Shown piece after piece: positions 1-64,000 of a DNA stretch of 64,000 nucleotides. This stretch comes from Plantactinospora soyae (GTDB lineage: Bacteria > Actinomycetota > Actinomycetes > Mycobacteriales > Micromonosporaceae), in NCBI RefSeq assembly GCF_014874095.1, contig NZ_JADBEB010000001.1, positions 6,076,001 through 6,140,000 on the forward strand. Direction: 5' to 3'. The translations under genes and the position numbers were made by a program. The notes below the pieces were generated by a model that had not been told where the DNA came from, made no database searches, and saw only the letters and a list, made by a program, of their open reading frames with translations. Within the stretch, counting starts at the first letter, position 1. Each line of letters starts with the position of its first letter.

Positions 1-27
1 ACGGGAAGCCACGACACCGCCGGCCCG

Positions 28-3000
28 GTGTCGGATTGGAACGACGGACCGGTCGCTGCCGACAGGTGGCAGCCAACCCGGGCTGGTGCGGTGAACTCAT
101 GGGCGTGGACCGACGAGACGCTCATCTTCGCCGACGGCTGGCTGGCACTGGCCGGGCCGAACGGATCCGGTAAGTCCTTGACCGCCTCGATGCTGGTCAC
201 CGTCCTGCTCGACGGCGAGGTGTCGCAGAAGGCGCTGTCGGTGTCTGGTGAGGCCGTCGGCACGCTGATCGACCGGCACACCGACCGCAACGCGAAGGAG
301 GACCGCACCGGAGCGTGGTGGCTGGAGTACGGCTACCGCGATTGCGGCACCGGCGAGGTTCGCTACCTGACGACCGGATTGTGGCTGCGCTCGCAGAGCA
401 GCGGCTTGCAGAAGGCGTTCTTCATCATGCCGGGCCGCGTCGGCACCGACCTGGTCCTCGCCCAGCAGCGGGAGCCGGTATCGATCGAAGGGCTCGCCGA
501 ACAGGTCGCCGCCGTGGACGGCCGACTGTTCACCTCCCACGACCGCCTCACCTCCAAGGTCCGGGACTATGTGAACCCTGCCGAGGAGAACCAGTACCGC
601 GACGCGATCCGTACGACGTTGTTCGCGCCGTTGGACTCGGTGCAGTTCGACGCTCTGGTCGGAGTGTTGCGTAGCCTGCGCAGCGTCCGCACCGCCGAGG
701 CGATCTCTCCGAACCAGATGCGCGCGGTGCTGACCGAGGCGCTTCCGGCCCTGGATCCTCGCGCGTTGCAGTTCATCGCCGACACCATGGAACGCATCGC
801 CGACCTCGAGGCACAACTGAAGCAAGCCCGTGCCGAGATTCGGCAGCTGGAACAATCGGAGCAGCAGTACCAGCGCTACATCGACGCGGTCATCGCGGAG
901 GAGGCCGCCCGCCTGGCGAATGCCCAGACGGTCTTCGACGACCATGCCCGTGAAGCGCGCGCCGCCGAGCAGCAGTTGGCGGACGCGCAGGCACAGGCTG
1001 CGCGGGTGCAGGCCCGGCGCGAGGAACTGCGTGGCGAAATCGCTGGTGTCCGCGGCCGGCTACAGGCCGCCGAGGATGCGCTGCGTGACCATGCCGGCGC
1101 TGAGCTTCCGCATCTCGAAGAACGCCTCAGTGATCTACGCAAGCAGCAGTCCGAGCTGGAGGCAGCCGGCCTGGAGTTGCAGGACGAGTCGCAGCGCGCC
1201 GCGCAGCAGGCAGCGGAGTCGGCAGATCAGGCCCGCAACAGTCAGCGGCATATGACCGGGATCGGCTCGCGGCTACGCGCAACAGCCGCCAACGTCGGGG
1301 CGCACGCATTCGTCGATCGTCTCGCCGAGGTCACCGAACAGGTCACGGCCGCCAACAGCCTCAACCAGGACCCACCCAAGGCTGACCTCGCCCAGATCGC
1401 CGAAACACCACGCGGCTGGATCGAGACGCGCACAACAACCCTCAACGGCATCGAGACGGCGCTGCACGAGCACGACATGGCACAGATCGAACAACGAACC
1501 GAGGCAGGGCATCTCCGCACCGCGGAGGAGACCCAGGACCGTGCCGCCGACCGTGCCGGCGATGCCAGCGCCGAACGCCGTACCGTGGAGCAGGACCTAC
1601 TCGACGAGTTGAGCCGATGGGACAGCCGCCGAGCCCAGCTTCCGTCCGTTCCGGCGGACCTGACGACTGATGCCGAGGACCGGATCGACCCCGACCGGTT
1701 GGTCGCCTGGCTGCATGGGGCCGGAACCGCCACCCGGGAACGGATCGCCCTGGGAGCCCGCGAACAGGACGTCGTGCACGGCACCCGCGTCGTGCAGGCT
1801 GCCGAAGGTGCAGCACACCGGGCCGCGCAAGCTCGAAAGAGCGCCGAACAATTCGCGGATCAGGCGCAACGTCACCTGGAGAACGCGCAGGCGCAAGCCG
1901 AAATCGACCGTACGGCCGTCGACGAACAAGCCCGGCAGGCCCGAGCCGACCATGACGCCGCCGTGGACGCTGCCCACGCCATCACCGCCACAGCTGAACA
2001 AGCTCTGGTGGACGGCCGCGTGGACGCCATCCAGGCAGCAACCGAGTGGGGCCGCCAGGTGGCTGGGTGGCGCGCCAGGCTCGTCCACCTCGACGGAAGT
2101 ACGGTGAACCTGCCCGACGATCCGGTTGCCATCGATCTGCGGCAGCCGTTCCTCGATCTGGAACGGGCCCACTCGGCGGCCGTCAGCGGTCTGCAACGCG
2201 CGATCGCCGGGACGGGGCGTGCGGTCGAGGATGCGCGGCAACGAGTCGCCGGGATCGAGGACGAGCTCGAACAGGCCCGACGACAGCTGCCGGTGCCGCA
2301 GGCGCCGCCGTGGCGGTCGCCGCGTGATCCGGGCCGTGGCGTGCCGTTGTGGGCCGCCGTTGCGTTCGCCGACCACGTCAGCGCCGAGCAGGCCGACCGC
2401 ATCGAAGGTGCCCTGCTGACCGCGGGCCTGCTCGATGCGCTGATCACCGGCGACCGCCTGGTCGGCGACGGTGATCTGGTGCTGGCCGGCGACCGTCCCG
2501 CGGCCGGGCGCAGTCTCGCCGACGTTCTCGTTGCGGAGAACGGCTCGGGCGTCGACCCGCGGCTCGTCGAGTGGCTGCTGCGGGCCGTCGCCATCGACCT
2601 GACCGGCAGCGACCTCAGCATCGGGTACCTGCGCACCGGCAACGTGATCGCATCGGCTCCGCGTGACTACCGAGCCACGTTCATCGGCCGGACCGCCCGC
2701 GAAAGCGCCCGGCTCGCACTCGTCGCCGACCTCGAACAGCGACTGGCCGCCGCGCACCAGGACCTCCAGGCCGAGGAGCAACGCGTTGAACAGCTCGAAG
2801 CCGATGTCCGCGCGTCCGGCCGGGAGCGGGATGACTTCCCGCCTGCCGACGCGGTTGCCGGAGCACGCGATCAGGTCACCCAACTGCAGCTCAGCGTCGC
2901 GAAAGCTCAGCAGCAAACCACGCAGGCACTGGCCACCGCCGCAGCGCAGCTCATCGAGCTGCTCGCCGAGGTCAAAGCTGTCCGCAACGCCATAGACCGG

Positions 3001-4956
3001 ACGGTCGAGAATGCCCGCCGGCGGCTTGAGGAAGCGGCCGGCACACTTAAAAGATCCCTACAGACCGAGTCCGACGCCGGCGACGCCCTGATCAGCGCAC
3101 AGGAGGAGCTGGCGGAAGCCACCGAGCGGCGGAACGAGGCCCGAGCGGCTCAGCAACTGTGCGCCGCCGAGGAACAGCGATTCCCTGACGTGGAGCAGCT
3201 GCGCCGCACGACCCGTGACGAGGACGCCGCCGAGCGGGACGCGGCCGCCGCCCGTGCCCTGGTCGACGAGCACCGCCGCCGGCACCAGCAGGCAAGCGAC
3301 CGCGTCCGCACAGCGCTGCGCGCACTGCATACCGCCGCGACGCTGCCCGACGGCGCCATCCTGCCGACCGACCGAGAAGCGCTACGACGGCACCGGGAGA
3401 TGGTCACCACCCTGCTGCAGCAGATCGAGGCCTGGCAGAGCGCCGGACAGCGAGCCCTCGACCTGCTCACAACAGCCCAGCGTGAACAGCGGACGGCGGA
3501 CTGGGTCACCAACCGGTTCCAAAAAGCGATCGCCGCCGCAGACCAGGTCCGGCTCGCCGCCGAGGAACTGGACGCCCGGGTGGAGCAAACCCGAGCGCTG
3601 TACGGGGCGGAATACGCCGAGCTACGCCAGGCAAAAGACAGTCTCGCCGATGAACTGACCGACAAACTGGCCGAGGGCGAGCGACGCGAGAGCGAGTTCC
3701 GCACGCACGACAATGCCGCGGTCGCCGCCACCACCACGCTGGAGAAGATCGCGCCGCGTCGCCGAGAGGCCGACCAGCACCGCGCTGACTGCTTCGATCG
3801 GATGTGCCTGCTGGTCACCCACGGCTTCGCCGAAGTCCCGGAAACCCTGGCACGCGACAGTGACAACCGGCCGGCCAACCTGACCGCCGCCCTCACCTGG
3901 TCGCGTCAGCTGCTCGCCGGCAAACCCACCACCGGCGCCCGGCTCGACACCCTGAGGATCGCTCGGGAACGGGTGCAGAAGCAGCTCGAGAGCACGATGC
4001 GGTCCGTCAACCAGGCCCTCGCAGAGTTCGATCAGCAGCTCGACAGCACGACCCTCGACGGCACCGAATGGCGGCGCATCACGCTCGCCGCACCCAACGC
4101 CGCCGTCGGCGAGGATCTGCGGCAAGCCGCCGAGACACTTCGCGCCACAGCCGAAGGCCTCGAACGAGATCTGCGCCAGGACGTCAAGGCGACTCTCAAG
4201 ACGTCGATGTTCACCCAGCTGCGGCGTGACATCCAGACCCGCCGCGAGGCGGCAAGGGAACTTGTCCGGCAGATCCGGGCCACCCTCGAGAACGTCCGGA
4301 CCGGCGTGGCCCGCGTCGGGGTGCAGGTCGACTGGAGGGTCCGCGACGACGGCAACTCCCAGCAAATGGTAGCCCTGCTCAAAGCGTCACCCTCCGACGA
4401 GGTCTTCGATCAGATGTACGAGATCCTGCGGGAGCGGATGGAGGACGCTGGCGAGGAAACCTGGACCGACCGGGTCGCCCACACCTTCGACTACCGCTCC
4501 TGGCACCACTGGGAGATCAGCGTCACGCACAGCAGCTTCGGCACCGATCAGTTCAAGCCGGTCAACGCCCGGTCCAACCCGCTCAAGGGCCTGTCCACCG
4601 GCGAATCCCGGCTCGCCACCATGCTCCCGCTGCTGGCCGCCGCATGGTCGATGTACTCGGGCGACACCTACCGGGGACCTCGTCTGCTGTCCATCGACGA
4701 GATCGACGCCGCCTTCGACGACCGCAACCTGCGCCAGATCCTCGCCCTGCTGCGAACCTGGAATTTCGACATCCTCGCGACCACACCCACCATCGCCCCG
4801 CTGATCAAACGCGAAGCTCAACACGTCGTCGTCCACGAAGTCATCACCGACGGCCGGCACCGCGTCACCGTCCCGTGGCTGTGGAACGGCAGCGGCGAGC
4901 CGACACCCCTACCGCTCGCCGCGCCCACCGCAGCCACGACCCCGGACGGTCACTGA
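28..4956 (+). CDS. TIGR02680-type SMC/SbcC-like ATPase, Wadjet JetC-like
   Basis: A 1642-residue ATPase with SMC architecture. The Walker A motif GPNGSGKS lies at residues 43-50. About 1400 residues of Ala/Glu/Arg/Gln-rich coiled coil follow, broken near the middle by a more globular hinge-like stretch. The C-terminus carries an LSTGES signature and a Walker B region (SIDEIDAAF). In Wadjet systems the JetC SMC protein works with JetA and JetB to extrude loops of small circular DNA, which JetD then cuts. The next gene, 3 nt downstream, is JetD-like and supports this reading. The kleisin- and KITE-like partners (DUF2397/DUF2398 in this subtype) are expected just upstream, outside the window. 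The start is a GTG at base 28; an earlier start beyond the edge cannot be excluded. Confidence 0.85.
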   Translation: MSDWNDGPVAADRWQPTRAGAVNSWAWTDETLIFADGWLALAGPNGSGKSLTASMLVTVLLDGEVSQKALSVSGEAVGTLIDRHTDRNAKEDRTGAWWLEYGYRDCGTGEVRYLTTGLWLRSQSSGLQKAFFIMPGRVGTDLVLAQQREPVSIEGLAEQVAAVDGRLFTSHDRLTSKVRDYVNPAEENQYRDAIRTTLFAPLDSVQFDALVGVLRSLRSVRTAEAISPNQMRAVLTEALPALDPRALQFIADTMERIADLEAQLKQARAEIRQLEQSEQQYQRYIDAVIAEEAARLANAQTVFDDHAREARAAEQQLADAQAQAARVQARREELRGEIAGVRGRLQAAEDALRDHAGAELPHLEERLSDLRKQQSELEAAGLELQDESQRAAQQAAESADQARNSQRHMTGIGSRLRATAANVGAHAFVDRLAEVTEQVTAANSLNQDPPKADLAQIAETPRGWIETRTTTLNGIETALHEHDMAQIEQRTEAGHLRTAEETQDRAADRAGDASAERRTVEQDLLDELSRWDSRRAQLPSVPADLTTDAEDRIDPDRLVAWLHGAGTATRERIALGAREQDVVHGTRVVQAAEGAAHRAAQARKSAEQFADQAQRHLENAQAQAEIDRTAVDEQARQARADHDAAVDAAHAITATAEQALVDGRVDAIQAATEWGRQVAGWRARLVHLDGSTVNLPDDPVAIDLRQPFLDLERAHSAAVSGLQRAIAGTGRAVEDARQRVAGIEDELEQARRQLPVPQAPPWRSPRDPGRGVPLWAAVAFADHVSAEQADRIEGALLTAGLLDALITGDRLVGDGDLVLAGDRPAAGRSLADVLVAENGSGVDPRLVEWLLRAVAIDLTGSDLSIGYLRTGNVIASAPRDYRATFIGRTARESARLALVADLEQRLAAAHQDLQAEEQRVEQLEADVRASGRERDDFPPADAVAGARDQVTQLQLSVAKAQQQTTQALATAAAQLIELLAEVKAVRNAIDRTVENARRRLEEAAGTLKRSLQTESDAGDALISAQEELAEATERRNEARAAQQLCAAEEQRFPDVEQLRRTTRDEDAAERDAAAARALVDEHRRRHQQASDRVRTALRALHTAATLPDGAILPTDREALRRHREMVTTLLQQIEAWQSAGQRALDLLTTAQREQRTADWVTNRFQKAIAAADQVRLAAEELDARVEQTRALYGAEYAELRQAKDSLADELTDKLAEGERRESEFRTHDNAAVAATTTLEKIAPRRREADQHRADCFDRMCLLVTHGFAEVPETLARDSDNRPANLTAALTWSRQLLAGKPTTGARLDTLRIARERVQKQLESTMRSVNQALAEFDQQLDSTTLDGTEWRRITLAAPNAAVGEDLRQAAETLRATAEGLERDLRQDVKATLKTSMFTQLRRDIQTRREAARELVRQIRATLENVRTGVARVGVQVDWRVRDDGNSQQMVALLKASPSDEVFDQMYEILRERMEDAGEETWTDRVAHTFDYRSWHHWEISVTHSSFGTDQFKPVNARSNPLKGLSTGESRLATMLPLLAAAWSMYSGDTYRGPRLLSIDEIDAAFDDRNLRQILALLRTWNFDILATTPTIAPLIKREAQHVVVHEVITDGRHRVTVPWLWNGSGEPTPLPLAAPTAATTPDGH

Positions 4957-4959
4957 TCG

Positions 4960-6174
4960 ATGCCGGCTGACCTCACCTACCTGGCGGAAGACGCCGACCT
5001 GCATCCTCTGTGGCGCGCCGTCCACGGACGTCTTTGCACCGGCACCAGCCCCGAGGCGATCAACACGGTTCGGGTCCCGGCACTGAGCACAGCCGGCATC
5101 GCGCAACTGCGGACCTGGCTCGACACCTCCACACGCCGGCGCCGCGGCACATCCGCCGTCACCGTGTCCGGCAATACCGCCACGGTTCCGCTGCGGGAAC
5201 TTCTCGCCGTTCTCGGCATCGATCGGGGAACGCTCATCGCACTGGTTGAGAAAGCGGTGGGGGAGCCGGTCGTCGACCGTAGCGCCGCCACGCTGGCCGC
5301 GGCAGACCGCCGTGCACAGCTGTGGCAGTACGCGACCGAGGAGCTTCCCGACCTGCCGCAGCTCGTCGCCCGGATGCGGGCCACCGGCGTCGGCGAGGAC
5401 GACACCGAGATTCGGCACAGCATCGCCGCGCTCGCCGCAGCCCTGCGACACATTCCGGCCCGGCCACCGATACCTCTGGCGAAGCTCGCCCACGACATCA
5501 CCGGCGACCCGCACTACTTCGACCTGACCACCCTCAACGGCATTCGCCTCGTGGCTGCGGTCGCCGAACGCGCCGGCCATACCGAGCCGGCCCGGCCGGA
5601 TCTTGTGCGCGCACTGCTGGCCACCGTCGGTGTCATCGCCGACCGGCTCTCCGCGACCGTCCTGCTCTTCAACGTCGAGGTGGTCGGCGACGGACCGATC
5701 GACCGGCGATTGCGTGATTCACCGGCACCGGTGGCGCTCACCCTGCTCGACCTCGTACAACATCCGCCCGTTCTCGCGCCACAAACCCTGACGGTCGTGG
5801 AGAACCCGTCGGTCATGGAGATCGCTTTCACTGCCGGGGCGCGACAACCGATTGCCTGCACCAGCGGCCAGTTGCGCGCGATCGATCATGTGCTATTCCA
5901 ACTCGCTGTCGCGCACGGCGTGCGTCTGCGGTATGCCGGTGACATCGACACCGCGGGCAAACAGATCGCGGCGGTCGTCGCATCGACCTACGGCGCCGAA
6001 TTGATCGCGATGGACGACGACACCGCTTCCGAGGCTTCACATCACCCGCCGGTTACACGCTGCCTCAGGCTGCGCGAAGGTGAGTCGCTCCACACGCTCA
6101 GTGCCGAAACGGCCACGATCTACCAGGAACATGACGTTCTTCTCGCGCGAATCTTCAGTGGTCAGCCGCTCTGA
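4960..6174 (+). CDS. DUF2399/TIGR02679-type Toprim protein, Wadjet JetD-like nuclease
   Basis: A 404-residue protein whose C-terminal third carries a topoisomerase VI-like Toprim signature: a glutamate in VVENPS (about residue 282) and an acidic pair in YAGDIDTAG (about 327-329). This is typical of DUF2399 proteins, the JetD endonuclease subunit that cleaves plasmid DNA captured by the SMC complex. The N-terminal part is helical and probably contacts the SMC assembly. The ATG lies 3 nt after the stop of the upstream ATPase gene, so the two are surely cotranscribed. All Toprim acidic residues I can identify are present and nothing suggests inactivation. The family call is firm; activity against plasmids is inferred from the family. 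Confidence 0.85.
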   Translation: MPADLTYLAEDADLHPLWRAVHGRLCTGTSPEAINTVRVPALSTAGIAQLRTWLDTSTRRRRGTSAVTVSGNTATVPLRELLAVLGIDRGTLIALVEKAVGEPVVDRSAATLAAADRRAQLWQYATEELPDLPQLVARMRATGVGEDDTEIRHSIAALAAALRHIPARPPIPLAKLAHDITGDPHYFDLTTLNGIRLVAAVAERAGHTEPARPDLVRALLATVGVIADRLSATVLLFNVEVVGDGPIDRRLRDSPAPVALTLLDLVQHPPVLAPQTLTVVENPSVMEIAFTAGARQPIACTSGQLRAIDHVLFQLAVAHGVRLRYAGDIDTAGKQIAAVVASTYGAELIAMDDDTASEASHHPPVTRCLRLREGESLHTLSAETATIYQEHDVLLARIFSGQPL

Positions 6175-6180
6175 ACTCGC

Positions 6181-6588
6181 ATGACCCCGGCCTCACAGGA
6201 GTTCACACGGGCGGAGAACCTCACCGCCTATGAGGATCCAACCACCCGATGGATTCTGTATCGCGGGGTTCCTGACGGCTACGAGGCCGAGCGTTTCGAC
6301 TCCCGATACGTCACGAACCGTGTCCCGACGCAATTCCTGTGGGCGTCAGGCGCCGCCGCCGACGCGGTTGCCTGGCTGGCCACCCATCAGCCCGCCAGCG
6401 TGCTTCACCCACCATCGGGCTCCGGGGCTCCTGTCCGTCGGGACCGTTACGATCCCAGATTCAGAGTCCAAGATCAGAAGGCAATGCCCACCGACCCAGC
6501 TGACTCCGTCGGTCAAGCTGGTCGATCGACTACACGGAAGCTCAGACAATGGGGCCTACCCGAGATGCGAACCGCGCCGATCGGCTGA
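6181..6588 (+). CDS. hypothetical protein, 135 aa
   Basis: Starts 6 nt after the JetD-like stop, which suggests cotranscription. The first 90 residues (MTPASQEFTRAENLTAYEDP onward) have a balanced composition and a Trp-rich stretch. The last 45 are low-complexity and may be read-through past a decayed end. I recognise no domain. It could be a small accessory gene or a truncated open frame. Confidence 0.35.
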   Translation: MTPASQEFTRAENLTAYEDPTTRWILYRGVPDGYEAERFDSRYVTNRVPTQFLWASGAAADAVAWLATHQPASVLHPPSGSGAPVRRDRYDPRFRVQDQKAMPTDPADSVGQAGRSTTRKLRQWGLPEMRTAPIG

Positions 6589-6669
6589 TGGCGATCACAG
6601 AGGGCAGCCCGCAGTATGGCCGAGGTCGTGGGTGTCCACATGAACGCCGTGTTGTCCCGAGGAGAGTTT

Positions 6670-8739
6670 GTGAAGGCAAACGAGACTACTGTCCGCAACC
6701 TGTTGCAGGGTGAGAAGCAGTACGTCGTTCCGCTCTACCAGCGCCGTTACAGCTGGAAGCGGCGGGACCTTGCCCAGTTGTGGTCCGACGTGATGCGGGT
6801 TGCAGAGGTTGGCAACAACGCCGCTCACTTCCTCGGCTCGGTGGTATTGGCACCCAGCCCGGCCAACACACCGACTGGGGTGCAGAGCTGGTTGGTTGTG
6901 GACGGTCAGCAGCGGCTGACCACCTTGAGTATCCTGCTGTGTGCGATTCGCGACCATGTTCGCGAGGCCGATGCCCAGCTGGCCGCGAAGATCGACGACA
7001 TGTACCTGTTCAACAAGTACGCCGCCGGGATAGACCGGTACACTTTGCTGCCCACCAAGGCTGACCGGGCGGCGTGGCTAGCATTGGTGGAGCGGGATCC
7101 AGGCGCTGGCGGTGAAGATCGTATTGGATAGGCGTACCGCTATTTCCGGTCGGCGCTTGTCCAGGCTGACGATCCAGATGACGATCACGACCTGATCCAG
7201 GTCGAGCAGACCGTGGCGGCGCGTCTGAGCCTGGTGGAAATCGCTGCGCATCCGGACGACAACGTTCACCGCATCTTCGAATCCCTCAACTATACGGGTC
7301 AGCCACTGACCCAGGCCGACCTGCTGCGCAACTACTTGTTCATGCGGCTGCCCGCCCGCGGAGATCATGTGTACGAATGGCAGTGGCTGCCGCTACAGGA
7401 GTTGCTCACCGACAAACAGCTTGAGGAACTGGTCTGGCTAGATCTGGTGCTGCGTGGCGACGACCGCGCCACCCAGGAGGCGATCTACCAGTCGCAGCAG
7501 CAACGGCTCAGCCAGCTGCCGGACGAGGCAGCGATCGAACAGTGGATTGTCGACCTGCATCACAAGGCGCGGCTGTTCCATAAGGTCCTCATGCCGAGGA
7601 ATACTCCGGATCCGGACCTGCGTCAGGCGCTGGGCCGGCTTGACCGCTGGGGTGCGGCGGTCGTTCACCCCATTGCGCTGCATATCCTCCTCGCGCACGA
7701 GGGCGGCCGCCTCAACTCCAGCGAGGCGGCCGGCGCGCTCCGCGTCGTTGAGAGCTACCTGGTCCGTCGCATGATCGCCGGCATCGCCAGTGCCAACACA
7801 AATCGGGTCCTAATGTCCCTGGTGAAGGACCTGGGTGAGGAGGTCCCCTCGGCCAAGGCAATCACCCGGGCGCTGTCAGGCGTGCGGAAGAAATTTCCTA
7901 CTGATCAGCACATTCGCGATGCCGTGCTAGTCAGCAGCTTCTACTGGTTGGGTCGCGGCCCCCAGCGCAGCTACGTGTTGCGTTGTATCGAGGAGGACTA
8001 CGACCATAAGGAGCCAGTCGACTTCGATACCGCGAAGCTGACTATCGAGCACGTGCTTCCGCAGTCCATGACTGACGAGTGGCGAGAGATGCTGCGTCCC
8101 GACCTGGAGGACGGTGAAACCATCCAGGAGCTACACAGCTCTCTGGTGCACACACTCGGAAATCTGAGCTTGACCGCGTACAACCCCAAGCTCGCCAACG
8201 ACGAATTCCAGGCCAAGCAGAAAATCCTCCGCGATAGCGGGCTGGCGATGAACCGTGAGATCGCCGACGCGCCGAGGTGGGGTCGCGAAGAGATCCTTGC
8301 TCGGGGTCGAACTCTCGCCGACCGCATTATCACTATCTGGCCCGGCCCCGACGAATCAGCCGCTGTCACACCGGCAACCCCTCGCTGGTCGTTGATGAAC
8401 CAGGCGCTTGCGTGCATTCCTGCTGGCCGTTGGACCAGTTACTCTGACATCGCCGAGGTGGTAGGGGTGTTCCACCGCAGCGTCGCTGGTCGCCTTGCGA
8501 GTGTGCAACGGCCCAACGCCCACCGGGTCTTAAAAATAGACGGTTCGGTCTCTGCTGAGTTCCGTTGGCCCGACCCCGCGCGTCACGACGACCCGAGGAT
8601 GGTGCTGGAAGCAGAAGGCGTGCGCTTCGACGACACGGGCCGCGCGGCGGCGGAGCAACGGATGACTGCTAGCGAGCTCGCGCGAGAGGTCGGCCTCGAC
8701 GCCAATGGCGATAACGGCACGGAGGACGTCGGACCCTGA
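6670..8739 (+). pseudogene. DUF262/DUF1524 (GmrSD-like) protein with MGMT-like tail, interrupted by one in-frame TAG
   Basis: Two blocks in the same frame make one protein of about 689 residues, cut by an amber codon at 7129-7131. The N-terminal block has the DUF262 nucleotide-binding motifs: VPLYQRRYSW near residue 25 and DGQQRLTTL near residue 78. The C-terminal block has a DUF1524 HNH-like nuclease segment around IEHVLPQS, then an alkyltransferase-like winged domain (IPAGRWTSYSDIA) in which the usual PCHR active site reads NAHR, so it cannot accept alkyl groups. GmrSD-type enzymes restrict modified phage DNA. The GTG at 6670 has a GAGGAG ribosome site. The frame continues cleanly after TAG (AYRYFRSAL), and a single G-to-T change from GAG explains it. 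It could also be a sequencing error or a suppressed stop. Confidence 0.8.
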
Positions 8740-9346
8740 GGATTGGCCTGCCTGGCGCTGCTGCCTGACGGACCCGCCGCCGCCCGACTCAACCTGCCCG
8801 ACGGCTGCGGTTTGCGTTCTACCGGCGGGATATCTAAAGAGGTTTCCAGGACCGTCTCGCCGGTCGGTGGCACCGGATGCCCGGTGGAATGCGGTCGCGG
8901 GCGTTCGCGCCGGCCCTGCCGGGCAGCAGCGGTTGCAGTTGTCGAATCGTCCCGTACCGCGGCGCTTTGTCTGTGACATGTTTGGTGTAGACGACCGCGC
9001 GGACTCGACCGCGTCGGCGACGGCCGGCGTTCCGCCGAGCACGGCTTCCCACTGGCGCTGGCAGCCGATCCAGGTGCTCTGGGCTCGGGCGCGTCAGGCG
9101 CCAGGAAGGCTGGCGCCGAGGATGTCGTGGTCCTGGAAGACGATGAGTTGTCCGGCGCTGTGGGCCGCCTGTCGTCCTGTGCCGTGCCAAAACTCGATGC
9201 CTGCAGTCTGAGCTCGTCCCCTCATGGACGTCGACCCCTGCAATACAAGAAACAGCACCAGCAGCCAGTACCGGGCTGGGAAACGTGCAGGGTCCGAGTT
9301 CAACTTCGCGAGGGGTGGCTGCGGCACTGGGACAGCCCGGCGACCG
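8740..9346. other. gene-poor gap, about 600 bp
   Basis: No convincing gene. Short frames on both strands are Arg/Pro/Ser-rich and show no family motif. A minus-strand stretch near 9090-9200 (EFWHGTGRQAAHSAGQ) has a protein-like composition but stops quickly and may be a decayed gene. Confidence 0.4.
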
Positions 9347-10312
9347 TCAGGCGTTGGAGCGCCAGGCGGTGAGTACGCAGTCGATGTCGGTCCGGATCCG
9401 CTCCCGTGCGTCGGCACGCGGGACGCCGGCCATCAGCAGCTGGTCGTACTCGGTGTCCTCGTGCCGGATCGAGGCGATCACCGCGCGGGTCATCGCGTCC
9501 TGGTCTACGGCGCGGCCGGCCGCGGAGCGCCCCACCCGGCCACTACCTCGCAGCCCGGTGTGTCCGGCGATCGCCTCGGCTCGGGACGCTGGACAACCCG
9601 GGAAGAGTTGAAGGATCTCCTTGGTCATCCGGGCCATTAACGCCACGTCCTGATCAGCCCGGTGCTCCCGGTCCCGTTCGCGGCGGCGTAGCCGCGCGGC
9701 CTCGTCACCCAGGCACTGCCGTTCGGCGCTGTCCAGCCCGGCCGGTTCCACCAACAATCCCAGCCGGTCGTACCGTTTCCGGGCGCGGTTGAAGCGCAGC
9801 ACCACGGCGGACAGGGTGCTGGCCTTCTTCGCTCGTCGGGTCATGGCCGCGTCCCCGGCGGGCAGGAAGACCAGATGATCGAGGTCTGTGCAGGTCAGGC
9901 AGAGGGTATGCGCGTCCTCGGAGACGAGTAGTTCCCCTGTCTCCCCGCACTCGGCGCAGTTCCACGGGGTGGCCGCCGAGTGCACCACCAGGTCGGGCGG
10001 CGTGCTCTGCCGCTGTACCAGTTGCGCCCGGGCGGTTTCGGAGAGCGTGCTCGAGGCCCAGTGTGTCCGCTCGATATCGGGATCGCCGTCGGTGGTGAAG
10101 CGCAGCGGGCGGCGGTCGCGGGTCGCGGCGAGGTAGGCGACCTCGTCCGGCTGCAATCCTTGGTCCCGGGCCCAACGACCGAAGATCTCCAGCGCCTCCA
10201 GGAGCCCGCTCTGCGGCGAGAGGGGCGTTCCGATTCGTCCATCCCGACGAGGCCCAGGCCTCAACCCCACCGGGGGTCCACCAGCGCCATTACTGACGTA
10301 TGCCGTCCCCAC
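9347..10312 (-). CDS. DUF2293-containing protein with zinc ribbon
   Basis: Up to 321 residues. The C-terminal 90 residues show the DUF2293 pattern: a FPGCP motif, RAEAIAGHT, GSGRVGRS, then a helical tail with VIASIRHEDTEYD. Upstream is a CAECGE...CLTCTD pair of CxxC motifs spaced like a zinc ribbon. The function of DUF2293 is unknown; it occurs in bacteria and fungi and has been suspected to bind nucleic acid. The N-terminus is uncertain because the first 35 residues are low-complexity, so the true start may be near LLEALEIFGRW. It is transcribed away from the nuclease-kinase operon, so 10313-10590 should hold divergent promoters. Confidence 0.6.
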   Translation of the reverse strand: MGTAYVSNGAGGPPVGLRPGPRRDGRIGTPLSPQSGLLEALEIFGRWARDQGLQPDEVAYLAATRDRRPLRFTTDGDPDIERTHWASSTLSETARAQLVQRQSTPPDLVVHSAATPWNCAECGETGELLVSEDAHTLCLTCTDLDHLVFLPAGDAAMTRRAKKASTLSAVVLRFNRARKRYDRLGLLVEPAGLDSAERQCLGDEAARLRRRERDREHRADQDVALMARMTKEILQLFPGCPASRAEAIAGHTGLRGSGRVGRSAAGRAVDQDAMTRAVIASIRHEDTEYDQLLMAGVPRADARERIRTDIDCVLTAWRSNA

Positions 10313-10590
10313 AGCGGACCTCGGTCTTTTGGCCCGATAGACGAAGGCGGAAACGGTGTAGCAGTCGCCGGCGGCAATCTTTGCCGGTCGTGGCGCTCGT
10401 CATCGCTGGAGCGGTGTACGCCAGCGGACAGCGTGAATGCGACGGTGACGATCCCGGATATCCCGAGAAGGGTGACGGAAGACCGGTAGAGCCTTCTGCG
10501 GGTGTTCACCTTGCCGTCGACACCGGTCATTTGGGATGCTCGCTGTCGTACGGATCGACACCCGGGTGACGGCAGGGACGTGATGACGCG

Positions 10591-12030
10591 GTGACACGTG
10601 CGGCGTCGGGGGAGCCGCCGATCCACTTCTACGCACATCAGGCGCGAGCGGGTGAGGCCGGTGCCCGTGAGGATTTCGAGCAGATGATCGCGCTCCTGGT
10701 CGAGGCAGTACGGGGCGACGCCCGGCTTGTCTTTGCCAACGGTGGCGACTGGGGCATCGACGCCTTGGTCGGCGACCTCAACGGTCGGGTCATGATCTGG
10801 CAGGCGAAGTACTTCCCGCACGGGGTGACTAACAGGCACCGGGGGCAGATCGAAGGTTCGTTCGCCTCGGCAGTGCGCAATGCGTCCGAGCACGGTTACC
10901 GGGTTCAGGAGTGGGTGCTCTGCGTCCCGTCCAGCCTCGACCCCCAAATGAGCCAATGGTGGGACAGTTGGCGGCAGACACAGGCGCGGCTCACCGGCAT
11001 ACGGCTGGTCCTGTGGGACGAGACGGGCCTGCGTAGTCAGTTGATGCGGCCAGCCGCGCGGTATGTTCGGCGCGCCTACTACCACCCCTACCAGGACGCT
11101 GGCGACGAGGACTCCGACCATCCAAAAAGCCCGGAGTCAGTCACGGTCACCTCCGCGTTGCCGCGCCAACCCTTCGACCACACCGCGACCCCCTGGGTCG
11201 GTGGTGACGAACGCCGGATCGGCGCGCACCGCTACCTGCTGCACGCGGACTCCGTTGAGCAGGTCAGCATCGACCACTCGTGGAACTGGCGGGAGGCGAC
11301 CGCCGACCGCGTCCAGCACGATCCACTTCGAGTCCGGCTCCGCCAACTCCAAGTCGTCCGGGATACGTCGACGGCGCAGCGGCGCCGCGACGAGGTACGC
11401 GCGCAGGGCCACCTGTTGCGCAAACTCGGCGGTAGGGGCGGGCTGCCGTCGCTTGACGATCTCACCGAGGAGGCCGCCGCCACCACGCTGGTCACGGTGC
11501 TGCCTTCCGGGCCTAGCTGGCGACAGGCGTTCGGCCCCACCGATACGCGGCTGGCCCGATTTGCCGCCGCTGGCGTACTCGGCGCGGCGGCCGAGGTCTG
11601 CGCCACCTTAGCGGTGCTGCACGGAGCAGGGACGAGTCACCGGGCGCTCGGTCCCGACAGCATCGTGCTCACCGGACGCACCCGGCGCGCGGCGCTGGTC
11701 GACGGCGGTCTGGCCGTCCTCACGCCGCAGCCGGGCGAGGGAATTCCCGGTTACCGTGCCCCGGAGCAGCACCGGGGTGGCGGATGCGCGACTCCGGTCG
11801 ACATCTACCAGGTGGCGGCACTGGTCTATCACTCGATGACTGGTCATCCGCCGTCGCCGTACGCGACGCCACCGATCCGGGCCAGCCTGCCCGAGTGGTC
11901 CGAACACCTCGACGACCTCCTGCTGCGCTGCCTTGACCCGGACCCGTCCCGCCGCCCCGTCGGGCCACGCGCGCTCGCCGCCGCGTTCCGCGAGGGACGT
12001 CGACTGCTCTCCCAGGGAGATACCCGTTGA
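10591..12030 (+). CDS. restriction-endonuclease-like domain fused to a pseudokinase
   Basis: A 479-residue fusion. Residues 1-150 look like a PD-(D/E)xK nuclease: GGDWGIDALVG (Asp about 56) followed by MIWQAKYF (QxK about 71), with an upstream Glu in the first helix, as in Mrr-like enzymes. Residues 280-475 resemble a Ser/Thr kinase C-lobe, but the catalytic HRD reads HRA (about 349) and DFG reads DGG (about 370). The APEQ motif and a C-terminal arginine near SRRP are kept. I see no glycine loop, so this is probably a pseudokinase used as sensor or scaffold. The stop overlaps the TTG start of the helicase gene, so the two are translationally coupled. The nuclease is a prediction from motif order only. 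Confidence 0.65.
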   Translation: MTRAASGEPPIHFYAHQARAGEAGAREDFEQMIALLVEAVRGDARLVFANGGDWGIDALVGDLNGRVMIWQAKYFPHGVTNRHRGQIEGSFASAVRNASEHGYRVQEWVLCVPSSLDPQMSQWWDSWRQTQARLTGIRLVLWDETGLRSQLMRPAARYVRRAYYHPYQDAGDEDSDHPKSPESVTVTSALPRQPFDHTATPWVGGDERRIGAHRYLLHADSVEQVSIDHSWNWREATADRVQHDPLRVRLRQLQVVRDTSTAQRRRDEVRAQGHLLRKLGGRGGLPSLDDLTEEAAATTLVTVLPSGPSWRQAFGPTDTRLARFAAAGVLGAAAEVCATLAVLHGAGTSHRALGPDSIVLTGRTRRAALVDGGLAVLTPQPGEGIPGYRAPEQHRGGGCATPVDIYQVAALVYHSMTGHPPSPYATPPIRASLPEWSEHLDDLLLRCLDPDPSRRPVGPRALAAAFREGRRLLSQGDTR

Positions 12031-14951
12031 CCATCGCGTATCTGCTTCTGCCCGGCCCGGTCGCGGTCGTACCGTCCGGGAAGGCCATCGACCAACTCGC
12101 ACAGGCCGGCCTCCGTGATCCGTCCGCGCTGATCAACGAGTTCGGCAGCCTGGCCTCGTTCAACGCGCTGCCGGCTCGGGTCGAGCCGGACCGGTCCAGG
12201 CTGGTCGTCTACGGCAAACGTTGGGCGGCCTGGCTCTATCCCAGCGACCACGGTGACGCGTATCGACTCGGTCACGTCTCACCGCTTTCCTTCAAGGACC
12301 AGGAACGGCTCCTCAAGGGGGCGCTGGTGCTTGGGGGTACGGCCGGCTGGTGGGCCTATCACCACGTCCGTGACGTTCCCCAGCGGTTGTCGTCACACTG
12401 GCCCCTGCTCTGTCGTGCCTGGGCGAATCTCGGCGTCACGCGTTCGGAGGTGACGCCCACGATGCCCGTGCACCACATCGAGTACCTCGATCTGCTCACC
12501 GATGTCGTCGAGGCGACCCGGGACATCGAGATCGCCCGACAACGCCAAGCCCCGGCCCTGCCGTACCGCAGGCTCGACAGCACCCGTGAGGAGCGGCACT
12601 CCGCCCGTGGCGTCTACACCTTCCAACTGCTTCGTAACGCCACGGTGGGCAGAGGTGCGCAGGTCTTCCTGACCGATCAGCCTGACCTGCGGGGGAGGGT
12701 GCTACGGGTCGAGGACCACGAGGTAACCGTGCGGTTCGACAACACGGTGGACTACGCCCGGATACCTAAGCAGGGTGCGTTGCAGGTGCTGCCCAGCGAC
12801 CGGGTCTACCGCGCGCAACTTGACGCGGTGGAGGTTCTTCGGGAACGGTGTGCCGCCCAGCCCCACCTGCTCACCCAGTTGGTCGACCACCGTGTGGCGC
12901 CGTACCGGCCGGACACCGGCGCCCAGCCGCGCGAGATGCTCGACCCGGCGCAGTTACACGCCTTCCGCGCCGCCCTGACCGTGCCCGACCTGCTGTTGGT
13001 ACTTGGCCCGCCCGGTACCGGAAAGACCCGTGCCATCACCGAGATCGCCGCCGCCAGCGCCGGACGTGGGCAGCGAGTACTGGTCACCTCGCACACCAAC
13101 CGTGCGGTGGACAACGTACTCGAACGACTACCGCCGGACGTCCGGGCGGTCCGGGTCGGCAACGAGGATGCGATGACCGCGCACGCGCGCGGGTTCATGG
13201 TGGAGACGCAGGTCGAGGCCCTGCGGCAGGAGATCCTGGCCGCGACCGAGGGCGCGGCGTCCCGGCTGGCTCCCTTCGTCGGTGTCGAGGACCAGGCTGG
13301 GCGGTGGCTGGATTACCTGGCTGCCCGACTCGCCGAGGCCCGACTCGCGGACGGGGACGTCCGGGCCCGCGCGACCGAGTTGGCCGCTGCGGTCGAGCGG
13401 GCCGCCGCACCGGTCGCCGCACAGCTCGCCGCCGCCGACCGGGGGGTACGGGAATCACGCGCGAGTCTGGCGCCGCTCGCCGAGAATCACCGCAACCACG
13501 AGGTGCGCGCCGAGGCGGCGAGGCGGCGGGCCGCCTCGGGGATGCTGGCGTTCTTCTTCCGTTGGCTCGCCGACCGCCGGGAACGGCGTCTCGCCGCGAG
13601 CTTTCAGCAGCTCAGCGCAGCGCAGACGGCGATGCGACTGGCCGAGGAGTCGTACGGTGCTGTTCGTGCCCGAGCCGACGCCCTGATCGCGGCCGACCCT
13701 GCAGTCAGAGCGGTCACCAGCGCTCGCGACAGTGCTTGCCAGGTCCGTGAAAAGGTGCTGGGCGAGGCCGCGCGGGCGGTGGAGAAGACGCGCGAGGTGC
13801 TCCGTCCGGCGGTCACCGTGCCAGTCGGGGTGCCGGACGACCTAGCCGGCTGGACACGGCTGGAGCAGGAGCTGACCTCGGCGGCGACCCTGGCCCGCCT
13901 CCGGGCCGGGCTGCTCACTCAATGGCGTGACCAGGTGGCTGTAGCCGAGCAGGATTTGCATCGAGAACTGGTGCGGTACGCCGATGTGGTGGCCGCCACC
14001 TGTATCGGTACCGCCACCACCGCCCTCCTGGCCGAGCTGGAATTCGATGTGGCGATCGTCGACGAGGCCGGGCAGATCTCCACGCCGAATTTGTTGGTGC
14101 CGTTGGTTCGGGCACGCCGAGCGGTGTTGGTCGGCGACCACAATCAGCTGCCGCCCTTCCTCGACGACGAGGTACGCGACTGGGCCGACAACCTCGCCAC
14201 CGATGTGCCTCCCGCAGTCGCGACACTAATCGGTGACGTGCTGCGACGCAGCGCCTTCGAGAGGCTCTATCCCAGCTTGGGCGACACCAACCGGGTCATG
14301 TTGCGGGTGCAGCGGCGTATGCCGGCGGAGCTGGCCCAGTTCGTGTCGGCAGCCTTCTATCAGGGACTACTGGAAACCGAGCATCCCGGAGGTCCACCGG
14401 ATCCGGTGTTCCGCGCGCCGCTGGCGATGATCGACACGTCGGACCAGCCGGCGACGCGGCGGCGGGAACAACCCGATCGCTCGGCGGATGGGTTGGGGCG
14501 GCCCGGCTACGTGAACGAGCTGGAGGCCAGATTGATCGTCCAGTTTCTGGGCCGGTACGCCACTCGGTACGCCGACTGGGCGGTCATCGTCCCGTACCGG
14601 GCACAGGCCGAGTTGATCACCCAGCTGCTCACGAAGGAACTGGGTGATACCGGGGTGGTCGACAACGTGGGCACCGTCGATTCGTTTCAGGGCGGTGAGC
14701 GGGACCTGATCGTCTACGGGTTCACCCGCAGCAACCACCGGGGCGAGATCGGGTTCCTCAGCGAACTCCGACGCCTCAACGTGGCGATCACCCGGCCCCG
14801 GCGTCAACTGGTTCTGGTGGGCGACACGGCGACATTGCGTACCGCGCGCGATCCGGGTTTCGCCGCGTTGATCCAATCGTTGACCGACCACCTCGACGCG
14901 GTGGGCGACCGCCGGCCCTCCCGGGAAATTGAGTCGGTGCTCGGTGCCTGA
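12027..14951 (+). CDS. UPF1-like superfamily 1 helicase (AAA_11/AAA_12 type)
   Basis: A 974-residue SF1 helicase of the COG1112/UPF1-like group. Walker A GPPGTGKT is near residue 326, motif II DEAG (VDEAGQIS) near 677, then VGDHNQLPP (motif III), a QRRMP segment, TVDSFQGGE (motif V) and LNVAITRPR (motif VI). A long helical insertion lies between the Walker A block and motif II, as in Dna2/UPF1 relatives. The N-terminal 300 residues are family-specific and unrecognised. The TTG start overlaps the stop of the nuclease-pseudokinase gene. Helicases of this class drive several antiphage systems; in Mokosh type I one is fused to a kinase-like domain. Here the kinase-like domain is a separate gene and bears a nuclease. 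Confidence 0.85.
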   Translation: MTIAYLLLPGPVAVVPSGKAIDQLAQAGLRDPSALINEFGSLASFNALPARVEPDRSRLVVYGKRWAAWLYPSDHGDAYRLGHVSPLSFKDQERLLKGALVLGGTAGWWAYHHVRDVPQRLSSHWPLLCRAWANLGVTRSEVTPTMPVHHIEYLDLLTDVVEATRDIEIARQRQAPALPYRRLDSTREERHSARGVYTFQLLRNATVGRGAQVFLTDQPDLRGRVLRVEDHEVTVRFDNTVDYARIPKQGALQVLPSDRVYRAQLDAVEVLRERCAAQPHLLTQLVDHRVAPYRPDTGAQPREMLDPAQLHAFRAALTVPDLLLVLGPPGTGKTRAITEIAAASAGRGQRVLVTSHTNRAVDNVLERLPPDVRAVRVGNEDAMTAHARGFMVETQVEALRQEILAATEGAASRLAPFVGVEDQAGRWLDYLAARLAEARLADGDVRARATELAAAVERAAAPVAAQLAAADRGVRESRASLAPLAENHRNHEVRAEAARRRAASGMLAFFFRWLADRRERRLAASFQQLSAAQTAMRLAEESYGAVRARADALIAADPAVRAVTSARDSACQVREKVLGEAARAVEKTREVLRPAVTVPVGVPDDLAGWTRLEQELTSAATLARLRAGLLTQWRDQVAVAEQDLHRELVRYADVVAATCIGTATTALLAELEFDVAIVDEAGQISTPNLLVPLVRARRAVLVGDHNQLPPFLDDEVRDWADNLATDVPPAVATLIGDVLRRSAFERLYPSLGDTNRVMLRVQRRMPAELAQFVSAAFYQGLLETEHPGGPPDPVFRAPLAMIDTSDQPATRRREQPDRSADGLGRPGYVNELEARLIVQFLGRYATRYADWAVIVPYRAQAELITQLLTKELGDTGVVDNVGTVDSFQGGERDLIVYGFTRSNHRGEIGFLSELRRLNVAITRPRRQLVLVGDTATLRTARDPGFAALIQSLTDHLDAVGDRRPSREIESVLGA

Positions 14952-14999
14952 CGGAACGGCGTCTGCAGTGCTGATCAGCCCGGAGAGCAGGTTGTTGCC

Positions 15000-16163
15000 A
15001 TGAGCCGGATCATCTATCCCGCCCGGCGAGCCGTCGAGCACGCGGTCACCGTGCCAGGTGTGCGTCCGTTGCGGCTCTTCCCGGTGCTGTGGCCACTGTG
15101 GCAGGTCGAGACGACCGCACAGGTCTACGACGAGCAGCCGTACGAGTTGCTGGATCGCTTCTTGGTGCGGGGCGTTCTGGAGGCTGGGCTGACCCGGTCG
15201 GTGGACTTGACCGCGTTCTACGGCCTGCCGCATTCGCTGGTGGAACGCTGCCTGACGTTTCTCACCCTCATCGGACACGTCCGCCAAGGCGAGGGGTTGG
15301 TCACGCTTACCCCGCTCGGGGAGAGTTCCGCCCGAGCCGGCATCCGCTACGTTCCGAAGGAAAGCCGTCAGCAGCTTCTCGTCGAACGCTTCACCGCCCG
15401 GCCACTTCCACGCAGCCACTACCGGGGTTCGCTGACTTTGCTCCCGACCCCAGACGTGCCGGCCGAGCAGGTCAGCGACGGATCGCGCTTCGTCCCGCTC
15501 TTCTCTCCCTGGGCCTTCCGGCCTGAGATCGTCACGCAGCTTGGGGAGCGTCCCGATCGATTCGACTTCAATCTGCCCAAGCAACTGCGGGATCTGCGCG
15601 TGCTCGGGGAACAGGACGCCTACCTGCCGGCGTACCTCATCGAAAGCGCCGATGGCCGGTTGCTGGCGTACAGCGGGGTGGCCGGGGAGCGAGACACTTT
15701 TCTGGAGTCCGTGTGTGATCGGGTGCCAATGATCAAGCAACTGATCGCCGCCGAGCCGTCGCAGGATCCGCGAGAAATCTGGACCAGTTGGCTCGCCGAC
15801 GGCAAACGAAAGGGCACTCTGCGGTACCTCCCCAGCGGCGTCTGGCGGGCAACGCTCGTCGCGGAGAGTTTCGGTGGCACCCCAAAGCTGCCGCTCAACC
15901 GAATCGGGTCATACCAGTTGCGCAAGCGGCACTTCATACAAGTCTGGACCGACGATACGAAACTACGGCGGCAAGCCGCCATGCAACGGGCTTTGGCCAT
16001 GACGCAACTCCGCGAGGTCCGTACCCGAGCCGACCTCACTAACCGAATGAGGGCAGTGGCCGAACAACTTGAGGTGACCGTACCCACTTTCGACGAATTA
16101 CGCCGGTACGCGAAGAGAGAACAGTTGCACGCGTACCTCCTCCACTTCGATGCACTGGAGTAG
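15000..16163 (+). CDS. unknown protein with N-terminal winged-helix-like region, third gene of nuclease-helicase operon
   Basis: A 387-residue protein starting 48 nt after the helicase stop. Residues 45-105 (LLDRFLVRGVLEAGLTR, then a helix pair and a LVTLTPLGE wing) read as a winged-helix domain. The middle and C-terminal parts are mixed alpha/beta with many basic residues and match nothing I recognise. They lack the HxK(x4)D pair expected of a phospholipase D nuclease, which distinguishes it from MkoB of Mokosh. The tight spacing implies a role with the two upstream genes, perhaps DNA recognition or regulation. The function is unknown. Confidence 0.6.
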   Translation: MSRIIYPARRAVEHAVTVPGVRPLRLFPVLWPLWQVETTAQVYDEQPYELLDRFLVRGVLEAGLTRSVDLTAFYGLPHSLVERCLTFLTLIGHVRQGEGLVTLTPLGESSARAGIRYVPKESRQQLLVERFTARPLPRSHYRGSLTLLPTPDVPAEQVSDGSRFVPLFSPWAFRPEIVTQLGERPDRFDFNLPKQLRDLRVLGEQDAYLPAYLIESADGRLLAYSGVAGERDTFLESVCDRVPMIKQLIAAEPSQDPREIWTSWLADGKRKGTLRYLPSGVWRATLVAESFGGTPKLPLNRIGSYQLRKRHFIQVWTDDTKLRRQAAMQRALAMTQLREVRTRADLTNRMRAVAEQLEVTVPTFDELRRYAKREQLHAYLLHFDALE

Positions 16164-16248
16164 TGGCGCTTCGGACCGGCGCAGATGTGGTCTAGGAGAG
16201 CGGCCCGCTGCGGCTCGAGTGGTGCACCGACTCTGGGATGTGCCGCGT

Positions 16249-16575
16249 CTACTGGCTCTCCTCATCGAGCAGTGGTTCAAGTTGCCGAAGCAGGGTGGCT
16301 CGGTTGACGTTGGGCGGTAGCTCGATCCGCAGGCTGATGTTTGCCCCCTCGACCGTCAGCACCGCCGGCTTCTGATGGTTGCGAAGGCGCCAGTTGCGTA
16401 TCGAGGAGGCCAGCGCCCCCGCCTGCGGCTGCAGGGTGGCCAGGGTGGCGAGGTTCGCCAGCACGGCGATCCCCTCGATCGCCACGGTGATGCCACCGCC
16501 GTCGCGAACCCCCTCATAGGGCAGGTCGAGTTCCTCGATCACTTCCGGTGGTAGCAGTAGCTTGACGCTCGTCAC
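16249..16575 (-). CDS. small protein resembling effector-associated constant component (EACC1)
   Basis: A 108-residue protein. A hydrophobic helical centre (AVLANLATLATL) is followed by a WRLRN turn and a beta-rich C-terminus, LTVEGANISLRIELPP. This is the layout of EACC1 proteins, which accompany variable effectors in actinobacterial conflict systems. The GTG start overlaps the TGA of the upstream EAL gene (GTGA), showing coupling. The call rests on overall pattern, not on a catalytic motif; a small membrane-associated protein of unknown type is the alternative. Confidence 0.4.
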   Translation of the reverse strand: MTSVKLLLPPEVIEELDLPYEGVRDGGGITVAIEGIAVLANLATLATLQPQAGALASSIRNWRLRNHQKPAVLTVEGANISLRIELPPNVNRATLLRQLEPLLDEESQ

Positions 16576-18170
16576 TTTGTCCCTCTCACGAGTGATGCGA
16601 TCCGCTCCTGGACCGCTGGCTCAAGTTCGCGCAGCGTGGTCGAGGCGACCGCACCGCTGAAGTAGCCCTGCATGTGATGAATGCCCAACTGGAAAATCTC
16701 GTACAGACTGACCGGCGCGTCATCGTCGAAACCCTCGACGATGACCGTCCTTGGTTGCCCGGTCTGACCCTGGTCGCTCGCGTAGCGAGCGACGCGCGCC
16801 ACGAGCGCGAGTTCCTCCAACGCCATGGGATGGTGCAGGATCGCCCGATCGACCTTGATCTGGGTGAGCGGCAACTCGGCCATACGTGCCAGCGATGCGT
16901 AGCCAACTCCGAAGTCGTCGACCGCGAAGCTGATACGCAGCTCTCTCGCGAGCGTGGTGAGCCGGTTGTGGAAGTAGACCAGGGGCTCCTGCGGCCATCG
17001 CTCGCCCGGCTCAGGTGTGATCGGGTCCTGCTCCGAGATCTCCAGTGTCAGGGTTCGAGGATGCAACCCTGCCTCGGCAAGCGCCTTGCTCACCTGACCG
17101 AGGTACGCGTCGCTGAGCAGTGAGCGGACCGCCACGTTGACCGACAACGGCTTGGTTCCCTGCCATCCGGAGGCTGCGTCCGCTTCGGCGTAGGAGTGAA
17201 TTGCTTTGGCTACGAGGATGGCATCGCGTTCGACGACGAAACGGTCGCCCCAGTCGTGGGCCATCCGTAGCGCGGACCAGGGAGCGCGCAGTTCACCGTC
17301 GTTGCGGCGGGCCAACGCCTCGAAGCTCTGGACGCTCACGCCGGTCGCGCGCTGGTCCAGCTCGACGACCGGTTGAAACACCATGATCATCGAGCCGATC
17401 AGCTGTTGGTAGAGACTGAAGGCGTCGTCGTACAGCTTGAGTGGTAGTCGGCCGAAGGAGGTGCGCAGGGCGGTCAGGACGGTCATCTCCGACTGCATGG
17501 GATCGGCCGCCGGGTCGGATTCCCAGACGGCTCGAAGCATGACGGCAAGCGGTTCACCCATATCCAGCTGGGCAAGTGCTGGGTCGACCACGGCAAGAGT
17601 GAGAGTACGGTCACCCGCGAACGAGAGAGGCACGCAGAGCATCTGGCGGCTGACCGCGTGCGACACAACGTATCCCGGTGTCGCCCTCGGATGCTTCGCC
17701 GCGTCGACGGCTGCGAGTTCGAGCATCGGCGACAGTGCGTCCTTGTCGAACCGGGCCGTTCTGTTCACTACGCCGAAGCTGCTGCCAGCGAACTCCACGA
17801 CCGCGGCCGATTCCGCGTCGAGCGCGTGCCGGATGAGTTCGACGCGTCCGTCGTGTTCGCCCTGATGAGACTGGTGCGCTGAACGCATGTCCGCACGGAA
17901 CATCCGACCCAGTAGCTGCCGGATCGAGCTCGTCTGGTCCTCGAGTGGGTTGAGGCAGGGGCGTGTGATGCCGGGGTTCGCCGGGCTGTTGAGTGCTTGG
18001 CGGTCGTGCCGGGACATGGGCGGTTGGGTCAGCACCGTGGTGGCCCCGTAAACGTGCGCCGTGTGCACTGGTGGCGGATCCATACCCTGCTCGGCGACGA
18101 ACGTCGCCATCTGCGCAAATGACACCCGTCCGGACTCGTCGCCCGCCCTGCCCCGCAACGCCCGCAACAC
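16572..18170 (-). CDS. EAL-domain protein (c-di-GMP phosphodiesterase-like)
   Basis: Up to 532 residues. The C-terminal 260 form an EAL domain with recognisable catalytic elements: FEAL, an Asn in NVAV, LEISE, the DDFGVGY acidic pair, IKVD, VEGF and MQGY. The phosphodiesterase may therefore be active, lowering c-di-GMP. The middle region looks GAF-like. The start is unsure: the first 50 residues run antisense to the integrase remnant beginning near 18150, so an internal start such as the ATG at 18017 is more credible. The gene is coupled by a 4-nt overlap to the EACC1-like gene, an odd partner for a housekeeping c-di-GMP enzyme. Confidence 0.75.
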   Translation of the reverse strand: MLRALRGRAGDESGRVSFAQMATFVAEQGMDPPPVHTAHVYGATTVLTQPPMSRHDRQALNSPANPGITRPCLNPLEDQTSSIRQLLGRMFRADMRSAHQSHQGEHDGRVELIRHALDAESAAVVEFAGSSFGVVNRTARFDKDALSPMLELAAVDAAKHPRATPGYVVSHAVSRQMLCVPLSFAGDRTLTLAVVDPALAQLDMGEPLAVMLRAVWESDPAADPMQSEMTVLTALRTSFGRLPLKLYDDAFSLYQQLIGSMIMVFQPVVELDQRATGVSVQSFEALARRNDGELRAPWSALRMAHDWGDRFVVERDAILVAKAIHSYAEADAASGWQGTKPLSVNVAVRSLLSDAYLGQVSKALAEAGLHPRTLTLEISEQDPITPEPGERWPQEPLVYFHNRLTTLARELRISFAVDDFGVGYASLARMAELPLTQIKVDRAILHHPMALEELALVARVARYASDQGQTGQPRTVIVEGFDDDAPVSLYEIFQLGIHHMQGYFSGAVASTTLRELEPAVQERIASLVRGTK

Positions 18171-18885
18171 ATGGCATCGCCCGTACCCTCAACCACTTGG
18201 GCGTGCCGTCACCATCGCAGTGCGATCGCAAGCGCAACCGGCAGCGGGCAGCAGAAGGATGGACGGTGCGGACGGTCGCGGAGATCCTTGCCAACCCCCG
18301 CTACACCGGACGGCAGGTATGGAACCGGCAGTACACCGACCACCAGGAAACCGAGCCGGGGGACCGGCGCACCAGCCGAGGATCGGTACGCCGCTGGAAT
18401 CCACGAGACCAGTGGATACTGTCCGCCCGGTTCGTGCACGCGCCGCTGGTTAGCGAGGCGGACTTTGTCAAGGCTCAAACGGTGAACGCGGTCCCCGCGC
18501 CGGAGGACGGCCAGCCGCGCCGGTACCTGCTCACCGGACTGGTCATTTGCCGAGCCTGCGGCCGACGAGCCGACGCGCACTGGGTACACGGAGGCCCGGA
18601 TACCGGTGCCGACATGGCCGCACCAGCGCCAGCCCGCCCCTACCCGGCCGGCCCAAGCCGCTGTACCTACGCGAAGACCTGCTCCTCGCTCACATCGCAC
18701 GGCAACTCGACGGCCGCACGACCGAAGCCCGCGACGACGCGCGAGCTACCGCCGCGTACCTGCGGGCGAACCAGATCACCATCACCTGCGACGCCGACAC
18801 CATCACACTCGGTCGGCAGCCACCGCCGGCACGATTTCCACGTCAGAAGCAACGACCCCCACCCGAACCGCTCGAAACATGAACG
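18150..18885 (+). pseudogene. large serine recombinase/integrase remnant
   Basis: The conserved recombinase segment is readable: ARTLNHLGVPSP, GWTVRTVAEILANPRYTG and RQVWNRQY, then the zinc-ribbon CRACGRR near 18550. The N-terminal resolvase catalytic domain is missing. Around 18600 the frame shifts by one base: the second half of the zinc ribbon (YRCRHGRTSASPP) and the helix LYLREDLLLAHI continue in another frame. It is a decayed integrase, probably left from an integrative element that bounds the defence island. Confidence 0.75.
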
Positions 18886-19014
18886 GCTTGGTGGGGGTTA
18901 ACGTGTCCGAGGGGTGATCGATACCGCAACCCCACATGCGGGTCCCGCCGATTCTGGGATCATCTTCGGTCGATAGCGATGGGCAGATGCAATCTGCGCA
19001 CGCGGAGTAGGTGA

Positions 19015-19473
19015 TTAGCTGACGCGGCCTCCACGCCGATCTGGGACTGCTTGGTCGGCGAGGGGTCCGTCGTCGAGGCGGGCCGGATGAAGATGTGTCC
19101 GGGTAACGTCGCACAGCTGCTCTGTGCCGACAGAGGCGATGAGCCGGGTCTGTGTCACGAGCCCGGCGAAGCGGTAATCGTGGTCGGGCGGGTTGACATG
19201 TTTGGACTGCTGGATGATCTGGAGCAGGACGAGTCCCTCGCGGTCGAGCACGTTGGCGAGGAAGGCTTCGTCGATGAGCAGTCCCCCGTCGGTGCCGGGC
19301 CAGGGCTCGGGATCGAGGTGCAGGAGTTGGTTGTCGCCGGTGATGCCGGCGCCGTCGTCGTGGTGCAGTCCGGAAAACAGGCCGGCGGGCGCGGAGGTGA
19401 GGATGTGGACGTTAAGGGTGGCAGATAGGGAGCAGTCGAGGATGCTGCCTTCCCAGCAGTAGCGTTCGGTCAT
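19015..19473 (-). CDS. hypothetical protein, possibly truncated
   Basis: A 152-residue frame with strongly GC-biased third positions and balanced composition (MTERYCWEGS, LLIDEAFLANVLD, YRFAGLVTQTR), so it looks translated or recently translated. Its 5' end coincides with the truncated left end of the IS5-type remnant on the other strand, so upstream codons may have been lost. I recognise no family. Confidence 0.45.
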   Translation of the reverse strand: MTERYCWEGSILDCSLSATLNVHILTSAPAGLFSGLHHDDGAGITGDNQLLHLDPEPWPGTDGGLLIDEAFLANVLDREGLVLLQIIQQSKHVNPPDHDYRFAGLVTQTRLIASVGTEQLCDVTRTHLHPARLDDGPLADQAVPDRRGGRVS

Positions 19474-19487
19474 GACGATGGCAGGTA

Positions 19488-20153
19488 TCCCCAGCCCTGC
19501 TCGCCCTGGCCCACCTGCGCAACGGCGACACCCTGACCCGCCTGGCCGCCGGATTCGAGATCGGCGTCCCGACGGCCTGGCGTTATGTCCGCGAGGCCAT
19601 CGACCTGCTCGCCGCGACCGCCGACGACGTGGCCACGGCCATGACCAGGATCCGGCTGCTCGCCTACGCAATCCTCGACGGCACCCTGATCCCGATCGAC
19701 CGGGTCGCTAACCAGAAGCCGTACTACTCCGGAAAGCACAAGCGTCACGGAGTGAACGTGCAGGTCATCGCCGACGCGGCCGGGCGTCTCGTCTGGGCCT
19801 CGGCCGCGCTGCCCGGCTCGACGCACGACCTGACCGCCGCCCGCACCCACGGCATTATCGACGCCCTGACCAGCGCCGACGTGATGACCTTCGCGGACAA
19901 GGGCTATCAAGGCGCCCGCGTCAGCGTGCGCACCCCGTTCAAGCGGCGCCGCTTCCGGCTGAAGCTGTCACGCCGGCAAAAAACCGTCAACCGGGCCCAC
20001 GCGAAGATCCGCGCCCGCGGAGAACGAGCGATCGCCACCCTCAAGACCTGGAAAATCCTGGTCAAGCTGCGCTGCTGCCCACGCCGAGCCACCGCGATCG
20101 TCCAAGCCATCCTCGTCCTGCACCACGTCGAAGCCGACCACAACGCAGGATGA
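19488..20153 (+). pseudogene. 5'-truncated IS5-type (DDE_Tnp_4) transposase
   Basis: The frame opens without a start codon in the helix-turn-helix part (LAHLRNGDTLTRLAAGF, TAWRYVREAI) and runs through the DDE core: AILDGTLIPID, SGKHKRHGVNVQ, GSTHDLTAAR, ADKGYQG and the final RGERAIATLKTW. About 60 N-terminal residues and the left end of the element are missing. The catalytic-domain residues appear intact, but with no start and no left inverted repeat it is a dead copy. Confidence 0.8.
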
Positions 20154-20489
20154 AAATGACTCGTTGATAGCAGCCGCGTCCTGGGCCTCACTCGCGGTCG
20201 CCCGCCGGGTGGGCATCCGCCTGTACCGCGACCTGCCGGCGGCTCGCGACCATATTTGAATAGCGCTGATATCCATTGCTACTTCGCGATTGCGGTCCGC
20301 AATTTGGTGGTGACTGGCTGCTTGCTGCATGAAATATCATCGGTTAGCCTGGCGAAGGAAATGGTGGTCGAGGAGCGCTCGTCGAGCTCTGTTGCCAACC
20401 CCCTTTTTCTCCATTTCCAAGGTTTGCCGCAGCAACTGGGGAAGGCCTGCCGAGCTTTTCTTCCTGCGAATCTCGCTAAGGGGAAATTG

Positions 20490-21332
20490 ATGGACGACGT
20501 CTCTGAGGCAGCTGTTCTGCGTGCCATTGACGAAATGCATGCCCGGCTCGGCGAGCAGCTCACGGTCGATGACCTGGCGCGTGCGGCCATGTTCAGCAAG
20601 TTCCACTTCACCCGCATGTTCCAGCGGGTGACCGGAGTGTCACCCGGCCGGTTCCTCTCCGCGCTGCGGCTGCAACGCGCCAAAGAACTCCTGGCGTCCA
20701 CCCCGATGAGGGTGGCGGACATCAGCGTCAGCGTCGGCTACAACAGCGTCGGCACCTTCAGCTCCCGGTTCAGCCGCAGCGTCGGCATGTCACCCACCAT
20801 CTACCGGCGCTGCGCCGGTTACGCCATGGAGATCCGCGACCAGGCCGACGGCCTCCGCCCCCGGCTCGCCGATGCGGGACTCTCCTGCGACGTCGTGCTC
20901 GCCGAGCAGGACCACGACGCGATGATCTTCGTCGGCCTCTTCGCCGGCCGGATTCCCGAGGGCCGCCCGGCCCGTTGCGCCGTGCTGCGCGCGTCGGCAC
21001 GAGTCCGGTTCGACAATCCGCCACCGGGCAGCTGGTATCTGCACGCCCAGTCCATCTCCGTCGGCGACGCGCCGGCCGTCTCGAAGCTGGGTCCGTCGGG
21101 CGCCAGCTGGGGCCTGTACGCCGACCGGGCTGACCGGCCGGTCGCCGTGGCGAGCGCCGGGCCGATCCTCCTGCGCCCGGGTACCACCGCCTCCACCAAG
21201 CTGATCCTCCGCCCAGGCCGGGTCCTCGACCCGCCGGTCCTGCTCGCGCTGCTCGATGTCCGCACCTACGCGCTCACCGGGCGGGCACAATCGCGGAACA
21301 GGGCGGGAAGTGAACTGGCCAGCGTCGCATGA
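20490..21332 (+). CDS. AraC-family regulator with N-terminal HTH (copy 1)
   Basis: A 280-residue regulator. Two HTH motifs occupy residues 12-110: LTVDDLARAAMFSKFHFTR, then MRVADISVSVGYNSVGTFS with the SRFSRSVGMSP signature. The C-terminal half has no recognised ligand domain. The ATG at 20490 is preceded by AAGGGG; longer upstream frames lack this and overlap debris. It heads a three-gene operon with a membrane protein and a chorismate mutase, so it may control aromatic precursor supply. It is paralogous to the regulator at 24.3 kb, with the same architecture and length. Confidence 0.8.
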   Translation: MDDVSEAAVLRAIDEMHARLGEQLTVDDLARAAMFSKFHFTRMFQRVTGVSPGRFLSALRLQRAKELLASTPMRVADISVSVGYNSVGTFSSRFSRSVGMSPTIYRRCAGYAMEIRDQADGLRPRLADAGLSCDVVLAEQDHDAMIFVGLFAGRIPEGRPARCAVLRASARVRFDNPPPGSWYLHAQSISVGDAPAVSKLGPSGASWGLYADRADRPVAVASAGPILLRPGTTASTKLILRPGRVLDPPVLLALLDVRTYALTGRAQSRNRAGSELASVA

Positions 21333-21377
21333 GCGCGACACGGCACGCGCACTCCGCTCACCTATCCGGAGGCCCGG

Positions 21378-22076
21378 GTGACCACCCGACACCGTGAGCT
21401 GACAACCGTTGCTCCCGCCGGACCGGCCCATCGGACCCAAGTCGTGCTGCTCAGCGCTGCCGCCGGCCTGCTGCTCGCGGCGCTGTGGTCCTTCCACTTC
21501 GTGGACACGGTCATCGGTGAGAACGTCGCCGACTCCCTGCTGGGCCACTCCGCCCAGGAAGCGACTCTGTCCGGCACGGTGGCTTCCCTGGTCTTCGCGC
21601 CCGTCTCAGGCATGGCCGGGACACTGACCGCCTGCAACATCGCCATGGCCGCCGCGCTGGGACCGCTCGGGCAGGCCGTCGGACCGGTGCGTGAGACCGG
21701 ACGGATGTCGCTGCGGGCCCTGGTGCGCCCTTTGGCGCTGCTGACACTCGGCATGGTGTGCGTCTCGGCCACTTACGGATTCGTCGGGGTACGGAAGTTG
21801 TTGCACTGGGCGGTGGACAGCGGCAACCCCTTCTATCGGGCCGCTGCCTTCATCCTGCAATCGATCGGCAACATGCTGCTCGTCGGCGTGCTGTTCGTCG
21901 TCATCGCGACGGTGACCCGGGGCCGGGCGATGCGCTGGCTCTCGAACCCGGTGCGGGCCGCCGTGGTCACTGCCGCACTGCACATCGCGCTGGGCGTCTT
22001 CAACATCGCCTACTGGGACATCCGGCCGCCGGCGAACTTCGGCTACGGCTGGTTCCCGACGGCGCCGTACAACTGA
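21378..22076 (+). CDS. integral membrane protein of unknown function
   Basis: A 232-residue protein with about five to six hydrophobic segments (around residues 25-45, 70-95, 120-140, 155-180 and 195-215). It starts at GTG with a GGAGG site 9 nt upstream, 45 nt after the AraC gene and 46 nt before the chorismate mutase gene. I recognise no transport motif. The operon context suggests a cluster-associated membrane role; the function is unknown. Confidence 0.6.
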   Translation: MTTRHRELTTVAPAGPAHRTQVVLLSAAAGLLLAALWSFHFVDTVIGENVADSLLGHSAQEATLSGTVASLVFAPVSGMAGTLTACNIAMAAALGPLGQAVGPVRETGRMSLRALVRPLALLTLGMVCVSATYGFVGVRKLLHWAVDSGNPFYRAAAFILQSIGNMLLVGVLFVVIATVTRGRAMRWLSNPVRAAVVTAALHIALGVFNIAYWDIRPPANFGYGWFPTAPYN

Positions 22077-22122
22077 CCGGCGCCGGTGCTCTCGAGAGCA
22101 TGGCGGTGGGAGAGGAACGACC

Positions 22123-22398
22123 GTGAACGACTTCAGCGACATCGCGACCACCGAGACCGCGTCCGCGATCGCTGGGCTGCGCGAGCGGATCGACCAGATC
22201 GACGAATCGCTCATTCAGCTGTGGCTTCAGCGTACCCGGCTCTCCCGCCAGATCGGCGCCGCCCGCGTCGCCGCCGGCGGCACCCGAGTGGTGCTCAGCA
22301 GGGAAAGCGAGATTCTGCGGCGCTTCCGCGAGGGCCTGGGCGACGAAGGCGTACAGGTTGCCTTGTTGCTCCTGCGGGCCGGCCGCGGCCCCCTGTGA
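22123..22398 (+). CDS. chorismate mutase, AroQ type
   Basis: A 91-residue all-helical chorismate mutase (chorismate to prephenate). It shows the family pattern LRERIDQIDESLIQL, RTRLSRQIGAARVAAGG, LSRESEILRRF and the LLLRAGRG tail, close to stand-alone actinomycete mutases found in biosynthetic clusters. It feeds the prephenate and 4-hydroxyphenylpyruvate branch used by the 4-hydroxymandelate synthase at 38 kb. It is the last gene of the AraC-membrane protein operon. No prephenate dehydrogenase gene is in the window, so the host's own enzyme would be needed. Confidence 0.85.
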   Translation: MNDFSDIATTETASAIAGLRERIDQIDESLIQLWLQRTRLSRQIGAARVAAGGTRVVLSRESEILRRFREGLGDEGVQVALLLLRAGRGPL

Positions 22399-22433
22399 CG
22401 GCGGTCCTGTCATGGTGAACGCGGACCCCGCTG

Positions 22434-23164
22434 TCAAGCCGCGGGAATAGTAGTCCTTCGAAGTTGAGCGGGGTTGAGGTGTCCGCGGTGGCATCGGGTG
22501 GTCGCGGTGCGGATGCGTAGCCGCTGATTCCCGGGATTTCGGCATCCGTAGGCGTCGCGGGCGACGGTTTTGCTGACGCGGTTGGTGCCTTCGAAGCCGG
22601 CGTCGGTGATGCCGGTGGTCACGATCGGGGCGCCGATCTTGGCCGGCAGCGGTGTTTGCCGCTCATACGCACCGCCGAGCGGGGCAGCCGGTTGCGGATG
22701 CGCCACTCGGGGTCGGTGCCGCGCCCGCGACGTCCGCGCTGGGTGAGCGTCATGCGTCGGCGGACCTCGGTGACCGCGCGATTCGCCAGCTGCACGACGG
22801 GGAAGTGGTCGACGACCAGCAGCGCGTGCGGCAGTACCTGCCGGATCGCAGCCCGGAACATGGTGCACATGTCGATCGCAACGACTGCCGTCACCTGCTC
22901 GCGCCAGGCCGGTGGGCGCTCGGTCAGCCAGCCGGTGACCGCCGCGGTGGTACGGCCTTCGACCCGGGCCAGTAGCCCTTGACCACCGGACAGGTCGCAG
23001 AAGCCGACGTGCCATCGGTCCGCGGTGACGGTCCACGAGCCGGCCTGTTCGTCCCATCTCCGATGCGGGTTGCCGCGGCGGACCTCGTCGATGCCGAGCC
23101 CGCAACCGGGTCCGGCCCGGCGGGCAACACCCTGTTCGCGTGCACGGTGAACGCCTCGGCGGCC
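22434..23164 (-). pseudogene. ISL3-family transposase remnant
   Basis: Scattered frames on the minus strand give ISL3 DDE pieces: VVAIDMCTMFRAAIRQVLPHA, VVDHFPVVQLANRAVTEVRRR and a C-terminal ITDAGFEGTNRVSKTVARDAYG. At least three frameshifts separate them. No intact frame remains. Confidence 0.75.
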
Positions 23165-23880
23165 CGGCGCGGGCGGTGAACTCCTGCAGCGTCTTGGCCA
23201 GGTACGGCAGACCGCGTTCGGTGGCGCCGGCGTGGATGCGGTTGGTGACCAGCTCAGTCACTTCGGCACGTCCTTGAGGTGGGGGCGGTTGGTGAACGGG
23301 CTGGCCTGGGCGATCTGGTCATAGACCGACAGCGGGCAGGCCTCGACGGTGACCTGAGCGGCCGGGGCCCGGGTGAGCAGGTCTTGCAGCGGCCCGGGGC
23401 CGCCACCGGGCCGGCGTCGTGACACGGGCAGAGAGGGCGGGCGGGTTTGCTGGGGTGACGGCCCGGGTGTGTCCGCCGGGCAGGCCGTCCCCCTGCGTTT
23501 CCTCGACGATGCGGGTGCCGCAGCCGGCGGCCCGCTGGCGGGGGGCCAGCAGCGTGCTGCCACGCGTCCACCACGTGCGTGAACGCGTCGATCACCTGCC
23601 CTCGGGCCGGCCGGCCTGTGCGCCGCGACGGCGCCTCGCCACCATCGGCAGCGAGGTACTTCTTGACCGTGCGCCAGTTCAGGCCGGTCTCGCGGGCAAT
23701 CTCCGAGACCCGGCTCCAGCCTCATACAGGGTCCAGAACCGGCGAACGTCCCACCACCGCTGCTCATCCAACGCCCCCCATCGCCAGCCGCCGAACGTCT
23801 GCCAGGCAACGACCCGAGCGGCCTGACACCCGGCACCCGTGCACACCCTCTGCACGTTTACCCGTACGCAGCTCTGCACT
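23165..23880 (-). pseudogene. IS21-family remnant (istA piece plus first part of istB)
   Basis: Minus-strand pieces resemble IstA (an Arg/Trp-rich helix and a TVKKYL-type HTH region, ending near LKDVPK), followed by the typical IstB N-terminus MTELVTNRIHAGATERGLPY. The IstB frame breaks off after about 32 residues where ISL3 sequence begins. Large internal deletions and frameshifts make it inactive. Confidence 0.55.
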
Positions 23881-24085
23881 CATAGCCGTACGCCGACAGC
23901 AGCCTCAAAGATGACGCGGAAACCCACCTCGCCTAACGTCATGCATGCGGACCGTTCGGGTGTAACGGGCCGATGCGGTTGATTAAATGGTCGACCGTCG
24001 TGCCTATACATGGGTGCGGTGGCAAGCAGCAAGACGTCGGCAGGAGTTCATTGTGCGATGCATGGCATCACAGTAGGACTGCTCG

Positions 24086-24313
24086 ATGTCAAATTCCCAG
24101 CGTAAATCACGTGCGCGCCTGTTCACGCCGAATCGCGCTATGACAAGAGGGAGGGAAATCCGCGGATTCCATGTCGCAGACGAAGCGGCACGGGCTCGGC
24201 TGGAGGCGGTTGGCGCGGATTTCCTGGATGGTTTTCAGTTCGCGCTGGAGGATCGCGACACCGGGGGCGCGGGTCACACGTGCCGACCAGATTCAGTAGA
24301 GGAGCGACCGTGA
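24086..24313 (+). pseudogene. N-terminal fragment of a DUF1702-like protein
   Basis: A 75-residue frame. Its residues 8-52 fit the N-terminus of DUF1702 proteins: a basic RxRLFTP start, REIRGFHV, AARARLEAVGADFLDGF and ALEDRD. DUF1702 proteins are normally about 300-350 residues and are often encoded beside enediyne polyketide genes. Here the frame ends in unrelated sequence whose stop (24311-24313) overlaps the GTG of the AraC gene. I read it as a truncated relic of a larger gene, not a complete small protein. The match is by eye. Confidence 0.5.
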
Positions 24314-25137
24314 TGCAACCCGCAGTCCGGCAGGCGATCTCGACCATGCAGGAAAGATATTTCGAACCACTCACACTGAACGATATCGCGACCGAGGTGT
24401 TCGTCAGCCCGTTCCATTTCTCGCGAATCTTCGCGAAGGAGGTCGGGGTCAGCCCGGGTCGCTACCTGACGGCGGTGCGCATGTTCGAGGTCAAGCGACT
24501 GCTGCTGACCAGCTCGTTGACGGTGTCGGAAATCGTGTGCAGCGTGGGCTACAGCAGCGTCGGCACCTTCACCAGCCGATTCACCAGAGCGGTCGGACGA
24601 ACCCCGTCGCAGTACCGGGACGCCGAGGTGCGCGATCTGCTGATGGCGATCGCTCCGCACTATCGGCGGTTGCCGGCCCCGGACGCCATGCATCGGGCGG
24701 TCCAGCGGCGCGGCTGCACCGCGCGGGGCGGCAACTCGATCACGACCAGCATCGAGATGCCACCCGGGACGAAGCCGGGAAACGTGCTGGTGGCAGCGTT
24801 CGCCGAGCGGGTTCCGCAGTGCGGTCCGGTCGCATTCGCCGGGGTGGCGTCGCCACAGTCGTCCAAGATTGAACTGCCGGACGTCCCGGCGGGTACATGG
24901 AACGTGGTGGCTGCCGCGGAATGTGGCTCCGACGATTCCGCGACGCCCTCGATCCTGTGGGGAACTGCGCGCCGGCCGATCACGGTCGGCCTCGGTGGGG
25001 CTGCCTCGGCGCACGTCCGTATGCAGTCTCCGCGGTCGACCGACATCCCCATCGCGTTCACACTCGCCTCCTGCCGGTCGTCGTCATCAAACCGCCACGC
25101 CATGGGCGACTCGAGAGATCTGCACTTGGTCGCCTAG
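24310..25137 (+). CDS. AraC-family regulator with N-terminal HTH (copy 2)
   Basis: A 275-residue regulator with a double HTH at the N-terminus (LTLNDIATEVFVSPFHFSR and LTVSEIVCSVGYSSVGTFTSR) and an unassigned C-terminal half. The start is GTG 24310 or ATG 24313, both served by a GAGGAG site at 24299-24304. Its TAG stop (25135-25137) is part of the CTAG target duplicated by the IS701 insertion, so the protein is intact but anything cotranscribed downstream has been separated from it. It is paralogous to the 20.5-kb regulator. Confidence 0.8.
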   Translation: MMQPAVRQAISTMQERYFEPLTLNDIATEVFVSPFHFSRIFAKEVGVSPGRYLTAVRMFEVKRLLLTSSLTVSEIVCSVGYSSVGTFTSRFTRAVGRTPSQYRDAEVRDLLMAIAPHYRRLPAPDAMHRAVQRRGCTARGGNSITTSIEMPPGTKPGNVLVAAFAERVPQCGPVAFAGVASPQSSKIELPDVPAGTWNVVAAAECGSDDSATPSILWGTARRPITVGLGGAASAHVRMQSPRSTDIPIAFTLASCRSSSSNRHAMGDSRDLHLVA

Positions 25138-25158
25138 TACTCCAGCAGGAGATCCGTT

Positions 25159-25465
25159 TCAGGGTTCTGTGAGGGCTTGCCGGGCGTAATGGCTGGTCTT
25201 GGCCGCGTCTTGGTGTCGGCGTCGGAAGATTGACCAGGCGATGACGTCGGTGATGCGTCGGGCGGGTTCGAGGATCAGGGCGTGAAACAGGCGGCGGAGT
25301 TCGTTGACGATGATGTCGATCAGGCCGTCCGGGCTGGTGGTGGAGGCGGTGGCTGCGGCGGCGAGGAATGCGTGCGCGGCGAGGACCAGGGTGGTCCAGC
25401 GGTGCCAGGCTTTCCAGCGGCGGTGCTGGTGCTGGTCCAGGCCGAGGCCGGTCTTGGTGGCTTGG
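25159..25465 (-). pseudogene. IS701 transposase, C-terminal block
   Basis: Reads QATKTGLGLDQHQHRRWKAW, WHRWTTLVLAAHAFL, LIDIIVNELRRLF and ends in ALTEP. This is the usual C-terminus of IS701 transposases. Joined to the middle block it gives the family's EESFQA motif across the intron junction, with TTC split as TT/C. Confidence 0.85.
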
Positions 25466-27879
25466 GTTGGGTGGGCCGCGCAGCGAGGTGCCCTGGTGGG
25501 GTCCTTTTCCGCGCGGCCTCCCGCCGAAGCGGACGTGCGAGTTTCCCCGCATCCGGCTCTCCAGTGACTATGCCGTGAGTGTGGTGGGTTGCCTCGCGTG
25601 GATGTGGTCGTGGCAGGTGTCGCAGACGACAAGGGCTTTGCGTTTGCGGCGGGCCATGACGGCTGCCCATGCGGGTTGGGCGGGTCCGGGCGGGCCGAGC
25701 TCGGCGAGGTTGCGGACGTGGTGCGTGTTCATGTGTCCGGTCTGCTCGCAGAGTTCGCAGCGCCGTTTGAGTAGGCGGGTGATCAGCTCTTTTGGAGGGT
25801 GATGCAGCCCGTCCGGTCGGCGGTCGTCGATGACCGCTGTTTTCTGCCGTTGCAGGGGGAAGCCGCCGAACCTGGCGACCAGTGGCTTCCTGTCTTCGCG
25901 GTGCAGGGTCGCCTCGAAGCAGACCCGTGGCCCGTTCGGCGTGATGATTTTGGCCTGGTGTTTGCGGGCCATTTTCGTCGGCGTCGAGTGGTGCTTGGAG
26001 GCCAGGGTTCGTAGCAGCGAGGACAGCATGACCCATCGCAGCCGGTGAAGTCGCCGGATGTTGCTGGCGAGTAGGTAGTACTGGACGATGCCTCGATATT
26101 CGGCCCCGTAGGTCGCGACGATGGTGTAGTCGTCGCGGTTCATGATGGGGGTGCGGCGCGCGGGTTGGCCGCGCTTGAGATATCGGGCGCATTTGGCTTG
26201 CACCACCGACCGTGGCACCCGCAGAGCGATCTGACCGTTGACGTTGCGTTTGCCTCGGGTCAGCTTGCGGTCGTTGTGCTGGACGGTGATGTCGTAGCCG
26301 AGGAATCTCGCCGCGCCGGTGCGGGCGTGGGTGATCAGCGTCTTGGCGTGGTTCAGTTCCAGCTTGAGGTCGTCACGCAGGAACTGGGTCAGCCGCTGTT
26401 TGATCTCCTCGGCTTCGGCCTTGGGTCCGGCGAACCCGAGCAGGTGGTCGTCGGCATAGCGGATATAGCGCAGCCGGCGGTAGCTCGGGTCGTTCGGGTC
26501 TGAGCTGGGCAGGGCCAGCATTGCTTTGCGTAGCGCCCTGGCTTGGACGCGGTCGCCGCGTCTGCGTGCCTTGGCCAGTTCGTTGGCCACCTGAAGGTAG
26601 GCCGGGTTGCGGGCCCGTCGTTCCCCTCGGTTGTAGTGCGGCATCAGAACTGTCTCGACGTAGCGGTCCAGCCGGTGCAGATAGATGTTGGACAAGATCG
26701 GGGAAGCGACCCCGCCCTGCGGTGCACCGCTGAGCGTGGCGTTCCAGGTCCAGTCCTCCAGGTATCCGGCTTGCAGCATGTTACGCAGCAGCCGCAGGAA
26801 CCGGTTGTCGTGGATTTGCTCCGCCAGCGTGTCGAGCATGACCTGATTGTCGAGCGACCCGAAGCAGTCGGAGATGTCACCCTCGACGAACCATGCCGTC
26901 CCCGGCCAGGTGTTCGCCACCTCCCGCAACGCGGTATGGCAGCCCCGGCCGGGGCGGAATCCGTGGGAACGGTCGGAGAATGACGGCTCGTAGTACGACC
27001 CCAACAGCAGCCTAACTACCTCGCCCACGAGTTTGTCCGACCAGGTCGGCAGGCCGAGTGGGCGTAGTTTGCCGTTCTTCTTCGGGATGTATACCCGTCT
27101 GGCTGGGCTGAATCGGTAACGCTCGTGGCGTATCGCTTCGATGATGCGACCGATCTTGTTTAGCGACATGCCGTCCACGGTCTCCTGCGTGACCCCCGGA
27201 GTCATCGCGCCCTGGTTGGCGTAAATGCGTCCGTAGGCCAGCAGATACAACTGCGGATTGAACAACTGTCGATACAGTTCTGTCAGCGGCAGACCCTTCC
27301 TGCCGCGCTCACGGAGGACACCCAGTACCGTTTCGGCGTTCTACATTTCGCATACCTCCCGACCTTTGGTATCCGATCACCTGGTCCCCTTCGCCTATGT
27401 GGACGGCTTTCCCGTCCTCCCCGGCAGGGCGTGACTCCTGCGACTACTACGGGACCTGCGTCGCCATAGGACTCGCGTCCCGTAGGCGATCCCACGTTCG
27501 TCCTTGTCGCACGTCCGAGCGTGACGTAGGCGGCCCACTCATCTCCTTGAATACCCTCGCTGGGCATCGCTTCGTGTTCCGGAAGTTGCCGCGGTTATGC
27601 TTCATCACCGCCGCAGAACACGGCACCGGTTTCAGACGTCTTTCCGGTGGATGGGAAGTTGCATCGACTGGAGATTAGGCTTCAGGCAATCCAGCTTTCG
27701 CCATATCACGCGGGTCTCCCAGCGCACCGCCCCTGACGTCTGGGCCCAGCCGCTGGTTTCCTGGCATGCTCTTGTCCCCGCCCACCTTTCGGCTGCGGGT
27801 AAGCCATTCAGACCCAGAAACCTCCTTCCGAATTCCTCCCAACTGCGTTGGGGATGCGACAAGGCGCCTCGTGGCGCAC
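25466..27879 (-). mobile_element. group II intron A, same strand as the transposase
   Basis: A 2414-bp intron. The 5' end is GTGCGCC (27879 downward), fitting the GUGYG consensus; the 3' end is an AC dinucleotide at 25466. A 36-nt domain V hairpin (GAGCCGGATGCGG, GGAAAC loop) is at 25559-25524, followed by a domain VI-like stem. It encodes a reverse transcriptase-maturase. Excision restores the transposase reading frame, so the boundaries are well supported. In this orientation it could splice out of transposase mRNA. Confidence 0.9.
25568..27265 (-). CDS. ltrA: group II intron reverse transcriptase/maturase with HNH domain (intron A)
   Basis: A 565-residue RT-maturase. RT blocks include RPLGLPTWSDKLV, SHGFRPGRGCHTAL, LSGAPQGGVASPILSN and the catalytic IRYADD. 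The C-terminus has a CELCEQ...HHVRNL...CDTCHDHIH zinc/HNH endonuclease. It splices its host intron and copies it by target-primed reverse transcription. The sister protein in intron B starts about 25 residues earlier (MQSAETVLGVL). In intron A the equivalent ATG (27346-27344) is followed directly by TAG (27343-27341), so translation must begin at a weaker downstream start such as the TTG at 27265, if it occurs at all. Confidence 0.85.
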   Translation of the reverse strand: MFNPQLYLLAYGRIYANQGAMTPGVTQETVDGMSLNKIGRIIEAIRHERYRFSPARRVYIPKKNGKLRPLGLPTWSDKLVGEVVRLLLGSYYEPSFSDRSHGFRPGRGCHTALREVANTWPGTAWFVEGDISDCFGSLDNQVMLDTLAEQIHDNRFLRLLRNMLQAGYLEDWTWNATLSGAPQGGVASPILSNIYLHRLDRYVETVLMPHYNRGERRARNPAYLQVANELAKARRRGDRVQARALRKAMLALPSSDPNDPSYRRLRYIRYADDHLLGFAGPKAEAEEIKQRLTQFLRDDLKLELNHAKTLITHARTGAARFLGYDITVQHNDRKLTRGKRNVNGQIALRVPRSVVQAKCARYLKRGQPARRTPIMNRDDYTIVATYGAEYRGIVQYYLLASNIRRLHRLRWVMLSSLLRTLASKHHSTPTKMARKHQAKIITPNGPRVCFEATLHREDRKPLVARFGGFPLQRQKTAVIDDRRPDGLHHPPKELITRLLKRRCELCEQTGHMNTHHVRNLAELGPPGPAQPAWAAVMARRKRKALVVCDTCHDHIHARQPTTLTA

Positions 27880-28517
27880 AAAGATTCCTCGATGCTCCAG
27901 CGGCGGCCGGCAACCGTGACGAGGTGGTGCAGAGCAACGGGTTCGGGGCTCCAGCAGCGGTAGAAGGCCAACTCGCCGGTGGTGCGGTTGCGGCGGATCA
28001 GCAGCCAGTGGTGACCGGCGTGCTGGTCGGCGGCCAGGGGCAGTGTGATGAACGCCCAGTCGTAGTAGCGGTGCCCCTTTGCTCCTGCGCCGGCGGAAAT
28101 CCGTTGCCATGCGTGTTTCGGCAGGTCGGCGGCAATCCGGTCGGCGCGCAGGACACCGAGGCCGGTAGGGACTCGGTGCGAGTAGGCGACGGCAAGGACG
28201 GAGCCGAGTCGCAGGCCGCGTAACGCTGCGGCCAGGTGGGGGTCGCCGCCGTAGGCTTCGTCGCCGGCGACCCACCGGCAGGGCAGCCCGCCGGTCACCG
28301 CCGTCTCGATCAATCGACGTGCCAGCTGCGGTTTCGTGGCGAAGGTGACGGTGTCGGGCACGCCCGCCTCAGCGCGTTGTGCGGTGTCGCCGGTCCAGGA
28401 TTTCGGCAGGTATAGGTCGACATCGACCAGGGTGTGCCCGAGCGGAGAGGCGTAGGACAGGTGCACGGCGAGCTGGCAGTTCTCGATCTTCCCGGCGGTG
28501 CCGGAGTACTGCCGCTG
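27880..28517 (-). pseudogene. IS701 transposase, middle block
   Basis: Reads QRQYSGTAGKIENCQ, HLSYASPLGHTLVDVDLYLP, VAGDEAYGGD, RRNRTTGELAFYRCW and WSIEES. It contains the central DDE core segments of IS701 transposases. It sits between the two introns and is in frame with both flanking blocks once they are removed. Confidence 0.85.
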
Positions 28518-30925
28518 GTGCGCCGCGAGGCGCTCTGTTGTATCCCCAGCTCAGCTGGGAGGAACTGGAGGGAGGTTCCTGGGTCTAATGGCTTACCCGT
28601 AGCTGAAAGGTGATCGGGGACAAGAGCATGCCAGGAAACCGGCGGTCATGGTCAGGCGTTGACGTGACGCGTCGTGGGACCCGTGCGATATGGCGAAGGC
28701 TGGATTGCTTGAAACCCAATCTCCAGACGATGAAAAGTACCATCCGCCGGAAATGACGCCTGGAACCGGTGCCGCGTCCTGCCTCGGCTTTGCAGCGTGG
28801 TCGGGGCATCCTCCGGACGCAGGGCGATGCCCAGCGAGGGCATTGAAGGAGATGAGTGGGTCGCCTACGTCGTGCTGACGTGCAACAGAGACGAACGCGG
28901 GATCGCCTACGGGGTGCGAGCCCTATGGCGACGGAGCGCTCGTAGTAGTCGCCGGGGTCACGTCCGGCCGAGGAGGACGGGAAAGCCGTCCGCAGGGCGA
29001 AGGAGCGCAGGTGATCGGACACCACAGGTATCGGGAGGTATGCGAAATGCAGAGCGCCGAGACGGTGCTGGGTGTCCTGCGTGAGCGCGGCAGGCGTGGC
29101 CTGCCGCTGGATGAGTTGTATCGACAGTTGTTCAACCCGCAGCTGTATCTGCTGGCCTACGGGCGCATCTACGCCAACCGCGGCGCGATGACACCGGGTG
29201 CCAGCGCGGAAACCGTGGACGGCATGTCGTTGATGAAGATCGGTCGCATCATCGATGCGTTGCGCCATGAGCGCTACCGGTTTAGCCCGGTCAAGCGGAC
29301 CTGGATCCCGAAGAAGAACGGGACGCGACGGCCGCTGGGCTTGCCTACCTGGTCGGACAAGCTCGTCGGCGAGGTGATGCGTCTGCTGTTGGAGGCGTAC
29401 TACGAGCCGGAGTTCTCCGCCCGGTCCCACGGGTTCCGTCCCGCTCGGGGCTGCCACACCGCGTTACGCGAGGTGGCGACGACCTGGACGGCGACGGCCT
29501 GGTTCATCGAGGGTGACATCTCCGACTGCTTCGGCACGCTGGACCACCAGGTCATGCTGTCGACGCTGGCGGAGCGCATCCACGACAACCGGTTTCTGCG
29601 GTTACTGCGTAACATGCTCACAGCCGGATACCTGGAGGACTGGATCTGGAACGCCACGCTCAGCGGCGCGCCGCAGGGCGGGGTGATCTCACCGATCCTG
29701 TCGAACATCTATCTGCATCGGTTGGACACGTTTGTTGAGAACGTACTCATCCCCGAGTACACCCGAGGCGAACGCCGGGCCAAGAACCGCGCGTACTGCC
29801 GGGTGCAAGACGCGGCCGCACGGGCTCGTGTTCGTGGTGACCGCACCACGGCAAGGAAGCTGCGCCAGCAGCTGCACCGCCTACCCAGCCGAGACCCGAA
29901 CGATCCCGGCTACCGGCGGTTGCGCTACGTGCGTTACGCCGATGACACCCTGCTCGGGTTTGTCGGACCACGAGCCGAGGCCGAGGAGATCAGACAGCGC
30001 CTCGCTCAGTTCCTTCGTGACGATCTCAAGCTGGAACTGTCCGAGGACAAGACGCTGATCACGCACGCCCGCACCAGCGCGGCGAGGTTCCTTGGCTACG
30101 AGATCACCGTCCAGCACGGCGACCACATGCACCATCGTGGGAACCGGACGGTCAACGGCACGATCGCGTTACGCGTGCCCAAAACGGTGATCACGGCCAA
30201 ATGCGCCCGGTACCTACAACGCGGCAAACCCGCGCATCGGACCCGACTGGTCAACCACGATGACCACACCATCATCGCGACCTACGGGGCCGAGTACCGA
30301 GGCATCGTCCAGTACTACCTGCCCGCCGGCGACGTCTGGCGACTGAGCCGGCTTCGCTGGATCATGGAAACCTCCATGCTCAAGACCCTGGCACTCAAGC
30401 ACCGCTCGGCGGTGTCGAGAATGGCCCGCAAGCACCGGACCACCATCGACACCCCGCACGGCAAACGGCGGTGTTTCGAAGCCCGGGTCGAGCGCGCAGG
30501 CAGGCCAGCACTGGTCGCCCGGTTCGGCGGCATACCACTCAGGCGGCAGAAGACAGCGGTCGTCCTCGACCGCCGCCCCGTCCCAATCGCCGCCCGCAAA
30601 GAGCTGATCAACCGGCTCCTCGCCGGGCGGTGCGAGGTCTGCGACGGCACGGTGGACATCCAAGTTCACCACGTCCGCAAACTCGCCGACCTCGATCGGG
30701 ACAAGCAGTCACGCAAGAACACCTGGACGAAGATCATGGTCAAGCGACGACGCAAGACGCTCATCGTCTGCGCTGACTGCCACACCCAGATCCACTCCGG
30801 CAACGCCGCAATCACGCAGTAGTCACTGGAGAGCCGGATGCCCGGAAACGGGCCTGTCCGGTTCGGGAGGAGGGCGCCGGAAAAGGACCTGCCCAGGCAG
30901 GCACCTCACCAGCGCCCCACCTCAC
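28518..30925 (+). mobile_element. group II intron B, antisense to the transposase
   Basis: A 2408-bp intron beginning GTGCGCCGCGAGG at 28518 and ending AC at 30925. Domain V is at 30831-30866 (GAGCCGGATGCCC, GGAAAC loop). The 5' end, domain V and maturase are clearly related to intron A but diverged. Removing it joins GTC to CAG in the transposase and restores the IS701 motif VGVQRQYSG. It lies opposite to the transposase, so it cannot be spliced from transposase mRNA and permanently disrupts the gene. Confidence 0.9.
29047..30822 (+). CDS. ltrA: group II intron reverse transcriptase/maturase with HNH domain (intron B)
   Basis: A 591-residue RT-maturase. Blocks seen: RPLGLPTWSDKLV, SHGFRPARGCHTAL, LSGAPQGGVISPILSN, VRYADDTLLGF, then the maturase domain (TYGAEYRGIVQYYL) and a CEVCDG...HHVRKL...CADCHTQIH HNH endonuclease. 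The ATG at 29047 matches the sister protein's natural N-terminus; an in-frame upstream start exists at 29011. All domains look intact, so this intron may be mobile. Confidence 0.9.
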   Translation: MQSAETVLGVLRERGRRGLPLDELYRQLFNPQLYLLAYGRIYANRGAMTPGASAETVDGMSLMKIGRIIDALRHERYRFSPVKRTWIPKKNGTRRPLGLPTWSDKLVGEVMRLLLEAYYEPEFSARSHGFRPARGCHTALREVATTWTATAWFIEGDISDCFGTLDHQVMLSTLAERIHDNRFLRLLRNMLTAGYLEDWIWNATLSGAPQGGVISPILSNIYLHRLDTFVENVLIPEYTRGERRAKNRAYCRVQDAAARARVRGDRTTARKLRQQLHRLPSRDPNDPGYRRLRYVRYADDTLLGFVGPRAEAEEIRQRLAQFLRDDLKLELSEDKTLITHARTSAARFLGYEITVQHGDHMHHRGNRTVNGTIALRVPKTVITAKCARYLQRGKPAHRTRLVNHDDHTIIATYGAEYRGIVQYYLPAGDVWRLSRLRWIMETSMLKTLALKHRSAVSRMARKHRTTIDTPHGKRRCFEARVERAGRPALVARFGGIPLRRQKTAVVLDRRPVPIAARKELINRLLAGRCEVCDGTVDIQVHHVRKLADLDRDKQSRKNTWTKIMVKRRRKTLIVCADCHTQIHSGNAAITQ

Positions 30926-31351
30926 GACACCGACCGTCTTGGTTCCCTTCTTGAGGTCTCCAGTCTCGTCGATCAACAGGATCCCCTCGGGGCGCCCGAG
31001 CCGGGCCGCGACGAAATCACGGACGTCGGCGCGCACCAGAGCGTCGTCCCAGCTGGCCCGGCCGATGAGATCCTGCATCCCGCCCGGCCCGGCATCGCCG
31101 GCGTGTTCCGCGATCGTCCAGCAGTTCTTCACCGGCAGCGGCGCGAGCAACCCAGCCACGAAGTCCCGGACCCGGCGCCGTGGTTCGGGCCGGGTGAAGC
31201 GTGCCTCGATCGTGTCCATCAACTCGCCGAACATCTCAGACCATCGCTGAGCATCTACTCTGTAAGCGGCAGTCACCGCCGCGTCTTCAGTAGTCCACAC
31301 AACCGCTGAGACTCGACGGTGGCTGCTTGCCGTCCACGGACAAAACCACAC
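30926..31351 (-). pseudogene. IS701 transposase, N-terminal block
   Basis: Reads DTIEARFTRPEPRRRVRDF, LLAPLPVKNCWTIAEHAGDA, GGMQDLIGRASWD and LIDETGDLKKGTKTVGV. This is the conserved N-terminal part of IS701 transposases, including the first catalytic Asp (DETG). The start may be internal (ATG near 31234 or 31219). The block ends exactly where intron B begins. Confidence 0.85.
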
Positions 31352-31392
31352 CGTCCCCGCAGCTCAGAACGGATCTCCTGCTGGAGTACTAG

Positions 31393-31560
31393 TGTCGTGA
31401 GTCGTTGATGTGCGCGGTAGCGCTTGATGAAGTCGAGGGTCCGGTCGGCGGCCTCGGTCCAGGCGTAGGGCCGGGGGTTGTCGTTCCAGATCCCGATCCA
31501 GTCACGGATGTCGCTGTTCAGTGCGCGGACGCTGCGGTGGGTGCCGCGTTGTGAAGCCTT
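31393..31560 (-). pseudogene. IS630-family transposase C-terminal scrap
   Basis: The minus strand reads VRALNSDIRDWIGIWNDNP and PYAWTEAADRTLDFIKRY, the usual C-terminus of IS630 transposases. No other part remains. Its end abuts the CTAG duplication of the IS701 insertion. Confidence 0.7.
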
Positions 31561-31564
31561 CATA

Positions 31565-31860
31565 TTCGCAGGCCTTTGATGCCGGCTCGGCGCATCAGCA
31601 TTTCGACCGTGTTGCCCGACGATGATGCCGTGGCCGAGGCGCAGCTCGGCGTGGCGCCGCGCCGTAGGTGCCACGCGAAGCCGTGTGGACCGCGCGGATC
31701 CTTTCGGTCAGCAGGCGTGGCGCAGGGAGCGAGCCGACGGTGGCCGGTTGCGCCAGGCGTAGTAGCCGGACACCGAAACGTCGAGCACGCGGCAGCACAG
31801 GGAGAAGATCAGAAGCTCCACCAGACGGGGGGGAACTCAGAGGTTTGGTCACGCCACTTC
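31565..31860 (-). pseudogene. IS3-family OrfB fragment, frameshifted
   Basis: Two frames give ERIRAVHTASRGTYGA and HAELRLGHGIIVG, the HTH_21 region of IS3-type OrfB integrases. They lie in different frames and the DDE core is absent. Confidence 0.7.
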
Positions 31861-32130
31861 ATGACCGTGTTCACGCGTCGAACCCCAACCGGCCGCGACC
31901 ACGCCAGCAACTGCCCCCGTTCTTGGTCAGTGAGCCCTTCTCACCCTGCGGAGGCCGGGTTTCGGCGTGGTGGTGTGGAGCAAGGATGGGGCAGCGCAGT
32001 TTGCTCAGGAATGTCCAGGTCTTGAGAATGCATCGGCGCGTTCGCCGATGGCGCGGATGCGGGCGTGGGCTCGGTCGACCTGTGCGTGAAAGTGTTTCCC
32101 GTCGGATGTGACAGTTCGGCCGAGGTCGCT
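31861..32130 (-). pseudogene. IS5-type transposase C-terminal scrap
   Basis: The minus strand reads ILKTWTFLSKLRCPILAP and nearby decayed HAQVDRAHARIRA-like sequence in other frames, resembling the end of IS5-type transposases. Heavily degraded. The stretch 32131-32379 beyond it shows no recognisable gene. Confidence 0.45.
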
Positions 32131-32379
32131 CGGCGGGCGCCGGTTCCACGAAGTCAGGTCGGGATCCTCGTTGTCGGGCCGATCGGGTGGCGAGCGCGCG
32201 GAGCCGGTCGAGGCCGTCGACGCGGAAGCCAGCCCAGTCGGGCTGCATCAAGCCGGGGGCCGGCGACCAGCTCCCCGGCCACGACCTCGCCCGCGGTGGG
32301 ATCCTCTTGCGCTGGGGCACGCCGAAACGGCCGGTGGCCTCTGCCACCGGTCCGTTTCTGTGGCGCTGACCTCTCACCG

Positions 32380-32781
32380 TCAGGCGTAGAAGGGGCTGTT
32401 CTGGTAACTCGCGAGCCGCCAGACGCCGCCGACGTCGGGCACCGCGATCCAAGAGGCCCGGATCTGCGCCTTCGGCGCGACCTTGTTCTCGCCGGCCTGC
32501 ATGACGCCACCGCTGGTGATCATGACGGCGAGCGAATCGCCGAAGAATTCCATCGACAGCGGCATGCCGGTGACCTGTGTGCCTCGGTACTGCTTGGTGA
32601 ACGCCTCCCTCATGAAGGCGACGATCTCGGCGCGGCCCTTGCAGAACACGCCGGGCAGGATCATCGAGCCGTTCTCGGTGAAGAGCTCACCGAATGCGTC
32701 GGCGTCGTTGGCCGCCCAGGACGAGACGAGCTTCGGGGCAAGCGAGGAGACGCCGATCGTGGCGGCAGTGGGGGCGGTCAT
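32380..32781 (-). CDS. SgcJ/EcaC-like NTF2-fold protein
   Basis: A 133-residue single-domain protein of the SnoaL/NTF2 fold. The pattern SSWAANDADAFGELFTENGS, GRAEIVAFMREAF and VWRLASYQNSPF matches the TIGR02246 (SgcJ/EcaC) group known from enediyne and other clusters. Such proteins have a small cone-shaped pocket and act as isomerases, cyclases or binding partners; a catalytic role for SgcJ has not been settled to my knowledge. The start has a GGAGGT site. It follows the acyl-CoA dehydrogenase-fold gene by 14 nt in the same operon. Confidence 0.75.
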   Translation of the reverse strand: MTAPTAATIGVSSLAPKLVSSWAANDADAFGELFTENGSMILPGVFCKGRAEIVAFMREAFTKQYRGTQVTGMPLSMEFFGDSLAVMITSGGVMQAGENKVAPKAQIRASWIAVPDVGGVWRLASYQNSPFYA

Positions 32782-32795
32782 GGCGATTACCTCCG

Positions 32796-33980
32796 TCAGA
32801 AGTACATCGTGTTGGGGTGGAGCCCGCAGAGGACCCGGCCGTACAGCTCCGCGTTGGTGTCGGGATGCATGAGCGCGTGCTGGTTGATGGCGCTGATGTC
32901 GCGGGTGATGCGCCCGATCGGCACGTGCGTGTAGATCGACGAACCGCCGCTGGCGTTGCCGAGGAGGTCACCGACCTGCTTGGCCAGGCGCACGACGGCG
33001 CCCATCTCGGCACGTGCGCGAACACGGGTCTCCATCTTCCATTCTTCGCCGCTCGCGGCGGTGGTGTCCACGAGCTCGGCGAGGGTGCAGGCGTGGAACT
33101 CGGCCTCCTCGACGAACATGGCGGCGTCAGCCACCTGCAGGTGCGTAAGCGGGGCGTCCGCCTGGCTCTCATAGCCGGTGTAGGTGATCTTGCGGCCGCC
33201 GAGGCGGCTCAGGAAGGTGCTGAGCGCGGCGCGCGCGAGGCCCAGCGTGGCGCCCACCGACGACGCCGACGCCACGGGCAGCAGCGGCGCGTTGTAGATG
33301 GCCGACGCCGCGTTGACCTGCGACGAGCAGGGACCCTCCAGCACGGCGGGTAGCGGGAGTACCCGCTCGGCCGGGATGAACAGGTCCTGCGCCACGGTGG
33401 TGACGCTGCCGGAGCCACGAAGGCCCGCCGTGTGCCAGTCGTCGACGATCTTCAGTTGAGTCATCGGCACCATCGCGATGACGGGCATCGGCGGAGCGTC
33501 GGGGCTGACGAGGATCGCGATGATCTCCTGCCAGTGTGCGTGGTGGGCGCCGCTTATGAAGCTCCACTTGCCGTTGACGACGATGCCGCCGTCGACCGGC
33601 GCGGCCATGCCGCCCGGGCTCAGCGTGCCGCAGATGCGCACGTTCGGTGTGGAGAAGATCTCGTCCTGCGCGGCCTCGGGGAACTGTGCGGCCATCCACG
33701 TGGGGATGGTGTAGACCGAGGAGATCCACGCGGTGGACCCGTCGGCCGTAGCGATCTCGGCGGCGACGTCGACGAGTGTGCGGGTGGAGGCTTCGTAGCC
33801 GCCGTATCGTTTCGGGATGCGCAGCTTGAACACGCCCGCATCGGTGAGCGCCTCGATCGACTCGTCGTGGACGCGACGATTCTCGTCCGCCCACTCGGCA
33901 TTTTTGGCCAGTGCCGGCAGGATGTCGCGTACTCGGTCGATGACCAGTTCGCGTGCCGGCTTCTCGGTTGATGGCACCAT
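32796..33980 (-). CDS. acyl-CoA dehydrogenase-fold flavin monooxygenase
   Basis: A 394-residue protein of the acyl-CoA dehydrogenase superfamily with a type-2 C-terminal domain, like HsaA or HpaB-class group D monooxygenases. Seen: N-terminal helices (RIPKRYGGYEASTRTLVDVA), a beta domain with GKWSFISGAHHAHW, and a C-terminal helix with GDLLGNASGGSSIYTH. This class uses reduced flavin from a separate reductase to hydroxylate phenols or oxidise amines. A GGAG site precedes the ATG. The operon order is P450, this enzyme, then the NTF2 protein. The substrate is unknown; an aryl-PCP or late intermediate is likely. Confidence 0.75.
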   Translation of the reverse strand: MVPSTEKPARELVIDRVRDILPALAKNAEWADENRRVHDESIEALTDAGVFKLRIPKRYGGYEASTRTLVDVAAEIATADGSTAWISSVYTIPTWMAAQFPEAAQDEIFSTPNVRICGTLSPGGMAAPVDGGIVVNGKWSFISGAHHAHWQEIIAILVSPDAPPMPVIAMVPMTQLKIVDDWHTAGLRGSGSVTTVAQDLFIPAERVLPLPAVLEGPCSSQVNAASAIYNAPLLPVASASSVGATLGLARAALSTFLSRLGGRKITYTGYESQADAPLTHLQVADAAMFVEEAEFHACTLAELVDTTAASGEEWKMETRVRARAEMGAVVRLAKQVGDLLGNASGGSSIYTHVPIGRITRDISAINQHALMHPDTNAELYGRVLCGLHPNTMYF

Positions 33981-34190
33981 TTACTCCTAAGGCGAATGGC
34001 AATGCCGGCTTTTCGGCGGATCTCAATGGTGTCATAAGGAGAGCCTGCCGTGGTCTTCTCGATTGCGCGGAATAATCGGGTGCGGGGCCGTGCCGCCCGT
34101 ACGCGATGCAGAACGAGTGAAGCCGCCGGCGGGCGGCCACGGCGCCCCGTCAGGGTCCCGCCCGCCCGGTGACCTTTTCCGAATATGCAC

Positions 34191-35426
34191 TCAGGTCGTG
34201 AGCCGGACGGGCAGGGCACGGTGGCCGTTCATGATGAAGGTCGGAAGCGGCTGCAACTCCTCCGGCTCGACCGCCAACGCCATCTCCGGGAACGTCGCGA
34301 ACAGCGTGGAAAGGCCGATCTGGGCGACGGCATAGGCAACGCCGGCGCCGAGGCAGTAGTGCGCGCCGTAGCCGAACGAGAGGTGGCGCTTGTCCTCCCG
34401 CGCCACGTCGAAGACGTCGGCGGTGTCGCCGTGCAGGGCCGGGTCGCGGCCGATGGCGGCGTAGTTGACGAGGATCGGGTCGCCTTGTGGGATGGTCACG
34501 CCCTCGAGCTCGATGTCGGTCACGGCGTAGCGCAGGGGCAGGTTCGCGAGCGGGGACTCGACGCGCAGGGTTTCATCGATCACGGCGTCCCAGGAGACGT
34601 CGCCCGCCAGCACCGAACGCAGCTGGTCGGGGTGCGCGAGCAGCGACGAGATGGCGTTGTCGAAGAAGTTGATGGTGGTCTCGGAGCCGGCGCCGAGGAT
34701 TGCGAAGATCGAGTCGGCCAGCTCGTCCTCGGAGAGGTGAGAGCCGTCCTCGTCGCGGGCGGCGATGAGGTCGGAGGTGATGTCCTCGCCCGGGGTGGCG
34801 CGCTTCTCGGCGATCAGCTTGACCATGGCGCCGCGCCAGCCGGCGAGGGTCTCCTGCGCCTGCTGCGGGGTGACGGTGGTGTCGACCATCATGTCGATCA
34901 CCTTGGCGGTGGCGCGGCGCTGCTCCTCACCCATGCCGATGAGGTCGGCGACGAGCATGGCGGGCAGCGGGTAGCAGAACGTCTCCCGCAGGTCGACGGT
35001 CTCGCCTGCCGGAATCCTGCCGAGCTCGCCAATCAGCATGTCGGTGAGGGACTGGATGTGCGGCTTGATCGCCTCGAGGCGCTTGCGGGTGAACGCGCTG
35101 CCGACCAAGCGCCGCAACCTGACGCGGTCGGCTCCGAACGCGGTGACCATGTTGTCCATCGCCACCCAGCTGATCATCTCCCAGTCGGGGCGGATGCGGC
35201 CCTCGTAGAAATCGGGCCAGTGGTTGCGGGCGCTCTTGGTCACACGCGAGTCGGCGAGGATGGCCTTGATCACGTCGTGGCTGTTCACTGACCATGCAAC
35301 GACCCCGCCGGGGAGCTGCACCTGCACGGCCGCGCCCTGCTTGCGCAGGCTGGCAGCCTCGGTGTGGATGTCGCTGCCACTCGTGTCGAGGGCGATAGGG
35401 CAGCGCCCAGAGTTGCCAGGTTTCAT
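34191..35426 (-). CDS. cytochrome P450 (first of two)
   Basis: A 411-residue soluble bacterial P450, CYP107-like. Seen: the I-helix oxygen-activation motif AGSETT, the ExxR motif (ETLR) and the heme-binding loop FGYGAHYCLG with the proximal Cys. Electrons would come from ferredoxin and reductase encoded elsewhere. An AAGGAG site precedes the ATG. It heads the operon with the flavin monooxygenase and SgcJ-like protein, so it probably tailors the same product. Candidate jobs are benzylic or ring hydroxylation of a carrier-bound aryl acid, or oxidation of the scaffold. Confidence 0.85.
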   Translation of the reverse strand: MKPGNSGRCPIALDTSGSDIHTEAASLRKQGAAVQVQLPGGVVAWSVNSHDVIKAILADSRVTKSARNHWPDFYEGRIRPDWEMISWVAMDNMVTAFGADRVRLRRLVGSAFTRKRLEAIKPHIQSLTDMLIGELGRIPAGETVDLRETFCYPLPAMLVADLIGMGEEQRRATAKVIDMMVDTTVTPQQAQETLAGWRGAMVKLIAEKRATPGEDITSDLIAARDEDGSHLSEDELADSIFAILGAGSETTINFFDNAISSLLAHPDQLRSVLAGDVSWDAVIDETLRVESPLANLPLRYAVTDIELEGVTIPQGDPILVNYAAIGRDPALHGDTADVFDVAREDKRHLSFGYGAHYCLGAGVAYAVAQIGLSTLFATFPEMALAVEPEELQPLPTFIMNGHRALPVRLTT

Positions 35427-35977
35427 GGTCCACAGCTCCTTCGTGTCGGCTCGGCGCGCTTCGCCGGTTGTCGTGACGCTCCTCCGGACGGCGATCCCGC
35501 GCGTCCTCCCGGTTGCTGGTCAGGACCCGGACAGCAGCGAAGGAGAAGTCGGGTTCGGGCGGGCCGCACCGATGCCACCAGTCCAGGAGGGTCCCCGCGC
35601 TGGGCCCAAGTTCGGGGCAGAGCCCATGCGCACTGCGGAGGACGCTTCGAACATCCCCGGGGCGGGACTATCGAGGAGCCGCGGCACGCAGTAGCGGCCG
35701 GCGGCGAGGCGATCGTCAGCCGCGGCGTATACCCGTCGAGATGCAGGCCCTCGGTGCACACTGCCGGGACCACCACCTGACGCTGTCCGTGCTCGGCGGC
35801 GGGTACGGCTGGGCCGGCCGGACGCTGTGTCCGTGCGGCCTGGTCATCGACATGTCACGTACACGACAGGTCACCGTCCGAGCCGGCTCGGACGGCGACG
35901 CTCGCCGACCCGGACGGTGATGCTCGCTGGGCGCCACCAGGCGAATTCCGCCTTCCACATATGACAGGAGCAGATCA
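35427..35977. other. divergent intergenic region, about 550 bp
   Basis: Lies between the minus-strand P450 operon and the plus-strand antiporter, so it should hold divergent promoters. I see no gene with family motifs here; short frames on both strands are Arg/Ser/Pro-rich. Confidence 0.4.
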
Positions 35978-37435
35978 ATGGTGCGAACCAAGCAGCGGCT
36001 CGGCCTGCGTGCGGTGGGTGTCTACGGGCTTCTGGTCGTCCTGCCGGTGCTGATCAGCGTCGTTCTGCTTACCCGCGAGGGCGGCGCAGGGGGCGGGGCG
36101 ACGAAGGCGGCCGCAGCCGGGCATCCCCTTGCGCAGCTGCTGCTGGCCATCGCGGTCGTCATCGCCGCGTGCCGGCTGGCGGGCTGGCTGATGCGGCGGA
36201 TCGGCCAGCCCGCGGTGGTCGGCGAGATCATCGCGGGCGTCGTGCTCGGCCCGTCGCTGCTCGGAGCGGTCTGGCCGGCGGGCGCCGCGGCGCTGCTGCC
36301 GGACGCGATCCTGCCGCAGCTCAACGTTCTCGCCCAGGTGGGCGTCGTCCTGTTCGTCTTCCTGACCGGGCTCGAGCTGAACACCCGGCTGATCCGCGGC
36401 CGGGGGCACCTGGCCGTAGTGGTCAGCCACGTCAGCATCGCGGTGCCCTTCGTGCTCGGCGTGCTGCTCGCCATCGTCGCGTACGCCAAGTTCGCGCCCG
36501 AGGGAGTCGGGCCACTGGCCTTCGCGCTGTTCATCGGGGTGTCGATGAGCATCACGGCGCTGCCGGTGCTCGCCCGGATCCTCAAGGACACCGGGATGTT
36601 CCACAGCCGGGTCGGTGTCGTCGTGCTGACCTGCGCGGTGATCGACGACGTGACCGCGTGGTCGCTGCTGGCGCTGGTGGTGGCGGTCGTCACGGCGTCG
36701 TCTCTCGTCGGCGTGCTCCTGACGCTCGGGTCGGCGGTGGCCTTCGCCGCCCTGCTGCTCTATGCGATCCGCCCACTGATGACCTTGTACTTCGCCAGGA
36801 CCCCCGACCCGACGTTGCGCCGCCTCGCTCCGCTGGCGCTCGTCGGGGTGCTGCTGTGCGCCATGGCCACCGAGTGGATCGGCGTGCACGCGATGTTCGG
36901 TGCCTTCATGTTCGGCCTGGTCTTCCCGCGCGGCAACGTGGTCGAGAGGTGGCTGCACCAGAACGCCAGTGGCCTCACCACCGTACTGATGCTGCCCCTG
37001 TTCTTCGCCTACAGCGGCCTCCGGACGAACCTCACGCTGCTCGCCGACGCGTCGCAGTGGCTGTGGTGTGCGGTGATCCTCGTGGTGGCAGTCGTCGGCA
37101 AGCTGGTCAGCGCTGCGGTCGCTGCCCGCAGCGTCGGCGAGAGCCTCCCCCGGGCGCTGCAGATCGGCGTACTGATGAATTGCCGGGGCCTCACGGAGCT
37201 GATCGTGCTGAACGTGGGTCTCGATCTCGGGGTGCTGTCGCCGACCATATTCACCATGCTGGTGCTCATGGCCCTGATCTCCACGGCCATGACCGCACCC
37301 CTCGCGGTCGTCCTCGACAAGCGCGCAAGCCGGCACAAGGCTGCGCTCGCGTCCGTGCAGCAGCAGCCCGCGGTGGCCATGTCCCGGGCCACGCCTGCCG
37401 GTGCAGAGGAGCACGACGCGGTGACTGACCGCTGA
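35978..37435 (+). CDS. cation/proton antiporter, CPA2 (KefB-like)
   Basis: A 485-residue membrane protein with about 12-13 hydrophobic helices and CPA2 features: VVGEIIAGVVLGPSLLG in an early helix, VLFVFLTGLELNTRLI, a VIDDVTAW motif with paired acids that bind the ion, and a MNCRGLTELIV helix. It lacks a C-terminal TrkA-N domain. A GGAG-type site precedes the ATG. Such antiporters are common beside actinomycete clusters and may serve self-resistance or pH homeostasis; the ion is not predictable from sequence. Confidence 0.85.
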   Translation: MVRTKQRLGLRAVGVYGLLVVLPVLISVVLLTREGGAGGGATKAAAAGHPLAQLLLAIAVVIAACRLAGWLMRRIGQPAVVGEIIAGVVLGPSLLGAVWPAGAAALLPDAILPQLNVLAQVGVVLFVFLTGLELNTRLIRGRGHLAVVVSHVSIAVPFVLGVLLAIVAYAKFAPEGVGPLAFALFIGVSMSITALPVLARILKDTGMFHSRVGVVVLTCAVIDDVTAWSLLALVVAVVTASSLVGVLLTLGSAVAFAALLLYAIRPLMTLYFARTPDPTLRRLAPLALVGVLLCAMATEWIGVHAMFGAFMFGLVFPRGNVVERWLHQNASGLTTVLMLPLFFAYSGLRTNLTLLADASQWLWCAVILVVAVVGKLVSAAVAARSVGESLPRALQIGVLMNCRGLTELIVLNVGLDLGVLSPTIFTMLVLMALISTAMTAPLAVVLDKRASRHKAALASVQQQPAVAMSRATPAGAEEHDAVTDR

Positions 37436-37529
37436 CCTGCGGCTCCCTGCGGCCCGAACCACGGTCAGGCCACCCGGGCAGGGTCTGTGCCCGGCGGCCG
37501 CCGCCGGCCGGGTGACCACGATGTCCTGC

Positions 37530-37830
37530 CGGGGAATGCTCGTGCAGGTCGAGGGCCGCACCGGCGACGACGTCGCGTACTGGCTGGCCATGCCCATCCT
37601 CGCCGGCGGGACCGGATCTTCTACGCCTGGTGTGCCGACTCCGGCGTCCCCGACTCGAGTGTCTCGCCACCGGGATCCGGTCCTGGTGGCCCGGCGTCCA
37701 GACATTTATCGAGACAAATCTCACGAACGCCGTGAGTGAGGGCTGCAACCGGGTCGGCAAGCCTGACGCCAAGCATGCCTACGGCTGCCGCAACTCCGGC
37801 GACGGTCGACTGTGGACATGGTGCGCAAAC
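37530..37830 (+). pseudogene. ISL3-family transposase scraps
   Basis: The plus strand shows VQVEGRTGDDVAYWLA near 37550 and, in another frame, FIETNLTNAVSEGCNRVGK with HAYGCRNSGD near 37710-37800. These match the middle and the C-terminus of ISL3 transposases; what lay between has been deleted. The rest of 37436-37978 shows no gene. Confidence 0.6.
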
Positions 37831-37978
37831 ACCAGACGAGTCCGTGGATGCCGCACCACGACCGACTTGATTGACCCGGCAATCGAGAGGAAGCACGACC
37901 GGGTGGCGGATGGCATTCTCGGTGATTGACGGCCATCCCTGTCCCCCCATCTGTGGCAGCTTCTGGAGGTCTGTGACG

Positions 37979-39022
37979 ATGTCGCCAACGCGAGCATCTG
38001 AAGACATGACCATCGACCATGTCGAGTTCTACGTCGAGTCCATCGAGAACAACATCGAGTGGCTTGTGAACGGTTACGGCTGCTCGGTCCGCTCGACGTC
38101 CGCGGCCGGGCCGGGCGATGTCCGGTCGGTCGTGGTCGGCCAGGGTGACATCGATCTGGTGCTGACCGAGCCGGTCGAGCCCGACCACCCGGTCGCCGCG
38201 TACGTCAGGCGACACGGCGACGGGATCGCCAACATCGGCCTGCGGGTGCCGGATGCGGCCGAGGCGTTCGCATGGGCGGTTCGCCGTGGCGCCCGCCCCG
38301 TCGCACCGCCGCTCGAGCGGAACGGCGTGGTGACCGCGTCGATCATCGGATTCGGCGACGTCGCGCACACGTTCGTCCAACGTCCGGCCGGCTCGGTCCC
38401 GTTCGACGAGCCCGTTCACGCGGGCACCGGGTTGCTGAAGGTGGACCATTTCGCGGTGGTCGTGGAGCCGGGCCAGATCGACGACACCGTCGAGTTCTAC
38501 CGGCAGGTGCTCGACTTCGAGCTCACGCTGGCCGAACGGATCGCGACCGGAGACCAAGCCATGTTCATCAAGGTCGTGCAGAGCCGTTCGAGGGCGGTCA
38601 CTCTGACCCTGATCGAGTCGGACGCCTCGACGGAGCCGAGCCACGTCGACGCGTTCCTGAAGGACCACGGCGGGGCGGGCGTGCAACACATGGCCCTGTC
38701 CTGCGCGGACATCCGCTCATCGGTGCGGCAGATCATGGACAACGGCATCGAGTTGCTGTCCTCCCCGGACGCCTACTACGCGCTGCTGGCCGAGCGGATG
38801 CAGCCCGCCCGGCACAGCGTCGCATCGCTTCGCGAGCTGAACATCCTGTTCGATGAGGATCACGACGGGCAGCTGTACCAGATCTTCGCGAAGTCGGTGC
38901 ACCCGAGGAACACGATCTTCCTAGAGCTCATCGAACGGGCGGGCGCCACCACCTTCGGCAGCTCGAACATCAAGTCGTTGTACGAAGCGGTCGAAGGCCA
39001 GCGCTACCGGGACACCAACTGA
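37979..39022 (+). CDS. hmaS: 4-hydroxymandelate synthase / HPPD-family dioxygenase
   Basis: A 347-residue two-domain vicinal oxygen chelate dioxygenase. The iron ligands are seen as VDHFAVVV (His), VQHMAL (His) and FLELIER (Glu). HmaS and HPPD share the substrate 4-hydroxyphenylpyruvate. HmaS hydroxylates the benzylic carbon to give 4-hydroxymandelate, while HPPD makes homogentisate. The N-terminal domain (VLTEPVEPDHPVAAYVRRHG) and the HpgT gene in the same cluster favour HmaS. The start at 37979 has a GGAGG site; ATG 38006 is an alternative. It is the first of a plus-strand run: dioxygenase, halogenase, A-PCP, MbtH, DUF2855. Confidence 0.8.
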   Translation: MSPTRASEDMTIDHVEFYVESIENNIEWLVNGYGCSVRSTSAAGPGDVRSVVVGQGDIDLVLTEPVEPDHPVAAYVRRHGDGIANIGLRVPDAAEAFAWAVRRGARPVAPPLERNGVVTASIIGFGDVAHTFVQRPAGSVPFDEPVHAGTGLLKVDHFAVVVEPGQIDDTVEFYRQVLDFELTLAERIATGDQAMFIKVVQSRSRAVTLTLIESDASTEPSHVDAFLKDHGGAGVQHMALSCADIRSSVRQIMDNGIELLSSPDAYYALLAERMQPARHSVASLRELNILFDEDHDGQLYQIFAKSVHPRNTIFLELIERAGATTFGSSNIKSLYEAVEGQRYRDTN

Positions 39023-39056
39023 GCAGCGTAGTGAGCTGACGGGAGGAATCACGAGG

Positions 39057-40331
39057 ATGCTCCACAACCAAGACTTCGACGTCGTCGTCATCGGCGGCGG
39101 CCCCGGTGGTTCGGCCACCGCCGGTCTGCTGGCTCAGCAGGGCCACAATGTGCTCGTGCTGGAAAAGGAGAAGTTCCCTCGCTATCACATCGGGGAGTCG
39201 CTCATCACCGGGTCGATGCCCACGATCGAGGCACTCGGCCTGCGCGACAGGCTCGACAAGATGGGCTATGTCCGCAAGTACGGCGGCACCCTGATGTGGG
39301 GGCGCAACCAAGGCGCGTGGGACTTCCGGTTCACCGAGGCCTCAGAGTACGAGTACACGTTCCAGGTCCGCCGGGCCGACTTCGACTCGGTGCTCATGGC
39401 GCGGGCGCGTGAGCTCGGCGCGCTGGTCATCGAGGAGGCCGCCGTCCAGGACGTGCTCTTCGAGGGTGAGCGTGCCGTCGGCGTGCGGTTCCAGCGCAAG
39501 GGTGACGCCGAGGTGACGACCGTCAACTCGAAGCTGGTCGTCGACGCCTCGGGCCAGCAGCACCTGCTCGCGCGCAAGCTCGACCTGATCGAATACCACC
39601 AGGACCTGCGCAACATCGCGGTCTGGGCCTATTTCCAGAACTGCAACCGGTACAGCGGCACGCGCTGGGGCGACACGCTCACCGAGAACCGCCCGAAGGG
39701 CTGGTTCTGGTTCATCCCGCTCTCGGACTCGACGGTGAGCATCGGGTACGTCACGCCCATCGACGAGTACAAGAAGACCGGCCGGTCGCTGGAGGAACTG
39801 CACGCTAGCGAGCTGGCCGCGGCGGACGAGATCACCTCGCTGGTCGGACCCGCCACCCGGGTCAGTGGGTATCGCACGATCAAGGACTGGTCCTACACCT
39901 GCAAGAAGTTCTACGGCCCGGGCTGGGCGCTGGTCGGCGACGCCGCGGCGTTCATCGACCCGCTGCTCTCCACCGGCGTCGGCCTGACCCTGCGCGGCGC
40001 CCTCGGCCTGTCCGAGACCGCTCATCTCGCGCTGAGTGACCCGGACCAGGAGGTGGCGCTCTACGAGCGCTACGAGACCAACTACCGTGAGTTCCTCGGC
40101 TCGCTGCTGGAGTTCATCCGGTTCTTCTACGACCGCACCAAGTCCAAGGAGGACTACTGGGATGCGGCGCAGCAGGCCATCGACTTGCGGCGCTTGCGGC
40201 CGCGCAAGATCGACTTTGCTCGGATGCTGTCCGGGGTGTCCGGCATGCGCGACATCTTCGACGGGCCACTTGCACTCAAGGCGTTCAGGGACAGCGATAC
40301 ACAGGATCTGCTCGACACTCGCGCGGGCTAG
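39057..40331 (+). CDS. FAD-dependent halogenase acting on a carrier-bound aryl group
   Basis: A 424-residue flavin halogenase. Seen: the GGGPGGS FAD-binding motif near residue 13, the halogenase signature WFWFIP (WxWxIP) near residue 217, and GDAAAFIDPLLSTGV in the second FAD motif. Its length and C-terminal region resemble the SgcC3/PltA/CndH type, which halogenates substrates held on a peptidyl carrier protein. It uses reduced flavin, oxygen and chloride or bromide to form hypohalous acid near a conserved Lys. It lies 34 nt after hmaS and directly before the A-PCP gene, so the aryl-S-PCP is the expected substrate. Confidence 0.9.
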   Translation: MLHNQDFDVVVIGGGPGGSATAGLLAQQGHNVLVLEKEKFPRYHIGESLITGSMPTIEALGLRDRLDKMGYVRKYGGTLMWGRNQGAWDFRFTEASEYEYTFQVRRADFDSVLMARARELGALVIEEAAVQDVLFEGERAVGVRFQRKGDAEVTTVNSKLVVDASGQQHLLARKLDLIEYHQDLRNIAVWAYFQNCNRYSGTRWGDTLTENRPKGWFWFIPLSDSTVSIGYVTPIDEYKKTGRSLEELHASELAAADEITSLVGPATRVSGYRTIKDWSYTCKKFYGPGWALVGDAAAFIDPLLSTGVGLTLRGALGLSETAHLALSDPDQEVALYERYETNYREFLGSLLEFIRFFYDRTKSKEDYWDAAQQAIDLRRLRPRKIDFARMLSGVSGMRDIFDGPLALKAFRDSDTQDLLDTRAG

Positions 40332-40348
40332 ACAACGGGAGTTCGGAC

Positions 40349-42106
40349 ATGGAATCATTCGTCATCTCCGAGCGGTTCGCCGAGCAGGTCGCGCGCACGC
40401 CGGAGGAGGTCGCGGTGACCGCAGGCGCGGTCGGCCTGACCTACCAGGAGCTGGACGCGCGGGCCAACCAGCTCGCGCACCGGCTCATCGGGCTCGGTGT
40501 CCGTCAGGACGACCGGGTGGCGGTACTGCTCGAGCGGTCGATCGACCTGGTGGTGGCGATCCTCGCGACCGTCAAGGCGGGCGGCGTCTACGTCCCGGTG
40601 CACGACGACTACCCGGCCGACCGCCGGCAGTGGGTCGTGGACCACGCCGAGGTCACGGTGCTCCTCGCCGACACGGCCAAGCTCGCGGGCGGTCTGCCGA
40701 CCGGTGTGCCCGTCGTGGTCGTCGACGACGACCCGGCCACCGCCGAGCAGCCCGTCACCGATCCGGCTGTGCCGATCCACCCCGACCAGCTGGCGTACGT
40801 GATCCACACGTCCGGCTCCACCGGGCACCCCAAGGGTGTCGCGGTGACCCAGCGGGACGTCGTACGGCTGATCTTCAACACCGAGTGGACGGTGGCGCGG
40901 CACGCGCGGGTGCTGATGGTGGCGCCGTACGCGTTCAACGTGTCCACCTACGAGATCTGGATGCCGCTGCTCCACGGCGGCCGGCTCGTCGTCGCGCCGC
41001 CGGGGTACCTCGGAGCCGGCGCGCTGCGCGACCTGATCCGGAGCGAGGGGATCACCGGAATCCACCTGACAGCGGGGCTGTTCCGGGTGCTCGCGGAGGA
41101 GTCGCCGGAGACGTTCACTGGTTTGTCCGAGATTCTCACCGGCGGGGACGTGATCGCCCCCAACGCGGTGCGCAGGGTGCTCGACGCTTGTCCGGACATC
41201 GTGGTCCGGGCGATGTACGGCGTCACGGAGTGTTCCCTGTTCTCCGCGCACAACCCGCTGACCGCCTCCTTCGTGCCCGGCATGCTGGTGCCGATCGGGA
41301 ACGCGTTCGACGACGCGACCATCCACATCCTCGACGACCGGCTCACCGCCGTCCCGAACGGGATCGAAGGGGAGATCTACATCGCCGGCCGGGGTGTGTC
41401 TCGTGGCTACCTCGGCCGTCCGGACCTGACCGCGGAGGTGTTCGTCGCGGACCCGTTCGGTGCGCCGGGTACTCGCATGTACCGCACCGGTGATCTGGCT
41501 CGTCGCAACGACGACGGCCTGATCGAGTTGGTCGGCCGGGCGAGCAGCCAGGTGAAGATCCTCGGCTTCCGGGTCGAGCTGGCCGAGGTGGAGGCCGCGA
41601 TGGCTTCCTTCCCCGGGCTCGCACAGGTCGTCGTCGTGGTGCGCGAGCTCGAGTCGGGGGAGAAACGGTTGGTCGGCTACGTCGTGCCGGAGTCGGGCGA
41701 CGTCGATCTGGGGGCGCTACGCGCGCACGTCCGGGAATCGCTGCCGGACTACATGATCCCAGCGGCGTTCGTCCAGCTGGCCTCCCTCCCGCTGACCGCG
41801 AACGGGAAGCTGGACCGCAAGGCGATGCCGGAGCCCGACTTCGAGGCCGCGGCGGCTTACCGGGCGCCGGAGACGCCGCTGCAGGAGTCGCTGTGCGCGA
41901 TCTTCGCGTCGGTACTCGCGGTGCCCACGGTCGGTATCGACGACAGCTTCTTCGACCTCGGTGGTCAGTCGCTGGAGGCGATGCGGCTGCTCAGCCGGAT
42001 CCGGGCCGAGATCGGTCCCGATCTGCTGATCAACGTGCTTTTTGACATCCCGACCGTGGCCGGGTTGGCCAACCATATCGACGACGTCGCGACCGCGGCG
42101 GCCTGA
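40349..42106 (+). CDS. stand-alone NRPS adenylation-PCP didomain
   Basis: A 585-residue A-PCP protein. A3 is TSGSTGHPKG (about 154-163), A5 YGVTE, A7 YRTGDLA, and A10 NGKLD with the catalytic Lys near 488. The PCP site is LGGQSL with the phosphopantetheine Ser at 541. By eye alignment to PheA the specificity residues read N-V-Y-H-L-G-M-L-F-K. H, L, G, L and K agree with the Hpg code DIFHLGLLCK, but position 235, normally the Asp that holds the alpha-amino group, is Asn. The substrate is therefore a 4-hydroxyphenyl C2 acid, either Hpg or, more likely on this residue, 4-hydroxymandelate or 4-hydroxybenzoylformate. MbtH follows at once. Confidence 0.9.
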   Translation: MESFVISERFAEQVARTPEEVAVTAGAVGLTYQELDARANQLAHRLIGLGVRQDDRVAVLLERSIDLVVAILATVKAGGVYVPVHDDYPADRRQWVVDHAEVTVLLADTAKLAGGLPTGVPVVVVDDDPATAEQPVTDPAVPIHPDQLAYVIHTSGSTGHPKGVAVTQRDVVRLIFNTEWTVARHARVLMVAPYAFNVSTYEIWMPLLHGGRLVVAPPGYLGAGALRDLIRSEGITGIHLTAGLFRVLAEESPETFTGLSEILTGGDVIAPNAVRRVLDACPDIVVRAMYGVTECSLFSAHNPLTASFVPGMLVPIGNAFDDATIHILDDRLTAVPNGIEGEIYIAGRGVSRGYLGRPDLTAEVFVADPFGAPGTRMYRTGDLARRNDDGLIELVGRASSQVKILGFRVELAEVEAAMASFPGLAQVVVVVRELESGEKRLVGYVVPESGDVDLGALRAHVRESLPDYMIPAAFVQLASLPLTANGKLDRKAMPEPDFEAAAAYRAPETPLQESLCAIFASVLAVPTVGIDDSFFDLGGQSLEAMRLLSRIRAEIGPDLLINVLFDIPTVAGLANHIDDVATAAA

Positions 42107-42123
42107 GCCGGAGGAAGGGACCG

Positions 42124-42345
42124 ATGGCAAATCCGTTCGAAGAGCCGGACGCCCAGTATACCGTCCTGCGCAACGAGGAGAACCAGCACTCGCTGTGGCC
42201 GGCGTTCGCGCCGGCGCCCGACGGTTGGACCGTCGTGCACGGGCCGGGCCACCGCGAGGAGTGCATGACCTACATCCGGGAGAACTGGGTGGAACTGCGC
42301 CCGCGTTCGGTGACCGAGTTCGTCACGGCCCAGGCCGGGACATGA
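42124..42345 (+). CDS. MbtH-like protein
   Basis: A 73-residue MbtH protein with the family signature NEENQHSLWP, then WTVVHGPGHREEC and YIRENW containing the conserved tryptophans. MbtH proteins bind NRPS adenylation domains and are often needed for their solubility and activity. It lies 17 nt after the A-PCP gene with a GGAGG site, so that protein is its natural partner. Confidence 0.95.
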   Translation: MANPFEEPDAQYTVLRNEENQHSLWPAFAPAPDGWTVVHGPGHREECMTYIRENWVELRPRSVTEFVTAQAGT

Positions 42346-42385
42346 TTCGACCGATACTGCTCGGCAACCGGCAAGGAGAGCACGG

Positions 42386-43474
42386 ATGAACGAAGCGGCA
42401 CGATGGGAACTGCTGTTCAAGCGCGATGATCTCGCGGTCAGTGAGGTGCGCGAGGTCGCGGCGGCGGAGCTCCGGCCGGGTGAGATCGAGCTCGCGGTCG
42501 AGCGGCTGGCGCTGACCATGAACAACGTGACCTACGCGCGGTGGGGCGCCGTCCCGCCGATGAACTTCTGGAGCGCGTTCCCCGCGGCGGATCCGCTTCT
42601 GGGCCGGCTTCCGGTGTGGGGCTTCGTCCGGGTCGCGCGGTCGAGCCATCCCGATTACTCGGCCGGCGACCGGTTCTTCGGTTACCTGCCGTCGTCGAGC
42701 CACCATGTGGTGCGCCCGGCGCCGGCCCCCCAAGGGTTCCTGGACGCCACGCCGGGCCGGTACTTCGCCCACCCCTGGTATCAGACGTTCCAGCCGGCGG
42801 GTGCGGTCGACCACCGCGACGACCGCCGGGCCCTGTTGCGGCCCATCTTCCCCGCGTCGTTCCACGTCGCCGATTTCGTTGTCGGCCGGGCCGGCGGCGA
42901 CGGGCTCACCGTGCTCATCACCTCCGCGTCGAGCAAGGTGGGCATCGGGATCGCGCATCGGCTGCGCAGCAACGCGAACGTGCGCACCATTGGGCTCACC
43001 GCCGGAAACCACGCCGAGCTCCTCATCGGCCTCAAGCTGTTCGACGAGGTGGCCACCTATGACGAGCTGCCGGCGGTGCCCGCCGGTCCGGTCCTGTGCG
43101 TCGACCTCACCGGTGATGCCCAGGTGCTGGCCGCCGTTCACGGCACCTTCGGGTCCGGTCTGATGCACACCACACTGCTGGGCTGGACCCACGGCGTGCC
43201 GACGGATGAGCCGGCGGCGGTCGACCCTCCGCAGCTCACCGCCCCCACGCAGGAACTGTTCTTCACCCCCGCGGTCGAGAGCGCGACGATCGCCGCGGAG
43301 GGTGCGGACGCGTTCTTCGCCCGCTATCACGCGGCGGAGGACGAATTCATCGAGTTCACCGAGTCCTGGCTGACCGTCACCGCCGGCATCGGTCCCGAGG
43401 CGGTCGCGGCTGTGTTCCAGAGCCTGGCCGAGGGCACGCACGCGGCGGACGAGGTCACGATACTCACTCCCTGA
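42386..43474 (+). CDS. DUF2855 family protein
   Basis: A 362-residue protein with the DUF2855 pattern: an MDR-like N-terminal fold (WGFVRVARSSHPDYSAGDRFFGY), a PASFHVADF segment and a Rossmann-like LITSASSKVGIGIAHRL. The family resembles quinone or medium-chain reductases but has no established reaction. It ends the plus-strand operon, 40 nt after mbtH, with an AAGGAG site. It could reduce a keto or enone intermediate; this is only inference. Confidence 0.75.
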   Translation: MNEAARWELLFKRDDLAVSEVREVAAAELRPGEIELAVERLALTMNNVTYARWGAVPPMNFWSAFPAADPLLGRLPVWGFVRVARSSHPDYSAGDRFFGYLPSSSHHVVRPAPAPQGFLDATPGRYFAHPWYQTFQPAGAVDHRDDRRALLRPIFPASFHVADFVVGRAGGDGLTVLITSASSKVGIGIAHRLRSNANVRTIGLTAGNHAELLIGLKLFDEVATYDELPAVPAGPVLCVDLTGDAQVLAAVHGTFGSGLMHTTLLGWTHGVPTDEPAAVDPPQLTAPTQELFFTPAVESATIAAEGADAFFARYHAAEDEFIEFTESWLTVTAGIGPEAVAAVFQSLAEGTHAADEVTILTP

Positions 43475-43480
43475 TCCGAC

Positions 43481-43541
43481 GCCTCCACCGACAGTTCTGC
43501 CGAGGTCCGTGCTGGACCTCGGCAGAACTGTCGGTGGAGGC
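43481..43541. terminator. bidirectional hairpin terminator, 28-bp perfect stem
   Basis: The arms 43481-43508 and 43514-43541 are exact reverse complements with a 5-nt loop (GTGCT). The hairpin sits between the stop of the DUF2855 gene (43474) and the convergent P450 gene stop (43552), so it can terminate both. There is no T-tract, as usual in high-GC actinomycetes. Confidence 0.8.
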
Positions 43542-43551
43542 TGTCTTCGCT

Positions 43552-44784
43552 TCAGCCCCTCAGCAGCAGCGGGACCTCCGCGTAACCGTTGAAGATGAAC
43601 GTCGGCGCGGGCTTCAACTCGGCGGCCGGAACGGCCAGCTTGAGGTCGGGAAATCGCTCGAACAGTGCCGGCAGCGCGACCATCGCCTCCATGGTGGCCA
43701 GCGCCGGGCCGAGGCAGCGATGCCGGCCGTGACCGAAGCTGAGGTTGCTCTTGTCCGCACGGGTGATGTCGAACTCCGCGGCCGTGTCCCCGTACTTCTC
43801 GGGATCCCTGCCGGCCGCCAGATAGTTGATGAGTACGAGGTCGCCCTTCGCGATGGTGACACCCCCGATCTCGATGTCCTCGATCGCGCAGCGGAACGGC
43901 ATCGATCCGACGGCACCGTCCTTCCTGATCTCCTCGTCCCACGCCGCTTCCCAGCCGACGGCGCCGGAGCGGACCATGGCCAGTTGTTCGGGGTGCGTGA
44001 GCAGGTCGACGACCGTGTAGCACAGGACGTTGGCCGTGGTCTCCGTGCCGCCACCGATGAGCAAGTGCAGCGAGCCGATGACCTCGTCGTCGGTGAGGGG
44101 CGCCTGGTCGTCCTCTGTCGCCTTGATGATGATGGTGGTGAGGTCGTCGCCGGGTTCCCGGCGCTTGGTCTCTACCAGCCGGCCGATCGCGGACTGCCAC
44201 TGATGGAGGTTGGCCTCGGACTCCTCGGCGGTGTTCGTCGTCTTGGCGTTCACGACGGCGCCGTGCAGCATGGCCTCCTGATCCGCCTCCGGGATGCCCA
44301 GCAGGTCACAGACGAGGATGGTCGACAGCGGGTAGAAGAACCTGGCCTTGATGTCCACCACCTCGTCGGCAGGAATCGCCGCCAGGTCGTCGAGGAGACC
44401 GCGCACGATGCCCTCGATGACCGGCCGGGACTTCGCCACCTGGCGGCCGGTGAACGCCTGCGCGACCAGCTTGCGCAGGCGTTCGTGTTCCTTGCCGTCC
44501 CTGGTCTGCATGTTGTCCATGGCAACCCAGGTGTAGAGCTCCCAGTCCTGCGGCACCTTGCCCTCGCGGAACTCGGGCCAGTTGTCCTTGGTGTTCTTCG
44601 CGATCCGTGGATCGACGAGCAGCTGCTTCGCGATCTCGTAACCGGTCACGGACCAGGCGGTGTATCCGCCGTGCAGTTCCACACGGGTGACCGGGCCTCG
44701 GGCGCGCAGGTTCTCCGCCTCCCCGTGCAGGTCACTGCCGCTCCGGTCCAGTACGTATGGGCACTCGGCCATGTTCTGCTCCAC
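43552..44784 (-). CDS. cytochrome P450 (second of two)
   Basis: A 410-residue P450 related to the 34-kb copy, sharing the N-terminal pattern LDRSGSDLHGEAENLRARG. The I-helix reads GGGTETT, the ExxR motif EEIR, and the heme loop FGHGRHRCLG with the proximal Cys. It is convergent with the A-PCP operon and beside it. P450s next to A-PCP didomains often hydroxylate the PCP-bound amino acid (NovI or OxyD type), one possible role here. Its upstream side has been replaced by IS debris, so its original operon partners may be lost. Confidence 0.85.
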   Translation of the reverse strand: MEQNMAECPYVLDRSGSDLHGEAENLRARGPVTRVELHGGYTAWSVTGYEIAKQLLVDPRIAKNTKDNWPEFREGKVPQDWELYTWVAMDNMQTRDGKEHERLRKLVAQAFTGRQVAKSRPVIEGIVRGLLDDLAAIPADEVVDIKARFFYPLSTILVCDLLGIPEADQEAMLHGAVVNAKTTNTAEESEANLHQWQSAIGRLVETKRREPGDDLTTIIIKATEDDQAPLTDDEVIGSLHLLIGGGTETTANVLCYTVVDLLTHPEQLAMVRSGAVGWEAAWDEEIRKDGAVGSMPFRCAIEDIEIGGVTIAKGDLVLINYLAAGRDPEKYGDTAAEFDITRADKSNLSFGHGRHRCLGPALATMEAMVALPALFERFPDLKLAVPAAELKPAPTFIFNGYAEVPLLLRG

Positions 44785-44869
44785 ACTGTCGGCGACGTTG
44801 AGAGCGGTACTGAGGTGATCTCAGCACCGCAAAAGGGCTGATTGGTGCGACGAAACGCCGAACGCGTGG

Positions 44870-45594
44870 GACCCGCACGGGCACCCCCGCGTTGAACTGC
44901 TTCTACCAGGCATGGCTGGTCCTGGTCTGGTACCTTGAGGGCGACGACCGCATGCTGCTGGTTGCCGGGTTCGGGATCTCCCGGGCAACGCGTACCGGTG
45001 CCGCGACGAAGGTGTAACCGTGCTTGCCGCCCGCGCGCACGACCTGCACACCGCATTGTGTCCCGCTGCGGCTGACGAGTGGTCGCACGTGATCCTCGAC
45101 GGGAAACTGTTCGACTCGCCCGTCGGATCAGGGCCGTCTCGAGCGTCGAAGCCGACCTGATCGACGCGTGGTAGCTCGGCAGGCATCGCGACTTCGGCGC
45201 GAACGGCCAAGCGATCATGCGCCCCGACGGGTTGCCGATGTGGACCTCGATCGCGATGCCCGGGCGTCAGCACGACACCAGCCGCGCCCACGAGCTCGGT
45301 GTCACCACGGCGCTGAACTGGTCCGCGGCCGACCTCGATCTGCCCGCGCCGGCCAACCCTGGGTACGAAAGCACAGGTCACGGCATCAAAACTCCGATCA
45401 AACAGCCGACTGGCGACAGCCGGCTCGCCATCGGCGACCGCACTTACGACAGGCTGCAGCGCGAACTGCGCCGGCAGGGCGAAGGCGGCTTCGCGATCCT
45501 CGTCGGACGGTGGGAAACGTTACGCCACACCACTACCGGCCCACGCCGGATCGGCGTGATCGTCGCCGCCCTGTACCTGACCCACTTCGAATAG
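44870..45594 (+). pseudogene. IS5-type transposase, degenerate
   Basis: Pieces on the plus strand, in several frames, resemble a full IS5-type transposase: FGISRAT near 44970, VILDGKLFDS near 45090, MRPDGLPMWTS with AMPGRQHDT near 45220, then GHGIKTPIKQPTGDS, NRTYDRLQREL-like sequence and LYLTHFE at the end. At least three frameshifts plus internal stops make it inactive. Confidence 0.7.
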
Positions 45595-45854
45595 AAACTC
45601 CTGCCCGATGCTTACTGTCATCATCTTATTATTCAGTGTTCCCGAACGGTTCGGTTCTCCTGGAGTGCGATTTCAAGAAACTCTCTCCATCCTCCCGCGC
45701 TGTCCGGGTCGCTGACATCCTTTATGTTGCTCGAGCCCTGCGAGGTCGCCCTGCGTTCCCGGCAATGTGGCAATTCAGAATACGCGGGTGGGGGTGGGGG
45801 CTGGTTGACTCGATGGTGCCGTTGATTCAAGAAATACGTGAGGAGTGCTGAGCC
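45595..45854. other. spacer, no gene seen
   Basis: About 260 bp with locally lower GC content (45610-45650 and 45700-45730). No family motif in any frame. It may hold the promoter of the downstream dehydrogenase gene. Confidence 0.4.
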
Positions 45855-46895
45855 TTGTTCACCACCAACGCGTTTGCCGCGCCCGCCGAGGGCGCTCCGC
45901 TAGGGGCAACGACGATCACCCGCCGCGAGGTCGGGCCGCAGGACGTGCTGATCGACGTGGCGTACTGCGGGATCTGCCATACCGACATCCACACCGTGCG
46001 CGGCGAGTGGGGGCCGCGGCCCTTCCCGCTGGTACCCGGCCACGAGATCATCGGGACCGTAGCTGCGGTCGGGGCGGACGTGTCGCGGTTCTCGCCGGGA
46101 GAGCGGGTCGGGGTCGGCTGCATGGTCAGGTCCTGCGGGGAGTGCGGGAGTTGCCGCGCCGGGCAGGAGCAGGACTGCCCGGCCATGGTCGGCACCTACG
46201 GCGGAATCGACGCCGACGGCAGCGTCACCCAGGGCGGCTACGCTGGGAAGATCGTGGTCGGCGAGGATTTCGTGCTGCGCATCCCGGACGCTCTTGACCC
46301 GGCCGGGGCGGCGCCGCTGCTGTGTGCCGGCATCACCGTGTACTCGCCGTTGCGCCGTTATGGTGCCGGTCCGGGCACAAAGGTCGCTGTGGTCGGGCTG
46401 GGTGGACTCGGTCACATCGGTGTCAAGCTCGCCGTGGCGATGGGCGCCGAGGTGACCGTGCTGTCGCGGACCCTGAAGAAGTCCGAGGACGGCCTGCGGA
46501 TGGGCGCCGCCCATTACCACGCAACCTCCGACCCCCGCGTCCTCGCCGGTCTCGCCGGTCAGTTCGACCTCATGATCAGTACCCTCAGCGCGCCCCCGGA
46601 TCTGCCCACCCTGCTCTCGCTGCTGGCCCCCGGCGGCACCATGGTCAACGTCGGCATTCCCCCCGAGCCGCTCGCCCTGCCCGCCTTTTCCCTGATCATG
46701 GGACGCAAGACCCTCGCCGGGTCCCTGTTCGGGGGCATTGCCGAGACCCAGGAGATGCTCGACTTCTGCGCCGCCCACCACATCACCGCCGACATCGAGG
46801 TCATCGCTCCCGACACCGTCAACACCGCATACGAGCGTGTATTGGATTCCGACGTCCGCTACCGCTTCGTCATCGACACCACCACCCTCTCCTGA
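45855..46895 (+). CDS. zinc-dependent alcohol dehydrogenase, NAD(P)(H) type (cinnamyl/YahK-like)
   Basis: A 346-residue MDR-family zinc dehydrogenase. The catalytic zinc site is CGICHTDIH with a following GHE. The structural zinc loop has four Cys (CGECGSC...DC). The Rossmann motif is [13 protein letters not shown]. The TTG start follows an AGGAG site. Such enzymes interconvert aldehydes and alcohols, often broad-range aromatic aldehydes. It is flanked on both sides by IS material, so whether it belongs to the biosynthetic cluster is open. Confidence 0.85.
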
Positions 46896-46944
46896 CATCA
46901 AGGGGGGCTGTCTCGCCAACGGTGTTTCCGGCGATCTTAGTTAG

Positions 46945-48309
46945 TACTGCAACGGCAGTTGTCAGGGGTAGCCGTGTTGTCGGTAGTGGCAGGTTCGGGC
47001 TTGGTGTTGGCGTCGTCGTCGCCATCTCGACCAGGACCAGACGTGTTCTGGTGGGTGGGTTTGTCGCACGGCCAGTGCGGTGAGGAGCCTGCGGATCTCC
47101 GGTACGGTGTAGCCGATCATCATGCCGGTGCTGCTGTCGGTTCCCCTTTTACGGCAAGGGATCGGGCCACGGACAGCCAGGCGTGGGCGGCCATCGACAG
47201 GGTGATGTGGGCGTACCAGGCCCGCCAGTCCCGTACCTGGTACTCATCCAGACCCGCTTCGTTTTTCGCCTGTTGGAAGCATTCCTCGATCGCCCACCTA
47301 CTGCCGGCGACCCGGGCCAGGTCGACCAGACGGGTCCGCCGGGGTCCGTAACAGACGTAGTAGGCGATCTCCCCGGTGGTGATACTGCGGCGGGCGAGGA
47401 GCCAGTACCCGCGTCCCGGTTTCCAGAACACGCGGACCGGCACCCGCGCCCACCAGTACTCCCTGGGGCCGTGCGCTCCAGCGCCGGCGGACAGGCGGCA
47501 CCATGCCCGGTCCGGCAGGCCCGCGATCAACTCGTCCGCGCGGGCTCGACCCATGCCGGTGGTGACCATGTCGTCGTTGCGGCGGGTCGCGACCACATAC
47601 GCCACGTCCCGCTGTTCCAGCCAGACCCGCAGCGACTTGCACTGGCCGTAGGCCTCGTCCATCGTCACCCACCCGACCGGCACCCCCGCGTCCAACGCCC
47701 GGCCGAGCATCGTGCGGGCCATCTCCACCTTCGTGGCAAATTCCACCTCGTCCGGGATACCGGCGGCCCGGCACCGGTCCCGGTCATCGGTCCACGACAC
47801 CGGCAGGTACAACTGCCGGTCGATCAACGCGTGCCCACGAGCTGACCGGTAGGCCAGGAACACCCCGACCTGGCAGTTCTCCCTCCGCCCCGCGGTCCCG
47901 GAATACTGCCGTTGAACTCCGGCCGACCGGACGCCCTTCTTCAGGAACCCGGTGTCATCCACAATCAGCACACCCCGCGGGTCACCGAGATGCTCGACCA
48001 CGTAGTCCCGAACGTCGTCACGGACCGCGTCGACGTCCCAGTCCGCCCACCGCAACAACCGCTGCATCCCGTCCGGCGACACATCCCCGGCCAGCTCCGC
48101 AAGGGTCCACCCGTTCTTCCGGTCCAGGCTTGTGACCAGCCCACACATGTACTGACGAGCCCGCCGTCTCGGCTCCGCCCGACGAAACCGGGCCGCTATC
48201 CGACCGTGGAGCTGGTCCAACTCAGCATGCCACCGAACAACATCGACATCCGTCACGCGATACCCAACGAACGTGAACACAACTCGACTCGGTCAGTGCC
48301 GTTGCAGTA
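46945..48309 (-). mobile_element. IS701-family element (second copy), intact
   Basis: A 1365-bp element with 13-bp terminal inverted repeats (TACTGCAACGGCA) and TTAG at both flanks (46941-46944 and 48310-48313), fitting the YTAR target. It carries one uninterrupted transposase and may still be active. Confidence 0.85.
47120..48280 (-). CDS. IS701-family transposase
   Basis: A 386-residue DDE transposase, intact. Seen: FRRAEPRRRARQYM, LIVDDTGFLKKGVRSAGVQRQYSGTAG, MDEAYGQ in the catalytic core, WAIEECFQQAKNEAGLDEYQ with the final acidic residue, and WYAHITLSMAAHAWL. It belongs to the same family as the intron-split copy at 25-31 kb but is clearly a different element, since the inverted repeats and sequence differ. 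Confidence 0.9.
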   Translation of the reverse strand: MFTFVGYRVTDVDVVRWHAELDQLHGRIAARFRRAEPRRRARQYMCGLVTSLDRKNGWTLAELAGDVSPDGMQRLLRWADWDVDAVRDDVRDYVVEHLGDPRGVLIVDDTGFLKKGVRSAGVQRQYSGTAGRRENCQVGVFLAYRSARGHALIDRQLYLPVSWTDDRDRCRAAGIPDEVEFATKVEMARTMLGRALDAGVPVGWVTMDEAYGQCKSLRVWLEQRDVAYVVATRRNDDMVTTGMGRARADELIAGLPDRAWCRLSAGAGAHGPREYWWARVPVRVFWKPGRGYWLLARRSITTGEIAYYVCYGPRRTRLVDLARVAGSRWAIEECFQQAKNEAGLDEYQVRDWRAWYAHITLSMAAHAWLSVARSLAVKGEPTAAPA

Positions 48310-48312
48310 TTA

Positions 48313-49182
48313 GGGCGTGTCTCATTTGGTGAGGCGGCGGTAGCAGATCAGGGTGCTGGCGATAGTGGCGAAGGCTTCGCAGTGGTCGCCTTTGCGGTCA
48401 TAGCGGCGGACCAGACGCCGGTAGCGCATCAGCCAGGACAGGCACGATTCGACGACCCAGCGATGGCGACCCAGGCGTTTGGAGGACTCGATGCCCTTGC
48501 GGGCGATCCTGACCCCGATCCCTCGCCGCCGGACCTCGGCGCGCAGGTCACGGGTGTCGTAGGCCTTGTCCGCGTGCAGCTTGTCCGGCCGCCACCGGCG
48601 GCGCCCGCTCGGTGTGCGGATCGCCGGTACGCAGTCGAGCATGGGAAGGAGTAGTTGGCTGTCGTGGGTGTTGGCCGCGGTGACCATGACGGCCAGGGGC
48701 AGTCCGGCACGGTCACAGATGACATGGATCTTGCTGCCCGGCTTGCCACGGTCGACCGGATTTGGGCCGGTCAGATCGCCCCCTTTTCCGCCCGCACGCT
48801 GATCGAGTCGACCACCGCCCGCGACCAGTCGATCCGGCGGTCACTGCCGAGCCGGTCCAGGGTCGCCTCGTGTAGCCGAAGCCAGAACCCGGCCGCGGTC
48901 CACTGGCTGAACCGTCGGTGGGCGGTGGCCCGGGTGACCCCGAACAACGCCTCTGGCAGCTTCCACCAGGAACAACCCGCCTGCGTCACGTACACGATCG
49001 CCGCCAGCACCGCCCGGTCATCCACCCGCCGCCGACCACCACCTTGCCGCCGAACCGGCGCGGGCGGAATCAACGGCTCCGCGATCTCCCACAGATCGTC
49101 CGGCGCCCAGGTACGGATCATCACCTCGTACACGGACACAGATCATGCCCCAGGCAGGCGACCACCCAAATGAGACACGCCC
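48313..49182 (-). mobile_element. IS5-type (IS427-like) element with two overlapping frames
   Basis: An 870-bp element with 17-bp ends GGGCGTGTCTCATTTGG and TTA on each side (48310-48312 and 49183-49185), consistent with the short TNA duplications of this group. Its left end touches the TTAG duplication of the IS701 copy. Confidence 0.85.
48322..49139 (-). CDS. IS5-type transposase made by probable programmed frameshift
   Basis: OrfA (49139-48771) supplies the N-terminus (LIPPAPVRRQGGGRRRVDDR, then RFSQWTAAGFW) and the first catalytic Asp in VVDSISVRAEKG. OrfB, ending at 48322, supplies VTAANTHDSQLL, LHADKAYDTRDLR and GRHRWVVESCLSWL with the remaining DDE residues. The frames differ, and the overlap contains an A4G5 slippery run on the minus strand (48787-48779), typical of frameshifting in this group. 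Confidence 0.85.
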
Positions 49183-50469
49183 TTAGTAGGTTTCAGTGGT
49201 CGGGAAGCGGTCGTTGAAGGTGATGGCGAAGGCGTTCAACGCGGGTTTCCACCGCATCGCCCACCGGGTTCGGCCGGTCCCGGTCGGGTCCAGGGACCGG
49301 GTGACCAGGTACAGACACTTCAACGCGGCCTGTTCGTTCGGGAAGTGGCCACGGGCCTTGATCGCGCGCCGGTAGCGGGCGTTCAGTGACTCGATCGCGT
49401 TCGTCGAGCAGATGACCTTCCGGATCTCGAGGTCGTAGTCGAGGAACGGGATGAACTCGGACCAGGCGTTGTCCCAGAGGCGGATTACGGCTGGGTAGCG
49501 GCCGCCCCACTTCTCGGCCAGGTCGTCGAACGCGGCCCGGGCCGCGGTGGCGTTCACCGCGGTGTAGATCGGTTTGACGTCTCGTTTCAGTTCGTCCCAG
49601 TACCTGCGGGACGTCAACCGGAACGTGTTGCGGATCAAGTGGATGATGCATGTCTGCACGATGGCGCGGGGCCAGACGTTCGTGACCACCTCCGGTAGGC
49701 CCTTCAACCCATCGCAGACCAGGAAGAACACGTCCTTGACCCCCCGGTTGCGCAGGTCGGTCAGCACGCTCATCCAGAACTTCGCGCCCTCACCACCGGT
49801 GCCGGCCCACAGGCCGAGAATGTCCTTCTCCCCGTCGAGGGTGACCCCGATCGCGGCGTAGAACGGCCGGTTGCTCACCTGCCCATCCCGCACCTTGACC
49901 ACGATCGCGTCGATGAACACCGCCGCGTAGACCTCGTCCAAGGGCCGGTGAGACCAGTCGGTCATCTCCTCGATCACCTTGTCGGTGATCCGGGAAATAG
50001 TCTCCTTCGACACCGACGCCCCGTAGATCTCGGCGAAGTGCGCGCAGATCTCCCCGGTCGTCAGTCCCTTGGCATACAACGACAGCACGACCTCGTCGAC
50101 CCCGGACAACCGCCGCTGACGCTTACGCACGATCTGCGGATCGAACGTTCCCGCCCGATCGCGTGGCACGTCGATCTCGACCGGTCCGGTGGTATCGGTC
50201 AGCACCGTCTTCGACCGGGAGCCGTTACGGACATTGCCCGACCCCGCGCCGCTCGGTTCGTGTTTCTCGTAGCCGAGGTGCCCGGTCATCTCCTCGTTGA
50301 GCGCAGTCTCCAGAACCGTCTTCGTCAGCTGTTTGAGTAACCCGTCCGGGCCGGTCAGCGACAGCCCCTGTTCCTTGGCCAGCCGCACCAACTCGGCGGC
50401 GGCCTTCGCCTCCGCCGACGGTTCGGCCTTGATCTTCCTCGCGTTCACATCGTTCCGCGTCGCGGTCAT
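49183..50469 (-). CDS. IS256-family transposase (Transposase_mut)
   Basis: A 428-residue transposase, full length. Seen: NEEMTGHLGYEKHEPSG near the N-terminus, VFIDAIVVKVRDGQVSNRP with the first Asp, FLVCDGLKGLPEV with the second, and CSTNAIESLNARYRRA with the Glu. The ATG at 50469 is chosen; an upstream start at 50493 is possible. Its TAA stop is the very site where the IS701 and IS5-type elements entered, so the coding sequence is complete while the IS left end is displaced. Confidence 0.9.
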   Translation of the reverse strand: MTATRNDVNARKIKAEPSAEAKAAAELVRLAKEQGLSLTGPDGLLKQLTKTVLETALNEEMTGHLGYEKHEPSGAGSGNVRNGSRSKTVLTDTTGPVEIDVPRDRAGTFDPQIVRKRQRRLSGVDEVVLSLYAKGLTTGEICAHFAEIYGASVSKETISRITDKVIEEMTDWSHRPLDEVYAAVFIDAIVVKVRDGQVSNRPFYAAIGVTLDGEKDILGLWAGTGGEGAKFWMSVLTDLRNRGVKDVFFLVCDGLKGLPEVVTNVWPRAIVQTCIIHLIRNTFRLTSRRYWDELKRDVKPIYTAVNATAARAAFDDLAEKWGGRYPAVIRLWDNAWSEFIPFLDYDLEIRKVICSTNAIESLNARYRRAIKARGHFPNEQAALKCLYLVTRSLDPTGTGRTRWAMRWKPALNAFAITFNDRFPTTETY

Positions 50470-50569
50470 CACGGCACCCTCCTCACCAGGCACAACGCCC
50501 GGTAGGTCAGGCCGGAAACACCGTTAGATCCACAGACCCGGATCGTCCGCCGGTTCGGGACTGTCGACA

Positions 50570-50860
50570 GCTCCTCCGTCGACCAGTGGGGGTGCAATCG
50601 GGGTGGAGTGCTTCGAAGACGACGTCGGACAGGCGTCGCTTGAGCACGCACAGCGCTTCGAGGCCACCCGTCGCCGTCGGCCTTGCGTCGGGTGATGAGG
50701 TTCTTGGCGGGCTGGTGGCAGCGCGCCTGAGTCATGGCGATACGGTGCAGAGCGGCATTGAGCTGCCGGTTACCGGTGCGGCTGAGCCGGCGCCGGGAGC
50801 GGTTCGACCGATCTCCGTCAGCAGTGGTCGGTGGTGTGGGACCGGGCGGTGAGCTGGACT
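50570..50860 (-). pseudogene. IS110-family transposase C-terminal remnant
   Basis: The minus strand reads LSRTGNRQLNAALHRIAMTQ, then KNLITRRKADGDG before a frameshift, and ends near PHW. This is the typical C-terminal part of IS110 transposases. The N-terminal DEDD domain is absent. Confidence 0.65.
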
Positions 50861-50877
50861 GATTGGGGCCGACCGCC

Positions 50878-52167
50878 TCAGACGGTTGCGGCAACCAGCT
50901 GTGACAACCGGCGCACGCCCTCGGCAAGCCGGTCCGCTTCCAGGTAACTGCAGGACAGGCGGATCGATTGGTGACCGCCGTCGGCGTAGAAGAAGCTCAT
51001 CGGGGTCCACAGGACGCCGAACTGCTCGGCGGAGCGCTCGAGCAGCTTCTCGTCGGCCCGAAACGGCACGTCCACGACCACGAAGAACCCGCCACCGGGC
51101 ACATTCCACCGCACCCCGCGTTCGTCGCGATCCGGCTGTGGGAAGTGCTCGTCCAGCGACGCGAGCAGGACGCGCAGGTTGTTCCGGTAGAACGCGATCT
51201 TGTCGCGGTTCGCGGTGCGCAGGCTGCAGTCCGATTCGACGAGAATGCCGCCGATGACGGCCTGCGCGATCGGCGAGGTGTTCACGGTCAGCATGCTCTT
51301 GATGGCCGACATCTCGTCGGCGAGCAGGGTGCGCCGGCCGGCCCGGTCGACCACGATCTGGTCGGCGACAAGAAATCCTACGCGGGCACCGGGAAAGCAG
51401 GACTTCGCGAACGAGCCGAGGTAGATCACACGACCTCCGGTGTCCAGCGACTTCAGCGTCGGGCGCGGTTCGTCGTCGGTTCCGAACAGGCCGTAGGGGT
51501 CGTCCTCCAGCAGCAGCAGGTCCTGTTCCGCGGCGACGTCGAGCAACCTCCGGCGGGTCGCCGTGGGCAGCGAGGCGCCCGACGGGTTCGAGAAGTTCGG
51601 CACCAAGTAGAGCGCGCGTGGCCGCTTGCCCGCCGCACGGACCCGGCGCGCGACCTCGGCGACGGTCTCCGGATCAACCCCGCCGATGCTCTCCGGCACG
51701 GGCACCGCGTCCACGCCGAGGATCCGAGCCGCACCGGTCAGCCCGACGTAGCAGGGCTCGACGGCGAGGACAACGTCGTCCGGGTCCGAGCACAGCGCGC
51801 GAAGCACGATGATCATGGCCTCCTGGCAGCCCGCGGTGACCATCACCGACTCCGGGGATACCACGATGTTCTCGTCGATCTCGAGCATCCGCGAGATCAG
51901 CTCGCCGAGCTGACCGTTGGTGCGCCCGTACTGCAACAGCATGCCGGGCACGCGGTCCCAGCTGAGTCCACCGGCGAGCAAATAATCTACATAGGACTGC
52001 TGGTACCCCGCGATGTCGTCGACCGAGTAGAATCCGTCGTAGGGACGGCCCGCGGCGAGCGAGATCGCGCGCGGGTGGCGGCCCGCGACCTCGTTGAGGA
52101 AGTTCATCGACGACGCCACCGGATCGGATACCGAGACGTGCAGCTCGGCGCGGGCGATCTCAACCAT
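50878..52167 (-). CDS. hpgT: 4-hydroxyphenylglycine aminotransferase (HpgT-like)
   Basis: A 429-residue fold-type I PLP aminotransferase. It has the HpgT pattern: SSMNFLNEVAGRHPRAISLAAGRPYDG, LLQYGRTNGQ, VMVTAGCQEAM, LVPNFSNPSG, the PLP lysine in GSFAKSCFPGARVGF and WNVPGGGFFVVV. HpgT converts 4-hydroxybenzoylformate to L-Hpg, usually with L-Tyr as amino donor, regenerating 4-hydroxyphenylpyruvate for HmaS. It is the last gene of a seven-gene minus-strand operon, and its ATG at 52167 overlaps the racemase stop. Confidence 0.85.
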   Translation of the reverse strand: MVEIARAELHVSVSDPVASSMNFLNEVAGRHPRAISLAAGRPYDGFYSVDDIAGYQQSYVDYLLAGGLSWDRVPGMLLQYGRTNGQLGELISRMLEIDENIVVSPESVMVTAGCQEAMIIVLRALCSDPDDVVLAVEPCYVGLTGAARILGVDAVPVPESIGGVDPETVAEVARRVRAAGKRPRALYLVPNFSNPSGASLPTATRRRLLDVAAEQDLLLLEDDPYGLFGTDDEPRPTLKSLDTGGRVIYLGSFAKSCFPGARVGFLVADQIVVDRAGRRTLLADEMSAIKSMLTVNTSPIAQAVIGGILVESDCSLRTANRDKIAFYRNNLRVLLASLDEHFPQPDRDERGVRWNVPGGGFFVVVDVPFRADEKLLERSAEQFGVLWTPMSFFYADGGHQSIRLSCSYLEADRLAEGVRRLSQLVAATV

Positions 52168-52849
52168 GGTGCTCCGATCCGGTGGCGGCCAGCGAGGTGA
52201 GCTCGACGAGCCGGGAGGAGACGTCGACGACGCGCAGGTCGCAAACGGCGGTGATGAACGGCAGGAGGGTCGTGAAGTGCGTGCACGCGAGGACGACGGC
52301 TTCGATGCCGAGCCGTTCGGCCATGCGCAGCGTGGTCGGCAGGTGCGATGCGGTGAAGGCCGCTTCGGCGTCGCCTGCCTCGGTGCCGCTTGCCTCGATG
52401 GCGCGCACCAACGCGGGGTCCGAAACCCCGAGCACCCGGTGGCCGGGGGCGACCCGCCACGCTGTGCGCTCAACCCCGAGCAGGCCCTGCGTGTTCCCTG
52501 TGACTACCAGAGAGGAGCGCAGCTGCGGCAGCAGTTCCCGGTACACGGTGACCGGGGACACCACCGGCAGCGCGGTGTGGTCGTGGTCGACCACCGCGGA
52601 CATCGAGTTGCAGAACAGCATCGCGAGATCCGTGCCCGCGGCGCGCAGCTCGGCCAGGCATCGATGGAACGTGGCCGCGAGGCCGGCGGGGTCCTGGTAC
52701 TGCAGCGCGTCCTGTTCGTCCGGCGACGCCGCCATGGCGTGCGGCTGTGCGGGCAGCCCCGCGGCCCGCAGCAGCTCGGCTCCCAGTCCAGAGTCGTACG
52801 GGGTTCCGGCGATGACGGCCACGGCGGGGCCGTCGCTCTTCTCCGGCAT
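52160..52849 (-). CDS. aspartate/glutamate/hydantoin racemase-superfamily protein
   Basis: A 229-residue cofactor-independent racemase-fold protein. Both catalytic cysteines are seen: FCNSMSAV (about residue 80) and ACTHFTTL (about 190), flanked by the usual loops. The family includes Asp and Glu racemases, hydantoin racemase, maleate isomerase and arylmalonate decarboxylase. The gene is translationally coupled to hpgT by an 8-nt overlap, so Hpg or its hydroxy or keto precursor is the natural candidate substrate. The start at 52849 is chosen because the upstream residues are low-complexity. Confidence 0.75.
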   Translation of the reverse strand: MPEKSDGPAVAVIAGTPYDSGLGAELLRAAGLPAQPHAMAASPDEQDALQYQDPAGLAATFHRCLAELRAAGTDLAMLFCNSMSAVVDHDHTALPVVSPVTVYRELLPQLRSSLVVTGNTQGLLGVERTAWRVAPGHRVLGVSDPALVRAIEASGTEAGDAEAAFTASHLPTTLRMAERLGIEAVVLACTHFTTLLPFITAVCDLRVVDVSSRLVELTSLAATGSEHHG

Positions 52850-52929
52850 CGCGTCTCCCGTCCGGGTGGGGACAACCTGTGCATCGATCGTCGCAGCGCG
52901 GTGGCTGGCAGTCGTCTCCTCCGGTGCGG

Positions 52930-54348
52930 TCAGTCCGGCGCGATGACCTTGCCAGGATTGAGGATCCCGGCGGGGTCGAGCGCGGCCTTCAGCGCCCGGT
53001 GCACCCGCAGGCCGACCGGTCCCAGCTCGCGGGCGAGCCACTCGCGCTTGAGCAGGCCGACGCCGTGCTCGCCGGTACAGGTACCGCCCAGTGCCAGGCC
53101 CAGCCGCATGATCTCGTCGAACACCACCCGCCCGCGCTCGACGCAGGCCGGATCGGCGCGGTCCACCACGATGACCGGATGCAGGTTCCCGTCGCCGGCG
53201 TGGCCCACCACACCCACCAGCACGCCGCGCCGCATGGAGATCTCCTCGACGCCGGTCACGAGGTCGACGATCCGCGATCGAGGCACGGCGACATCGTCCA
53301 CGACGAGACCACCCCGGCCGCCGGGGAAGGCCTGCATCGCGGCCTGTTCCATGGCCGGGTGGGCGAGCCTGCGAGCCGCGGTGAGGGCCTCGGCCTCGGT
53401 CGCGTCACCCGCGAGGTACAGCTCGCTCGCCCCGGCCGCGCGGCAGCACTCGGTGATCCGCTCGAGGTCGGCACCCGCGCGGTCGCCGGTGTCAGCCGCG
53501 ATCAGCAGCATCGCCGCGGCCTCGGTGTCGAGGCCCATCGGCCGGTAAGCCTCGATCGCCCGCAGGTGCGTCCGGTCGAGCAGTTCCAGCATGCTCGGCA
53601 CGTACCCGGCGGCGATCACCGCGGACACGGCCTGCCCCGCGGCCGCCACCGTCGGGAACATCGCCACGAGCGTCCGGGCCTCCTGGGCCGCGGGCCGGAG
53701 CCGGACGGTGATCTCGGTGATGATCCCGAGGGTGCCCTCCGCGCCGACGAACAGGCTGGGAAGGTCGTACCCGGCGACGCCCTTCACCGTGCGCCGGCCA
53801 CAGCGCAGGATCTCGCCGTCGGCGAGCACGACCTCCAGGCCGAGGACGTACTCGCCGGTGACGCCGTACTTGACGCAGCACATCCCGCCGGCGTCGGTCG
53901 AGACGTTGCCGCCGATCGTCGACGACTCCCACGACCCGGGGTCGGGCGGGAAGGCGAGACCCTTCTCGGCGACGGCCCTGCGCAGCTGGGCGTTGACCAC
54001 GCCGGGCTGCACGACCGCGATCCGCTCCCCGGGGTCGATCTCGAGGATCCGGCTCATCCCGGCCAGCGAGACGAGCAGGGCGCCGTCGACCGCGTTGGCC
54101 GCGCCGGCGAGCCCGGTCCGCGCGCCCTGCGGGACGACCGGCACCCCGTGGGCCGCGGCGACCCGGACGATCGCGGCGACCTCGGCGGTGTCCTGCGGGC
54201 GGACCACGGCGAGCGGTGCGCCCGCTGCGCACAGGTCGGCCTCGTCGCGGCAGTGGGCAGCGAGCAGATCCGGGTCGGTCGACACCCGATCCGCGGGCAG
54301 CACGGCCAGCAGGTCCTCAACCGTTGATCTCCTGTCGTCAACGCCCAC
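52930..54348 (-). CDS. FAD-linked 2-hydroxyacid dehydrogenase (GlcD/D-lactate dehydrogenase type)
   Basis: A 472-residue VAO-family flavoprotein. The FAD-binding domain (residues 45-220) shows VPVVPQGARTGLAGA and PPDPGSWESSTIGGNVSTDAGG. The C-terminal domain ends with GHAGDGNLHPVI and GTCTGEHGVGLLKREW, whose His residues lie at the substrate and metal site. Family members oxidise D-2-hydroxy acids. In this cluster it is the best candidate to oxidise 4-hydroxymandelate to 4-hydroxybenzoylformate, replacing the FMN-dependent HmO of glycopeptide clusters. Its start overlaps the MFS gene stop by 11 nt. Confidence 0.8.
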   Translation of the reverse strand: MGVDDRRSTVEDLLAVLPADRVSTDPDLLAAHCRDEADLCAAGAPLAVVRPQDTAEVAAIVRVAAAHGVPVVPQGARTGLAGAANAVDGALLVSLAGMSRILEIDPGERIAVVQPGVVNAQLRRAVAEKGLAFPPDPGSWESSTIGGNVSTDAGGMCCVKYGVTGEYVLGLEVVLADGEILRCGRRTVKGVAGYDLPSLFVGAEGTLGIITEITVRLRPAAQEARTLVAMFPTVAAAGQAVSAVIAAGYVPSMLELLDRTHLRAIEAYRPMGLDTEAAAMLLIAADTGDRAGADLERITECCRAAGASELYLAGDATEAEALTAARRLAHPAMEQAAMQAFPGGRGGLVVDDVAVPRSRIVDLVTGVEEISMRRGVLVGVVGHAGDGNLHPVIVVDRADPACVERGRVVFDEIMRLGLALGGTCTGEHGVGLLKREWLARELGPVGLRVHRALKAALDPAGILNPGKVIAPD

Positions 54349-55927
54349 CGACGACCTCGGCCCGATCCGGTTCTCCGATGCGGTCTTCGACGCCGCCGTG
54401 CGCGTTCTTCGCGTGCCGGAACGCCGTCAGGACCAGCACGCAGAGGCCGGCACACAGGACGGCGCAGATGACGCCCACCACGTGCAGCCCGGATGTGAAC
54501 GCCTCGCGGGACGCGCTCAGCAGGTCGTCGCGCTGCTGGGCGGGAAGCTGGGTGGCCGCGTCGACCGCTCGGTCGATGCTCTCAGCGGCGGCGTTCGCGG
54601 CGGCGGGCGGCAGCCCGCCCAGCGCGCCCTCCACGGTGTACCGGTACACCGCGGTCCCGATCGTAGCGATCGTGGCGATGCCGAGCCCGATGGCGAACTC
54701 GGTGGCTGTCTGCACGATCGACGCCCCCGAACCCGCCTTGTCCGGCGGCACGGCTCCCATGGCGAGGTGGTTGGCCAGCGCGGCCAGTGGCGCGGTACCG
54801 AGCATGACGACACACATCGCGATGAAGATCGTCGTGGCACCGGACGTCGCGTCGGTGAGCGTGAACGTCAGGTAGCCGAGGCTGGCGACGACCATGCCGC
54901 CCGCGATCAGGTAGGCCGGACGGATGCGGTCGGCCACCCGCGGGGCGGTCAGGCTGGCAATGATCATCAGTGTTTGCGGCACCAGCAGGAGCAGGCCGGC
55001 CGCCAACGGGGTGCGGCCAATGACGTTCTGCAGGTACAAGGTGACGATCAGAAGGCTGCCCGCGCCCACGAGTGCGGAGATGAAGAACATGATCACCGTG
55101 GAGCGGAAGATCCGGTTGCCGAACAGGCGCAGGTCCAGCAGCGGGTGCTCAAGGCGACGCTGCCGCTGGACGAACGCCATCCCGATCGCGACGCCGAACA
55201 TCAGCGACACCGCGGGGAACCACGTCCAGCCGTCGCGGGCCAACGACTTGATCCCGTAGGCGAACGGCAAGATCGCCGCGAGGGACAGCACGACGCTGAG
55301 CGGGTCGAGCTTGCCCGCCTGCGGCGACCTCTGTTCGGAAAGCAGCGCGGGACCGAATACCAACAGCAGCACGATTCCCGGTACGGACACCAGGAGCACC
55401 GAACCCCACCAGAAGAACTCGAGCAGCACACCGCCGACCAGCGGGCCCAGCGTCGATCCGGTCATGAAGCAGGCCGTCCAGATTGCGAGAGCGCGGCCAC
55501 GGTCCTTCAGCCGGGTGAACATCCCCATGATCAGTGCCATCACCGACGGCAGCACCGCGGCGCCGGCCACGCCGAGCAGCGCACGGCTGGTGATGAGCAT
55601 CTCCGGGCTGACGGAGAATGCCGCCACCACCGAGGCCACCCCGAACACCGCCGCCCCGGCCAGCAGTAGCCTCTTCCTGCCGATCCTGTCACCGAGAGTC
55701 CCCATGGTGACCAGGAAGCCCGCGATCACGAAACCGTAGATGTCCACGATCCACAGCTGCTGGATCCCGCTCGGTGCGAGGTCGGCAGTCAGCCGTGGAA
55801 CGGCCAAGTACAGCACGGAGAAGTCCATCGAGACGAGAAACGTGGGCAGGCAGAGCAGAGCCAGGCCGGCCCATTCCCGCCGCCCCGGTGCGGGCTTCGT
55901 GTCTGTACTCATGTCGGCGGTGGTCAC
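54338..55927 (-). CDS. MFS drug exporter, DHA2 (14-TM) family
   Basis: A 529-residue transporter with 14 predicted helices. Motif A-like GDRIGRKRLLLAG follows helix 2, and GSTLGPLVGGVLLEFFWW is the helix-5 antiporter motif. It ends with an extracytoplasmic loop and a last helix near residue 500. DHA2 proteins export drugs or natural products by proton antiport, so self-resistance or product export is likely. The GTG start at 55927 is 3 nt from the preceding stop; ATG 55912 is an alternative. It lies inside the seven-gene operon. Confidence 0.9.
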   Translation of the reverse strand: MTTADMSTDTKPAPGRREWAGLALLCLPTFLVSMDFSVLYLAVPRLTADLAPSGIQQLWIVDIYGFVIAGFLVTMGTLGDRIGRKRLLLAGAAVFGVASVVAAFSVSPEMLITSRALLGVAGAAVLPSVMALIMGMFTRLKDRGRALAIWTACFMTGSTLGPLVGGVLLEFFWWGSVLLVSVPGIVLLLVFGPALLSEQRSPQAGKLDPLSVVLSLAAILPFAYGIKSLARDGWTWFPAVSLMFGVAIGMAFVQRQRRLEHPLLDLRLFGNRIFRSTVIMFFISALVGAGSLLIVTLYLQNVIGRTPLAAGLLLLVPQTLMIIASLTAPRVADRIRPAYLIAGGMVVASLGYLTFTLTDATSGATTIFIAMCVVMLGTAPLAALANHLAMGAVPPDKAGSGASIVQTATEFAIGLGIATIATIGTAVYRYTVEGALGGLPPAAANAAAESIDRAVDAATQLPAQQRDDLLSASREAFTSGLHVVGVICAVLCAGLCVLVLTAFRHAKNAHGGVEDRIGEPDRAEVVGGR

Positions 55928-55930
55928 GGA

Positions 55931-56365
55931 TCAGTCGGCCAGTCGACGGGCGATGGTCGGGATCACGATCGCGGCCGCGACCAGGTGCGTGAACATCAGC
56001 AGCAGCCGGGTCAACGTACCCGCGGGCACCAGCAGATCAGGGACCAACGACAGCACGGTCAACGCGATCGTCGTGCGCACGAAGACCGTGCGGGGCCGGC
56101 GGACGGTGCGAGCGAGGATCACCGCCAGGATCAGGCCCAGCCCGGCGAAGATCACGGTGAGCATCGCGAACCCGGACAGCTGGAGCGGCGCTCCCATGAC
56201 GACCAGGCTGATGCCGGCCAGATCGGCGATGAACGCGATCAGCGCCGTGGCCACCGCAGCCACCACGATCGCGACCAGTCCCCCCTTGACGAGCGACTTT
56301 CTTGCCGGTGCAAAAGGGTTCCCGGATCGGGAACCTTGGCCGATGTTGTCGAGAGTGTCGCTCAT
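55931..56365 (-). CDS. small four-helix membrane protein (DUF6069-like)
   Basis: A 144-residue protein with four hydrophobic helices (around residues 30-50, 60-80, 90-110 and 115-135) and a soluble N-terminus beginning MSDTLDNIGQGSRSGNP. It resembles the DUF6069 small membrane proteins that often sit beside transporters or methyltransferases in actinomycetes. The function is unknown. The ATG has an AGGA site; the gene directly precedes the exporter gene. Confidence 0.6.
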   Translation of the reverse strand: MSDTLDNIGQGSRSGNPFAPARKSLVKGGLVAIVVAAVATALIAFIADLAGISLVVMGAPLQLSGFAMLTVIFAGLGLILAVILARTVRRPRTVFVRTTIALTVLSLVPDLLVPAGTLTRLLLMFTHLVAAAIVIPTIARRLAD

Positions 56366-56447
56366 AATTCCTCCAGCGATGTCACGTCTGGTTGGGCTGC
56401 CGACCGCCGAAGGGCGACCGACATTCGTGCTCACACCGAGTCCGGTG

Positions 56448-57260
56448 CTACTGCTTCCGGGCGCACAGGATCAGGTAGGTCACGTCCTCCGGGCCCAGAT
56501 GAAATGCTTCCCGCATCCCGTGGCGGATGCCCTCGGTCATCTCTGCACCGAACTCCTCGGTGATCTGATCCCTGACCGACTCGAAGTGCATGAGGTGGCG
56601 CTTGCCGGTGTTGACGTACACGCGTCGGCTCTGGATCCGCTCCTCGACCACGAAACCCACGGACTCGAACGCCTTGGTCCAACTCTCCGCGGTCATGGGT
56701 TCACGGGCCAGCGGGAAGGGCCTCTTCAGCGGCGAGGCGTCGGTGGTCTTCGAGATCTCGGACATGGCGACCCGACCGCCGGGACGTAGGACCCGGTGGA
56801 ACTCCCTCAGCGCATGTTCCAGGTCGTAGGCGTTGAACAGCGACTCGAACGCGACGACGGCGTCGAACTCGGCGTCCGCGAAGGGCAACGAGTGGTAGTC
56901 GGCGACCTCGAACTGGGTCTGCTCGGCCGCTCCGCTCTGCTGCGCGCGAGCCCGGCTCCTCGCGGCCTCGACAGGGCTGATCGTGATGCCGGTGACCCGG
57001 ACGCCGTACGCCCCGGCGATGTCGATCGACGCGGTGCCGGTGCCGCAGCCCGCCTCGAGCAGGCGCTCACCGCGATGCAGGCCGAGGGTGTCCACGACCT
57101 TGCGGGTGAGGCGCCCGGCGCCTTCCTCCAGCGTGGCGTCGTCGCTGTCGTCGTACCAGTAGCCCTGGCGTTGATAGCCACCGAAGTACTTGTCGGCCAG
57201 TGCGCTGGCACCGTCGTAGAACTTAGCGATGTCGGCCGGATTCGCATTCAGTTCGCTCAC
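56448..57260 (-). CDS. class I SAM-dependent methyltransferase
   Basis: A 270-residue methyltransferase. Motif I is LLEAGCGTGTASIDIA (about residue 68), motif II VVAFESLFNAY, motif III LRPGGRVAMSE. The order and the long C-terminal lobe resemble UbiE- and sterol-type C/O/N-methyltransferases. The target cannot be set from sequence; aryl C-, phenol O- or amine N-methylation are all possible. It is second in the minus-strand operon after the condensation enzyme gene. Confidence 0.85.
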   Translation of the reverse strand: MSELNANPADIAKFYDGASALADKYFGGYQRQGYWYDDSDDATLEEGAGRLTRKVVDTLGLHRGERLLEAGCGTGTASIDIAGAYGVRVTGITISPVEAARSRARAQQSGAAEQTQFEVADYHSLPFADAEFDAVVAFESLFNAYDLEHALREFHRVLRPGGRVAMSEISKTTDASPLKRPFPLAREPMTAESWTKAFESVGFVVEERIQSRRVYVNTGKRHLMHFESVRDQITEEFGAEMTEGIRHGMREAFHLGPEDVTYLILCARKQ

Positions 57261-57365
57261 GGAGTATTCCCTCTGGCGTCGGGTGTGACGTCATGATTTC
57301 GTCGTGCCACCGGCCCAGGCATCTTCCCGACTGCGCGGTACAACGTGGCCCGGCCGGCCCGACGA

Positions 57366-58784
57366 TCACGTAGCGGGCGAGACCGCACCGGTTCCTGAAC
57401 CAAACAATTCCGAATCCGGCGACGCAAGGCCGGCGCGCAGCAGGTCTCGGTATTCGGCGAGCATCGAGAGGATGCTCGACTCGTCGAACTCGAGACTGTT
57501 GAACTTCACCACGCCCAGCATCTCGCCGGCCGGGTCCAGGTCGAAGTCCCACAGACTGCCGCTCGGAATCTCGGAGGTGTCGGTGTCCGAGATCAGCCGC
57601 CGGCGTAGGCCGGAGTAGCGGAGGTCACCGACAAGCTCCTCGTCCAGCGTCTGCGGGTAGTGGTTGACCTCGAACGTTATGACGACGCCGTGCGGATCCC
57701 CGTACGGGCTCATCAGATCGGGTGCGGCTTGGGCCAGTACCTCACGGAACGGCAGTTCGTAGGACATGGCCTCGAACAACGTGGCACGGGTCTTGCTAAC
57801 CAGGTCGCGGAAGGTCACGCAGCCGGACACGTCGACCCGGATCGGAACGAGGTTGAAGAACAGCCCGACGGTCTCGTGGAACTCCGGCGCCGCACGGCCG
57901 GACATGAACGTCGTGGCCAGGATGTCGCGCACACCCGTCCGCCGGTGCAGGAACAGCAGGTAGCACGCGTAAAGGACCATGAACGACGAGCAGCGCATCG
58001 ATTTCGCCAGCGCGTTCGTGGCGGTGAAGAGCTCCTTGTCGAACGCGAACCGATGCACCGCGTAGCTCGGTCGGGTGTCCGGCCGCCGGACCCGATCGGT
58101 GGGGACGGTGACGAACTTAGCGCCGTCGAGCTTGGCCTTCCAGTACTCGCGGGCGGCGACCGCGGACTTGTCGCCCAGCGCCCGCTGCTCCCAGCTCGCG
58201 TGCTCGCCGTACTGGCGCATCGCCGGCAGGGTAGGCTCGGCGAAGCCCCGGCGATTCGCGTAGCAGATAGCGATGTCGCGGAGCACCACGTGAATGGACC
58301 AGGCGTCGCTGACCGTGTGGTGGGTGACGAGCACGAGCACGGCGTCATCGGCACCGAATCGCCCCAGCGAGGCGCGCAGCAACGGCATGCGCGTGATGTC
58401 GCACCTGCTGTCGCCCTCGACCTCGTTGAGGAACTCGTGCGCGCGACGCTCCCGGTCCGCCGCGTCCCCCGCCGGGGTGAGCTCGCTGACCGTGAGGTCC
58501 ACGGGGCTCGGCGGGTGGACCCGGCCGTAGGGCTCGCCCTCGTCCCGGACGATGAGGGTGCGCAGACCCTCGTGCCGCGCTGCGACGTCGTCCAACGCCG
58601 CCTGCAGCGTCGTCAGGTCGAGCTCACCGCGCAGCCGCCAGCCCGCGGTGACGATGTTCCGCGGGCCGAATGCGCCGAAGGTGTCATCGCCCTGGTCGAA
58701 GGCGCACATGAACGCCTGGCTGGCCGAGAGGTCTCGCCGGCCGGTCGCGGCACCGGTACGCGGGCGTTCTGTCTCGATGGTCAT
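57366..58784 (-). CDS. free-standing condensation enzyme (SgcC5-like)
   Basis: A 472-residue single condensation domain with no A or PCP domain. The catalytic HHxxxDxxS reads HHTVSDAWS near residue 153. Later segments are TFMSGRAAPEFHETVGLFFN and LVPIRVDVSG, as in LCL and SgcC5-type domains. SgcC5 joins a PCP-bound aryl amino acid to an alcohol of the enediyne core as an ester; related enzymes make amides. Here it would couple the aryl group loaded by the A-PCP protein to a scaffold made outside the window. It is the first gene of the seven-gene operon. Confidence 0.85.
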   Translation of the reverse strand: MTIETERPRTGAATGRRDLSASQAFMCAFDQGDDTFGAFGPRNIVTAGWRLRGELDLTTLQAALDDVAARHEGLRTLIVRDEGEPYGRVHPPSPVDLTVSELTPAGDAADRERRAHEFLNEVEGDSRCDITRMPLLRASLGRFGADDAVLVLVTHHTVSDAWSIHVVLRDIAICYANRRGFAEPTLPAMRQYGEHASWEQRALGDKSAVAAREYWKAKLDGAKFVTVPTDRVRRPDTRPSYAVHRFAFDKELFTATNALAKSMRCSSFMVLYACYLLFLHRRTGVRDILATTFMSGRAAPEFHETVGLFFNLVPIRVDVSGCVTFRDLVSKTRATLFEAMSYELPFREVLAQAAPDLMSPYGDPHGVVITFEVNHYPQTLDEELVGDLRYSGLRRRLISDTDTSEIPSGSLWDFDLDPAGEMLGVVKFNSLEFDESSILSMLAEYRDLLRAGLASPDSELFGSGTGAVSPAT

Positions 58785-59094
58785 CGGGCTGCGGTTCCTC
58801 TCGTCGGCCGGCGGCACCGTCGCTCTGGCGGGTCTGCCGGGCAGTCGGGTTGCCGATCCACTGTGCCTGCCGCTGCGCCGCGGGCTTCTCGATTGGTGCG
58901 CCGCCGACCCGACCCCTCGCGTCCGACCGTATGCTGCCGAGAGATACGGGCTTCTCCATTCGAGCGCTGTTTCGTTGAACCCGTGTGCCCGAGCCGTCAG
59001 AAGCTAGAGTGACGGTCGATAGGCGGACCAGGAAAGCATCCACAAGCTGGGGCCCGGACCGTCCACAAGCTGGGAGAAAGGAACACGGGAGAAC
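58785..59094. promoter_or_regulatory. divergent promoter region with 13-bp direct repeat
   Basis: Between the condensation enzyme operon (minus) and the RibD-like gene (plus). TCCACAAGCTGGG occurs at 59039-59051 and again at 59062-59074, a 23-bp period (about two helical turns), ending 20 nt before the GTG start. It looks like a pair of operator half-sites. No protein-coding frame with family motifs is present. Confidence 0.4.
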
Positions 59095-59709
59095 GTGAAA
59101 CTCACAACGACCACGTGCGTCACCGTCGACGGCGTGATGCAGGGCCTCGGTGACCCGGACGAGGATCGGCGCGGTGGGTTCGAGCGTGGTGGCTGGCAAG
59201 GTCCGCTCTGGGACGACGAGGCCGGCGCTTTCATGAACGACATCTACGCCAGGGCTGACGCCTTCCTGTTCGGCAGGCGCACGTACGAGATCTTCGCCGG
59301 TTCCTGGGGACAGATGGCTGATCCCGGCGACAACGCCATCTGGAAGGCCCTCAACACGAAGCCCAAGTACGTCGTGTCGAACTCGATCACCGAACCGTCG
59401 TGGGCCGATACGACCGTCCTCTCCGGTGATCTCGCGGCCGCTATCGAGGAGCTCACCTCGAAGCCGGGAGGAGAGCTTCAGGTGCACGGCAGCGGCGCGC
59501 TGATCCGCTGGCTGCTCGACCACGAGTTCGTCGACGAGATCAACCTGATGATCAGTCCGGTTGTCCTCGGCCAGGGAACGCGACTGTTTCCCGACACCGG
59601 CCTGGACACGTTGCTCGAACAGGTGGAGTCGCGGGCGACCCGCACCGGCATGACGCTCCAGGTCTTCCGCCCCAAGGGCCGCCCCCGATACGCCAGGGCC
59701 GATGCCTGA
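59095..59709 (+). CDS. RibD C-terminal/dihydrofolate reductase-fold protein
   Basis: A 204-residue protein of the RibD C-terminal (DHFR-like) family. It starts with MKLTTTTCVTVDGVMQG and contains FGRRTYEIFAGSW, ELTSKPGGELQVHGSG (the nucleotide-binding Gly-rich turn), and an ending with VVLGQGTRLF. These small NADPH reductases are common in actinomycetes and their substrates are mostly unknown. The GTG start is preceded by GGGAG. It could be a general enzyme or provide a reduction for the cluster. Confidence 0.85.
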   Translation: MKLTTTTCVTVDGVMQGLGDPDEDRRGGFERGGWQGPLWDDEAGAFMNDIYARADAFLFGRRTYEIFAGSWGQMADPGDNAIWKALNTKPKYVVSNSITEPSWADTTVLSGDLAAAIEELTSKPGGELQVHGSGALIRWLLDHEFVDEINLMISPVVLGQGTRLFPDTGLDTLLEQVESRATRTGMTLQVFRPKGRPRYARADA

Positions 59710-59874
59710 TCCGGCGTACCCGGACGCTCCGCCACCTGTGAGACGCGGTGACCGGGAATCTCCGGCATCGTGAACAGGAGACGCCCGGTCCTCGGCCGCG
59801 CCGAACCGGCTACGCGCCTCGATGCCTACCGGCTCCTGGCGGCGTGACCCCACCCGACCAAGGAGATGCGGCAG

Positions 59875-61437
59875 ATGGCCGAACTGCCCGAGGCGATCGA
59901 ATCCACTCGCCCGCTGACCGGCGAGGAGTACCTCGAAACCGTGCGCGACGACCGGGAGATCTACATCTACGGCGAGCGGGTCAAGGACGTCACCGAGCAC
60001 CCCGCGTTCCGCAACCCGGCCCGGATGACCGCACGCCTCTACGACGCACTGCACGACCCCGAGCACCACGACGTCCTCACCACCGCCACCGACCACGACG
60101 GCCCCCGGGGCTACACCCACCGCTTCTACACGACACCGCACACCGTCGACGACCTCGTCGCCGACCAGAAAGCCATCGCCACCTGGGCCCGGCTCAGCTA
60201 CGGCTGGATGGGCCGCAGCCCCGACTACAAGGGAGCGTTCTTCGGCACGCTCGGCGTCAACGCCGACTTCTACAACCCCTTCGCCGACAACGCCCGCCGC
60301 TGGTATCGAGAGGCCCAGGAAAAGGTCCTCTACTGGAACCACGCCTTCGTCCACCCACCCGTGGACCGCGACAAACCAGCACACGAGGTCGCCGACGTGT
60401 TCATCCACGTCGAACGCGAGACCGACAGCGGGGTGATCGTGTCCGGGGCGAAGGTGGTGGCCACCGGATCGGCACTGACCCACCACAACTTCATCGCCCA
60501 CGACCGGTTGCCGGTCAAGGACCGCAAGTTCAACATCGTAGCCACCGTGCCGATGAACGCACCCGGCCTCAAACTGATCTGCCGGCAGTCCTACGCGGCG
60601 GCGTCGACGCTCACCGGCAGTCCGTTCGACTACCCCCTGTCCTCCCGGATGGACGAGAACGACGCCATCCTCATCCTGGACAAGGTGCTCATCCCCTGGG
60701 AGAACGTCTTCATCTACGGCGACGCGATGAAGGTCGGCATGTTCACCGGACAGTCGGGTTTCAACGAGCGCGCCCAGCTCCACGGAGCCACCCGGCTGGC
60801 GGTGAAATTCGAGTTCCTCGCCGGCCTGCTCGCCAAGGCCTTCGAGATCACCGGCGTCAACAACTTCCGCGGCGTGCAGACCCGCCTCGGTGAGGTACTC
60901 GCGTGGCGCAACCTCTTCTGGGGACTCTCCGACGCCGCCGCCCGCAACCCCGTACCCTGGCGCAACGGATCAGTGCTACCCAACCCGGACTACGGGTCGG
61001 CGTTCCGCTGGTTCTCCCAGCTCGGCTACGCACGCCTACGAGAGATCGTGCTACAGGACGTGGCCAGCGGGCTGATCTACCTCAACTCCAGCGCACAGGA
61101 CTTCGGCAACGACAACGTCCGGCCGTACCTGGACAAATACCTCCGCGGCTCACACGGCATCGACTCCGTCGAACGCGTCAAAGTCATGAAACTGCTCTGG
61201 GACGCCGTCGGCTCCGAATTCGGTGGCCGCCACGAACTCTACGAACGCAACTACACCGGCAACCACGAGAACACCCGGATCGGGATTCTGATGGGGCAGA
61301 TGGCCGACGGGCAGCTGGACGGCTACAAAAGCTTCGTCGACCAATGCCTCGCCGAATACGACCTCGACGGCTGGACCGTCCCCGACCTCTCCTCCTTCGA
61401 GAACATCGGCCGACAGGCCCGCAACCTCCTCTCCTGA
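59875..61437 (+). CDS. 4-hydroxyphenylacetate 3-monooxygenase (HpaB/SgcC-type) oxygenase
   Basis: A 520-residue flavin-dependent monooxygenase of the HpaB family, with the acyl-CoA dehydrogenase fold. Seen: [19 protein letters not shown] at the N-terminus, [35 protein letters not shown] and [15 protein letters not shown]. These enzymes hydroxylate a phenol ortho to the OH using FADH2 from a partner reductase; SgcC does this on a PCP-tethered chloro-beta-tyrosine. A catechol product fits the O-methyltransferase gene next door. The ATG 59875 has AAGGAG at the right distance; the ATG at 59866 directly abuts it and is unlikely. Confidence 0.9.
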
Positions 61438-61455
61438 GCGGTTGTCGAAGGCCGT

Positions 61456-61475
61456 CGCCCGGTTCTCACCGGGCG
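61456..61475. terminator. hairpin between convergent genes
   Basis: A CGCCCGG stem with CCGGGCG and a 6-nt loop (TTCTCA), between the stops of the HpaB-like gene (+) and the O-methyltransferase gene (-). Short but perfect; a probable shared terminator. Confidence 0.5.
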
Positions 61476-61488
61476 CGGTGCGCGAAGG

Positions 61489-62166
61489 TCAGGGCACGCG
61501 GGGTTCACCGCCGGCCCGCTTGTACGCCAGGGTCACGCCATCGAAGACGGGGAGCATGCTCAGCTCGACCCGCTCGTCGTCGCGCAGCGCGAGGTTCAGC
61601 GCGCGCAACGCGTCCGTGTCCGAGTCGCTGACGTCGCTGCGCGCCACCCGGCCCGACCAGAGGGTGTTGTCCAGCACCACCAGTCCGCCGGGGCGGAGCA
61701 GTTCGAGGCAGCGCTCGTAGTAGTCGGCGTAGTTGTTCTTGTTGGCGTCGATGAAGGCGAGGTCGAAGGTGCCCGCCGCACCGCCGGCCAGCAGCGCGTC
61801 CAAGGTCTCGAGTGCGGGCCGCAGCTCGAGCCGGATACGATCGGTGACACCTGCCCGGTCCCAGTACGGGCGACCGATCTCAGCCCATTCGGAGCTGACG
61901 TCGCACGTGACGATCCGCCCGTCCGCCGGAAGCGCGCGGGCCATCAGGAGCGTGCTGTACCCGGTGAACGTCCCAATCTCGACGATGTTCTTCGCGGAGA
62001 TCAGCCCGACCAGGAAGCCGAGCAGCTGCCCCTCCGCGGGTGGGGCGCACATGCCGTGCGCGAGCAGCTCCATGGTGGCCATCCGCAGCCCGTGCGCGAT
62101 GTCGTCCTCGCGAAGCGACACGTCCACCACGTACTGCTCGATCACTCCGAGTTCCCCGGTCGCCAT
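61489..62166 (-). CDS. catechol-type O-methyltransferase (CCoAOMT family)
   Basis: A 225-residue class I O-methyltransferase of the caffeoyl-CoA/catechol type. Seen: IVEIGTFTGYSTLLMARAL (SAM motif), TFDLAFIDANKNNYADYYE with the metal-binding Asp, and GGLVVLDNTLW. Family members need a divalent metal and methylate one OH of a catechol. It lies convergent to the HpaB-like hydroxylase gene that would make the catechol. Start: the ATG 62166 has GGAGG 7 nt upstream; the ATG at 62172 is too close to it. Confidence 0.9.
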   Translation of the reverse strand: MATGELGVIEQYVVDVSLREDDIAHGLRMATMELLAHGMCAPPAEGQLLGFLVGLISAKNIVEIGTFTGYSTLLMARALPADGRIVTCDVSSEWAEIGRPYWDRAGVTDRIRLELRPALETLDALLAGGAAGTFDLAFIDANKNNYADYYERCLELLRPGGLVVLDNTLWSGRVARSDVSDSDTDALRALNLALRDDERVELSMLPVFDGVTLAYKRAGGEPRVP

Positions 62167-62376
62167 CAGCATTCCTCCCAGTCGTGATCAACACAGATTC
62201 CGCCCGACGAGGATCAACTCGGCGTGCGTGAACAGATAGTCGCACCTGGGGTCGGCGCGGCCTTCTCGAAAGGTGCGCAGAATCGCAGACTTGGAGACGT
62301 CCACACGCCGGACGACCGATACTCTCAGCGCCAGAAAATATGTGGGGAAATGATCATCCGAACGTCGGAGGACGCG

Positions 62377-63750
62377 ATGCCGGATTCGATTCAAGCCGGT
62401 CTGCCGATCATCATCGAGGCATGGCTCGGAGACAGCGCAAAGATCGAGGGCACCGACGAGGACATGCTTCCGGGGACCGGAAACCCGATCGTCGACGCGG
62501 CGCATTCGTTCAACGTGGCTCATCCGGAGTACGAGGTACGTATCCGCAAGATCGACTATCGGGAGCTGCCAAAGGCGGTCGCCGAGGCGGTCGCGCAGGG
62601 CAATCCACCCGCGCTGGCGGAGTACGTGTACACGGCGACCCAGGTCGCGCTCGACACACGCGCCCGCGCGGGCGGTCCGCTGTTCGTGCCGGTGGAGCGG
62701 GCGGTCAGGGATCGCACCGAGATCCTCGGCGAGCCCGTGATCCTCGACGACATCGTGGCCTCCGCGCGCGAGTACTGGAGCCGCGGGGGCGAGCTGGTCT
62801 CGGTGCCGACGACCGTGACGTGCAACGTCCTGTTCGCCAACAGGGCCATTCTCGAGCGCGCCGGAATCGACCGGATGCCGGCGACGTGGCAGGACCTGGA
62901 GGCCGCGTGCGCCGCGGTCGCCGCGCTGCCCGACGGACCGGCGCACGGCGTGACCTGGCCCAACTACGGCTGGCTGTTCCACCGGGAGGTCGTCGGGCAG
63001 GGCGGGCTGTTCTGCAACGGCGACAACGGCCGCGCCGGCCGGGCCACCCGGGTCTTCCTGGACTCCCCCGAGATGCTCGCCTACGTCCAGTGGTGGAAGC
63101 ACATGCACGACCGCGCCTACTACCACTACACCGGCGAGGTGAACGACTACTTCGGCGCCATGGTCGCGTTCGGCCGGCAGGACGTCGCCTTCGCGGTCAC
63201 CTCGTCGGCGGTCGGCCAGGAGATGCTGGACATAGCCACCGCCGCGGGCTTCGAACTACTCGCGGGTCACCTGCCGCGGTCCGGCGCCGAGCCCTACTCC
63301 AGCGGGCCCCTCGGCGGCCAGTCGTTCTTCCTGACCGCCGGCCTGCCTACGGCGGTCGAGGACGGCGCGCTCGCCTTCCTCCAGCACCAGCTCAACCCGC
63401 AGCACGCGATCGCCCGCATGCACAGCCGTTCACTCCCGTTGACCCAGCCCGCCCACGAGCAGGCCACCGCGGAGCAGTGGACCGAGCCGTTTCCCGGCTA
63501 CCTCGTGGCGACCGAGCAGCTCGCCTCACCGAACCGGACTCCGGCAGCAGCCGGGCCGCTGCTCGGCAACCTCAACGGCATCAACGGCATCATGATCGCG
63601 GCGATGGATGACGTGCTCAAGCGGGGGGCGGAGCCGGCCGCCCGGTTCCGCGAGGCGAGCAGGGCGGCCCAGGCGCTGCTCGACCGTTACAACGCGTCAG
63701 CGCTCGCCTACCCGCCCGTGACCCCCGAAGCATTGACCGTCACGGCCTGA
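62377..63750 (+). CDS. ABC-type solute-binding-protein-fold protein without signal peptide
   Basis: A 457-residue protein with the family 1 (sugar/extracellular) binding-protein fold: IIIEAWLGDSAKIEG, VTCNVLFANRAILERAGID, PATWQDLEAACAAVAALPDG and AFAVTSSAVGQEM. The start at ATG 62377 has GGAGG at 6 nt spacing. Neither this start nor the upstream sequence encodes a signal peptide or a lipobox cysteine, so the protein looks cytoplasmic. No ABC permease gene is nearby. It may bind a cluster intermediate or sequester the product; an upstream start with an unrecognised signal is the alternative. Confidence 0.75.
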   Translation: MPDSIQAGLPIIIEAWLGDSAKIEGTDEDMLPGTGNPIVDAAHSFNVAHPEYEVRIRKIDYRELPKAVAEAVAQGNPPALAEYVYTATQVALDTRARAGGPLFVPVERAVRDRTEILGEPVILDDIVASAREYWSRGGELVSVPTTVTCNVLFANRAILERAGIDRMPATWQDLEAACAAVAALPDGPAHGVTWPNYGWLFHREVVGQGGLFCNGDNGRAGRATRVFLDSPEMLAYVQWWKHMHDRAYYHYTGEVNDYFGAMVAFGRQDVAFAVTSSAVGQEMLDIATAAGFELLAGHLPRSGAEPYSSGPLGGQSFFLTAGLPTAVEDGALAFLQHQLNPQHAIARMHSRSLPLTQPAHEQATAEQWTEPFPGYLVATEQLASPNRTPAAAGPLLGNLNGINGIMIAAMDDVLKRGAEPAARFREASRAAQALLDRYNASALAYPPVTPEALTVTA

Positions 63751-64000
63751 ACAATCGGGCGACGTGCGGCGACGACCTCGGGAAATACGTCTTCCCTCGC
63801 CGCTTCGCCGAGCATTCGGCAAGAGGCATGATGGGTCAGCTGGACATCGCCCCTGTTCCACCTGATCTTTCCAGCAATTCAGGAGACGCTCGTCCGAGCG
63901 GCAGCCTGAAAGACTACCGCAGCGTTTCCGGGCCGCCGCGTTGTCGGCCCCGTGACCGGCTGGGGAGTGGCCCGATGAGGTTTCGCATTCGTTCGAACGG
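63751..64000. other. right-edge intergenic region
   Basis: About 250 bp with no recognisable gene. Probably an intergenic region leading to a gene beyond the edge. Confidence 0.35.

Follow-up and report, generated by a model that had tools for sequence, protein, structure and literature searches.

The closest known system is probably the sporolide (spo) cluster of Salinispora tropica. Sporolide presumably uses hydroxymandelate, and the genome that we take to be S. tropica CNB-440 (G224) carries, like the genome studied here, HmaS, an A-PCP protein of identical code NVYHLGMLFK, an MbtH-like protein, an SgcC5-like condensation enzyme, HpaB and SgcJ, with these cassette genes and PksE lying within about 45 kb. 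An excerpt of one paper divides spo into a PKS core part and an NRPS part of 45 kb that is responsible for the cyclohexenone epoxide subunit and is missing from three S. pacifica strains (PMC8609351), and an excerpt of another relates the spo C domain SpoT10 to SgcC5 (PMC11446937). The spo cluster is contiguous, whereas the cassette described here is split from PksE. No HpgT, and no halogenase like that of this locus, was found in the spo cluster as compared, and the cassette here is nearer to Amycolatopsis than to spo (87% against 59% for the A-PCP).

The beta-tyrosine cassettes of C-1027, kedarcidin and maduropeptin (sgcC-C5, mdpC series) share with this locus an SgcC-like hydroxylase, the carrier-bound acyl logic, an SgcC5-like enzyme and SgcJ; the maduropeptin route is given in an excerpt of PMC10951976. 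Unlike these systems, our locus has HmaS and no aminomutase, and its A domain and halogenase are of another lineage, with the code NVYHLGMLFK as against DPCQ(V/L)M(L/I/V)IAK in the majority of the aminomutase clusters whose codes were read. The glycopeptide Hpg pathway (HmaS, Hmo, HpgT) has HmaS and HpgT homologues in common with it, but here a GlcD-like FAD enzyme replaces the FMN-dependent Hmo, a cofactor-independent racemase is added, and there is no NRPS line in the locus. Three Amycolatopsis strains, sp. NBRC 101858 (L141), CA-128772 (L142) and A. vancoresmycina NRRL B-24208 (L140), have the same cassette, with HmaS, HpgT, racemase, GlcD and an 81-87% identical A-PCP that bears this very code; it is contiguous with PksE in the first two, and the two lie on separate contigs in L140. 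No hydroxymandelate- or Hpg-fed enediyne cassette was described in the open-licence literature searched, outside which most subscription papers lie.

Gene content of the cassette locus

The window analysed is a stretch of 64,000 nt of Plantactinospora soyae, and the locus covers about 32-74 kb in window coordinates, continuing past the 64-kb right edge. Gene content, homology, A-domain code, co-occurrence, complementarity and incongruent trees were computed, and gene identities were taken from family-profile and structure-database (PDB) searches. These searches confirmed most of what a sequence-only reading of the window had named, that is HpaB, A-PCP, a PCP-type halogenase, a free condensation enzyme, an O-methyltransferase and an SgcJ-like protein, together with HmaS, a GlcD-like dehydrogenase and HpgT, which span 32.4-62.2 kb. 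The chorismate mutase it listed is also present, but at 22123..22398 (+; 91 aa; PF01817), about 10 kb to the left of the range given; no homologue was found in the compared clusters, and its membership in the locus is uncertain. Its list did not include MbtH, the Asp/Glu-type racemase, two P450s, DUF2855 and the genes beyond 64 kb.

As for the arm enzymes, the HpaB hydroxylase at 59866..61437 (+) scored 869 bits to 4oo2, presumably SgcC, and 606 bits to the next PDB match, which places it closer to SgcC than to the 4-hydroxyphenylacetate hydroxylases. The free-standing condensation protein at 57366..58817 (-) scored 360 bits to 4znm, which we take to be SgcC5, against 134 for the next match; its active-site motif is of the HHxxxDA variant, as in 4znm, and it is classed by these features as an SgcC5-type enzyme. 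The protein at 38006..39022 (+), with relatives of 64-75% in Amycolatopsis-type clusters, scored 306 bits to 2r5v and 185 bits to 1t47, presumably a vancomycin-type HmaS and a Streptomyces HPPD, and is by score closer to HmaS; NCBIfam puts it under 4HPPD, above cutoff. It is followed by an FAD halogenase of the carrier-protein type (39057..40331, +; 8zop 478 bits, CndH-like 3e1t 261 bits), for whose best match 8zop no name was found in the literature search, by the A-PCP didomain (40349..42106, +; PF00501, PF13193, PF00550) and by an MbtH-like protein (42124..42345, +; PF03621). The A-PCP is 48-87% identical across clusters of its own type, and the halogenase 85-90% in G282, L141 and L142 and 61-90% over four own-type clusters, whereas A domains of aminomutase-type clusters reach 25-37% and full-length halogenase matches 33-38%. 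The two are a different pair, and not of the SgcC1/SgcC3 kind to which they had been assigned.

Three genes on the reverse strand may serve an Hpg pathway: an HpgT-like aminotransferase (50878..52167; PF00155; 81-84% in L140 and L142), which shares 54% identity with the aminotransferase half of an FMN_dh-aminotransferase fusion of the same genome; an Asp/Glu-type racemase (52160..52849; PF01177) in which the two cysteine motifs, CNS and CTH, are both present; and a GlcD-like FAD dehydrogenase (52930..54303; PF02913, PF01565; 88-90% in L140 and L142), the proposed hydroxymandelate oxidase. HmaS and HpgT homologues of the Hpg set are thus present, and the GlcD-like protein would act as its oxidase. 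Two methyltransferases were found, one of catechol O-methyltransferase type (61489..62172, -; PF01596; 74% in G393) and one of class I (56448..57260, -; PF08241; 66% in G076).

The left part of the locus holds an SgcJ-like protein (32380..32781, -; TIGR02246; PDB SgcJ 4i4k, 126 bits), HsaA-type flavin monooxygenase 1 (32796..33980, -; PF08028; NF045629 250 bits, under its cutoff), whose family occurs in 9/9 contiguous enediyne clusters, cytochrome P450 1 (34191..35288, -; PF00067; 72% in G076) and an Na+/H+ antiporter-like protein (35978..37435, +; PF00999; 80% in the G282 cluster, 64-78% in G398 and G399). Further right are a DUF2855 protein (42386..43474, +; PF11017; 77% in L141, 44% in G076), cytochrome P450 2 (43552..44784, -; PF00067; 92% in G076), a zinc alcohol dehydrogenase (45855..46895, +; PF08240; 87% in G076), an MFS exporter (54338..55927, -; PF07690; family in 9/9 contiguous clusters) and an extracellular solute-binding protein (62224..63750, +; PF13416; family in 7/9), for which a start at 62350 is preferred by coding score. 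An AraC-type regulator (20535..21332, +; PF12833), of a family found in 7/9 contiguous clusters, is a probable left outlier. A Mutator-family IS copy (49183..50539, -; PF00872) has an inverted second copy of 1357 bp and 100% identity beyond the window, at 68774-70130. The sequence to the right of 64 kb also contains HpaB copies 2 and 3 (67119-68675 and 70226-71788; the three copies are 91-98% identical as protein), a second HsaA-type monooxygenase and an HTH_67 protein. The mobile elements, the tripling of HpaB and the pair of identical IS copies are what a relic might show, and they count against a working arm locus.

The genome-wide profile search found no MIO aminomutase. The sole PF00221 protein, at 3461109, was not taken as one because its 611 bits fall in the class of the ubiquitous copy (595-627 bits in each of 35 genomes, compared with 536-572 for 20 copies beside the condensation gene), in agreement with the sequence-only reading. 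Beside the condensation gene of these 35 genomes, HmaS was found in 8, an MIO aminomutase in 20, both in none and neither in 7 (P 3e-4; the P values of this survey ignore shared ancestry). This count took in 24 HmaS matches, with HPPD-like ones at <=40% identity left out except in G393, and 44 PF00221 matches; inspection by eye showed that none of the omitted matches shares a contig with the condensation gene at a distance of 40 kb or less. The wiring of HmaS to an SgcC5-like gene is therefore not confined to the window, and the eight genomes probably include the sporolide producer. These results support, as had been proposed, an aryl cassette of SgcC type in which HmaS takes the place of an aminomutase as supplier, and on gene content, with no MIO aminomutase and an A domain of another type, it is not a beta-tyrosine cassette of the C-1027 type.

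A distant enediyne PKS locus in the same genome

The scaffold genes had been expected to the right of 64 kb. Gene calling over the 98 kb right of the window gave neither a PKS nor an NRPS gene (PF00109 and PF00668 hits were listed genome-wide), and this location was rejected; all that lies there is additional copies of HpaB and monooxygenase genes, together with an ABC transporter and seemingly ordinary genes. The guess of an enediyne scaffold itself is supported by an enediyne PKS locus at 3.53-3.57 Mb, 2.59 Mb from the cassette in the same complete genome. It contains DUF1702 (E3), UnbV/ASPIC (E4), a 1918-aa KS-AT-KR-DH protein, a thioesterase, a flavin reductase and an epoxide hydrolase, the last two missing from the cassette locus. 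The set expected within a nine-membered-type cluster, PksE with E3/E4/E5 and E10, is thus present in the genome, though at this distance from the cassette. Going by the epoxide hydrolase, by SgcJ and by the E6-like genes, the core may be of the nine-membered type.

An SgcC5-like gene was found in 35 of the 397 genomes searched and a PksE match in 73, and all 35 genomes with the former have the latter, against 6.4 expected (P 4e-30). This restriction to PksE-bearing genomes makes it very improbable that the cassette serves a non-enediyne scaffold, such as an NRPS product of the same genome. Large NRPS loci are indeed present, one with its own HmaS and the FMN_dh-aminotransferase fusion, but HmaS, aminotransferase, MbtH and halogenase are all already encoded at that locus itself.

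We then compared the 24 gene families that occur in at least 5 of 9 contiguous enediyne clusters. All 24 are present in the two loci combined: 13 are confined to the PksE locus, 7 to the cassette locus, and 4 (SgcJ, monooxygenase 1, P450 and AraC) are shared by both, while six control regions hold 0-2. The core families all lie at the PksE locus and the arm families all at the cassette locus. In a second split genome, G076, each of the two loci has 11 families and none is shared (22/24 in total), and the condensation gene and PksE are parted by 0.8-6.4 Mb in 6 of 30 same-contig genomes. In L141 and L142 the A-PCP lies 32-65 kb from PksE on one contig, and PksE adjoins the cassette in G282 as well. 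These results suggest that the locus at about 32-74 kb is quite likely the side-arm half of a two-locus, nine-membered-type enediyne cluster, and two unlinked, differently inherited halves seem together to encode one antitumour-type product. The 2.59-Mb separation and the four families at both loci are points against this split-cluster reading.

The same duplicated families, with the three HpaB copies and the mobile elements found at the locus and within it, would fit a decaying piece of a transferred Amycolatopsis-type cluster that has lost its PksE and makes no product, the 3.54-Mb locus then making an unrelated or arm-less enediyne. We consider this unlikely: the cassette genes given above were called as uninterrupted reading frames, every core family lies at the PksE locus and every arm family at the cassette locus, the two-locus division recurs without overlap in G076, and 6 of the 30 same-contig genomes are split.

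For the split cluster, we infer the reactions, substrates, linkage and joint action of both loci as follows. HmaS would convert 4-hydroxyphenylpyruvate to 4-hydroxymandelate, and the A-PCP with MbtH would load this acid, or Hpg made from it by GlcD and HpgT, onto the carrier domain. The halogenase may chlorinate the carrier-bound unit, the SgcC-like HpaB may add a second hydroxyl to the ring and the O-methyltransferase may then cap it, after which the SgcC5-like enzyme would transfer the acyl group to the enediyne core from the PksE locus.

The loaded unit, hydroxymandelate or hydroxyphenylglycine

The A-domain code NVYHLGMLFK suggests 4-hydroxymandelate, and the HpgT and racemase genes suggest hydroxyphenylglycine. 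That the same split cluster loads Hpg (L, or D after the racemase) and forms an aminoacyl ester or amide is an alternative to which we give somewhat less than an even chance. HpgT, the GlcD-like dehydrogenase and the racemase, which are found likewise in L140, L142 and G398, would have nothing to do in a route by hydroxymandelate alone and count against our best reading, and the code has H278, L299, G301 and L330 in common with DIFHLGLLCK, which we take to be the Hpg A-domain code. However, Asp at A-domain position 235 holds the alpha-amino group, and the residue here is Asn. HpgT was found in 4/4 readable D235 clusters versus 4/12 non-D clusters (Fisher P 0.04, kinship ignored; G163 was dropped from the count, as were G209 and G339, which have HpgT near but an unreadable code), and G282, of identical code, has no HpgT in its genome at E 1e-70. 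A rule that N235 means no HpgT was rejected, being broken by this genome (G000), L140, L142 and G398; a weak trend remains.

Ancestry of the two loci and its meaning

Among the cassette-locus genes having a homologue, 25 of 26 scored better to the f15 group and Amycolatopsis/Saccharothrix loci, a comparison set that includes four loci chosen for A-PCP similarity; RibD went the opposite way. At the PksE locus, E3 is marginally closer to f15 and several flanking genes are neutral. The C5 tree, which has 39 genomes, groups this genome with G398, G076 and G393 (support 100/100); one of its rows, G400, is an NRPS domain and no true C5. In the PksE tree, which covers 31 of these 39, this genome falls among 13 rows of its own family (support 100). 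Across this survey, arm type tracks the condensation-enzyme tree and not the PksE tree. Since PksE groups with the genome's own family and the cassette with Amycolatopsis, the arm locus was probably acquired separately, the cassette by horizontal transfer from an Amycolatopsis-like donor and the PksE locus from the host's own family. A chimera, with an HmaS-halogenase-A-PCP block swapped into an Hpg-making G076-type cluster, was also considered; it is weakened by L140 and L142, which show the same combination.

The arm governs much of the target binding and stability of DNA-cleaving enediyne drugs. We see about an even chance that the enediyne aryl arm is a mobile, exchangeable module working independently of the PKS, and that here an Amycolatopsis-type arm re-equips a resident PKS of the host's own lineage, giving a two-locus hybrid whose arm is a chlorinated and methoxylated ester, either 4-hydroxymandelyl or hydroxyphenylglycyl. 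Such a natural hybrid would make the acceptance of foreign cores by SgcC5-type enzymes testable, and the exchange between Asp and Asn at position 235 of the A domain, so far a weak trend, may become a readable predictor of aminoacyl versus hydroxyacyl arms. Genome mining scores clusters by what adjoins the PKS; if arms sit at unlinked, separately inherited loci, they would be missed, and the arm loci would look like orphans, as in this window.

Gene content and probable rearrangement of the arm locus

Codon-usage gene calling and family searches showed that the arm locus, which holds the putative aryl side-arm genes, extends from 32.4 kb to about 74 kb, beyond the window end, and the aryl cassette recognized there by the sequence-only reading is real. 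Its genes encode, in order, an SgcJ-like protein, HsaA-type monooxygenase, P450, Na/H antiporter, 4-hydroxymandelate synthase (HmaS), halogenase, adenylation-carrier didomain (A-PCP), MbtH and DUF2855 protein, followed by a P450, alcohol dehydrogenase, transposases, HpgT-like (Hpg) aminotransferase, Asp/Glu-type racemase and GlcD-like dehydrogenase, and then by an MFS exporter, DUF6069 protein, methyltransferase, SgcC5-like condensation protein (C5), RibD_C, HpaB, O-methyltransferase and solute-binding protein. Right of 64 kb come a beta-propeller/phosphoesterase protein, DUF2306, HpaB 2, an IS, HpaB 3, a second HsaA-type monooxygenase and HTH_67.

In PDB searches, the condensation protein best matched 4znm (360 bits; next 134), labelled C-domain type II peptide synthetase, which we take to be SgcC5, and HpaB best matched 4oo2 (869 bits; next 606), labelled Chlorophenol-4-monooxygenase and presumably SgcC. 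The small SgcJ-like protein matched SgcJ (4i4k, 126 bits), and HmaS scored 306 bits with 2r5v versus 185 bits with the HPPD 1t47. A PF01613 flavin reductase was absent from the predicted arm-locus genes scanned. The chorismate mutase gene previously counted with the cassette exists, but at 22123-22398, left of the range 32380..63750 assigned to the cassette; it adjoins an AraC gene, a family also present in other enediyne clusters, and had no homologue in the compared clusters.

Two Mutator-family IS copies (1357 bp, 100% identical, inverted) at window 49183-50539 and 68774-70130 (L002:6774-8130, on the stretch spanning the right end) delimit a segment of about 18 kb, HpgT to HpaB 2, which they could flip. 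The three HpaB copies (window 59866-61437, L002:5119-6675 and L002:8226-9788) are 94.2-98.5% identical in DNA and 91-98% in protein; nine contiguous clusters used as reference carry at most one each (8 genes spread over 8 genomes). At 25470-27879 (-) and 28518-30921 (+) lies a pair of group II intron-type reverse-transcriptase/maturase elements, in opposite orientations and sharing 77% identity. Together, the identical inverted IS, near-identical HpaB copies and inverted intron-type elements speak for recent rearrangement of the locus.

A separate enediyne PKS locus of probably different ancestry

Of 397 genomes of the order, 35 had a match to the condensation protein (E 1e-80), and each of these 35 also had a PksE match. 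PksE KS matches occurred in 73 of the 397, which by chance would give 6.4 among the 35 (P 4e-30, kinship ignored). The earlier guess of an enediyne was right, and P. soyae has its own PksE locus. The earlier reading had suggested checking right of 64 kb for scaffold genes, but genome-wide ketoacyl-synthase matches located them elsewhere on the same complete 9.716-Mb contig, at 3.54 Mb, 2.588 Mb from the condensation gene. This locus encodes one DUF1702 and one UnbV/ASPIC protein, a protein of 341 aa (E5 position), a KS-AT-KR-DH protein of 1918 aa, a thioesterase, a PF01613 flavin reductase, a P450 and, at a greater distance, an epoxide hydrolase; by analogy, its genes may be labelled E3, E4, E5, E10 and E6. 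A review describes SgcE6 as thought to supply reduced FAD to both the hydroxylase and the halogenase in C-1027 (PMC6165268).

Condensation gene and PksE shared a contig in 30/35 genomes, 24 of these pairs lying within 100 kb (62 kb at most) and six, in G000 (P. soyae), G076, G069, G306, G386 and G347, 0.8-6.4 Mb apart. Cassette and PksE also share a contig in Amycolatopsis sp. NBRC 101858 and CA-128772, whose identities to the P. soyae proteins are 87% and 81% (A-PCP), 90% and 87% (halogenase) and 85% and 88% (GlcD), and in G282 the antiporter, HmaS, halogenase, A-PCP, MbtH and condensation gene are likewise on the PksE contig. Between A-PCP and HmaS, the NBRC 101858 enediyne cluster has A and C domains of NRPS-like type (L141:14000-20100), so its arm may be longer.

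Families present in at least five of the nine contiguous clusters (G224, G180, G282, G295, G310, G342, G174, G200 and G393; 489 predicted genes) numbered 24, and all 24 had a P. soyae match (cut-offs 38% identity, 60% query coverage): 13 at the PksE locus only, seven at the arm locus only (condensation, HpaB, A-PCP, HmaS, second monooxygenase, exporter and solute-binding protein) and four at both (first monooxygenase, SgcJ, P450 and AraC). By comparison, 0, 0, 1, 1, 1 and 2 families were found in six control stretches of 58-120 kb in the same genome, and the also split G076 held 11 + 11 at two loci with no overlap, 22/24 in total. Because four families are doubled in P. soyae, two formerly separate clusters, instead of two halves of one, are a possible origin.

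Ancestry was compared between genome groups f1 and f15, which we infer to be Micromonosporaceae and Pseudonocardiaceae. Among 35 genomes, the P. soyae PksE was 73% identical to its best f1 relatives and at most 59% to f15, and a quick tree of 31 rows placed it among 13 f1 rows (SH-aLRT 100). To the PksE of the named Amycolatopsis and Saccharothrix strains it was 57-58% identical, and to that of an Actinomadura 68%. In the C5 tree, the P. soyae protein grouped with G398, G076 and G393 (39 rows, support 100/100). Of 26 window-locus genes with homologues in the compared loci, 25 scored higher in the f15/Amycolatopsis set, which is biased by four loci picked by A-PCP similarity, and one (RibD) in f1. 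Seven of eight PksE-locus core genes (E3, E4, E5, PksE, E10, E6, P450_e1 and SDR) scored higher in f1, E3 marginally not. GC was 0.677 in the arm locus and 0.703 in the PksE locus. This two-locus arrangement with discordant ancestry is new.

Substrate of the A-PCP

A-domain positions were assigned by motif and are given in GrsA numbering. The code NVYHLGMLFK was found in P. soyae, G282, G224, G180, A. vancoresmycina NRRL B-24208 (L140), NBRC 101858 and CA-128772 (L142). Other codes without D235 were NVYHLGMVFK (G200), QVYHMGMLFK (G295), SVYHLGMLFK (G174), SMFHMGMLFK (G310) and AVYQSGTLFK (G367), and those with D235 were DIFHLGTVLK (G076), DIFHLGSVLK (G393), DVFHLGMLFK (G389) and DVYHLGLVFK (locus L143, where A-PCP and HpgT are on separate contigs). 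Aminomutase clusters mostly had DPCQ(V/L/F)(M/I)(I/L/V/M)(I/V)AK or DACQLAL(I/V)LK, with a few others. HpgT accompanied D235 in 4/4 cases versus 4/12 without it (G000, L140, L142 and G398; one-sided Fisher 0.04, kinship ignored); at E 1e-70 it was absent throughout the G282, G180, G200, G295, G174 and G310 genomes, and it lay 0.28 and 0.52 Mb off in G224 and G367, respectively. This position-235 split of the codes is new.

Asn in place of Asp at 235 suggests, from the code, an alpha-hydroxy acid substrate. Since the P. soyae arm locus also has HpgT, GlcD and a racemase that retains both cysteines, hydroxymandelate is only moderately ahead as the loaded unit. Elsewhere in this genome, a large NRPS locus at 5.384-5.457 Mb (L014-L017; proteins of 8512, 4527 and 4325 aa) has its own HmaS, halogenase, MbtH and FMN_dh-aminotransferase fusion (797 aa).

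HmaS and aminomutase arms

Within 40 kb of the condensation gene, 8 of the 35 genomes had HmaS, 20 had an aminomutase-type (MIO) lyase, none had both and 7 had neither (zero-overlap chance 3e-4). This mutual exclusion is new, and the P. soyae cassette belongs to a recurrent HmaS class, of which the sporolide system is probably a member. In G209 and G339, the SgcC5-like gene has an HpgT homologue (45%) at a distance of 10 and 36 kb, respectively, and no HmaS nearby.

The arm label was clustered on the C5 tree (MIO, 3 changes versus a shuffled mean of 13.4; 0/500 shuffles as low) and unclustered on the PksE tree (11 changes versus 10.3; 399/500 as low). A separable PKS part and NRPS part have already been described in Salinispora (PMC8609351). 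The split genomes G076 (HmaS type), G069 and G306 (both aminomutase type) have near-identical PksE proteins, and their nearly identical PksE loci, with PksE at 0.29, 2.04 and 6.44 Mb, are unlinked from arm loci of the two types. These three genomes would represent a natural case of arm exchange.
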